Positions 1 through 64,000 of a stretch of 64,000 nucleotides of DNA are shown here, piece by piece. Below the pieces are notes generated by a model that worked only from the letters and a program-made list of their open reading frames with translations, searched no databases and was not told the DNA's origin. Source of the stretch: Diplosphaera chodatii (lineage: Eukaryota; Chlorophyta; Trebouxiophyceae; Prasiolales; Stichococcaceae). The stretch covers positions 248,001 through 312,000 of the forward strand of contig JAALGY010000001.1 of assembly GCA_032358165.1 (NCBI GenBank), written 5' to 3'. The position numbers were made by a program, and so were the translations under genes. The first letter of the stretch is position 1; the number at the start of each line of letters is the position of its first letter.

Positions 1-3000
1 TGGGCCTGCGCCACCTGCTGTGGTCGCGGCCTTCCGCCACGTGCAAGCCAAGCCCGTCAGACTGCAGGCCCAAACCTCGGCGCTGATGCCGGCCGCTGCT
101 GTTTGAGAGGCGCATGGCCTTGGGACGGCTGTGCACAGGAACTACATCAGCGCGGTGCGTTGATGAGGAACGCTGGCGTCTGAGTCGCGGGATTTTCCCT
201 TTGGACCTTCTTTTTGGAGTAGGGTGAAGACTCCTCTGCAGTGGCAGCATGCACCTGAGGCGACTCTGGCGACCTCGGCGTCGATGGCAGCCTGCAGCCC
301 GGCGGGCGCCACCACCCGCGTCTCGGCGTCCGCCGTCTCCACCACCGAGCGGTCTCTGACCAGCACCTGCGCCGCAGCAGCCGCCTGGTCAGTGTCCACC
401 AACGAGCGGCGTTTCGCCAACACGTGCACCGTGGCGGCATCCCCGAAGGCTGACACTGGGCGGTCCTTGACTGGCACCTGCGCCACAGCAACAGCCTGAT
501 TAGTAACTGGTCGATGACCTGCCAGCTGGCACCTGCACTTTATAGTACGGTACATGGGCAACCTTTTGTTGCCAGAACAACCCTGAACCCTGGAAAGCAC
601 AACCAGTGGGACAATGCGAAGCACGGCTGCAGATACGGCACCAGGTGGCCAGCGCTGCACACGCCATCAGGCAGTGCGCACCTTGGACCCACAGCTTGGG
701 CACATCAGTTCAGTGGGCGTGGCCGTCAGGTGGGAGGTGGGGTGTCAGGCGATGGGGAGCCCCTATCACCTTGGACTGGCGGCTGGGCAGGTCGGCGTAC
801 AGGGCGGCCCAGTCAGGGAGGCCCCACCCGCGCCGCCGCAGCGCCACCTCCACCAGCAGAATGCCGCTGATCGCGTCGCCCACCGCCTGCAGGAACGCCG
901 ACTGTCATCATCACTAAGAACACCAAGGATGCAGAGTTTTATCTTTGGCTGCGCTCGTAAGATGAGAGATGATTTTCTACAGTCGACCAGGGACATAGGA
1001 ATGCTGCCCCAGCGTCACATCCAATCGCCCGCCGCCCGCCTGCACCCTCTGATCTTGTCTTGCGGTTTGCCTGTGACGCCCTGCCACCGCCGCTGCAGCA
1101 TGGCGGACGCCATCAGAACAGCATGCTAATGCTGTGGCATGCTAATGCTGTGGCAGGCAGATATAGTCCCACCTGGTTGTTGAGCTGCTCCAGGGCCAAC
1201 AGGCCGGCCGCCGCGGCGTTGGACGCCGCCAGGGGCCGCAGCCGCGCCACCAGCGCCGGCGCAAACAGCACGGTGCCGTGGCCGTTTGCCTCGAAGTAGA
1301 TGCCCACGTCGAAGCGCTCCGCGGCATGGTGCAGGAACTTCACGCCGGTGGGCGTCACCGCCACCGACACCCCCGGCAGCTGCTCCCTGCACCGGGAAGG
1401 CTGAGGTTCAACCTGCATGTGAGCCCAGGCCTGGTCTCATGCAAGCTCGGGTGCAATCCTCGGGAGCAGTGACTGTGACGCAACCAAAGTAGTAGTTGTT
1501 TGCAGGAGCGCCGGCGCAGGACAGCATCTGCAGCATGCAGGGCATTGCCACAACCGCCGACGCGTGCCTGATGAAGCGCGTCGAGCCGCCGTTGGCGTAG
1601 GCTGTCTGCACGATGCCCACCTGAAGCAGGGAGATACGACGTCGGACCTTACATCGGCTATGACGTAGCGTACGACAGCAAGGGGCAGCCCGCTTGAAGA
1701 GCAATCCCTGCAGAGTGCGCCAGCAGTTCGTGTCAGGGCTCACAGTCACGGGCGGCTGATCCGCCGGTAGCTCCGCCAGCAGCCGCTGCACCGTGAGCGC
1801 GGACAGCGCCGCGATTCGGTCGCCGTCCAGCAGCAGAAGGCCGTCAGCGTCGTCCCGCGGCGTGAAGTACACCAGCCGGTCCCCGTCGCCATCAATGCTT
1901 GCACACCTGCGCAAAAAAGGTCCTCATCCTTCGTTTTCTCAACTAGCTTCCAGAAACACACTGGCACAAGAGCACCTGTGACACAGGATGTCATAAGGCC
2001 CCAAATGTGCCTGATGTGCCTTGCAAACAGCACACGGAAGTGCCAAGGTAAGCTTGAGAGCTTGTCAACCATGAGAATCCCCACCTCGCGCCCGGCTCGA
2101 CAGGGCCAAAGCCGGCGGGCAGCGCGCGCTCCTTCTGCACGAAGTCGGAGCCGCAGCCGCCGTTGAGCTCGCCGTCGCCGGTCGCACGCAGGCGCAGCGC
2201 CAGGCCCAGGGGCTCCAAGCTTTCAGCAAGGGCCGCCAGCTTGAGCGCGCCCACGCCGTTGGCGCAGTCCACCGTCAGCTCCTGGGTGGCATTGCGAGGC
2301 GGAGTTTGCATGGCGTCAAGCACCGCTGCAGCGGGGACGAGAGCCTGATGGCATACCAACTCTCAGGAACTGCGAGCCCGGTGCCATGGCTGTGCGCATG
2401 CAGGTCGTTCACACCACACAACTCCCTGCTGAGCTGAAGTGGACATGGCTGACGCCATCTGACAAGGCTGCTCAAAGCCCACGCCGTGCTGGTGTGCTGG
2501 GAGGGGACAAGGTAACCAAGGAGAAATACAAAGCAGGTTCTGAACCTGCTGTGCCGGCGCTGGGCTGCCCTCCACCAGCTGCTGGAACGCGGCGGCCAGC
2601 GAGGCGTAGTAGTCCCGCTCGCTGCCGGGCTGCCCGCGGTTGAGGCGCCGCAGCATCCAGTGCAGCTGCGGCGTCGTGTGCAGCCCTGCGCAGCAAGGCA
2701 GCGGGACCACGCTCAGCAGCTGTGCTGGCAGCCTTCCTTCGTCTCGTGTCCCCATGCTCTGGCGACGGGGGCAGCGGCAAACCATGGTGTGCAGGGAATT
2801 CGTGAATTCCCTTGGCGCAGGCTGCACAGCAAAGCTCTGGCTACGAAGTGGCCCACTCACCGCAGTGCACCGGCGCGCAGCCAGCCGCCTCGATGCCTGC
2901 TGCAGCAGCGGCGATCAGCACGGTCGCGCTGGGCCGCGTGTCGTGCGCCAGCAGCACACGGCGCCGGTTGCCGTTTGTGTGGCCCAGCTCTGTGTTGGGG

Positions 3001-3789
3001 AAGAGTGCAGACGGTCTGCTTGCTGGGCATGTCTGCTGGCTGGGCTTGTGGTGGACACACATCGCACACTTGCAGTGCAGCATGCCAGAGACCGTGTCCA
3101 TGCCATTGCTGCCTACGCGCTGCACCTGCTTCGATGGCCTCCGCCTTGAGCAGGGCGGCAAACTGCTCTGCCAGCGCATCAGCATCGGCTGCCACGGCCA
3201 GCTTGTCCGCCCAGCTCTGCAGCATTACAGCACCATTCGAGTGGCTGACAGTCTGACCAGTTCATGGCATCTGGACTGTGAGCCTCGTCACCTGCCGCTG
3301 TGCCAGCGGTGCAGAAGCTGCAAAGGGCGCGGGGACAGAAAAAGCGCACAGCAGGGTTGTGGCACAGTGATCACCTCCCACGCCTCCACCAGCATCAGGC
3401 CTGTAGGCTCTACCAGCTTCACGCCGTTGTCTGCTGCTTGGTTGTGCGATGCGGTGACCACCATGCCGGTGTCCTGCCCCGTTTTCAGGGCCCTCGCCCC
3501 CATCAGCAAGCCACATCTGCGCCAGTGCTTGCGACTTGCGTCAAGTGCTCAGCAACTGTACCAGCTACCGATGCCAACGCGCTGCATCTGTATCTGTACA
3601 AGCTTCGCGGCGCGGCGCCATGGGAGGAGGGTGATCGCGGCAGCGCTGCAGTGGAGTGTACCTGAACACAGTGGATGTCAGCAGCTCCGCGGTGGCTCTG
3701 AAGCCCGCTGTGCCGTAGGACGGCGTGAAGCCCGCGGGCTTGGGGTACTGTTGGCCCGCATCCCGCACGTTCTGCAGCACCGCCTGCAT
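1..3789 (-). CDS. AGM1: Phosphoacetylglucosamine mutase (3' end off window)
   Basis: Converts GlcNAc-6-phosphate to GlcNAc-1-phosphate, the third step of cytosolic UDP-GlcNAc synthesis. At least eleven exons are readable. The first (ATG at 3789) gives SYGTAGFRATAELL near the N-terminus. The active phosphoserine loop TASHNQAADNGVKL is at about 3380-3510. HDTRPSATVLIAAA is near 2940, and the metal loop DGDGDRLVYF near 1870-1900. The sugar-binding loop YFEANGHGTVLF is near 1270-1300. The C-terminal domain begins in the exon at about 240-480. The terminal phosphate-binding loop (RPSGTED type) is not in the first 240 bases, so the last exon should lie beyond the left edge; nothing suggests a pseudogene. 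The exon at 240-480 carries a partial duplication that includes its splice acceptor. Stop codons between the blocks confirm introns. The gene lies upstream of GNA1 on the same strand orientation, the preceding enzyme of the pathway. Confidence 0.93.
330..510 (-). repeat. Duplicated intron-acceptor/exon-start segment in AGM1
   Basis: Reading the minus strand, the sequence GGCGCAG|GTG followed by a V(K/R)DR motif occurs twice. Candidate exon starts are at 477 and 366, exactly 111 bases (37 codons) apart and in the same frame. The protein between them repeats the pattern V-x-V-x-D-R-x-V imperfectly. A normal AGM1 exon needs only the downstream copy (VLVRDRSVVETADAE). The upstream copy may be intronic or may add 37 residues. 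Confidence 0.6.
1121..1152. repeat. 16-bp perfect tandem repeat (2 copies) in AGM1 intron
   Basis: The unit GCATGCTAATGCTGTG occurs twice head to tail, just beyond the acceptor side of the exon encoding the FEANGHG loop. It lies in an intron and has no apparent coding role. Confidence 0.85.
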
Positions 3790-4398
3790 GCTGAACCTGC
3801 CGCAGACGGACGCAGATGTCTGCAGTTCGATCACAGCACCTGCACTGGTGCCAATCAGAACCGCGAAGTGGAGGACGGGGTGCAGACCGAGCAGTCCAGG
3901 GGCGAGGGGTAGTCGGAATCTCAGGTGGGGTTGCTCTCCAGCAGTACCGGTGTGCCAGCGACTGCTCGGTTGGCGTCCTTGTACTGCAGGAGTGGTCGAC
4001 TGGGGAGTGCCTGGATAGTAGGTGGCCATTGGTGCCCAGAGTGCCACAAGCGTACACACGAATTTGCAACAAATATACTGAACAGCTCACCAATCTGCAC
4101 AAACCAAAGCTCTCTAGGCTGTCAGGTGACTTGCAACACTGCTGGGAACAAACGTTCTGGTCTACACTACACTGTCACGAAGCAGGGCTCTTTCCCTCTC
4201 AGTATGTCGTGTCTGTGACATGCTGCTACCAAACTCGATGCTGAGCAGCCTCCGGCGGGCGCAAACAGTCACAGCATGTGCCTTTGGCACTGCCATTCAC
4301 TGGTTCAGGTACTGCACCTGCGCCATGCACCACATGAGCGTGGCCGGTGGTCGTGAGCAGACCATCGAGGGACAGCCGCCCGTGCTGATCTATCACCA

Positions 4399-5478
4399 CT
4401 AGCAATCGTGAAGCAACAGCTGACACCATGTGGTCGCAAGGAGACAGCCCCGCAGCGGACAAATGCAAGCATCAAGCAGGCGCACCATCTGGATCTCCTT
4501 CCGCACAAAGCCGCTCTTCGCGTAGAACTCCACGTTGTGCTCCGCGCAGTCGAGGATGATCTTGTAGCACTGTTGCCGCCGGGCCTCCTCCACAAGGGCG
4601 CTGATTATCCTACAAGCGTAAAGTCCACCCCGCAGTGAACCTAATGCTTGTGGACATGGGACAGCAGCAGGTGCTGCGACAGCCCTCAAGAGTACGCTTC
4701 TCATCGGAAGGGAAGGTGTTGGTGGTTTGCAGCCACCTGGCGCCCAGCCGCAAGCCGCGGTAGCTGCTGTCGACCACCACGTCCTCAATGTGGCCTGCGG
4801 TGCCGCAGTTCCGGATGAACTTGTGCTCCAGCAGCAGCGTGCCGGCGGCGATGATGCGGCCCTTCTCCTCATCTGCGCTATGATCGACACCAGGCGTCAG
4901 ACGCCGCACAGCTGCCTGCAGAGGCTGTGAATGTGCAGGGGAACAAAGTCTGCTGAGCGCACGGTGCTCTGACTAGCACAGCGCAGCGTCAAATCCGCAC
5001 CCTCGATGACCAGGATGTGCGTACACTTGCCCTCCTCGAGCAGCCGGAAGCGCTCTGCACGGTTCGCAGATCACGTTTGGCTAGAGACAGGTGAAAGCGG
5101 AGGCATGCTGCATGGTGATCATGATCATGCTGAGATGCTCAAGTGTGATGCAACAGAAGCACCTTCGAGAGCGTCCCTGTCGCTGTCACCCACCACTGTG
5201 AGCTGGCCGAGCAAATCAATGAACCCTGGAATTGGCACATGCAGCATGTCAGCCTGTTGCGCTTATGCCTGCGCATTTTGCAGTCCAAGCAGACCATGCT
5301 CAAGGCCTGGCAGGAAGCGACTGCTTCAAAGGGGCCAGTTCCAGCGTGCCACGATCATGTTGCCAGTGATCAGCCCCTTACCTCTGTCCAGGTCTGCTGA
5401 CTGCAGGTGCCGCACTGTCAGGCTGTCTGCGCGAAGCTTGGGCTTCGCATCCTGCGCCACAGCATCTGCGACGGCCAT
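4399..5478 (-). CDS. GNA1: Glucosamine-6-phosphate N-acetyltransferase (GNAT)
   Basis: Acetylates glucosamine-6-phosphate with acetyl-CoA, the second step of UDP-GlcNAc synthesis; expected to be cytosolic. Exons give the whole small GNAT fold in order. The N-terminal exon starts at ATG 5478 (MAVADAVAQ..., with VRHLQSADLDRG). It is followed by GFIDLLGQLTVVGDSDRD (about 5175-5240) and ERFRLLEEGKCTHILVIEG (about 5000-5060). The core exon has GTAGHIEDVVVDSSYRG plus the acetyl-CoA loop GLRLGAR (about 4735-4900). The last exon has CYKIILDCAEHNVEFYAKSG and FVRKEIQMV. The family usually ends just after this last motif; here about 20 further codons are open before the stop, so the extreme C-terminus is uncertain. 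It is head-to-head with UAP1, 222 bp apart, and lies beside AGM1. Confidence 0.93.
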
Positions 5479-5700
5479 GACTGCTTGGTACTGACCTACA
5501 AGGCAGTGCAGGAGGTGAGAAGATCTATCCGGCAGGCGGCGTGACGGGAGTGGGCATGACGCCGTGGGTAGTCGCGCACAGTGGGACGCTCCAGGGTTTG
5601 GGGTGCCCGTACTCTCGGACCTTCGGGAGGAGATGCTCAGGTGCAACGATCCGACGTCCTCAGAAGCGTGTCCCCTGACGTTGGCTGTCAAGCACACGCC
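5479..5700. promoter_or_regulatory. Bidirectional promoter region GNA1/UAP1
   Basis: Only 222 bp separate the GNA1 ATG (minus, 5478) from the UAP1 ATG (plus, 5701). No TATA box is evident. The stretch is GC-rich with two TGACG cores (near 5541 and 5558). Two genes of the same pathway sharing this short region suggests co-regulation; that is inference from the arrangement. Confidence 0.6.
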
Positions 5701-9311
<3,611 letters not shown>

Positions 9312-10478
9312 GCAGCATGCAGCAGCAGCAGTGTTGTCAGAGGCACTCGCCATGCGTCGCCACCCCTGTACGTCTTGGCGGAAACAAGTCCTGAAAGCTC
9401 GGTGAGCCGCATGCTCTGATTGTGGCGTGCAGGGCGCTGCGGCTCAATGACGGTGTCAGGCGCCTGCCACCCGGCGCGGAGGTTTGCAGCAACATGGCGG
9501 CGAGCTCGGCTGCAGCTGCTCAGCTTCTGCCTGGACTATACGTCCACAGCAGGATAGAGTAGCAATGTGGAGGCTGCCAGTGCGTCCTCCGCTGGGTGAC
9601 TGCCGCAGGCGGCTGCAGGGAGCCACAGGCGGTCTGCTGCATGCAGGCGGGCGCAGGCTGTTGTGTAGCTAGGACTCGGCTCTGGGTTCAGGTGTAGGTT
9701 GCCCATTGCTCTTCTCCCAAGACACTCCACCGAGATCAGCTGTTGCGTGCACACGTTGGAGATAGATAGACCATGCTACTGACTTTCCGCTGTCAGAACC
9801 TGTTGGCTGCAACCTTGCCAACCCATGCTGGTTAGAGATGGAGTTGCACTCGGCGAAGTTGATACCCGTTCCTGTCATTCAACCATCTGAAGGCATTGGC
9901 AGGACTTGCAGACGTATCAAAACAGCTGTAAATGGTCCCAGATTTCCAACGTCAGTCACAGGTGATCATTGTGCGTGAAAAGTCGCTCGCGCGCTGCATG
10001 GACAGTCTACCATACGTGTTGGCAGCTGGTTTGGCACGAGGGAGGAGCAGTTTCGAGTGCAGCAGCGGCTGGGGCCCGTGGACAGTACTCTACTCAGTTA
10101 CATGTTGCACCTCATGTGCAAGAAAGCTGCAAACCAAACTGAACCAAACCAATGTGTCAATGTGCACTCATGCGTCTCATTGCCATCCTGAAGACTAGGG
10201 TACATATGGGCAGCAAGTCTTGATGTGACTGTGCACCACGTACTAACATGTATGCTACCACATTGCAATGCTGCTGCTGGTCTCCTGCATGTGAAAGTCC
10301 GGAATCCTGCTAGCTTCCTTTGGCGGCCTGCCGGAATGTCGTGGTCGCGCCGAACATGACACTGCTTGCGCACTGCTACCCGCCGTGCTGGCTGGCTGCT
10401 GCCGGCAGCTGTTGCACTTTGCAGCAGCATTGCATGAAAGCCCGAAAGTGCACCCCTGCTGGCAGCAGGCCGCTGTGC
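9312..10478. other. Convergent 3' intergenic region UAP1/HMA
   Basis: No gene is supported here. UAP1 ends to the left and the metal ATPase ends to the right. TGTAA on the plus strand at 9927-9931 and its complement TTACA at 10098-10102 are plausible poly(A) signals for UAP1 and the ATPase respectively. Confidence 0.5.
10098..10102 (-). terminator. Candidate poly(A) signal (TGTAA) of the metal ATPase
   Basis: TTACA on the plus strand reads TGTAA on the gene's strand, 377 bp past the stop. TGTAA is the usual polyadenylation signal in green algae. A five-base match alone is weak. Confidence 0.4.
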
Positions 10479-13400
10479 CTACACCATCTCTGCCAGCTCA
10501 CAGCACTGCAGGACGGGTGCAATAGCCCCTGGGGAGTGCTGTACACATGCCGTGTCTGAAGGCTGTGCCACGTTTGACAGCCAGCAACTGCCATGGGAGT
10601 GGCTGTGGCTGTGGCTGTGACCAGCGCCGCTGCAGCAGCTGCTGCTGCTGGTGGTATGACTGTGCTGTGTCTTGCTGCTGCAGCAGTCGCCATGGTGGGT
10701 GGTGGCCATCTGACTGTCGCCGTTGGCATGGCGGTGGCTGCGGCCGTGATCATGGCTGTGGCCATTGCCGTGATCATGACTGCAGCTGTGGCTGTGGCTG
10801 TCAGCAGTGCTGTGACTGGCGCAGCAGCTGCTCTTATGGCAGACCGCCTCATCCTTGCAATCTGCCTCATGGCTGTGGCCCCTACTGCAGCCGTGTCCAT
10901 GGCCATGGCTGTGGCTGTGGCTGTGGCCGTGGCCGTGGCCATGGCTGTCACCGCAGCACGGCTTGCTGCAGCACTGCTTCCCTCTGCTTCTGCCTGACGC
11001 ATCCTCCGCCCCGGACGCTACGCACAGGCCGTTGAAGATGACGGCGATGGCGGTCAGGGCGTCCACCAGCACTGCGCCCCAGAGGCTGAACCGGCCCATC
11101 GATGCCAGCACAACCACAGCCACCTGCAGTCGTCAGAAACGATCACCATCAGAATAGCTCCTCTCAAGTGAACTCGAGCCATAAGACCGGGAGTGTCCGC
11201 TCGACTCGACTTGGTTCAAGATCAGCCTGCCGATGGTGCGGATCAGATCCCAGGAGCGCACTTTTGTATGTCTCAGACCCCAGAGAGCAAACCTCCCCCT
11301 AAAACAGGGTGCTGCGCACACCTTGGCGGTGACGGCGATGGCAATGTTCTCGCCGATCTTGCGGCGGGCGGAGCGCGCGATGGCCCTGGCGCTGCCCACC
11401 CGCCGCAGGTCCGTGGTGAACAGCACCACGTCGGCGGAGTCGATTGCCACGTCCGCGCCCGCCGCGCCCATCGCGATGCCTGCAGATGGGTCGCGGCAGG
11501 CCGTCAGACCAGGTTGCAACAACAAATGGTCGGGGCGCTGAGCCTGAGGTGAGCGTGGCAGGTGCTGTTGGGTCAGTAGGTCGGCGCAAAAGCCGATGGT
11601 CACCGGTGCATCAGTGACATTGGGCTCATAATGGTGTAGCCGGTATTGCGCTCAACAAGTCCACAAGGAGGCTCACCGACATTGGCAGCTGCCAGCACTG
11701 GGGCATCGTTGACGCCATCTCCCACATGCGCCAGGGAGAATGCGCGCCAGGTGCGATAGGCGTGCGCCTGCAACGCGGGAGGCACAGTACGGATTCTGAA
11801 CCCAGGTGTCCGGCACAGCACGCCGTCTCTGCTTGCACATTTCCCCAGCTGTAGCGCTTCCTGACCAACAGAGCTGTGTCTCGTGGCTGCTGGACCCTTT
11901 GAACGACTGTGCTGCCCACCAGGGACAGCTTGTCCTCGGGCAGCAGCGACCAGTGGGTGTTGTCCTCGGCAATGCCCACCGCCGCTGCCGCTGCGCGTGC
12001 TGCCGCCGGGCCATCGCCAGTAAACATGGCGCACTGCGCGCCGGCTGCCTGTGTGTTCATATTGCAGCTTCAGCAAGGATGCTCCAGGTACGCTTGAATG
12101 GTAGGTCCTCCTGGGTGTTGACGCACCGAGCAGGTGCCATGCTCTGCAAAGTGTAACCACAGCTGGCAGTGAAACCCCATGTGCAGCTGCCCCACACAGA
12201 AGGAGTCAAGAGAAAAAGGTATCACATACGAACTCCTGCCTTCACTGTGCATTTCCAGTCGCACCTGCAGCGCTGCCACTGCAGCGGGCGCCTCAGGCCG
12301 GACGGCGTCTGAGATGGCCACAAAGCCCGCGACATGGCTGTCCAGCGCCACCAACACCAGCGAGGCACCTGTGCACAGCAGAGAGCACGTGAGACCATGC
12401 ATGAACTGCTGCTTCAGACGCTTTGTCGAATTGCAAAGACCTGCGAAACTACACAGACAGTTACAGTTGCACATGCCAAAGCGTACCCTGGTCCTGCCAC
12501 TGCTGCATGGCCGCCATCTCAGTGGCTGCCAGCTCGACGCCATAGCCCGCCAGCAGCTTGGCGGTGCCGATGACGGCGCGCCTGCCGTCCAGCGTCGCCA
12601 CAATGCCCTGCGCATCATAAGCATAGCGTCACAGCAGTCCTAGATTAGTGACAGACTGCACGTGATCACTCAAAGGCATGTCCCCTGAGCAGCATCGACT
12701 GCGCTGGGTGCCGAAGGCTCTGGCTGTATCTAGCATCTCGAGTGTTTCCCGTCTCGCAAAGACGTCAGCGCACCTGCCCAGGAAGGCTGATGCTGGACTC
12801 GGCATGGGTGTCCAGCTTCAGGCCGCGCCCCGCTGCGGCGCCCACAATTGCGGCCGCCAGCGGGTGTGAGGACTCGCGCTCGACGCACGCCGCCAGCCGC
12901 AGCACCTCGCCCTCCGCAAAATCCTCAAACGCCTCGCAGTGCACCACCTGTTGGCGCAAGAAGCCAGCAGTCTTGCAGGTCCAACCGCCGACACAGGTTT
13001 GCAAGCTCTGTGTACAGTGTCGAGGTGCTCGCAGTATCCACTCAACGGCTGCAGGACAGGCAAGGAGCTGCCGTCATCAGGGTACGAGTGGCACTCGTTG
13101 ACGATGGGAACATTTTAACGGCTGTCCACCTGGCAGCGGCCACGTGTCAGGGTGCCGGTCTTGTCGAAGGACACCACCTGCACCCCAGCCAGCGCCTCCA
13201 GCACCGCCCCGCCCTTCACCAGCACCCCCAGCTGCGCCGCCTTTGCCACCGCACTGCGGCAGTCAAAGCATCTGCTTTCAGCGTAGTTATTGGAGACAAT
13301 GCCAGGCATAGCTGCAGACCTTGCGGCCATGAAAAAGGTGGACTGCCGCCGCTCGCCGCAAACAGTGACGACCAGGAGCCAGCCATGTGAAGCTGCTGCT

Positions 13401-16400
13401 GCCAAAAAGCCAGTCTGCTCAGAGGCATGGGCACAGTCGCAGTATATTCATATAAACCCACAGTACAGCAAAACCACGCAACCACACGCACCTGCACACG
13501 GTGACGGGCGTGGACAGGATGAGGGCGCAGGGGCACGCCGTCACCAGCAGCTGCAGCGACAGGTAGATGTATGCCTGCGGGGCAGCGGCCAGCTTATGTA
13601 AGGACAAGCTGGACAGCAACAGACCCTGGATGCCGCTGGGTGACCTGTCACGGGCTGCAGGCGCCAGGCATGGCGGGCTTTGCCGATTGGGGCAGCCACC
13701 ACATCAGGTCCATCTCTGCAATCCCACACCGCTGGAGTCTTTCAGGGCACCTTGTGGTGCTGGGAGTCGAAGGCCCAGGGCAGGAAGGCGATGATGATGC
13801 AGGCGGCCACCACCGCCGGCGTGTAGACGCGGGCAAACTTCATGACCAGCGTCTCCATGGGCGACTGCTCGGCGGCTGCCTTGCTGACCAGCTCCGCCAT
13901 CCGGGCCACGGTGCTGTCCCGTGCCAGCGCTGTGGTCTCAACCTGCAGAAAGCATTTAGGGAACAGGTTTGCTACATTCAGCACCTGCACCCTCAAGTTC
14001 AGCACCAGGCCGGCCTGAGACAGGCTCTCTCCAAACCATGTGGTGTTCTCTTGCCATACAACGCAACACACCGTCAGCGGCGAGGTGCCCGCATTGAGGC
14101 TGCCGCCAAAGACAATGGTGCCCTTGCGCTTGGGCACCGGCGCCGCCTCCCCCGTCAGCAGCCCCTCATCCACCACCGACTCGCCGTGCACCTGCCGCAG
14201 AGCGGCTGCAACGGTCGGACCAAAACCCGCTCGCAACCCACATGCATACTAGGAGATAGCTGATGTATCCAGTAGGATAGGATGTTCAGTTAAGCGCAGC
14301 TCACCACTGCAGCATCGATGGGGATGTGCGACCCCGGGCGGACCACCAGGTAAGTGCCCACCGGCACATCGTCAGCATCCACCTCCTTGCCTGGAGGGGC
14401 AGAGTCGGCAAGTGTCAGCGCGGGGCTGGGCATGTGACGAGGGGTGCATGCAGGAGGTTCTCAGGGCAGGCGCAGCAGCATGTGCAACGAGCCTCCTGCC
14501 CATGCCCCACCTGTGTCTGCCAGAACCGCTGTGGCCGGCTTGAGCGCCAGCACAGCCGCCACAGCATCCCGGGCTCGCTCACTGATGGAGGCATACAGCA
14601 ACCCAGTCAGAACGACCTTCCTGATGCATCACTAGCCTGCGTCAACTGGCACCCTGCAGAGCTGTGCTTTGTGGTGTGGCTGCAGCTACGGCAGAGGCCA
14701 CAATCAAGAGCAAGGTGCAAGGGCGCCCTGCCAGCAGACCTGCAGTTGCGCTCCAGGTGCTCGGCAACGCAGAACAGCACCACCACCACACCAGCCTCCG
14801 TGTACTGCCCGATTGCGATTGCCCCTGCAGCGCAGGAAGGAGCACATGTGAGTCGCCGAACCTTGCAGCTACATCACATCCAGCTGGGGCATGCTGCACA
14901 TGGCAGTATTCGCTGTTATGCTTCAGGATGTGCATGGAAAACGTGGCCCAGTCACCTGCCACTGCGATCGTCATGAGCGTGTTGATGTCCAGCGTCCAGT
15001 GTCGCAGCGCCGCCGCCGCCTTGAGCATGATGTGCGGCAGCTTCAGCGCCACCGCCGCCAGCGCGATCCACTTGGTGTGCTCGAGGTGCCTGACGCCTGC
15101 GGGCAGTGGTGCTGGATGAGGACATCAGGCCCGCAAACGACTGTGCCGACAGCTCATCCACAGTGTCCTGAGGAGGGAGCAGCGCAGTGCACTGTGCGGC
15201 GGTGGGCGAGCGCGACGAAAGAGTCGCTGACCCGTTGGCGTCGCCAGGTAGTGGATGCAGGAGAGCGCCAGCAGCGCCACGGCGGCCAGCGTGCTGAGCG
15301 GGGGCACCCAGGAGCGGGCCGCCGGCGGCAGCTGCCGCGGCGGCAGCAGCGACGCCTCCAGCCGCGCCTCGTTCAGCGCCGCCACCAGCACCGCCGGGCT
15401 GGCGGCGCCTGGCGAGTGGTGCACCGACACCGTCTTGGTCACCACCGCCACCTTGACCTGCGACCAGCACGTGAGTCACTGCATCACGAGAGCGCTGCGT
15501 AGGCTGGTGGGTCAGCGCCAGTCTGCAATCCACGTTGGCAGGGCCACTTGCTGACTAAACCGTTCTGCCGATGTCTAAGAGCGGACATGATGACTACGGA
15601 TCCTGTCCGATGGCACGGACAGTATGCTCGGCCACACATCACATGAACGTCTGGACACACTGCTCACACAGCTCCCGTGCAAGCAAGGTGGTCCCATTGG
15701 AGCCCACCTCGTGCACGCCAGCCAGCGGCGTCAGGATGCGGTGGATGAGGGGTGCCTCCGCTGGGCAGCACAGCCCGTCCACGTACAGCTGCGTCCACAT
15801 CGGCTTGGCATCTTCCGCCGCACTGCTCCCTGCGCCGGCGCACGGAGAGGGGGGTCACACGCCAGACCAGCACATGCATGGAGCGCCGGGCGCGGACCAG
15901 TTCACAGTCGCGAGCCGAAGTATGGACAGTCAACAAGGGGGGCCGCACCATCTACGACGACCTCGAGCAGCTCGGCGTCAGACGATCCGGCGTCGCTGTT
16001 GCAGGGCAACAACCCAGCGGTGGCTGGGTTGCCGCTGCAGGCTGCAACGGCCGCGCTGTGAGCGGCGTCATCGCAGCAGCGGTGGCTGTGGGTTATCAGC
16101 GGGGCAGCGTCATCGCTGAGCTGATCTGCAGTCCCGCAGCTGCCTGACACGGGTCTCTGATGCCTGTGGCTGCACGCAGGCGCTGCTGATGGCATGATCT
16201 GGCTGTGGGCGTGCGCCTGGGCCTGAGTGCTGGTGCCGCAGCAGCGCTCGTTGCTGAAGGCGCTATTCCAGCTGCTGGAATCACATCCGTGCATTGACTG
16301 GCCGTCTGCGCCGTGTGTGCCGCAGACGGCACCGTGGGCGCGACCCTCCTGCTGGTGCGTTTGGTCGGCGTCGCGCTGGCTGCAGCCGCAGGATGCCACA

Positions 16401-16528
16401 GCGCCATCCGGTATGAGCCTTTGGCAGTCCTCTTCCGACTGAACCATTGCTGCCGTGCAAATTGTGAGAGTGCTGGTGCTGGTGTTCTGCTTCACTATCG
16501 GCGTTGCTGACGCGGTGCTGATATGCAC
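10479..16528 (-). CDS. P1B-type Zn/Cd-transporting ATPase, His/Cys-rich tails
   Basis: Membrane heavy-metal pump of the plant HMA2/3/4 (P1B-2) class. A Cys/His-rich N-terminal exon (about 15900-16528) precedes a degenerate HMA domain, [19 protein letters not shown] (about 15740-15800), with CCxxE in place of CxxC as in plant Zn-ATPases. The domain continues in [16 protein letters not shown] (about 15350). Later landmarks are [12 protein letters not shown] (about 14955-14990), the actuator loop [18 protein letters not shown] (about 14130-14180), the TM metal site [10 protein letters not shown] (about 13530), [11 protein letters not shown] (about 13135-13170), [11 protein letters not shown] (about 12850), [19 protein letters not shown] (about 11970-12030), and [13 protein letters not shown] (about 11695-11730). 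The last exon gives two TM helices, then a roughly 150-residue cytosolic tail of CC pairs and runs such as [18 protein letters not shown]. All P-type catalytic motifs are intact. The N-terminal start is the weakest point. Confidence 0.92.
10590..10985 (-). repeat. Low-complexity His/Ser/Gly/Cys coding tract
   Basis: Hexamer-like repeats (GTGGCTGTGGCT type on the plus strand) encode (HG/HS)n with interspersed CC, CHKSSCC and CCSSK clusters in the ATPase tail, a typical metal-chelating regulatory tail. The open Val/Ala-rich frame on the plus strand is the shadow of this repeat. Confidence 0.85.
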
Positions 16529-17130
16529 TGTTTTTGCCGGCAGGGGCAGTGAGGCAAAAGCCTAGCAAGACAGCTGCTGCTGCTGCTGAGGGACGATTTG
16601 CCGGGCAACACTTGGACTCGCTGCGCATGTTGACGCTGGCAAGTGGGTGACTGCCCGTCCAATCTGGAGTGCAGGTACGCGCGTACTCGCATGTACGGGA
16701 CAACTTCCGGCAATGGAGACTGTGGAGACACCGGGCGGACAGTGTACTGCTGATGTGCATGGCCTGCCCTGTTCTGGTAAAGCAGGATGATGGGACATGC
16801 TCTCTTTGGTACGTTTGCTGCACGGTACTCCAGTTACAGCAAGTTACAGCGCAGTCATTGGCTCTCGATCCAAAATTGCAGTCATTCTCATGAGTACCGT
16901 ACCTTTCGCCTGATGTGCCAAAGCATAACTACCGTGTCCTAGTGTAGCCACTCCTTCGATGTAGGTTTACAGATAAAACAAACCAGCTACCTTCTACCTA
17001 ACAAATTAAGCCCGCGCCACTTTGCCCCAGCCTGCCAAATCTGTGGAACGCGTCCGCCTCCAGGGGGTCATTCCACTCCCACTGCCGCTGCTGCCTCTGA
17101 GGGGACACGCCCTGCTCCCAGGCACCATCC
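16529..17130. other. Intergenic region between ATPase start and epimerase end
   Basis: About 600 bp with no supported gene. It should hold the ATPase promoter and 5' UTR and the epimerase 3' UTR. Confidence 0.5.
16967..16971 (-). terminator. Candidate poly(A) signal (TGTAA) of the 4-epimerase
   Basis: TTACA on the plus strand, 160 bp past the epimerase stop codon, in an AT-richer stretch. This fits a green-algal TGTAA poly(A) signal. Confidence 0.55.
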
Positions 17131-18285
17131 TCACTTCTTGCCGTAGCCGTCCGGGTGCGTGGAGGCCCAGTTCCACTGATCGCGGCACATGTCTTTGATG
17201 TCCCGCTTCGCCTTCCAGCCCAGCACCTTCTCTGCTGTCTCGGTGGCGGCCCACACGGCGGCGGCGTCCCCCGGCCGCCGCGGCTTGATCTCGTACTTGA
17301 CCTTCCTGCCGCTGGCTTCCTCAAACGCCTTGATCATCTCCAGAACGGAGGTGCCGCGGCCGGTGCCCAGATTGATTGGGTCGCAGTAGGGCTTGGCGCT
17401 GCCCTCGATGTTTTTCAGCGCCGCCACATGGCCCTCTGCCAGATCCACCACATGGATGTAGTCCCGCACGCCGGTGCCGTCGGGCGTGTCGTAGTCGGCG
17501 CCAAACACGCCCAGGGCCTCCCGCTGCCCCAGGGCCACCTGGTGCACATACGGCATCAGGTTGTTGGGGATGCCCACTGGGTGCTCGCCAATCTCGCCTG
17601 ACGGGTGTGCGCCCACGGGGTTGAAGTAGCGCAGCAGCACGATGCGCCAGTCCTGCTCCGCCGCAAACAGGTCCCGCAGCATGTCCTCGATGATGAGCTT
17701 CGAGCGGCCGTACGGGTTGAGCGCCTCTAGCCGGTGCTTCTCGTCCAGCGGCGTGTACTCCGGATTGCCGTAGACCGTCGCGCTGCTGCTGAAGACCATG
17801 TTCTTGAGGTTGTGCTTGCGCATGGCCTCAATCAGATTGACCGCCGCCACCACGTTGTGGGTGTAGTACAGCATCGGCTGCGACACGGACTCGCCCACAG
17901 CCTTGCGCCCCGCAAAGTGCACCACCGCATCGAAGTTGTCTGTGGCGAGCGCTGCGTCGATGTCGTCAAAGTTCCGCAGGTCGCCCTTGATCAGCTTCAT
18001 CTTGGCCGCCTTGTCGCCGGCGAGCCTCTGCATGCGTGCGTAGCACTCCTCGAACGCATTGTCGAAGTTATCGATGATGGTCACCCTGTAACCGTTCTCG
18101 AGCAGCGCCACAACCGTGTGGCTGCCAATGAACCCGACGCCACCAGTGACGAACACCGCCTTCTCCGCCATGGTGCCTGATCCTGGAGTGGAGGTACCTC
18201 GACTATCGAGTCCCCAACGCTGCAGCGCTGCCAAGTCCGCCGCTGCCAACGCGACACAGACTGCCCCTGCAAGCCAAAGGTTCAT
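17131..18285 (-). CDS. GALE: UDP-glucose/UDP-GlcNAc 4-epimerase (intronless)
   Basis: Short-chain dehydrogenase-type epimerase interconverting UDP-Glc/UDP-Gal and, if the pocket allows, UDP-GlcNAc/UDP-GalNAc. The single open frame is 384 codons. From Met39 the protein is 346 residues, the usual family length. It has the NAD-binding motif TGGVGFIG (47-54), SSSATVYG (166-173), and the catalytic Tyr192/Lys196 in NPYGRSK. The C-terminus MCRDQWNWASTHPDGYGKK is plant-like. At the residue equivalent to human Cys307/E. coli Tyr299 it has Val344 (GDAAAVWA). A small residue here is associated with acceptance of N-acetylated sugars; applying that here is inference. The first 38 codons encode a hydrophobic stretch (MNLWLAGAVCVALAAADLAA) that could be a signal anchor, or translation may start at Met39. 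It is the only clearly intronless gene in the window. In Aspergillus the equivalent enzyme Uge3 feeds GAG synthesis. Confidence 0.96.
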   Translation of the reverse strand: MNLWLAGAVCVALAAADLAALQRWGLDSRGTSTPGSGTMAEKAVFVTGGVGFIGSHTVVALLENGYRVTIIDNFDNAFEECYARMQRLAGDKAAKMKLIKGDLRNFDDIDAALATDNFDAVVHFAGRKAVGESVSQPMLYYTHNVVAAVNLIEAMRKHNLKNMVFSSSATVYGNPEYTPLDEKHRLEALNPYGRSKLIIEDMLRDLFAAEQDWRIVLLRYFNPVGAHPSGEIGEHPVGIPNNLMPYVHQVALGQREALGVFGADYDTPDGTGVRDYIHVVDLAEGHVAALKNIEGSAKPYCDPINLGTGRGTSVLEMIKAFEEASGRKVKYEIKPRRPGDAAAVWAATETAEKVLGWKAKRDIKDMCRDQWNWASTHPDGYGKK

Positions 18286-18734
18286 GAGACATGGAATGTG
18301 GGCAGCCAGTGGCTGCTACAGTTGTCAGCCGGCAGGCTGTTCACGCGGCTGTACGGCTCAGTGTTGCCCGTACATGGTGCCTGAGAAGGTGCTAAACAGT
18401 GGCAGTAGGCACTTGAGTGAGTTTGGGCCGAGGCAGTGTGGCAGACAAGCCGTTGCACTGGCCGCCCGTAGATGTGGTTGTGTCACTTCCATTGTCTTGT
18501 ACGTACCGCAGTAGACACACGAGCCGTGAAGGCTGCCGCTTGCGCCACCTGCCTAGTCTGAAGAATGGCAAGCTGCACACCCATGCAGCGGACAACGACG
18601 AGCTGACACTGAAAGCAAAACCACGCCGAAAAGACTAAGCGCCCCCCATGGACTGGCATCAAGATCAACCGAACGTCGCTGACTGCTGCACAGACACCTG
18701 ACGACCCCCATCTTACTGAATGGCCACAGACGCA

Positions 18735-19882
18735 TCAGAACGTTGCGTTCTGCTGCGCCGCCGCCAGTACCGTCGTCACTTCCTCGTCGAAGTAGTCAGG
18801 AAGCTCTCCCCAGGGGTCCGGCGTCATGCCATCTGTGAAGTACAAGTATGAGTAGCCCAGCAGCTGCGCCCGCCGCATCTGCCGCTGCAGCGTCCCAGCA
18901 TCCAGACTGCTGCTCGTGTTGTATACCAAAGCGGCGGTTTTAACGGTCTCTGGCCACTGCTGCACGCCATTGCGGGGTAGCCCTGTAGCGACCCACTCGC
19001 TGTAGACGCTCTCGAATGTCACCACCACATCTGCCTGCAAGCAAGCAGTATATGCCGCTCGGCTGCTAGGCCCAGCAAACACACGACAGGAGGTGGCACC
19101 AGCATCTGACCCAAGGTGCTTCCTGACATGCAGTTCAGAACAGTGTGCACCAGCCGCGCCAGCTGCGGAGTCGGCACGACGCCAGGGTTGGCGATGACCA
19201 GCTGCTTTACGCCGTGTGCCTTCACCTCGGCGGCCGCCGCCTTGTAGTACGCAAGCACCGCCGGCGTCGCCTGCAAAGCACCATATCAAGTACTGGCAAG
19301 CTGGGGCTACCTAAGTTGCACAGCATGCACCTGTGCTGGACCGCCACATGGTACACCCCGTGCAGCTGCTTTGCAGACGGCGCAGGCAACTTCTGATGAG
19401 AAGACGGCCCCCGACGAGTCGCTGCATGCAAGATGTCCCGATATTGGAATACCTCCTCGGGATACTCGTCCAGAAAGATGCCCGCCATCTGCCCGCCGTG
19501 CTGCTGGTACCACGCGCCAATGTCCGCTACCACATCCGGCAGAGGCCGCGCCCCGTAGCTGGTGGGCACATACCCCGCGAGGCCCACTCCGGCGTCCGAC
19601 AGCTGCCTGAAGCCGTCGTTGTACTCTACGATGTTTCGGCTGTTGGGGTCTGGCGGCCCGCTGGCTGCGCCGGTGACAATCGCGATGGCCGACCCACCTG
19701 CCTTCGCCTGCAGCGGGCCACGCTCTTCAGGTCCCCTGCCACTGCATGCGACCTTGTAGCACAGCTGAGGATCTGGCTGCTCAACAGGATGATGCACTCA
19801 CCACCTGCTCGTAGACATCGGGCGTTGGGAAGATGTACAGCGGGATGAGGAGTATCAGCGGCGCTGCACACCGCCAGACCAT
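18735..19882 (-). CDS. SPH3: Spherulin-4 / Sph3-like glycoside hydrolase (GH135 type)
   Basis: Member of the spherulation-specific family 4, whose characterised fungal member Sph3 is an endo-alpha-1,4-N-acetylgalactosaminidase required for GAG. A consistent four-exon model, all junctions phase 0, is 19802-19882, 19453-19707, 19151-19270 and 18735-19034, giving 251 residues. Family landmarks are LILLIPLYIFPTPDVYEQV (first barrel strand), IVTGAASGPPDPNS, GLAGYVPTSYGARPLPDV, then GQMAGIFLDEYPEE with the conserved acidic pair, VKQLVIANPGVVP, VTFESVYSEW, and YSYLYFTDG near the end. The start Met19882 immediately precedes the first barrel strand, so no signal peptide is visible. A short upstream exon carrying one may be missing. 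It sits directly beside the 4-epimerase, as sph3 lies in the same cluster as uge3 in Aspergillus. Confidence 0.88.
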
Positions 19883-21005
19883 GGAATCTAAGCTGCCGTA
19901 GACCACGGTAGTACCTGTGCTGGCAGGGGCTGCGACTGTGTTGCGCCAGAACCCTGCAGTAATCCTCGCAAAAGGTAAAACAGGCTTTCCGACGCTTGCT
20001 TGCAGCCAGTTTGGCCACGGCTTGCAGAGAGCATGACCACTATCAAGCATAAACGTTTGCAGGCCAAGAGCCTGGGGCGATGTAAGGGTTGTTGATGCCC
20101 TCTGCACCTGTCAGCTGCCAAATGACCTGCCTCCTTTGGCTGAATCACTTCACAGCTCGTGCACCGCAAGACCGCCTGCGCACTGCGTGGTGTCAGGAAA
20201 GGTCGATACGTGCTTGTCCGCACCGGCTCTCATGGTTTGTCCTCTGTTGCGATGTGCTAGAGCGACCTAGGTGCTTGCCCAGCACCTACCTTTTGTGCCA
20301 CGTCAGCGCAGTGTTACAGGTACCTTGGTTCCAGTAACAGAAGCGGGCAGGTGTATGCTGTGCAGTATCCGGGGGGCGATATATGCCATGGAAGAACAGA
20401 CATCAGAGCATCCATCTACTTGGTACTATATCTGAACGGAGGTGTGTTCTTGTCAGTTACACGCACGTCTGTCTCCTGCTGCAATAGATACACGTGTGTC
20501 GGCAGAAAGGTCACATGTCAATCAGATGAAGCAATTCCTGAGACAACTGCCCGCATGACAGTGTCTTCATCCTCAAACGGGCGCGGCTGCAGATTCGTGC
20601 TTCTCCAGTCAACTGCTCGGCCAGTCATGGTTCGAGTGACTGGGATCAGTGTGTTCCTGGGAACGAATCATATGCACACCACCCCTCCTGTTGTGATCGC
20701 TGACAGCAGTGCAGCAGTCACATGAGTTCTTTGTCTGCACTACTGCGCAGTGTTGCATAGGACAGCCTATTGCACTGGGCACCGGCTGTCGTTGCGCTGG
20801 CTGTTGGCCGTCGTGCTTGCTTCTGTCACTGTCGTGTTCTGATGCTGAACTCTCTACACCCGACCCTTGCAAAACCATTCCCGCCAATTGTGGCGGGTTC
20901 TGAGCCCCGTTTGCTGCCATTCCTCCAGTCAGCGCCTACGCCCCAGCGCCGCTGCTGCCGTCTGCCGTCGTGCTTGCTGTGTACCGTTGCTGGGGGTGGG
21001 TGCAT
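19883..21005. other. Intergenic region between Sph3-like gene and GFAT-A
   Basis: No gene is supported over about 1.1 kb. It may contain an unseen 5' exon (signal peptide) of the Sph3-like gene. TTACA at 20457-20461 and 20314-20318 are candidate poly(A) signals for GFAT-A. Confidence 0.4.
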
Positions 21006-25125
<4,120 letters not shown>

Positions 25126-26258
25126 CTTGGCTACCGGGGGTCCAACCCACCTGCAGGACAGCAAAGCTACACATTTGACGCCAGTGCTGAGACTGGATGC
25201 TACAAGTTCGAGAAAAATGATGTCGGAAGCTGCCTGCAACCGAGGTGCATTCGCCCTACGCTGACAAGGGCTGACTGGCCTCAGCCTAACCGTGCCAAAG
25301 GGACCGGTCGCGAACCAAATAACAGCTCTGGTAAAAACATAGCATAGCGATTGCCAAGCCACATGAACCTAGCATCACGCTGATGGTACGCCGACCACCT
25401 CCCGAAATCTGCAACCGCACCGCGGGCAGCTGCACCCAGCGGCACCCGGGGGGATGCAATCCTAGAGAGCTCAAACGATCAAAGCGGACACGCTTGTCTA
25501 GCTATACGACAAGGCTCAGTCCCCGGATGCGTGCTGCACATCAATCTTGTCATACGCAGGCGGCGGGCTGGTTTCAGCTGATGCCCACGCATTTGCGGGC
25601 GCTGCGGTGCATGTTGATGGCAATGGTAGATCGTTGCATACCTTGTAGCCCTTGCGTCGGATGCGCTGCCCTGCAGAAGCGGTTGTTGCGTGCAGGCGAC
25701 TACCGAGTGCGTGATATCAAATTGTGCACGCGGCAAATTAGGCACGGCAGTAGAGTCAAGCAAGCTTTTGTGGCAGAGCAAAGGCGAAGAAAAAAGTTGT
25801 GAGAAAATGTGAGCGTGGCAAAGTGGCAGTGGAGTTTCCGTTTCAGATGGAGGAGGCCAAGTGCAGGTCGCTGACAAGTGGCAACAGTACGCCAGCGTGG
25901 CACCTGTTGGTACTTCCGCTCGTACGCCCGGTCAGCCAACACACCCGCCCTCCAGCAGCAAACTGCCAGCAAAATATCTCTGCCACTGTTGCCTCTGACG
26001 CAACTGCTTACATCTGTGAAATGCAGCCACCTTATATGAGTCAAACCCAGGACCCAGGACTACTACTCAGTGAGCTGCGTGCTACGCTCATCCAGCAACA
26101 CTCGCACATGGCTGTTGCTTGATGAGGGGCTGTCCCACATGGATGCGCCTGCTGGTGGAAGCTTCATTCAATCTCAGCAGCTCACTCAGCGCAGAGCCAC
26201 GGACGTGTCTAGACAGTGAAAACGTCCGCAAACCACCGACTGACCACTGGCATGCGGC
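25126..26258. other. Intergenic region between GFAT-A start and transporter end
   Basis: No gene is supported. It should hold the GFAT-A promoter and the transporter 3' UTR. Confidence 0.45.
26008..26012 (-). terminator. Candidate poly(A) signal (TGTAA) of the transporter
   Basis: TTACA on the plus strand, about 250 bp beyond the transporter stop codon, the expected distance for a green-algal 3' UTR. Confidence 0.45.
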
Positions 26259-28691
26259 CTACACCCTGTCGCCGGTGGCCCGGCGCTCCACCAGGGGCAG
26301 CCCCTCCTCGCTCGGGGCGCGGCTCATGCGCGACAGCGCCGCCGCCGCCACCGACTGCTGCGCCACCCGCCGCGCCGCTAGGATCTTGCTCGAGTTATAG
26401 TACATCACCTGCAGGTGGGGCAACAAGAGCAGAATGGGCTCATCGCCAGGCCTTCCAGGGCCAGCAGGTGCGCTGCCAATGAGCCTTGGAAATTTCATGC
26501 TCACCCTGATACCTCCTTGCGGTACAGCAACAGGGTCGGGGTGCGCACCGACAGGAAGGCGACTGAGTAGCCGATGAGGTTGAGGCGCGAGACCGGGGAG
26601 CGGTACAGCGCCACGCTGAGCCCGATCAGCAGCCAGTCCTTCACCACGCCGCCGATGTTCATGGTCAGCGCGCTGGTGCGTCCGATCAGCAGAAACACCT
26701 GGCAGAGGGACAAGATCTGCCATTGCTCAATTACAACAGGGTGGAGCATGAATTGGTTGCCATGCCACATACCAACAGATTGTAACATCCATACACGGGT
26801 GAACATCGACATAATACTTGTGAGTGCCATCAACACGACGGGGCATCGTGAGGTGCTGCGAAGAGCCTGCACAGGTGGGCACCCCCACGCCTGCTGGGAG
26901 CACATGCCCATGCAGCAGCAGCACCAGTGCTGGAAGATTATGGCTGCAAACACAGTTGGCGACAGAGGTGCCCTGCTCACCGACATGTTCAGGGCAAACG
27001 CTACCATTGCGTTGCTGATAAACACCACCGGATCCAACGCTAGTGGCTCGCCAGCCGCAAACATACGCGGGGCCTCCAGCGCGGCCCAGGGGATGGTCAG
27101 GAACCCCAGGCAGCAGGGCGCCACGTAGTACAGGGTGGTGACCGGGTTCAGGCGCAGCCCCCGCTTCTGCATCAGCACCTGCAGGGCGCAAGGCGTTTCC
27201 TGCTGTCAGACAGCAGCCGTCCAGCGCCGTGTGCTGGAGGCTGCAGCAAGCCTCTGATCTCGCTGGTGGGGCAGCCATGCGTCGCTGGGGTGGGACCTGC
27301 TGGATGTGTTTGTGTTTCGAGCAGAGGGTGTGAGGTCACCTGCACCAGCGACAAGCGCACTGCCTCCGCCACGATGGCCACCACCTGAGCTACGAGCCCA
27401 ATCAGCACGAAGTTGACCTGCGCATGCAGCACGAGGCCCTGCTTGGTGCAATGTGAACGTGTCAGCACGCTGTGTGCATGGTCTGAACGCAGAACTTTGC
27501 TGCACCCGAGCAGGGCCATCACATACAGCAGTACGTGGTGCTGTTCGCCATGTGAGGGGTGTCCGACATGGTGCTGCAGGTGGTAGGACTGTACATGGCG
27601 CAGCGTCAGGGCTGTATGTTGGCTCTTTGGGCAAGGAGGTGGAGCACCTCGCCGTAGGATGCGACGGCCACGCCGGCTGTGACGACCACCATGTTTACGG
27701 CTGTGCCGGGGTGCCATGTCTCGGTGCCCAGCAGCATGCCGACGATGAACACCGACGCTGGCATGAGCGCCTGCAGAGCGTTCCTCACCCCCCACTGAGC
27801 AGCTTGCTATGCCCTGGCTGAAGGCACAGCATGGGAGCAAGACAGGCTCACTCGGTGTGCGCAGCAGGTGCACAAGATCCTGAGAGCCGTGAGTGACTGC
27901 AGCGGTGCTGTCGGACCTGCTCAGCGAACCTTGAGCATCTGCGCAAAGGCGACGCTGATGTACATGACCGCGGTGTTGCCCAGCCACAGGTTCACGCTGA
28001 ACAGCGCACCAATCGGCAGGATCGCCTTCATGTACACCTGCCACAGCAGCAGCAAGCTGCCTGTTTATCAGCGTTGGCACTGCACATGCGGACCATCTTG
28101 ATGTGCTGTCTGTTGACACAGGCCATCGCTGCGGCGGATGAGTCAGGGTCCAAAGCACATCATGCAGACCTGTGGCCTAGAGCCATCGCCCACTCAGGAG
28201 CGCCTGCCAGCGGAGGTCTGGGGCTATTTTGAGTGCAAGCGCATGATGCATGTGTGTGGCTGCTGCTGCGACATGTAGTGAAGCACCTCTCGGGTGATGC
28301 CCTCGGTTGCTGGCACGTACCGCAGGCGCACCAGCACCGCGGCAGCCACCGAGCAGAACGCCATGTGCCACATCGTCAGCGTCACCGGGTATGGGAAGCC
28401 TGCAGCAGACCCTGCCTGTTCTGTTTTAAGGGACCCTCATACTACGGTGACATGCACAAGGGCCTACTGTGTGTGCCTTGCACGTGAGTTGCATGAAGGC
28501 CTCTGAATAGCAACTGCAAGGCTTTGGTTTGGCGCAGATGACTCACCGGAGTATGTGAGGAGGTACTTGTTGAACATGATGACCGTGGCGGACAGCACGA
28601 TCCACAGCAGCACGTAGGCGTATGACACCGCGCCCTCCCGCAGCATCAGCAGGTTGGCGGCGGCCATGGACTTGCCGGTTTGCCCTGCCAT
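26259..28691 (-). CDS. TPT/DMT-family sugar-phosphate or nucleotide-sugar transporter
   Basis: Multipass membrane carrier of the triose-phosphate-translocator branch of the drug/metabolite superfamily, resembling plant endomembrane family members of unassigned substrate. Eight exons read in order: LLWIVLSATVIMFNKYLLTY (about 28555-28620), FPYPVTLTMWHMAFCSVAAA (about 28330-28400), SVNLWLGNTAVMYISVAFAQ then MLK (about 27930-28010), ALMPASVFIVGMLLGTETW and ASYGE (about 27650-27780), FVLIGLVAQVVAIVAEAVRL, KRGLRLNPVTTLYYVAPCCL (about 27110-27170), TMNIGGVVKDWLLIGLSVAL (about 26600-26660), then a basic tail ending ERRATGDRV. All ten expected TM segments appear to be represented. The start is taken as 28691 (MAGQTGKS); 28742 and 28667 are also in frame. 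The substrate cannot be read from sequence; the neighbours suggest a UDP-amino-sugar or precursor, as inference only. Confidence 0.88.
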
Positions 28692-28742
28692 CGCTGCACA
28701 GCGGCCTCGGGCAGGTTCAGCAGCTCGGTTTACGGCCTGCAT

Positions 28743-29674
28743 GCTCGTGGTGGCGGTATCCCTATGCGCTTCCTTCCGCTCTTCATGGCGGAGGGTCGTT
28801 CTGCTGGCAACGCTGCCCCTTTTTGACCAGCCGCTGTAGCAACGCCGTGGTGAGCCGCTGTAGGCATCATACCATGGGATATGGTTCAGCGCCTACAGCC
28901 ACCGATAAAGAATCTGCCCAATTTGCAGATGTTGATCTGAGGTGATCTACATGCACTTGCAGCCTGAAAGAGCCCACGGCGGCAGCGGCAGTCAAGACAC
29001 TGAAGCTAGACTGCCATCATGCATGTTGACGCACACTCTGCTGGCAACGACTTGCTGCAATCAGACATCGTCAAACTGGCTCGTATGTGCAGGGGGCTGC
29101 ACATTGGACAACCTTCCTCTGAGGGTTCCTCTATCCTCAGCCAACACCAGACCAAACAGATCTACGTGTGCGGCGGTTTGCCTTCTACTTTGGCCTCTGT
29201 GAACACGCATCCAATCTTGCTGCGTGCTGAGCTTGCAGCAAATGGGCATGTGGGAGCTGGTGAATTGCGCACAACTCTCAGCACTCGGTTAACAGGCGTC
29301 TGCTGACGCACAGCGTACAGCAGCAAGACTTTGTGGATCTGACCGAAGTTTTCACAGGACAGGGGCAGGCACCCGGAAAAAGCTCGACTGCACCCATGCA
29401 TCTTGGCATCATTGCTTCATGTGCGGGTGGCCTGCAGGTCTGCAGTTCAGCGATGCTGATCCTCTCAGCAACAGCAGCAATAGCAGCTGAGAAAAGCAGC
29501 ATCACGGCTTGCAGAGGTCCAGGTAGCAGCATCAGCACAACAGCATGGGTCGGCGTATGGGGATGAGCGTGGCTGATGTGTAGCCACTTGTGTTACCTGT
29601 ACTACATCTGTCACAGCCATCAACCATCAATAACAATGCGGTTGCACAGCAGCTGGCCAATATCAATAGACGAA
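28743..29674. other. Intergenic region
   Basis: Somewhat more AT-rich than the surroundings. Open frames are short and match no family I know. It should contain the transporter promoter and the 3' end of the neighbouring small secreted gene. Confidence 0.4.
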
Positions 29675-30767
29675 CTAAAACACACTTAGGGTCTGAGCTC
29701 GGTTCTCGGGTTGTGCTGAAGTGACTGATGCTACACGCATTGGGTGGAACCAGCTGCGAATCACCCACGAGGCTACGGGTCTGGGTCCCATATCAATGGG
29801 AGTTGTTGACGCAGGTGCTGCCATTGCAGAAGCCGCCGAGCTCACAGACATTGTCTGGGCAGCACGCCCATCCGAGCATGCCGCACCTGAACATGATATA
29901 CAAGAAACTGTCAGCCTCAGCACCCAACAGGTTATTGTAGACCGTTCAAGTAACAAGTATGGTAGCAGCACGCCGGACGGACATGCTGCACTGAGAGCAG
30001 CGCACCCGACGTCCCTGGTGACACCGACTGTGGCCCCGCCGCCCTTGTCGGCGTTCCTGCCGCGAGCTGTTCGCCTGTCGGTGCGGATCTTGAACTTGTC
30101 TGCAGCAGACATGCATGGCCGTCAAGGAATGTATCACATGTGCTTCCCGCAGAACCAATGTAGCATGGCACGGCCAGCCGCTGGCCAGCTAGCTGAACAG
30201 CACAGCATGCACCACTGCTGCAGTTGGGTCAGTTGCCATCCAGCCCAGCACCCCCGCCAGGTGTGTAACAGATGCTCACCGTCCGGAACGCAGATGGGCT
30301 GGCGCGCCCCCTTGTTATCAAGAACCCTCAGGCCGTGCTTGCACCGGCGACCATCTGTAGATGGCGGTGGGAAAACAGACATCAAGCAACACATACACGA
30401 TCTGTGAGAACAGTTCATGCAATGTTTCTCTGCTGAGGCTACAGCTCCGATCAGCACACACATGGCCCCAGACGAAAGGGAGGCTCATGAAGGGGCAAAG
30501 CGGATGGCAAGCGGACAAGCGATCGTGCTTACCACAGGCATACTGCAGGGCGGCGCCGCACGGCACACAGCCGGGATTCTGTGCGGCATCATTGTCACTG
30601 GTGTCAAGGGTCTCGCCGCTGGGGCAGAGCAGCGCGCCCCGCGGATTCTTCTTCACCAGGTCGCGCAACCTCGGCGGGTCACCGTGGGCGCTGCACAGCT
30701 GCGCAAGCAGCAGAATCGCAGCTGCAAGCAGTAGGAGCTGCGCTGAGAAGCTTCGTGCTGCCATCAT
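29675..30767 (-). CDS. Small secreted Cys-containing basic protein, unknown function
   Basis: I do not recognise the family. The start MMAARSFSAQLLLLAAAILL at 30767 is a clear signal peptide, with likely cleavage after CSA. Exon 1 continues HGDPPRLRDLVKKNPRGALL and a segment with paired cysteines (ALLCPSGETLD, NPGCVPCGAALQYAC). A good donor (GTAAGC) near 30530 joins in phase 1 to a second exon at about 30280-30350 (DGRRCKHGLRVLDNKGARQP then ICVPD). That joins in phase 1 to a third exon from about 30098 (KFKIRTDRRTARGRNADKGG). The third exon stays open to 29675; its distal part is low-information and may be 3' UTR or another intron. Position and signal peptide suggest an extracellular role. 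It is head-to-head with the Agd3-like gene. Confidence 0.6.
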
Positions 30768-31325
30768 GCGGATGCCTCTCGGTTGTAGCGCTGCACCTGG
30801 TCGCGCACTTGATCGACACAGCAAAATGGACCGCGGTCAGGTGCAGGAACACACCGACGGCTGGCGGTGAAAGAACTTTGTAATGGATACAACGTCAGTC
30901 GCGCAGAGAGTAACTGATGCAACCTCACTCGCGATGGTAGAGTGCTGACCGGTGTACTTCTGTTTCGTGAAGAGTGACGACTGCGATGTCAGCCCGAGAC
31001 GGCGTGTCAGAAACTTGAGATCGCTCATTGGAGGCGCCGTCCGAGCACCTGCTGTACTGCAAATTCCGTTTTGAAAGGCTTCCCGGTCGACTGGCTTAAA
31101 CCAAATTTCACCTACTGGAAAGGCAGTGGTAGTACGGCATCTCCCGCGCCTCTCAAGGCCACGTCACTCACACGTGGCGCTGTCACACAGATTGCGCAGC
31201 TGACAAGACACAAGGTGCACTGCCCACAAAAACATCACAATCACCGCTGTGCATTACCAGCCCTTCTTAAACTTGGTTCTTTGTTAGGCCAGAGCTCAAC
31301 CCGCAGCTCCTACACAGTAGCAGCT
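30768..31325. promoter_or_regulatory. Divergent promoter region, small secreted gene / Agd3-like gene
   Basis: 558 bp between two oppositely oriented start codons of genes encoding secreted proteins. No gene is supported inside. No specific motif was identified. Confidence 0.45.
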
Positions 31326-34300
31326 ATGGCTCGCGGCCGTGATGCGGCTGCCATCACGGCCCTCTGCCTGCTGGCGGCGGTCCACAGCGCCTCGGCGGCG
31401 CTCAAAGACGTCTCGATGACGACGCTGATCCTCACGACGCCAGGGTGAGTGCAGCAGGGCCTGGGCGATGTCACTGGGTGCCATCGCAGCGGTGTAGCTT
31501 TGCGAGCTTGTCCGTCACCTAGACGCCGTCAGCAGGGCATGCCCTCGGACAGGCTCTGCCCGTCATACCTCCTCTGGATGTTTCGAGCCTCGCACTGCTA
31601 TAGGCGCAGCATGGCGGTGCTGTCCATGGTACATTGCATCGAAGTTTGCTGTGTGCCGACCGCGTGTGGGCTGGGGGTCTATAGCTTGACGGCCTTCGCA
31701 CACGCCGATCTCATGCCTGCTCGTTCTACAGCGATGCAGCTACAGTCCGATGCGCATGCGTTGCCATGCCACTCAAACAGCTGCACTGCCGCCGCAGCAC
31801 AAGTGCCCAAACCTCACATCCACGTGTTGCTGATGCACACTGACGCTGCTAACCTCATATCTTGCCTCCCTCGCAGATGGACGCAGTTCGACCACATCAC
31901 CAGCGTGATGACAGCCTACGGCGCGCCCTTCGAGTTCAGGGCCATTCAGCCGTCTGAGATCGAGGGCGGCGCCAACGCCCTCAACATGACAGAGGTCAGC
32001 ACATGCAGCGGCACTGCCGCATCGGCGTCCAGACTGCCAGCGCTCAGCCAAATAAAATTGCTTCAGGGCCTGCTCAGCAGTGAAGGTAGGCATTATGTTA
32101 CAGACCCTTGCCGCTCACCCATGTTTGTGCTGCCCGCAGCTCCTGACCGACAGCGCCTCATCCGGCAAGTACGCCCTGATCGTGGCCACCCCCTCGAACG
32201 TGATCAACATGTGGGGCGGCGTGCTCAGCCTGAACCAGGTTCGCTGCCACGACCAGCCATACATACAACGTTGTTCGAAGCAGTGGTCCCCATAGATGCC
32301 TCCGTGCTGTGTCCCGAGTTGCCAGCTGATCTGTGACGGCTTCGTCCGTGCAGATCAACGACCTGTACGCCTATCAAGTGGCGTTCGGCGCGCGCATGGT
32401 GCTGGAGGGCCCCTACGTGCCCAGCTTTGCCACCGACATCCCCGGCGGCCCGCCCGGCCTGGGGGTGCGCCTGCTCACCCTAAACCCTGTCATCTGGCAC
32501 TTGAGTGCTGCACCCAGTGCGCCCCTCCAGCTGCACCTCTTCCGTGACCACCAGCCACACCAACCGCTCGGTTGTCTCGACGACAGTGTTGTTGTGAGCA
32601 GCGGCTGCGGCTCGTCAGCTGCAGCCCGGGTGCGCGCCGCAGGCGCCACTGCTGCATGAGACGCGCGCCTGACAGCCCATTCTGGTCACTCTCTTGCAGG
32701 TCCAGTTCCTGAATGCCAACGAGCCGGCGCCTGCCGTCGTCACCGCCGTGGTATTGGCGAGCGCGCCGCTGAATTCGTCTGGCATCAAGGTCGGCGCCCC
32801 CGTGGACCTGACCGGCCTGTACACCACGCCGGTCGTCATCACCGACACCGCCCGCTCCACGGTGAGCTGTTGCGCTCGCTGCATGTCACCCTGCTGCGCT
32901 CAAGCAGGTCTCACCCACTGTGTGCGCTCAGTGGTCTCATCGCAGTGTCGGGCCACCTGTTGCCTGCACTCGCGGCGGCTGGCTCAGCTTCTGCAGTGCC
33001 TGCTGTGCTACGCAGCAACCTCATTTGCACTCACGTCTTACACCGATTCCGCTCCTCATCTCCCATGCAATTCGTTGAGCTGCTGACACGCGCCGGTTTC
33101 TGTCCTGCAGCCGGTGGCACAGGTGGTGTCACCCCCTGAGTATTCGGCCGGCTACACAGCCGTCACCACCAAGTTCCCCTCGGGCCGCGAGCAGTTCACC
33201 ACCTTCCACCCCTGCGCCGCCTTCTCGTCGGAATGCCTGCTGATGGCGCACATGTATTTCGCGTGGGGCATGCACGGCATCATCCCCGGCTCGCGCGACT
33301 CGCTGTTCTCCGTTCAGGTGCCCCCCTGCTGTTGTCATGCCCTGCTGGATTCATCGCTCGCTTGCACCATGTGCTGCTGCACTTGGTCAGGAGGTTCTGC
33401 TTGAGATTTTGGTGCTCTTCGGCTGCAGATCGACGACCTCTTCCTGGCGACGCGGGAGCCCTTTGATGAGACCAAAGCGTACCGCATGACCGCTGCTGAC
33501 TCCCAGGCCATGTCGACCTTTATGGCCAACGTGCCCAACCTGCCCGCCGGCAGCAACATCAAGGTGGCACACGCACCCTGCAGCACTTTGCTTCATCTGC
33601 ACCATTTTGCAGCGGATAAGCGCATTTGCAGCAGGTACATGATGTTCAAAGAGGCTGCAAACTCCCTGACATCTGCCCACATCTTGTGCGCAGCTCGAGT
33701 TTGTGTACAACAATGGCGGCTACATCCAGCAGACGCAGCCGGCGAAGTACAACAGCATCTGGACGGGTGACCAGCCGCCAGAGCAGCCGCAGACCTACTA
33801 CAAGCCACCAGGTGTGCTGCGTCGCGCCTTGGCGGCTGTGCGTCAGCCAAAAAGCTTGGAGGCTGGCTGCTGTCTGGTTCTGCATTGCATCTGTGCTGCC
33901 TGGATGCTCACATTCCCACTGCCGCACCAGGGCGCGAAGACGCCTCCCACACCTACCCTGCACCCATGTGTCTGAAGCAGCCTCTCCCGCTGACAGGCAC
34001 CGGCACCGACCTGATGCCGAAGGACCCGGACACCTCCTGGTGGAACGCCACAACCTGGAAGCAGGACGGCCTGTACAACGAGATCGCCTTCGGCGCCTCA
34101 GGCTTGACCTACTTCCTGGGCCACCACACCTTCAACCACGAAGTCCTGAACGCCATCACCTACTCCGACGCCGTGCAGCAGATCCGCCTGAACCAGGTGC
34201 GCCGACCACACTGTTCTTTGCATTGCAGTGAGCATTGCAGGTGATTCACCACAGCCCCCACCTACGCTCATCCTTATTGGGAGTTGCAGCACAGCACCAC

Positions 34301-36139
34301 AGTGCGACGCCCAGCGAGCATGACTCGACACCTGTGAGAACGCCTGTCCACTGGAGCTGAGGGTTGATCCTGCTCGTTCTGCAGCTGGCGGCAGCGCCAT
34401 GGAACACCACCAACGGCAAGTTCAACCGCTTCTCCCAGACGGCAATGGTCACACCCGGCATCTCCGGCTTCCGCAACAAGGATGCACTGCAGGTGCGCCT
34501 CCTGGCGGGCAGTGCTATCCAGCTACATATGCCAACAGCTCTCTGCAGGGTCGTCCTCAGGGTTGTGTTGTCTCTCTCTTCACGCTGGAGCTGGGAGCTG
34601 GCATAGCCGTGTAACTTGTGATATGCAACCCCATCAGCATTGATGTGAGGCCACAGTGAGGCGTCCTGTGAGCTGCCCTTCTTGCTTGTCACAGGCGCTG
34701 GTCGACACGGGCATCACCGCCGGTGTTGGTGACTCGTCGTGGCCCCACCTCCGCAACCAGGCCAACCTGTGGCTGGCGCAGATCACGTCCGCCGCCGACA
34801 ACGGCACCATCGATGGTGCGCCATGCTCTGAGTCACACACCATTGCACACAAGCATTTCCATGGATTCCCCAACCCTGGTGAAGTGCCTCATATGAGATG
34901 CCTAAATGTCATTGACCTTCTGAACTTGCAGGGTTCACCATCATCCCGCGCTCGCCGACTGAGGTGTACTTCGATGTTTCCACCGAGGCGCTGGAGACGC
35001 AGCTGTACAACCAGATCTACTGTTGCGACACGACTACCAACCCCACCTGTGCCGGCGGCTGCGATGCCGGCAAGCCCTTTGCGAACCCGGCCACCTGGTC
35101 CGACATCCTGGCGCGCGAGGCGCTGCGGGTGTCCAGCCTCATGTTTGCGCTCCGGCCTGAGGGCCACATGTTCCACCAGGTGTGCTCTTCTACATAGGAA
35201 GCATAGTCATTGCTGTAAGTGATATCCCGAAGTGCTGTGCTGATGCCACAGAATGTGCCCTGTGGAACTGCACTCGGGCTGTTTGCTGGAGAGCATTGAC
35301 GACCCTGTCACCTGCCAGAGCAAGGCACTGATGTTGCAAGCTCGTGTTGCACAGGCCAACTGCCGGCAAGCAGCGGGCTCCACCAACGGCAGCCTGCTGG
35401 AGCAGTGGATCTCCAAGGTGGTGGCCACCTACAGCACCAAGGTCTCCTGGCCGCTGATCTCCATGAAGCTGGACGACCAGCTTGCTTATGCAAAGGTGAG
35501 CCTGGCTCCCACCTATGTTTGAGTGAAGCAATGGCAAGTGCTGCGTACGGTCTTTTCCTGCAGATTGTGACGTTCCTACAATTGGTGGTATGCATGTGCA
35601 TACGTGTCAAATGCAATTGGCTCCAAAATGTCAAATGATTTGGGCTCCTGTGTCAATGCAATGGCGCCCTGACCTTCTGCCATTGTCCCTGGTTGCTGCA
35701 GAAGCGCATCAAGCGGGACGCGTGCTCGCCCAAGTACACGCTGCAGTACAACGACGGCACGAAGGCAGTCCAGCAGCTGACCATCAGCTCCGCGACGGGC
35801 GACTGCGAGGCGCCCTTCATGCTGAGCGGCAAGGTGCCCGTCGCCGGCGCCAACACCAACGTCCGGGTGCGTGTTTGGTCTGACGAATGTGTGAAGACTG
35901 GCTGCAATATTGGGGACTGTTACCCTATGCCGCTGTTATGCTGTCAACTGATGACCCAGGATGCTCATCTCGGGTGCTGAAAGTAAGTAAAGAATGCTCT
36001 AGGCTACGGCTCGGTGACTGAGGGGTGTGTGTGTCATGTGCAGATGATGGGCCAGGAGCCATACGTGTACACAGTGAACCTGCCAGCAGGCGCCAACAGC
36101 AAGGTGCTCACGCTGGGTGCCGGCGCCAACTGGTCTTGA
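31326..36139 (+). CDS. AGD3: Agd3-like secreted polysaccharide deacetylase (CE18 type)
   Basis: Predicted metal-dependent deacetylase of an N-acetylgalactosamine polymer. It begins at ATG 31326 with a signal peptide (MARGRDAAAITALCLLAAVH, cleavage likely after ASA). About 15 exons follow. The N-terminal region has FDHITSVMTAYGAPFEF and GKYALIVATPSNVINMWGG. The catalytic part starts with QIDDLFLATREPFDE (about 33428-33470), where the DD supplies the metal Asp. YFLGHHTFNHEVLNAITY (about 34110-34165) supplies the HxxxH metal histidines. Then come SQTAMVTPGISGFRNKDAL (about 34435-34490), AGVGDSSWPHLRNQANLW (about 34720-34770), TIIPRSPTEVYFDVSTEAL (about 34935-34990), MFHQ spliced to ANCRQAAGSTNGSLLEQW (about 35167-35410), and WPLISMKLDDQLAY. 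It stops at 36139. These blocks, in this order, match fungal Agd3, the GAG deacetylase of Aspergillus. Individual exon ends are by-eye estimates. Confidence 0.9.
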
Positions 36140-36952
36140 CGACCGGGCCGGAGACTAGCAACACCATGCTGCATATTGCAAGGGCCGCGCTGAGATCATT
36201 ATGGGTTGGCGGGGCTCACCCCTCGTCTGCCACCGGATTGACGGCAGGCAGACATCGGCTGGGCTCTCTGGCCAGCCTGGACAGCGCCAGCGCATGCAGC
36301 AAGTGAGCCAGCAGCAGGCGGCGGAGGCCTTGCTGCCTGCTGCGTGTGCTGCTGGCGGCAGCAGCACAGCTGAAGATAACACCAGGCTGGCAGAATGGTT
36401 TCTAGATGATGCCAGCCCGGCTGTGATGAACCGTTGAAACTCACATTGAATTGCTGGGTATAGCATAGCATGACTAGCCATCGCCGGCTGCCGCTGCTGC
36501 GGCAGACATGATTTTGCCGAAGAGGAGCACTCGGATCTGGTTTCGCTGAGTCAAGAATATTCGAAACCCTTTCCTGCACGTATGTACTTTCATCAGTTTT
36601 GCAGTATTCATGCAAGTATCAATAGAAACCAACAGTGTGCAAATAGAAACTCAACCTCAAACCACTACATGAACCAGCCATATCCGACATCTTATGTAAG
36701 CAGACAGGCTCGAACACAGACCAGGTCACACCAACAACCTACAATTGCAACCCTTTCGGTGCTACCAATGACAACAAACCTTGCCAAAGCAACACCATGA
36801 GTAGGCATCCCCAGCAGTATTGCAGGCTGGTTGGCGCCAACAAACTCGATAGACCGCACCACAAGAATCAGGACATGACGTTGATGGCATTCCCGCAATG
36901 TGCTTCCTGTTAGCTGCAGGAGGAAAGCTCGCCCTCTCCCTTGTGGAGGCAG
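36140..36952. other. Convergent 3' region, Agd3-like gene / GFAT-B
   Basis: No gene is supported. It has an AT-rich stretch (about 36540-36790). TGTAA at 36695-36699 on the plus strand is a candidate poly(A) signal for the deacetylase gene, about 560 bp past its stop. Confidence 0.45.
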
Positions 36953-41599
<4,647 letters not shown>

Positions 41600-43685
41600 C
41601 TGGCCCTGCCTGCCTGTCCAAGGCTAGCGCCTACAATGAAGCAAGACATGCAAACTTGAAGTCCTTTGAAGCATACTGCTGCAGATAGCCTACGGGCATT
41701 GAGGTGGCCGATACACCGGGCACTACCAACACCCTGCTGCACTCAACTGAGAGCCAAGAAGCAACGACACAAAGAAGCAACGACACACACTGAGATGTTG
41801 CAGCCACATCCTACATACGGACGATCACAGAATGCAGAGATGCGCGCGGCTTTATCGTCGCGGAACCTGACTGCGTCGATCTGCAGCTTGCCGTCAGATG
41901 CCAGTCCTGGTGGTGCGCGGCCTGACAACAACATTGGACGTAAACAAAGTAGTCTACCCCCTAGCAATGCACGCGGTGTTATTGCATGGCACTGGGCCGT
42001 GTGACGCACTCCGCAATGATCATGACCTGGGTGGGCAAATCTGTCGAGCAAGTAGAGGACAAGCTGATGTTTGCGTGCGCCTGCGCGGAATGCGCATGGC
42101 CATGGACGTCTGTGAGCTACATAGAAAGCTACAAAGCGCGGTCAGAGAAGCCGCTCCGCCTGATAGACTCGTGCACCTCGCCTGCTCGACAACTGCTCCC
42201 GAGCTTTCAGGTCCGCCGCGGAGCCGTGCAATAACGTGCGGCCGAGAAGGCCGCAAGACCAGCGAGATGCATCCTCCTGTGCCTACCTGGTTGCAACCAC
42301 AGGCCGCCAGCCCTGCGATGTCCGGTGGTTGCGCGAGGGCCGTGGAAACCTATTGCAGCTGGAGGCGCAGGATATGCCACAAACGGTGCATGGGGCTGCA
42401 GCAAACCAAAGGATGCAGCGGGATAGGCGCAGATAGAACGAATGTGTGCGGATGGTTGAGCGGTATCCTGACTCAATCTGGCTGCGAACAGGCTGCCGGA
42501 CGGGGTACCTCTGGGGGACGTGGAGACAGAATGGAGACACAGGTGCGGATGCAAGCTGCAAAGGTGCAGGTCAGCCGTGATGCACGAAAACAACAGAGAG
42601 CCATATAAGCAGCTCATGATCAGATTACATATAGCTTTAAGGGGGGTGAGCGGTATCGTGCGGCTGTGCGCCTGGTGCTCAGATGTTGCCCTGGTGCGCC
42701 AACAGCCATGGCGACAGCTTTGCTCGGAGTGCGCTGCACATGAACGTGGTGTACGTGATGTGCACGACGATTACAAGTTATATATGCGGCTGAATCAACA
42801 TTGTTTGCCTGCGTGGGACATAGTGTGTGCTTTGTAGGTGGCATAATCAAACCCTGGTGGTGCAGTACACGACAGAGCAGTCCTACAGCTTCACAGTAGG
42901 AGCTGAACCCTGACAATTTCATATACTCCTTCAGAGTGACTGGCACAGCATGTACAATGTGTCCGACGGCTTTGTGCATCATACAAATTCAACCGCCGCT
43001 GTGCTGGCGCATGTGGTGCTGTGGTGTGATGCGTGCGTGCTGCGCCTAGGAGCTCCTGAACCCTAGATGCCACCAGAGCTTTGACCAGATTGAATACGGT
43101 AACAATTTTCTAGCATGCGTAACTACCAACAGATGAACAAAACCCAAACACATCAGTGATCGGTGCAGGTGTCAACAAAGTCTTGTGCCGATGCACTGTA
43201 AGAACATCAGCAGCTTCTGTCTACTTTCTAAGTGACTACGAAAGACACAAACCACTGCTCAGTTTGGAGGCAAATACAGCAGTTCAGAGTCGCTGCTGAT
43301 CCATGCGAGAGCGCTACACCATGGTAGACTTGCCCGCTGACGGAAGCGGGCTGAGTGCAAACCCTGGGCTGCGTGAGGCCCGCGATGGCAGAGTCAATGG
43401 CAGGCAGTGATGTGCTTCGCGGAGCTGCTACAACTCAACTTCATCTGGCGATCTTCGTGCCTATAGGCACCGCGACTGTCTGGGGGGCTGTTCAGGAAGC
43501 GGCAGCGCTTCCGTCATGCCCTCCCCAACGGCCGTGGCGCAGGCTTCGCAGTGCTGTGCTAGAAACCAATGGCTGTCAGCCGGCTGCCGGGCTTGAGGTA
43601 CAGCTCAAGCGCAGCAGCGGCGACCTGAGCAGTGTGGGAGTGCTGGCGGTCAGGTCACAGGGCCTCAGCTCTTTCCAGAGAGCCT
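41600..43685. other. Long intergenic region upstream of GFAT-B
   Basis: About 2.1 kb without a supportable gene. The longest open frame (41898-42608, plus) has no recognisable domain and no signal peptide. It should contain the GFAT-B promoter and the 3' UTR of the NIDO/HRGP gene; TTACA at about 42772 is a distant candidate poly(A) signal for the latter. An imperfect array with AAGAAGCAACGACAC twice lies at 41756-41786. Confidence 0.4.
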
Positions 43686-46600
43686 TCAGCCGTGGACCTT
43701 CCTGTGCGTCGCCCGCTTCTTCGGGGTGGGCTTGCGCTTGGTCGGCCGGCGCTTGGTCGGCCGCTTCCTGGTCGGCTTGGGCCGCCGGGTGGGGCGCCTC
43801 TTGGTGGGCCGCTTCGTGGTTGGCCGCGGCTTGGTTGGCTTCGGCTTGGTCGGCTTTGGCTTGGTCGGCCGCGGCTTGGTCGGCTTTGGCTTCGTCGGCT
43901 TTGGCTTGGTCGGCCGGGGCTTGGTCGGCTTTGGCTTCGTCGGCTTCGGCTTGGTTGGCTTCGGCTTGGTCGGTCGGGGCTGAGTTGGCTTTGGCTTGGT
44001 TGGCTTGGGCTTGGTCGGCTTGGGCTTGGTGGGTGCGGCCTTTGTGGGGTACTTCCTGGGCGGCGGCGGCGGGGGCTTCTTAACCGCACGGAAGTCCGGA
44101 GGAGGGGGCTTCTTGACTGGTAGCGGTTGGTGCGGCAGCGGCTTTGGTGGGGGAGATGGCGGCGGCGCTGGCGGCGGGGATGGAGGTGAGCTTGGTGGTG
44201 GGGACGGGGCCGAAGTTGGCTGCGGGGAAAGCGGCGGAGATGGGGGTGGCGTTGGTGGCGGCGAGGGTGGTGGCGCTGGCGGCGGCGAGGGGGGCGGCGC
44301 TGGTGGCGGGGAGGGTGGTGGCGCTGGCGGTGGTGATGGTGGTGGCGCCGGCGGCGGGGATGGGGGTGGTGCCGGCGGCGGGGAGGGTGGTGGCGCTGGC
44401 GGTGGTGATGGGGGTGGTGCCGGCGGCGGAGATGGTGGTGACCTTGGAGGTGGGGAAGGGGGTGGCACTGGCGGCGGCGATGGGGGTGGCGCTGGTGGCG
44501 GGGATGGTGGTGGCGCTGGTGGCGGGGAGGACGGTGGCGAGGGGGGCGGCGATGGTGGTGGCGAGGGGGGCGGCGATGGTGGTGGCGCCGGCGGCGGGGA
44601 TGGGGGTGGCGCCGGGGGCGGTGATGGGGGTGGCGCCGGCGGCGGGGATGGTGGTGGCGCCGGCGGCGGTGATGGTGGTGGTTTGGGTGGCGGGGAGGGG
44701 GGTGGCGCCGGGGGCGGTGATGGGGGTGGCTGCGGCGGCGGGGCGGGGGGTGGCGATGGGGGCGGGGCCGGCGGCGGTGAGGGAGGAGGGGCTGGCGGCG
44801 GTGAGGGAGGAGGGGTCGGCGGCGGGAAAGGAGGTGGTGAGGTGGGTGGGGCCGGCGGTGCGTACACAGGAGGGGACGCTGGAATGACGTCGGCGTCACA
44901 CTGGTAGTACCTGCATGTGCACGTCACCGTAAGTCAGCAAAGGGCACTGAGATAATGGGATGCCTGTGGACCGTGGTGCGACCACTTGTGCTGGCATGTG
45001 GCAGCCAGCAATATACTGCATGGCTGCGGAGTGCTTCACAGAGCAGCGAGCATGGCAGGCAGTACTGCAGGGGATGGCTAAACAAGGTGGTGCTTGAGCA
45101 GATTCGGTGCCAACACGCACCAGGCGCCGGGCTGGGCCACGTTGGACCCGGTCATCAGGCCGGCCATGCCGCCGGCAGTGCGGCTCCCCGCCATCTCGTA
45201 AGGCGAGGAGCTGCCGTCAGCAAAGCCCTGCATAGTGGCGTGCACACAGCGATCAGAGGCAGCAGCACGCCGGCAGCACGGCGCCTCCGACAGTGCAGCA
45301 TCAAGAGGCGCTGCAGGCAGTCTGGCAAATGGCAGAACGGCCGTGCACTGTGTCGCACCATGGCTGCAGGTGCGGTCTGAGAGCCGCCCTGGTCCCACGT
45401 CAGGCCATCAGGAGTGGGGTAGAAGAACAGCACGTATGTCCGTGTCGCATCCCACGCCACCACGGCCTGGTAGGAGTTCTGCATGGGGGCCGCGCCCGGG
45501 TTTGACGCCCACACTCTGTCCCTGCGGTCAGCAGGGCAGCGGATGTCAGACCGCGTCAGCAGCCAGCAGCATGGCTGTTGCCTTTGCTGAGAGCAGCAGA
45601 CGTGGGGTGCTGCTCAACTCCTGATCCTGCTGCACCTTTGCCACAGGGTCTGATGTGCGCTGTCAACCAGCAGGCAGTGCCGCCGCCGATGGCAGCTGAG
45701 TGGGTTCGTGGACATCAGCAAATGTCGGGCGGTGCAGTATTGAGCGCACCAGGTGGCCACGACGACGCCAGTTGGCACGAAACCGGCGGCAGTCGCTGGG
45801 AAGGTGGCCTGGATCTGGACGGATGCCGCGTTGACATCTGAGGCGTCGGTGGACATGCGCCAGTACAGGGCGCCGCCCTGGGGACGGTCATCGGAGCTGC
45901 CGAAGTCGAGCGACACGTCGCTGTAGAACGGTGCGACCTGCACAGGAGGGTTATCAGGTCTGTATCAACGGCAGGGCATCGCCGGAGGTGGGGAGTCTTG
46001 CACTTGTGCCGACAGCCTGAACACGTGGATCGCACCACAGAGACAGCTGCCTGGCAAGCGGCTGTCATCAGCTGTAACAGAAAGAGGGCACGGAGGGTGT
46101 GCTGGGCCCTGCAGCGCACCATGCTGATGCCGTCGTTCCCGAAGCTGGCGGGGTCCCAGGGGTAGATGGACTCATCGAAGGTGATGTACCCTGCACAGAG
46201 GAGAGTGCGAAAGGTTGGTTCCATGCACACGTGCACGTCCAGCTTCCTGCTCCCATCAGCAGGCAATGGGGCCAGGGGCCAGATGGGAGCGAAGTAGTGC
46301 GCCATGAGCCACTTGGTCAATGCAACATGAGCACGGCACTGCGGCTGCGTTACAACTGGGACCTGTGCAACAGCAGCACGCCCACCGTTGCTGGAGACAT
46401 AGATGCTTGGCCGCGGCGCCTTGAGGAACATGGTGGACGGGCTCGGCGAACCCATCTGCAGTGACCATCCTTACGTAGTCGGCAGTCAACACAGCTGGCA
46501 GGCATACTCCTTAGCAAGTCGCAGCAGGCACCCCAGGGACCGAGCTGCATGCAAGGGGTGGCTCATGTTGCGAAGCCAAGGCAGAGACGCACCGGAACAC

Positions 46601-46751
46601 CAACGTCGTCTCCGTTGTCCATCACATTGTCCAGGTTGCTGCCAAACGGAAAAGCACCAGCAGGCCATGTTGCACCCGCCGCACCGCACTGCAGTAGGAC
46701 AGCAGCACACAGCACCGCAGCCAGCGCGCTGCGCCCCGCTAGCGGGCTCAT
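43686..46751 (-). CDS. Secreted NIDO-domain / hydroxyproline-rich chimeric wall protein
   Basis: Predicted extracellular-matrix or cell-wall protein. Seven exons join cleanly. Exon 1 (ATG 46751) is a signal peptide ([20 protein letters not shown]) followed by [20 protein letters not shown]. Exons 2-6 form a nidogen-like (NIDO) domain: [16 protein letters not shown] (split codon), [17 protein letters not shown] (about 45890-45940), [36 protein letters not shown] (about 45420-45480), and [10 protein letters not shown] joined to YYQCDADV. The last exon (about 43686-44920) encodes a (SPPPAPPP)n extensin-like block (about 44150-44880), then PVKKPPPP motifs. A strongly basic (TKPKP)n block (about 43800-44050) and a Lys/Arg-rich end THRKVHG follow. 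A NIDO domain fused to SP- and KP-rich repeats is unusual. The basic tail could bind polyanions; that is inference. Confidence 0.88.
43735..44880 (-). repeat. Pro-rich coding repeats: (SPPPAPPP)n and (TKPKP)n
   Basis: Two adjacent degenerate repeat arrays within the last exon of the NIDO/HRGP gene. On the plus strand the first is extremely G-rich (GGTGGCGCTGGCGGCGGGGAT type), giving long spurious Gly-rich plus-strand frames; the second reads GGCTTTGGCTTGGTC. Both encode protein repeats in the minus frame. Confidence 0.9.
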
Positions 46752-47587
46752 GCTGTTGAGTGAGGTCCTGCAAAATCACCGACGAACTCTCACATGCGTG
46801 AACGGGCTGGAGCGTGGCAGAAGTGCAACAACAGCATGCAGCCTGGCGAATAGACCTGCCGTTGCCAGCATCACAGCACGAGGCAGCGGTCTGCTCGGGT
46901 GTCTCAGAGACGACTCTGGGCCGACCAGTGCCGGCGCAAGGCAACGAGACGGCATGTTGCTTGGCACCTACTCTATCTATGCGACAACGAACACCTGCTG
47001 CCATTGGGTGCACAGGCGGCGTGGGCCTGGTCGGGGGCAGACCAGGCAAACCAGTGCGTCACATACATACAGCTGCGTGATCTACCTGCGCCGGTAGGAG
47101 GGTGGTGGGCGCCAAGCAGCGTGGCTAGGCGTCCGCGACTATGCGTGTGGCACCTGGCAGCAGCCCCGGCGGGTGCAGCCTGGGGAGTTGTGGTGCGGCG
47201 CAAGTCAAGAAGTGTGAAAGCAGAAGTGCAGCGCAAAGTGAAGTCCGCAGATAGTCGTGCACCTGACATGCCATTGGGATGTGCTGAGTCAGGCTGACGT
47301 GGACTTTCGGAGGACGGGAGTTTGGGTGCTCTCTTGCTCCTGTGCCAAATGGCCTGCACAGATGCATCAAAAATGCATCTAGAAGTGATTATCCGGTGTG
47401 CAGCCTATGTGAAAACGAGTCTCACTGCAGCTGCACCCGGCACGTGCACCCTGACCGCTGGCAAGCGGTACCGCGACTTGTAGGGTGTAGGCGAGGCAGT
47501 GCTCGTCTCATGTGCGTTGGCGACCTGGCGTGCCGTGATTATCATCTATCTACTTGCAAGCTGCGCTTCAGTCCGATGCTCGCCGCC
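46752..47587. promoter_or_regulatory. Divergent promoter region, NIDO/HRGP gene / GT4 gene
   Basis: 836 bp between opposite start codons (46751 minus, 47588 plus) with no supportable gene inside. The arrangement puts a wall protein and the putative polysaccharide synthase under a shared upstream region. No defined motif was recognised. Confidence 0.5.
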
Positions 47588-50500
47588 ATGGAGGGCTCCA
47601 CTACGAACAGTAGCCTGGCGCTTCTGTTGTCAGGTGGCATCATCTTTCACCCTTGCTTAATCTTCTATGTGCACAAGCGCAGCATCCGCTCAACTTACTG
47701 CCAGCATCAGAGCAGTGTTCGTTTACTCTTGCCCGCGGCTGTCCTGGCCCACGCAGGAGCTGACATTGGCGTTGCACACACGGATAGTGCACACGCAAGT
47801 CACCACCTGACGTCCGTTGCTGGTCAAGCGCAGTTGTGCTGGTGGCGGTATTCGAGCGAGCCATCTTTCGCAACAGGGGCGTGCACTCGCTGCTGCGGCT
47901 GCTGCAGCTGGTGCTGTTATGCCAGCTGCCCGCTGTGCTGTTGCTCGGCGCCTCCCCCGGCCGCCTGCCCACCATCGTTGCCATCACGTGCGCTCAGCCC
48001 ATGTTACGGAGTTGGGACCAGCCCTGCTGTGCTGCCTGCGCCTGCCGGGCGCCCGCAGCCGTCAAGGTACCACCGTAGGCGGTTGCCAGTACCCATCTCG
48101 AGCATCTCAATCTTGGTGCAGGTCTGCGGGTGCCGGGCTGCTGGGCTTCGGCATCTCGTGCGTGGCTCGCCCGAGCCAAGCAGCACATGAAGCGAAGTCA
48201 GGCCAGTCTCAGCGCTGGTGGGCGCTGCTGTGCTGGTTGGCCGTTGCCCTGCTGGCTACGGCCGGACACCTGGGCTTTGCGGTCGGCCTGGAGGCAGCCG
48301 GCTTCGATACGCGCGCGGTCTTCCTCCAAGGTGCGTTCTTGACACCGACATATGCCCAAATTCAAGAGGCAGCGGCGCCAGGAGCCCACAGGGAGCACAC
48401 TGCCTGCGCCTTGGTCCTCGCCATGGGTGTGCTTCAGCCCCTGTTGTACTTGGCACACAAGACCAGCCTACTATCAGTATTTGCGTGCGTGCACCGGCTT
48501 TGCGACAACATCCTGGTCCGACTCGTGTCTGGCAAAGTCAGAGGCGGCAGCTGTGCCGGTCAGGCACAGTCTGCTTGCCTCCAACCCTGAGGCACAGTCA
48601 GCGCACACATCATGTACCAGGCGGCATGCGGGGCTGCGTGCAGGTCTGGACCACAGTGTAGCCTTCCTGGTGGCCACATGCGTGGGGCTGCCGGTGTTGC
48701 TGCTGGTGGTCTGGATCCTCAATGGCCTACGGCTGCGCTCGCGCTACTGTTGCAGCGTCATGGCACTCTACATTATCGCCAGCCTGCTGCTGGTCGCGCT
48801 GAGGTGGGCGCTGGTCCTGTGGTGGCTTGACGATGCTGACGGAACGCCTTGTGCTGTACAGCAAGTGGGGTAGCTGCTCAGCATGCCGGCAGGGCACCTT
48901 GTAAGCTGTCCGTGCATTGCTTGATGCCCTCATCGTTGAAGCACCACTTGGTATGTGCTGCAGGTCCTGGACGGACCAGTTCCTGGTGTACAAGTACGGC
49001 ACTTGGCTGGTGTGGCTGCTGGAGCTCATCTGGTGCCAGCTGTTCCTGGCGCTGGGCGCCCCTACAGGGCAGCTCAAGCGCAGGAGCGGCGTCATCCGCG
49101 GCTCCTTGGCCAAGCTGACCTGCGGCTGGCAGATCACGCACACCAGCCGGTCCAAGGCGGCGCAGCCGGTGCTGCCAGTCACCGCGCAGCAGGCAGCAGA
49201 GCCCGCGATCACAGCCGTCAAGGCGGATCTCCCAGCCAGCTCGCAGCCTGACAAGGATGCTGGGAAGGGTGGCGAGGATGATCAGGCGGCATCCGCTGCT
49301 CAGCCTCTGATGCAGCCAGCTGGCGAGGTGGCCGAGATGAATCTCAGCGACGCGCTGTCAGGTCTGACATGCTGCTCGTGCATCCCAGTCTGCTTGCCTC
49401 CTGGCCTCACGTGAGCACTCGACAGAGCGACTGCCTCTGAGTGCTGATCTGGCGGCCCGCGCTCTGCTGCAGTCGCACGGCTGGCAAACAACTGGATGCT
49501 GGGCGTCATGCATGCGGGAGATGAGCCGCAGCCCGAGGGGGAGAAGGTGACGGGCTACCATCGACTGCCCTGGCGCTGCGGTGTCGCTGACAGGTGCTCC
49601 ATGCCGTGCTGTGCTGGCTGCTCTGGTTTGCACAGCTGCAGTGGGCACCACCGTCTTCCATACTGCTGCTGCTTCCGGCGCCAGTTGGTACTAACTCCTC
49701 TTGTCTGTAAACAGGTCATGGGCGCAGTATATTGCCGAGGTGGTCCTTGTGGACAAGCTGAGCAAGCCGATGCCGGTGGGCCTGCCGCCGATGGGCGCTC
49801 TGCTGGGCGCATTCCCCGACATCTACTTGGGGGACAGCCCTGCAGCCGAAGCTCATCGGCGGGAGGCACTGGGTGCGCTGCTGCAGCGGAGGGGGGTGGC
49901 AGGCCCCGAGGGCGCGGCCTTCATGCCGTGCATTGTGGCGCCCCTTGGCGCGACGGCGCCAGACTGCGAGACCGCGGCCGCCCGCGTGCTGCACGTGCTG
50001 CATGGGGGCCTGCAACGCGGGCTGTGGGCCAAGCTGCCCGCCGCCGGCCATGCGCAGCAGGCTACCAGCAGCACCGCCGCCGACATGGCCTCCATCAGCA
50101 GCCTCACGGTGCGGTCCCAACGTTCTGCCCTGTGCTGCCAAGTCTTTTGCTTGGAACTGCTCACATGCGAAGCAGACTCAGGAAGCTACGGTCCCTGCTC
50201 ACGACCGAACGGCCGCTGCTGAACCCCTGGCATCCTTTTCGCTGCACCAGGTGCGACTGGAGGCGCTGAAGCGGGACGCGCAGATGCCGGCGGCGTCGGC
50301 GCTGCCGCTGGCGGGGCCCCTGGTGTCGGTGCTGCACCTGCTCGCTGCCGACATCCCCGCGGGCCGCATCGAAGTGCACCTGTGCCCCCGCATTTCCCTG
50401 ACCGCCGAGCCCCCAGGTGCAGGACTGCCACACAGCCTGCTTCCAGTCCTCCTCAAAGTTGTGTTGAACGCCAAGCTCATTGTGGCACCCTAGGTCCCAC

Positions 50501-53500
50501 TGCATCACGTGAATGTTGCATCACAATCTTGCTCAGAGCGCTTGTTACATAAGCTTACAATGTGTTTGAGTCCAGCGTGAGACCCCCCTGTTGTGCTGCG
50601 CAGCATGCTCGCCGGTGCGCTTTTGGGCCGTGGCGTCCCGGGACCCAGCCGCAGATGGCGCCACACAGGTCTTCGTGGACTCGCTGTGCCCGGACCTCCT
50701 GGAGGCCCTGGTGCACTGCCTGCTCCTGCAGGAGGGCCACTCGCCCGAGGTGGGCGCCTTTAGCTTGACTGGTGGCAACGTCTGACAGCGGCGACCCCGG
50801 ATGCTGGGTGAAATGAACTGGCTGTTTGCGGGCCATTTTCGCAACATAGAGTATGTGCCTGACGCTATGCTCCTCCTTGCTGCTGCCAGCTCGCGCGCCT
50901 GGCGGAGGCAGCAGTGAGCTGCAGCTCCAGCGGCGGGGCGCACGCCTTCACGGGCGGCCCCAGGGGCGGGCTTGCGCTGCTGTCCGCCCGCATGAGGGAG
51001 GAGCTGCAGGGCGTCACCCCTGCCGACCTGCTGCAGGTACGCTTTCGAACCCAATGGTTTCAAGTGACAAGCTCAATATGCTCCAGCAACAGCCTGGAAC
51101 CCGTTCCATCATCTGTACGAGTTTGCATGACCTGCACAAGTTTGCATCTGCAGCACCTCAGGTCCGCCGTCACTGATGCACCTCAGTGGCATTCTAATAA
51201 CAGGCAGTGGCAGCCGGGGCAGCAGGGCTTGCCGACCTGGCCGCCGAGGCGCCCTCGCACTACAGCAGCGCCCAGGCCAAGAAGCTGGCGGCGCTGGCGG
51301 CGCAGCAGCAGGATGCCCTCACGGCGGCGGTGGACGCCACGGCGCTGCAGCTGGCGCCTGACGCCGACTGGATGCAGGTGTGCGCCTGTGCTTTTGAGCC
51401 TCGATGCTGCCCAGCGGTGCCTCTGCAGATGGTGTAGTCTACTCTGGTGGCGGCCCCTGCCGAACCTTCTCCGACCTTGCCCTCACCGCTCGTTGTTGTT
51501 GCCATCATGCGGAGGCACCACGTTAAGCTGTGTCGATGTGCGTCCCGCAGGCAACACATGCGGCGTGGTCAGTGCTGGCCGAGCATTGCGTCATCCAGCA
51601 CCAGGCAGAGCAGCATCCCAGCTATGAAGCTCCCAAGGACCCGAAGGTGACATTCCAGTTGATGCATTGGCTGGCTGTTGTTTTTGCGGTGAATAATCTT
51701 TTCCGTGTCACACTTGCGCTGCCTCGTTCCAAACTTCAGACGAAGGGCGGTGGCCAGGAATGTCAGGCTGACACGTCTGCGCACACACACAGGAGCTGAG
51801 CCCTAAGCAGTACTGGGAGGAGCTGATGGCGGTGGTGACCTATTGGATGGCGAAGGAGGGTGCCGCAACCACCGGCACAGTTTCCCTGCTGCGCCAGGTG
51901 CAGGTCATCTGCCAAGAGACCAGCGTCAGTGCAACATTGAGCTCCCGGAGACAGGCATCTGATCCGCCATCACAGCACCTCAGCACCGGCTGTCCATGCC
52001 TGACCCTGGATGTCGATGTTTCCGCAGGGGCAGCGGGTGTGCCTGGAGACGGCGATCCCGGGGCTGCTGAACGCGATCGTGGAGAACGCGAACCACAGCG
52101 AGGACTCCTTCCTGCAGGACCCCGACATCATGGTTGTCTACCTGGAGCAACTGGTGAGCGAATCCAGCGGTGTAAGGGGTCCAGGTGGTATGTGCTTTGA
52201 TGAGGCAGCGGCTGGAGCACCTCATGTCAGTGAGCTGCGGCTGAAGACATTTCTGGGGACTGCAGGGCATCTCCAACGAGGTGGAGCCCTACTTTGGCGT
52301 CAACAAGTTCCAGCTGGGGCGGCTGCTGCGCGCACGGCTCCAGCAGCAGCTGCGCTCCAGTGCCGGTGACTGATAAGACGGCCCCTGCGCTGCATCCTTT
52401 GTTGCCGCGTGGTAGTCTAGGGCCTGCTGGTGCTGCTCCTGCATTGCAATGGCTGGCATGCTGTTTCGCTAACTGGCTTGCTGTGCGCCGCGCAGAGGTT
52501 GGCAAGGTGAAATCCGAGCAGCCGCCAGCCACTGAGCAGCAGGCGCTGCCAGCCAAGCCCACGCCCCCCGCAGCAGCGGTGGACGCGCACGCTGGCTTCA
52601 CCGTCGCCGTCGGCAACGGCCTGTTCTGGCTGCTGCCCTACGTCATGTACTGGGCATCCTCCACCACGCTGAAGAGCGGCATGTTCGACAACGGCCGGCT
52701 GGACTACGACCATGCCAAGTGCGGCATGCTTGGCATTGGCATCGTAGTACATCTTGATGCATGTCGTGCGCCATGACATTCAGCCAACTGCTGCTAAGGT
52801 CATGCATGCATACTTATCTCTGATGTTTGCTCATCCATCTGCAGGTGGATGTTTTGGGGGTTCTTTTGCGCCTACCTGGCAGTCGGTGCCTTCTTCAACC
52901 TGCTGCTCATGATGCTGTGCTACCACCAGCACCGCTTTGCTGCGCCCGCCCGCAACGTGCTCCTGTGTCAGGTGAGCTGCTTTGGCACTACAAACGTGAC
53001 ATTGAACGCCGACATCACGCTGCTGCACTGAGACGGTCACCCTCAGAGATTGCATACCCCAGCATCTGTCCATTGCCTAAGTGATCCATGCAAGGGCTGC
53101 ACTCCACGGTGGTGTCATACTGCTGGCACAGGGCCTTGTTGCCTCCATCCTTTTTTACACCGTGGCGGCGCCGTTCCCAGGACTCTATGTGCTCCTGCGC
53201 TACAATTCTTTGGCCCTGGCATGGTTTGCCAGCGTGATCTTCTGGCTGCTGTGTGTCTACCTGCAGATGGTAAGCTTGCCATGTCATCAACCCATGAGTG
53301 CAGTGCCTCCACCCTTGCTTCCGTGCTAACAGTGCGAGTGATGTTTGCTTGTGTGTGCGTGGACTGCTTGTCTCCACTGGTGCCTACCTTCTGTCAGGAC
53401 TGACGTGCTGATGTGTGCTCCTCTGCAGCTGCTGCTTATCTACACCACAGCCGTCAGCAACGACGCCTGGGGCACGCGCGCAGGCCGCACAGTTCTGGCC

Positions 53501-56500
53501 GTCTTTGTTGCTCAGGTGCCACCTGACGTCATGACATCGATTTGCAGCGCATCACTGCATCGAGATGCCACCAGCAGTGCTGAAGCCTAACGCTTGCGGT
53601 CCCGATGCAGGTTGCTTTCAATCGGGCGTCCTATGCACTACCCCAGATCAATGCAGTGGCCTCCAACGTTGGTGGCCTGGCGCTGTTCCTTGTTATCTCG
53701 GCAGTTCTGCTGTGGTTCCACATGCGGGACCATGTGCGACTGTGCGCCGAGGCTTGCGGCGTCACGGCCGCCACCGACATCGAAACTGTCAGGTATGCCC
53801 GCCATCCTGCACGCTTGGAGGCCACAGCAGGCCTACGAGCACATGCTTATGTGTGCATTGGCCTGTTACACTTCAAGGGGGTGAAGCCTAGTATCAGGCC
53901 AAAACCGCATGTGCTGTGCAGTGGCCCGGCTGTGGAGCTGCTGTTTGCGCTGCACAACGCAATGAACGCCCAGGCGCTCGCGCCAGCCAAGCTCGAGCCG
54001 AAGAAGCGGACGGCCATCGCCGCCAAGGCGGCCACGGTGCTGAAGCAGAAGCTGCGCACGATGCGGCGGCTGCGGCTGCCGCTGCTGTACGCCGACTACT
54101 CCTGGGCGCTGCCCCAGGGCGGGCTGAACCACCTCATGATCACCGTGCCCTACTGGCTCAGGTGACTGTCCGACGCTGCATGGTTTGGGCGGCCAGCCTG
54201 CACACGCCAACACTTGCATGTGTTATTGCCTGCTCAGTTTGAGGTGCTCAAGCAGGTGCATTGCCCAGAGAGCTGTTGTCATCGACGCTGACTGCTGTGC
54301 ATTGGCCTTGCCACAGTGAGTGGGCGGTCGGCAACGCATGGCTTGGCGAGAACACCGGGGCCATGCTGCTGGCGACGGCGTATGTGCTGCTGGCGGGCTC
54401 CTACCTGGAGTGGTGCATGATCCTGCGCGCCCGCTATGAGGTGTGCAGCACAGCAGGGCACAGCAGGGATGGTACTGATGTGGTGCCCCCCTGCCCCATA
54501 CATATGCCACAGGATACCCCCTGCCTTGCAAACCAGGAACTAAGGCCAGTTCCTGTGCTACGAACCAACCCTAGACAAGCGCATGACGCCGACAGCTTGA
54601 ACTGTATGGGTGTGCAGGCGGCACGCACGCTGCGCAAGGGTGCTGCGGGGGCGACGCCGTCGCACAAGGGGCTCCTCGACCGGTTCAAGGGCTTCCAGAT
54701 GCGGACGCTGGCGCAGCTGGTGCACTGGGCGGTGCTCATGGCGGGCGCGGGACTCCTGCTGGTGATGCTCCTAGAGTCCACCAAGGGGGACCCCAGCGTG
54801 GCCAGCTTCTCAGACTACCTTAAGGTGAAGCCAACCTCCGTTCAATTGCCGTGTTGCCTTATCCTGCACTCACAAGCAAGGCGATTATGGGTGTGTTGAA
54901 AACCTGCTGCGTGGTGGCTGCCATGTACTGTGAGCATCTGTTACAACATCTGCTACTGCTTCGTTGTACCTGGATAATGAGGTCATGCTGTGGTCGTGTA
55001 TATGCAGGTGGTGCGCAGCCTGCACTCGCAGCTCGTCAGCTACTGCATCATGGTCGGCGGTTTCAGCTGCATGATTCTGGTGCGGTGGCAATACACAATG
55101 CGGCCAGCACTGCCAGCACCTCGGCGCGACGTCGCTGCAATGCTGGGCTCACTGGCCGTCATGCTGGTGAGCTGCTTACAACATCAGCCTGGTAGCATGC
55201 CACGCGTCGCAAGGGGGTGTGCATTGCACTGCTGTCTGGTTCATGCCGCCACATCAGCGAACAAGCTGCACATAAGCGGCAGCAGGCATGTGTCGAAACT
55301 CCTGCATGGCAGTCAGGGCCTGTACTGGGCGGTCTGTGCTCCTGCAGGCGGTGGCGCTGCCCCAGTCCAAGCTGCTGGACAGCTTCCAGTATGTGCCGCC
55401 GGTGGCGGTGGCCACTACGGGGCTGGCGTACCTGGCGCTGGCCAACCTGCTGCACAAGATGGCGGTCGACAACCTTTGGGAGCGCTCCGCCACCCAGTGA
55501 GCCCTGTCCTTCGCTCTCATCTGCACTGGACCCATGACAGCAGCTCCTGCACACACATCGTTCTTCTGCAATGCCTAATGCAGTCCGCTTTGATCAATTT
55601 GCTTGCTGACTCTGGCAAATGGCACCGCAGGCTGAAGAAGGTGATGAGGTTGGGACGCCACACGTCTGGCCAGCATGCGCTGTCCTGCACGACTGTTGAG
55701 CCCGGGCAGCTGGAAGCAGCAGAGTGGCGGCTGCGCAACGGCCGCCATGTCACCGCCCGGGTGTCCCCCAGCCGCGGCCTGGGCGCCAAAGTGTCCGAGG
55801 TGAGCCTGCTTCAAGATTGTAGCCTGCGGTTCTGCACTGATGCCTGTGGGAGGGTAACCCATTTGTTGTCGTGTGAAAGGATGTGTATCACGTCTTCCAG
55901 CCAACACGTCATCTGCGGGTGCCACTCAGGCGCTGGCCGGCTGGCAGCGGGAGGCAGCGGCGGCGTACGCCGACCCGCGCTCCGCACGGCTGGGTGCCCT
56001 GGCACAGGCCTACCCCGAGTTCGCCCCGCTGCTGCCGGCGGTGGAGGCGGGCTGGGCGGCCGGGACCACCAGAGCGCACCTGGTCCCCTTCACCGCCATC
56101 AACCCGACTGGTGGTGCCCCCCAGGTGCGTCCCATGATATATGCCTGTGCCTGTGAAGCCCGAACAACATGCTTTGCAGTGGGCTTTCTTCGCTGGCAGT
56201 TTTCTCACTGCACCTGTGACATCCTTACCAGACTTTCTCACTGCACCTGTGACATCCTTACCAGACTGCACGACATGTATGCCTGCAGTTCTACGCACTG
56301 GGGGTGCCGTCAGACGGTGCCCTGGACGTGTACGTCGCAATTGATGCGCTGCCGGAGCGGCTGACAAGCCTGGCCGCTGGTGGCAGCAGAGATGCCGACC
56401 GGCTCACGGACCGCGTCACAGAGGCTGTGCTCCTGGAGTCTCTGATCCAGTGGCAGCGCAAGGCTGGCCTGGTGAGACCTGGTTTTGAACATGTATCTCA

Positions 56501-59500
56501 TCCTATACTGGAGGTCCTGAGCATTGTACAATCGCATCTGCTAGTGGCATCAGCTAAGTTATTGCTGCCTCACACACGCAGGCTGCCAGCGGTGTTACCA
56601 CCGCGCACCTGCATGCCTGCATGTGGGAGTTCAGGTGCGGGGCCGCCCTGCTGCCAGCACGGGTGGCAGAGGAGCTGCGCAGCCTGCCACCCCGCGCCCT
56701 GTCGGCAATGGTGCGGCCGCCGGCACTTGTGCGATCCGCAGTGGCTGCTGCAAATGCACTCTGGGCCTGGCCCTCTCTCAATCAATGCTACCCACATCAT
56801 CATGGCCTTTGCTGAAGATCGGAGCGTGCTGAGCAGGTGCACCGCACGCCGCTGAGCATCGCGAATGGGGTGGTGCGCCACCTGGCCGCCCTCCCTGCAA
56901 CCCTCGGCGAGGCCAATGAGGTCAGCTGTCCACCAGTCAAGGAACCATGTGCTGTGCATCTCTGGCTGCTGGTACCGTACCAATGCTTGACTTTGCTTCC
57001 AGGCTGTGGTCAACACTGTGTCCTATTGAACCCTAAACCCTATTGTGTCCTATACATGATGCAGGAGGCAGACGACCTGGTTGCGCATCTGACGCCGGCA
57101 CTGCTGAATTCGGCGTGGCCGCTGCTGACAGCCGAGGGCCGGTGCGCTCTGCTTGGCGCCTGCCACGCCGCCGCCACCGCAGCTGCAAAGCCAGCGGCAG
57201 TGGACCCAGCGCTCACAACATCGTACACCGTGCCCGCAGCCACCACGCTGGTGGCGGCCCTGGAGATCGTCAGCTACGGGCAGCAGCGCACGTTGTGCCG
57301 CGCCTCCCCTGCCGCGTCCAGCACCCAGGAGACTGCTGACGACACGGCCGCACCTGCCGCCGAGCTGGACGATGTGAACGACTGGTCCAAGGAAGCAGCA
57401 GCTGCAGCGTCACGCCGTGCAGCGCAGCGCTCGGCGCTCGCGGCCACTGCAGCCCTGGCGGTGCGGGCGGCAGCCCTGGAGCAGGGAGCGCTGGACCCTG
57501 AGGACCGACGATCGGCCAAGCCCGCGGCTGGGGCTTCCCGGAGGCGGTGGAATGTGCTGTCGCACATCTCCACCGCCATGTCGACTGGCCTGCGGCTGCT
57601 GTTCCTGGCGGCGATGGGCGACGTGGCCTTCTTCCCCGAGGTACATGATGCTGAGCTGCGGCTGCTGGTATTGCCACACCTGACTTGCGTTTTACACCTC
57701 TTTCCCTGCACTGCATGCAGCTCCGGGGCAGCAAACTCAACAGCGGTACTGATGCCAAGCTTGCTGTACTGACAGGCTGACGCAGCGCTGAGCGGGAGCT
57801 CTGGACTCAGGCGGGCTCTGCTGCTGCCGCCGCTCAAGGCCCTGCAGCTGTTGGCGCTCTGCTCTCAGGTGTGTTTCAGCTGCCGCGAAAGCTACTGCAC
57901 AAACAGTCGGCAGTCGTGCTATTCAGCAGTTTCTGGTCTCTCTGTACAACCTGTGGTTGATCAGCATCCCTCATGTTTGCTTTGCACAGGCGGCGGCGGA
58001 GGCCCTGTGCCGCAGCATGCTGTGGGCGCAGCCGGGCATCTACACCTGGCTGCTGGCCGCGACCCGCAAGCCTTTCGCTGCCATCGCCGCTTACAATGCG
58101 GAGGCTGCGCTGAAGCTGGTCCTCACCTTTGGCCGGCACGGCATGTCCAGCAGCCACCTGCGCACGCTGGCCTCGCCAAAGCGGGTGTGCAGCTTGCAGC
58201 AAAATTCTATGATGGATGCCTGTTCTGCAGGGGTGAAAGTGTTACGGCAACGAAATCACTGCTTCGCCAGCAGCAGAAGCAACACAGCCCACCGCACCTC
58301 CATGCTCCTCACAAATACAGGATGGGCTGCTTACTCACACGCTGTGTCTGCGCACTGCAGCCGGCGCGCAGCAGCAGCAGCAGCGGCGGCAGCAGCGTGA
58401 GCGGGTCCACCTGCAGCGCCGACTCCGACGACGAGCTGGGCGCGGCGCTGGCGGAAGAGGGTCTGGCGCCGGATTCCGAGGCGCTGCTGACCGCCAGCCT
58501 GCTGGGGCCGCGCTACCACCCCGACATGACCATTGGTGGGTTTGTTTGAGGGTGCAGGCCAAGGCTGCAGACCATGCTCTCACTAAATTTGCCGTCCCCC
58601 TCCACGACACAGCCAACCGCAGCAAGGCAGGCTTGAAACTTGCTTCCTCTGTCGTGTGCAGTGATTGCTGAGACGACGGTGGGGGCGCGGCTGACGCCCG
58701 GCGGCGACTTGGCACAGAAGACCGCCTTTGTGGTGCTGCCGGCGCCCCAGGGGGGCTACTTCCGCCGCAAGGCTGCCGCCCCCAGGTGCACATAATCCCT
58801 GATGGAACTCGCTCGTCCAGCCTTGCTCTGGTATGAACAGCCTTCAACCTTTCTGAGCGCAACCCTAAGGTTGATGGGCCTGCGATCTGCAGGATGCCTG
58901 TGTGGCAGTACGATGCTGTCGCCAAAACCGTCACCAGGTGGCGGTACAACCCCCTGGGCTCCCACATCCCCATCTGCAGCGAGGTGCGCCATTGTTTCTT
59001 CTCGAATGTCAGCCGCTCAGTATACTTTCGGAGAGAATCTTGCTTCAGGGACACCTGATGGACGGCTGGGGGTTCCTGCATAGCCGGTGGAAGCATTCGA
59101 GGCCCAGTCAACCGCCGCCTACTCGACACTGTAATAATTTTAAGCATTCTTTCAGGCCTGATGTGGATGTTTTGTGGCACCAACAGGTCTGGGACGGCGT
59201 GACGTCCCAGGAGGCCGCCGTGCTGCGCTTGCGCAAGCTGGGCGGGCCGTCTTCGAGGTCCACAGTGGTGAGCGCACCTCGCCCACTGGCGGCAACGGTT
59301 GGGCAGCTGATGCTTGAGCAGTATATGGTCTTATGTACGTTCACACTTTGTGCTGAGAGCTGACACGACTCCTGGTCATGCAAGCATGCATGCGAGCTCT
59401 GATCACATGGCATGGTTTGCGTGTTGGTCCATCGTTTATACCAAGCCTTTGACTCCTGAATCCTGCAGTATGACGACGCCGGCCGTGTGAAGTCGCTGTC

Positions 59501-62500
59501 CATGGAGTCGGCGCTGGCGGGGGACAGCACGGCGGTGGCCGCCACGCTGCACTTCCTGCCAGCGGCTTGGCTGCCGGCGCAGGCGGCCGTCTTCCACTTC
59601 GCCACCGGCACCATGGCGCTGGCCGACGGCGAGCGCTGCGGCGTGGAGCTGAGCTGGCGGAAGGAGGAAGCGGACGGCGGAAGGCGGAAGCAGCAGCAGC
59701 AGCACCCGGCGGCCCCCTTCCCCCGCACCGTCACGGTGCGTCACCGTCTACCAATCATGAGCGGCAGGCGGCCTCTGGCAGTGACTGCTTTGCTGCATGT
59801 TGGCCCGACCTGCTGGGCAGCCGCATGGTGTGCTCGCCACATGGCCACAGCATTGAAGCGGAGGACGTGATGCGTGGTTTTGAGACCGTAGGTGACCACC
59901 AGCGAGTTCGCCTGGCGGCTGGAGTGCGACCCGGTGGCGCCGGTGCCCGATGGCGTGCTGGGCGCGCCCACCCTGTGGCCCTCCGAGCCCGTGGTGCTGG
60001 GCTGCAGCATGCGGGCCGAGGCCGAGGGCCCCGCCTCCACGGCGCCCTGGATGCCGGCCTCCACCCCGTCCTGGGTCCCCCACCTGCTGAAGGTGCGCCG
60101 GTGCTGCCCCGTCGCTGAAGTGCGACCCATTGCACGCACGACCCTGTGGCCGCGAAGGCAGCAAGCAGCGGTACGGTCGGTGCAGCTAGGGGCTGCGAAG
60201 GTTTCTGGTAGTAGCTCTTCTGCTCACGAGTGTTAGCAAACATCTGCAGGTGCTGGCGGTGCAGCTCGCGCCATCAGTGTGGCAGGAGGCGCCCTTCCTG
60301 CCCCAAAGCATCAGGTGATGCACCAGACACTAAGCCACAGCAGTGTCCCCCAGCATGACAAACTTCCACAGGAAGGCTGAAGACAGCTTGAACGTTGATT
60401 ACCGTGACCCAGGCGCCCCACGCCTTACCTGGCACTGCTGCTCTGCCTTGGCTCCTGTTGTCTAACCGTGAGTTCGTGCTGTGCAGCCTGCACGGCGAGG
60501 CCGGCAGCGCGGTGGCGCACCAGGCGCCGGCCGCCGACGCCGGCGCGTCCCGAGCGCTGCTGTGGTGGGCGTGGAAGGGCGGCGCAGAGGAGCTGCAGCG
60601 CCAGCTCATCGCCCCCCCTGCAGCAAAGGCCGGCGGCCTCAGGGCGCGCCTGGCCGCGGCAGCGGCCCGCCTGTGCTGCCGGGGCACCCGGGGCACCCGG
60701 AAGCAGGATGCACAGGCCGGCAAGAATGGGGAAGCCGCACCGCAGCCCGCAACAAAGGTGCAGGCGCCCAAGCAGGCGCCGGTGCCGGTGCTGGACGGTC
60801 TGATGGCCACGACGCTGGATGAGGCGATGCTGCGGGGGGACCCGATGCTGGCGCCCTACTGGCGGTCCCGTCACCACCTGCAGGGCAAACGCGCCGCTTT
60901 CATTGCTGCCCACCGCCCGCTGCTGGAGGTGAGCCCTCCCAGGGCTAGGTGTAAAGCAGCGGCTGTCTGTTGCGTATCCCCACCATCGAACTGCACAGGA
61001 TTGTGTTCGGGCCGAACCTCTGATGCACTGTGTGCGTTCTGCAGGCAGCAATCGGCAGCCAGCTGCTGCGTGACATGGGCGCCTTCAGCCACCTGGCGCA
61101 CAGCATCGACTCCCTGGCAGCGCTGTCCACGGTACAACCCCCGCTCCCTGTACTGCCTGGCGGTCAGTGCTCTTGCCGCCTTCGATATCCCTTGGCTGAT
61201 GTGGCACCCATTCCATGTCCTACAGGTGCCCGGTAACTCATACGGCGGAGGCGCCTCCACCCCGCCGCCTGCGCAGCCGCTGCCGCCGGCGGCTGAGCTG
61301 GCCACGGCTGCAAGGGCCGGCCCGCAGATGGCGTGGATGTGGCGCCGCCCCACGGCCCGCACCACGATGCCTGCCGCCGCTGCCGCCGCCGCAAAGCAAA
61401 GTGCGCACTGGCACCATATGGTCGTTCAGCGCCGTTCGATGTTGGAGTGCAATTGGAGTGCAATGTATGAGCTGCGGCCACCTGGAGTGCATGTGTCAGC
61501 ATTCATTCCTTGCACGTCTGTTCGCTCTAACTTCGAGAGGATGCACATGTGTTGACCTGCTTCTCGCATCCCCTGCAGAGGTGGTGCAGAAGGCCCCCGA
61601 GCTGGGACTGGTGGCCTCGCAGCTGGCGGGTGGGCTGCCCGCGACGGCGGCCACCAAGCTGCGAGTCACGGCCATGGACTCCGGCACCTACCCCATGGAC
61701 GGCGGCGGCGTGGCGACCTGCCGCCAGGTCGTGCTGGACGGGCTGCCCGACGTGCAGTGGAGCTGCCAAGCCGAGCTCGCAAACGATCTGAAGCAGGTAG
61801 ACTCATGAGCACCCTGGTCGATGGCAGCAATGTAGCCTGTAGGCAGTTCCATTTCTTGCTTAGTATTCCGTGCAAGCCTCTGTCTCGATGGGGCTGTCGT
61901 CCGATGACGTGGTACCTTGCTTGCAGGTCATGCCCAAGTTCGTGCCGGGGCAGAATGTCGCGCGGGTGGACCTCATTCCGCAGTGGGACACGCAGCACAA
62001 CTCGCCCGCGCAGTCCCTGTCCGCCGACGTGCCCTTCCACGAGCTGGCCCGCAGGTGCGCCTGCTGTTTCTTGATGCTGGGTTTTGCAGTGTTGAATGCA
62101 GCACTTCGCTCTTGACCCCTGCCTGCTGGTCCTTATTGTTGTCAAAGCTGTGTGACGCATCCCCCCCCCCTTCCTGAGTAGCTTGAAGCGTGCTGACAGC
62201 ATTCGACGTGCTGCTGATGCAGGAACAAGGCGACCACCAGCCAGGCGATCGCGCAGCACTTCCTGCCGGCGCTGGGCGGCGTGCTGGGCGCCATGTGCAA
62301 GGCGTCCTGCCTGAGCGCGGCCGATCTGGAGGCCCTGGCGGGCAGCGTGCTTCAGATGCACGCCTATTTCCAAGCCTACAGCTGGGACATCACCTGGGAC
62401 TCCAGCATGGTGCGCCGTTCAGTCTTCTGTGCAAGGTTGCTCGTGCGGCCTGCCAGTCAGCTCTGCATCGCACCCGCATCCATCAGGTTTGGCAGGACCA

Positions 62501-64000
62501 GCAAGGCTGCGAAGATGCTTCTGCAGTGACTTCCTGACCAGCATGTCTCACCTGTGCCTGTTCCCCCGTCTTGCAGGTGCGGCAGTTTGTCAGCGGCATG
62601 CTGAAGGCGACGCAGGTCGGCATGTACGGCGACACCCGACCGGCGCCCTCGCCCACCGAGATCACCGCCTTCTACGACCTGCTGCAGCACTACCTCAAGT
62701 CGCTCGCCTCCAACCTGCCTCCCGGCGATGTCGTGCACTCCTCCCACCACAGCCTGCAGGTGGGGCGTTGCCCCAGAGATGGGTGACCAAAACAAGAACA
62801 CTTTGCAGTCGTGTGTAATGCAGCACGGGACGGCAGTACCTATGATCAGTGGCGCGGTCGATTGGGTATCCATGTGGCTTTGCCTGTACACGATGTTGAG
62901 ACAGTACCTCACGATGAACAGGCGCTGGGGGGTCTCGTTGTGCAGCGCAAGGAGAACCAGGCGCTGCTGATCTGGGACCACGGCGTGCTGATGCGTGAGA
63001 AGGTGACCAGTCAAACGATTCGAGTCTTGACCTGTCAGATGGCATGCCGTCTCACCTGTGCAGGGGCTTCTAGGTAGCAGGTGGCACTTCAGTGATCTCA
63101 ACCTAGTACAGGACTCCTTGCCTGGGCATGATTTGCGACTGCTCATCTTTTTCCGTCGTGCGAAATCAGGTGATATACTGGGACTGCCTGGAGAGTCGAG
63201 CCCTGCCCCAGTTCGTGCGCGAGCAGCTGATACGGCTGCATCGTGTCACGGGGCAGTGCCTGTATGCTGCCGCCGACTTCATCATCCCCTGCAACGCCAC
63301 CTTCAACACCAAGTGGGAGGTGTGCAGGCTGACACACCGCCCATGCCGAGCAGCCTTGGGAACTACATCTGGCCCACTACATGATGCACCGCTACAAGCT
63401 TGTCTCCACTTCAGACAGTGACAAGTCAGCGCAGTCAGCATCCAGACAACTGTCACCATCTACAGGCGTGGCTTGGGGCGCCAGTCAGCCGAATCAGCCC
63501 GCTGCTGAACGCGGTGGACATCGACCAGTACCCCATCAGCACCACGCCGCGGCCGCCGCGGCCGACGACCGTGATGCTGAGCCACGTGTACCCGCTGAAG
63601 GACATCGTGTCGGCCATCCGCGCCGCCGCTATCATCGTGCACACATACCATGTGACAGGTGCGCAGCTCGCTGCAATCCTCAAGCGCTAGCACTTGCTGC
63701 CATACTGCATAGCCTGAGGCGGAGCCACTTGATACCTATACCTCAAACTGGCTCAGCTAACCCCTGCATGGTGATGATTACCTGCAGACTACCAGCTGCT
63801 GGTGTACGGGTCGCTGACCTTCGACGCGGGCTACGTGGAGCGCTGCCGCGGCCTCATCACAGCCCTGGGCCTGACCAACAACGTGGAGCTGCGCGGCCTG
63901 GGCAAGCCCACCGCAGTGCTGGCCCAGGGCTGGTGCTACCTGCAGGTCAGCAATCCTTACCCCTAATGCAAGGCACAAAGTCAACTGCAGTGCCTCCTCT
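47588..64000 (+). CDS. GTB3: Giant multipass membrane protein with PelF/Gtb3-like GT4 glycosyltransferase domain (3' end off window)
   Basis: Probable polymerase of the amino-sugar polysaccharide. It starts in perfect Kozak context (GCCGCCATGG) at 47588. The N-terminal part is multi-TM: LRLLQLVLLCQLPAVLLLG, WALLCWLAVALLATAGHLG, VAFLVATCVGLPVLLLVVWI, YIIASLLLVALRWALVLWWL (to about 48830). A long soluble region follows (about 49000-52500). A second TM block comes next (NGLFWLLPYVMYW about 52620; FFCAYLAVGAFFNLLLMMLC; FASVIFWLLCVYL; LALFLVISAVLLWF about 53670; AGAGLLLVMLL; on to about 55450). Another large soluble region lies at about 55900-62400. The GT4 domain is at the right end: GDVVHSSHHSLQ, ALLIWDHGVLMRE (about 62960-63000), ADFIIPCNATFNTKWE (about 63270-63317), LNAVDIDQYPIS, VMLSHVYPLKDIVSAIRAA (about 63570-63630), YQLLVYGSLTFDAGYVERC (about 63793-63850), KPTAVLAQGWCYLQ. 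The ExxxxxxxE motif lies beyond the window. Roughly 45 exons; junctions near 48067-48122 are unresolved, and a split into two genes cannot be excluded. Confidence 0.78.
56201..56266. repeat. 33-bp perfect tandem duplication in an intron
   Basis: Two identical copies, 56201-56233 and 56234-56266, each beginning TTTCTCACTGCACCTGTGAC. They lie in an intron of the GT4 gene, just before the exon starting FYALGVPSDGALDVYV. Confidence 0.95.
62570..64000 (+). other. GT4 glycosyltransferase domain (N-terminal half)
   Basis: Exons here carry the most recognisable part of the giant protein. They are an N-terminal Rossmann half with VVHSSHHSLQ and WDHGVLMRE (compare the HGIYxRER loop of PelF-type enzymes), then the hinge AVDIDQYPI and the start of the donor half SHVYPLKDI (compare the PIKD motif of PelF). 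This family uses UDP-sugars, UDP-GalNAc for the Pel and GAG enzymes. The frame is open to the exon ending CYLQ, where a donor follows. Confidence 0.85.

Follow-up and report, generated by a model that had tools for sequence, protein, structure and literature searches.

The window, the 64,000-nucleotide stretch of Diplosphaera chodatii DNA analysed here, forms the middle part of a gene set of the galactosaminogalactan (GAG) type that spans C1:227168-372684 (~145 kb). The five GAG functions (epimerase, GH135, GH114, CE18 and GT4 synthase) are linked on this contig between 227 and 373 kb, because GH114 exons lie ~32 kb past the window end, and likewise on a second contig, C51. We consider it probable that the locus is a green-algal cluster covering both precursor and polymer synthesis, with a partly deacetylated alpha-1,4-(N-acetyl)galactosamine chain as its product. 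A GAG-type cluster in an alga was not described in any title among the literature matches listed.

The sequence-only reading had placed four GAG functions in the window and had not found ega3. Its four proteins (UDP-sugar 4-epimerase, spherulin-4/GH135, Agd3-type CE18 deacetylase and GT4 synthase) were recovered in the families named, using Pfam, NCBIfam and solved-structure matches. The lack of ega3 holds within the 64 kb and not for the contig; the cluster is real but larger than proposed, with GH114, the UDP-GlcNAc pathway, a second diverged copy and multiplied Agd3 genes with a Cys-rich partner. The C1 cluster contains four Agd3 genes, two synthase loci, two GH135 genes and a TPT-type transporter; three Agd3 genes are present on C51. 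The genes do not all adjoin: GFAT and other genes separate GalE (C1:265 kb) from GH114 (344 kb). Several gene pairs within the cluster are divergent in the gene models.

Gene finding and searches

Gene models were produced ab initio, without transcripts, using a two-strand model that had been trained on these data. Single-strand gene finding had fused nearly all genes (2 genes and 19 genes in two runs) and was replaced. Two fusions remained in the two-strand model, GNA1/AGM1 and GFAT-A/spherulin, and these were split by hand from motifs. An exon-wise profile search of the assembly gave no match for DUF3492 although this domain is there, so the absences obtained in this way (chitin synthase and further UAP1 or GNA1 loci) are weak.

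UDP-sugar supply

The epimerase gene (17131..18171, minus strand) is a single intronless exon; its membership of the GalE family is certain (TIGR01179 galE, 3.1e-125) and it would fill the uge3 role as a UDP-glucose/UDP-GlcNAc 4-epimerase. The best solved-structure match was the plant-type enzyme UGE2 (8wop, 3.4e-132). GalE paralogues occur elsewhere in the assembly, including an intron-bearing copy on C53. The UDP-GlcNAc gate residue is Val in the cluster GalE and the C53 copy alike and does not discriminate bifunctionality.

Genes for the route from fructose-6-P to UDP-GlcNAc (GFAT at three loci, GNA1, AGM1 and UAP1) are also inside the cluster. The phosphoacetylglucosamine mutase AGM1 is at 1..3789 (minus strand; AMG1_III, 3.9e-38, plus PGM domains I and IV), its model running past the left window end to -309. 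The gene at 4486..5478 (minus strand; GNAT family, 8.7e-12) is presumably a GNA1-like glucosamine-6-phosphate N-acetyltransferase, a name based on motifs and pathway context; divergent to it is a UAP1-like UDP-N-acetylglucosamine pyrophosphorylase at 6273..9697 (plus strand; UDPGP, 4.2e-33; 3' end uncertain). All AGM1 family matches (4/4) and GNA1-type GNAT matches (7/7) in the assembly fell on C1 and C51. PF01704 matches stronger than the cluster UAP1 were obtained on C22/C13 in the assembly profile search; these may be read as candidate UDP-glucose pyrophosphorylase, in which case the UAP1-type match would be confined to C1/C51. Outside the two copies of the cluster, the exon-wise search of the assembly recognised no further locus for GNA1, AGM1 or UAP1, a weak negative.

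Two glutamine-fructose-6-phosphate transaminase genes lie in the window on the minus strand: GFAT-A at 21018..25125 (TIGR01135 exon matches at C1:269018-272542) and GFAT-B at 36910..41699 (545.7 bits against a TIGR01135 cut-off of 418.05; start exon uncertain). TIGR01135 located three GFAT loci on C1 and three on C51. Single matches to the same family were also seen on C26 and C27.

Three further genes were modelled on the minus strand. A TPT/EamA-type protein (26259..28691; PF03151, 1.2e-18) may carry sugars or nucleotide sugars, and its C51 counterpart matches the hexose phosphate translocator 5y78 (3.4e-10). The gene at 10498..15800, with a His-rich end, is retained in both copies (C1 and C51; dN/dS 0.087 for the gene model) and is presumably a heavy-metal P-type ATPase, named from its motifs. 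A NIDO-domain protein (43686..46431; PF06119, 3.2e-18 on the first 168 residues) continues into long tandem Pro-rich and Lys-Pro-rich repeats, through which the reading frame is uncertain; it is perhaps a candidate wall or matrix protein.

The clustered pathway reaches UDP-GlcNAc before the epimerase. This, together with the non-diagnostic gate residue and the gluco- and galactosamines that may be present in trebouxiophyte walls (PMC8523416), would suit a different amino-sugar polymer, such as a chitosan-like wall glycan of glucosamine or a heteropolymer that mixes GlcN and GalN, made by the same families with shifted specificity. We regard such a product as unlikely: CE18 (fungal Agd3), GH114 and GH135 enzymes are all described, in the extracts of PMC7229062, PMC12054363 and PMC9135694, as acting on alpha-1,4-GalN(Ac) polymers, and the exon-wise search of the assembly, weak as it missed the known DUF3492, gave 0 chitin synthase (PF03142) candidates.

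Glycoside hydrolases

The first spherulin-4 (GH135, Sph3-like) gene lies at 18735..~20039 (minus strand; exon matches to PF12138, 9.7e-18), with the motifs GIFLDE and VTFE in its ORFs. A GH135 paralogue at C51:1618547 matches PF12138 at 3.6e-37 (cut-off 30.2 bits) and Sph3 (5c5g) at 2.5e-11; in the alignment, this paralogue has the same residues as Sph3 at the DE pair and at the Glu of the FE motif. The Sph3 residues are Asp166/Glu167/Glu222, and the alga has Glu at Sph3 position 196 if the chain index equals the residue number minus 50, a guess that fits these three residues. The catalytic acids given for Sph3 in the extract of PMC12054363 are Asp196/Glu222. A spherulin exon was also seen on C49.

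The GH114 (Ega3-like) exons are at C1:343664-346056, corresponding to window coordinates 95664-98056. The gene finder gave this gene as two fragments; its PDN and NEQC motifs, the same as in the C51 gene, lie in separate exons. The C51 gene matches PF03537 (3.8e-55) and 6oj1 (7.4e-36), and in the 6oj1 alignment the catalytic residues of Ega3, Asp189 and Glu247 (PMC12054363), align with identical residues in algal GH114. In a tree of 37 of the 120 matches listed (P0022-P0059 without P0024), algal rows grouped with a transcriptome protein (100/97); the five rows labelled 'alga', a label that is an assumption for P0022, do not form one group (2 changes). Further GH114 genes lie away from the cluster on C45 and C17.

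Enzymes of this kind could be secreted for defence or digestion, against the galactosamine matrices (Pel, GAG) of fungi or bacteria in biofilms or lichens. Ega3, Sph3 and PelAh do cut Pel, native or re-acetylated (PMC9135694), and the Agd3 and GH114 genes are multiplied, with some GH114 genes outside the cluster. This use appears highly unlikely to us, as synthase, epimerase and precursor pathway share the cluster in both copies, and a deacetylase that made a foreign matrix stickier would presumably be a poor weapon.

Agd3-type deacetylases and their divergent partners

The Agd3-like CE18 deacetylase of the window (31326..36139, plus strand, 16 modelled exons; Agd3_CE, 1.8e-65) carries an N-terminal CBM87 (PF25116, 3.5e-23), and its nearest solved structure is Aspergillus Agd3 (6nwz, 6.3e-52). 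The catalytic motifs described for Agd3 are DD, HxxxH, Arg and MxH (D377, D378, H510, H514, R613, M666, H668; PMC7229062); they align between the algal protein and 6nwz, and all four are present in 7/7 algal gene models. In an alignment of two algal rows with 16 of the 21 Agd3 protein hits (A1), the D, D, H and H are invariant and the R, M and H nearly so. The third, C-terminal Pfam domain of Agd3 (PF25117), found in most fungal hits, did not appear among the Pfam matches of the algal protein; the 6nwz alignment of this protein does extend to residue 706. C1 and C51 account for all 11 Agd3_CE matches of the assembly.

Each of the seven Agd3 genes stands head-to-head with a gene for a small Cys-rich protein. 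In the window this partner, with a hydrophobic N-terminus, is at 29811..30767 (minus strand; identified by tblastn paralogy), separated from Agd3 by a divergent intergenic stretch of 558 bp (30768..31325). A paralogue of the partner gave no Pfam match at E<=1; its probable role is that of a secreted helper or of a protein that binds the polymer. The string AGGTGCA occurs in 7/7 of the Agd3/Cys-rich intergenic stretches and in none of 30 shuffle sets; it was dropped as a regulatory motif because the stretches are paralogous and it is possibly a 5'UTR splice site.

Membrane synthases

The Gtb3/PelF-type synthase of the window, GT-A, extends over 48760..64000 and on to 65192 (plus strand; Glycos_transf_1, PF00534, 5.2e-14); by eye, its first exons probably begin at ~48.2 kb. 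It carries the PelF-type N-terminus DUF3492 (PF11997, 5.4e-6; 26.8 bits against a cut-off of 23.3). The synthase models, one with 50 exons, reach ~2,450-2,900 aa and consist of a membrane part and a C-terminal PelF-like GT4 domain; a crude scan gave 7 hydrophobic segments in the 2453 aa model and 12 in the 2891 aa model from C51, the window model being without its first exons. This is the build expected of Gtb3, a giant multi-pass protein of ~2.6-2.9 kaa. Across the assembly the synthase GT4 domain was matched 27 times, each time on C1 or C51.

For the paralogue GT-B the best NCBIfam family was PelF (NF038011), its GT4 region narrowly missing the equivalog cut-off (99.7 bits against 100), which one Trebouxia homologue (86.6) and one fungal homologue (73.1) also missed. 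The Trebouxia homologues P0142 and P0143 are 42% identical over the searched GT4 region.

The conserved second copy

The C51 copy is collinear with C1 and retains the gene set, with ~70-79% DNA identity in most long blocks (67-91% overall). This identity led us to reject C1 and C51 as plain haplotypes, and we read them as homeologous or hybrid subgenomes. On well-aligned codons, dN/dS between the copies was 0.041-0.223 for the enzyme and transporter genes measured (without GH114 and the partial Agd3); these genes are under purifying selection.

Housekeeping UDP-GlcNAc and galactose genes might lie beside wall genes by chance, as the unrelated-looking genes between them (ATPase, C2H2-like proteins) and the GalE and GFAT paralogues elsewhere in the assembly would allow. 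We give this very little credence. Several families without another recognised locus fall within a 149-kb span, which makes up ~0.35% of half the assembly; the genes have stayed together in two copies this far diverged, and they encode successive steps of a single pathway.

Origin

The host is a green alga, as the sequence-only reading supposed: the assembly gave 56 exon-level chlorophyll a/b-binding matches, the synthase joins Trebouxia and the epimerase is nearest to a plant-type structure. CE18, in the extract of PMC7229062, is reported from fungi and bacteria only, and named fungi account for 16 of the 21 Agd3 protein hits, the other five being unlabelled; no Trebouxia protein is among the 21. 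In a tree of 18 of these hits (without P0011, P0012 and P0019) and seven of eight bacterial loci (without L042), the algal rows group with eukaryotic CE18, and three chytrid rows adjoin them (87/70). The bacterial contigs had given eight Agd3 relatives among 46 pattern stretches; one of them, L036, falls among fungi in the tree and is possibly contamination. Viral contigs gave six pattern matches and 0 Agd3 relatives.

The Agd3 results could suggest that the whole cluster came from a fungus by horizontal transfer, a question of origin compatible with a galactosamine polymer. We think this improbable. In a midpoint-rooted tree of 10 of 11 hits (without P0152), the algal synthase rows form a group with Trebouxia (100/100) that a long branch, with a long-branch warning, separates from six fungal or unlabelled rows; the grouping of algal GH114 with a transcriptome protein, and the many introns with one splice pattern (as in Agd3 and the synthase), also speak against it. 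Given the Trebouxia affinity of the synthase and the plant-type enzyme as nearest match of the epimerase, a recent wholesale transfer from fungi seems unlikely; Agd3 by itself might have been transferred long ago. Agd3 stays with eukaryotic CE18 and the synthase with Gtb/PelF-type synthases, and GH114 matches Ega3; branching with unrelated families, which the sequence-only reading had named as a refutation, did not occur.

Proposed pathway

GFAT, GNA1, AGM1 and UAP1 would convert fructose-6-phosphate to UDP-GlcNAc, from which the GalE-type epimerase may form UDP-GalNAc, and UDP-Gal from UDP-Glc, so that the polymer could also contain galactose. The giant Gtb3/PelF-type synthase would polymerise and export an alpha-1,4-GalNAc-rich chain. 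The GH135 protein may trim the nascent acetylated chain; secreted Agd3-type CE18 enzymes would remove part of the acetyl groups, giving a cationic, adhesive polymer of the wall or matrix, and the GH114 enzyme would cleave deacetylated stretches. The genes may be co-expressed.

A broader proposal, on which we are evenly divided, is that a photosynthetic eukaryote encodes, as one selected-for chromosomal block, the steps that lead from fructose-6-phosphate to a polygalactosamine which is exported and partly deacetylated. The sole UDP-GlcNAc genes (GNA1, AGM1, UAP1) would have moved in, and each Agd3 gene would have a divergent promoter region in common with a member of a new secreted Cys-rich family. 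On this view trebouxiophyte algae would have had cationic galactosamine matrices since early times, possibly as a means of attachment to surfaces, partners or fungi. Galactosamine polymers have a central place in the biofilms of fungi and bacteria, and a complete gene set in a green alga would extend this system to plant relatives. It offers a candidate gene basis for the amino sugars that trebouxiophyte walls are said to contain (PMC8523416) and a case in which to test how algae cluster primary (UDP-GlcNAc) genes with wall genes. The synthase, Agd3 and the Cys-rich partner are targets for studies of flocculation, biofilms and algal-fungal contact.

Comparison with known systems

In the fungal GAG cluster (Aspergillus, Neurospora, Metarhizium, Verticillium; uge3, sph3, ega3, agd3, gtb3), uge3 is flanked by the four other genes (PMC4817252). 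The algal cluster shares the linkage of five functions and the catalytic residues of Agd3 and Ega3, and its synthase resembles the fungal one (VdGtb, 2856 aa, 11 TM) in size, membrane part and C-terminal GT4 domain; identity of algal Agd3 and synthase to fungal hits is about 26-32%. Unlike the compact fungal cluster, it extends over ~145 kb with GFAT, the ATPase and other genes interspersed, has two synthase loci, four (C1) or three (C51) Agd3 genes, two GH135 genes and a plant-type epimerase, and adds three GFAT loci, GNA1, AGM1, UAP1, the TPT transporter, the Cys-rich partners and the NIDO protein.

The bacterial pel operon likewise combines a PelF-like GT4 with hydrolase and deacetylase functions, and an alpha-1,4-GalN/GalNAc product is proposed for both. 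PelD, PelE, PelF and PelG are separate proteins (PMC9135694), whereas the alga has one giant protein; the PelA hydrolase is GH166 (PMC12054363), in contrast to algal GH135, GH114 and CE18; and the P. aeruginosa operon, as given in the extract of PMC9135694, is without precursor genes. Bacterial agd3-GH114 operons similarly join CE18 to GH114, a GT and a membrane protein (PMC7229062), but identity to the alga is low and that extract does not mention a UDP-GlcNAc pathway. The giant GT4/DUF3492 proteins P0142 and P0143 of Trebouxia, named hypothetical proteins, are homologous to the algal synthase also through parts of the membrane half.

Gene models and locus map

The assembly comprises 55 contigs (85.6 Mb) and contains numerous chlorophyll a/b-binding genes (56 exon-level matches); the window corresponds to C1:248001-312000. 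Genes were modelled using a two-strand gene finder trained on the DNA flanking the window; the splice pattern was sharp (donor AG/GTG, acceptor TGCAG/G). From left to right, the window models were GNA1 with AGM1, UAP1, a heavy-metal ATPase, GalE, a spherulin-4 gene with GFAT-A, a TPT transporter, Agd3, GFAT-B, a NIDO/Pro-Lys-rich protein and a giant synthase. A Cys-rich gene preceding Agd3 was detected by tblastn. A second synthase locus lies to the left of the window. To the right are a partly modelled further Agd3, a GH114 gene, two more Agd3 genes, a second spherulin gene and a third GFAT. The cluster on this contig (C1) is collinear with a second copy on C51, which carries an additional partial synthase copy.

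In both copies, UAP1 and GalE are separated by a His-rich protein (10498-15800 in the window), by its motif presumably a heavy-metal P-type ATPase. It may be a passenger or a source of metal for the metal-dependent deacetylases. NIDO-domain proteins appear repeatedly, at the cluster itself and on its left edge (window 43686-46431, C1:208513-210303 and C51:1677414-1680012), one of them with long PPSPPP and TKPKP repeats. Low-complexity proteins were found inside the cluster (C1:334334-336686, C1:339257-341158, C51:1640576-1643820 and C51:1645352-1648636). They score under the Pfam cut-offs and are possible pathway regulators; some contain C2H2-like Cys/His motifs (GCQKRF..LWKLRQH, GCQRRFKELWMLRRHC).

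The five GAG functions

Four proteins proposed in the sequence-only reading were recovered by profile and structure searches. The Agd3-like deacetylase matched Agd3_CE (1.8e-65) and CBM87 (3.5e-23), and its sole solved-structure match was Aspergillus Agd3 (6nwz, 6.3e-52) with the DD, HxxxH, PR and MFH motifs aligned. The corresponding residues are given as D377/D378, H510/H514, R613 and M666/H668 in the text consulted of PMC7229062. These motifs are kept in all seven Agd3 models, four on C1 (one partial) and three on C51. The spherulin-4/Sph3-like protein matched PF12138. A paralogue aligned with Sph3 (2.5e-11), matching the DE pair and the FE glutamate of the latter, with uncertain placement of Asp196/Glu222, the catalytic pair named in a section of PMC12054363. 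The membrane synthase with a Gtb3/PelF-like domain gave GT4 and DUF3492 matches; for its paralogue GT-B the top NCBIfam family was PelF (99.7 bits, just under the cut-off of 100). The UDP-sugar 4-epimerase was identified as GalE (346 aa, single exon), with the nearest structure being UGE2, which we take to be from a plant.

The fifth function, GH114 (ega3), had been reported as not found. This holds for the window but not for the contig, as PF03537 matched a GH114 at C51:1638485-1639192 and, more weakly, one to the right of the window at C1:343799-343987. The C51 gene is a single 339-aa frame aligning with Ega3 (7.4e-36), with identical residues at Asp189 and Glu247 of Ega3 (PMC12054363, in part). 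The C1 gene has its exons in separate frames (C1:343664-346056), retains the PDN and NEQC motifs and was modelled by the gene finder as two fragments only. All five GAG functions, as set out in an excerpt of PMC4817252, are thus present in the cluster. A second GH114 site with several matches lies on a contig pair (C45:499112-504645 and C17:169861-176558). The two hydrolases are also linked by P0030, a public-collection protein of 545 aa that carries spherulin-4 and GH114 domains in one chain.

Clustered UDP-GlcNAc pathway

Judged by homology, the cluster is also predicted to encode the route from fructose-6-phosphate to UDP-GlcNAc, which the earlier reading had overlooked. In an exon-wise search of the assembly, AGM1 and GNA1 matched on C1 and C51 only. 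PF01704, used for UAP1, also matched outside the cluster on C22 and C13; these matches were read as putative UDP-glucose pyrophosphorylase. GFAT was found at three loci each on C1 and C51 and one each on C46 and C49; C26 and C27 each gave a single, unassigned match. These pathway-gene counts are lower bounds, because a diverged domain can escape an exon-wise search.

Cys-rich partner of Agd3

All seven Agd3 genes are head-to-head with a gene for a small, Cys-rich protein whose N-terminus is hydrophobic, the start codons being 381-559 bp apart. On the map, each pair clearly shares a promoter region. One Cys-rich member was scanned and gave no Pfam match at E<=1. The Cys-rich proteins are probably secreted and may be co-regulated with Agd3. 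The motif AGGTGCA occurs in all seven intergenic stretches (30768-31325 and six others on C1 and C51) and in none of 30 shuffle sets. By eye, it lies mostly 20-40 bp upstream of the Cys-rich start codon and may represent a regulatory site or else a splice site in the 5'UTR.

Divergence of the two copies

Most long blocks of the C1 and C51 copies share ~70-79% DNA identity, with extremes of 91% (GalE) and 67% (the lowest block listed). Between the copies, dN/dS was 0.041 for GalE, 0.066 for UAP1, 0.079-0.081 for GNA1/AGM1, 0.080-0.147 for the GFATs, 0.113-0.203 for the Agd3s, 0.138 for TPT, 0.178-0.223 for the synthases and 0.162 (95 codons) and 0.209 (192 codons) for the spherulins. Values of 0.361 and 0.458-0.505 were obtained for the NIDO protein and the Cys-rich proteins, respectively. 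The measured enzymes, a set leaving out GH114, have low dN/dS and have therefore been retained as working proteins in both copies.

Intron content differs within three families: GH114 (split over frames at C1:343664-346056, one frame at C51:1638311-1639330), GFAT (one open frame at C46:1816976-1819126, exons at C49:1982193-1986319) and GalE (intronless at window 17131-18171; an intron-bearing paralogue on C13/C53, the C53 copy with 10 modelled exons). Such intron loss suggests repeated replacement by processed copies.

Origin

The nearest relatives of the synthase were two Trebouxia proteins (WJX77_007445 and ABBQ38_012755; 42% identity), followed by a metagenome protein (34%) and a Sphaeroforma protein (32%) and then by fungal or unnamed proteins (27-28%). 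In the midpoint-rooted synthase tree, which carries a long-branch warning, the three algal rows and Trebouxia formed one group (100/100). The algal Agd3 rows also grouped together (100/100) on a long branch, separate from six of seven bacterial rows (100/99); their placement beside chytrids had a support of just 87/70 with a long-branch warning. The 21 Agd3 protein matches comprised 16 from named fungi and five unnamed, with no named alga among them (the 7,999 candidates with the most shared words were scored). GH114 grouped with C45 paralogues as well as with a transcriptome protein (100/97), and a Micractinium protein fell in the adjacent group. It is thus unlikely that the fungal cluster was recently transferred as a whole. 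Single genes, for example Agd3, may have been acquired by old transfer.

Proposed pathway and comparison with known systems

The clustered enzymes would make UDP-GlcNAc, which the epimerase would convert to UDP-GalNAc. From this the synthase would polymerize and export a chain, to be trimmed by GH135, partly deacetylated extracellularly by Agd3 and cut by GH114. The fungal steps of such a pathway are described in portions of PMC4817252, PMC7229062, PMC12054363, PMC11356417 and PMC8224951; for the alga, we infer all steps past gene identity. No such cluster in algae was described among the titles of the literature matches listed, and CE18 is attributed to bacteria and fungi alone in the part consulted of PMC7229062. 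Other sugars are a less likely alternative for the product, the main rival being a glucosamine polymer. According to a passage of PMC8523416, trebouxiophyte walls may hold both gluco- and galactosamines, in keeping with the proposed reading of the locus.
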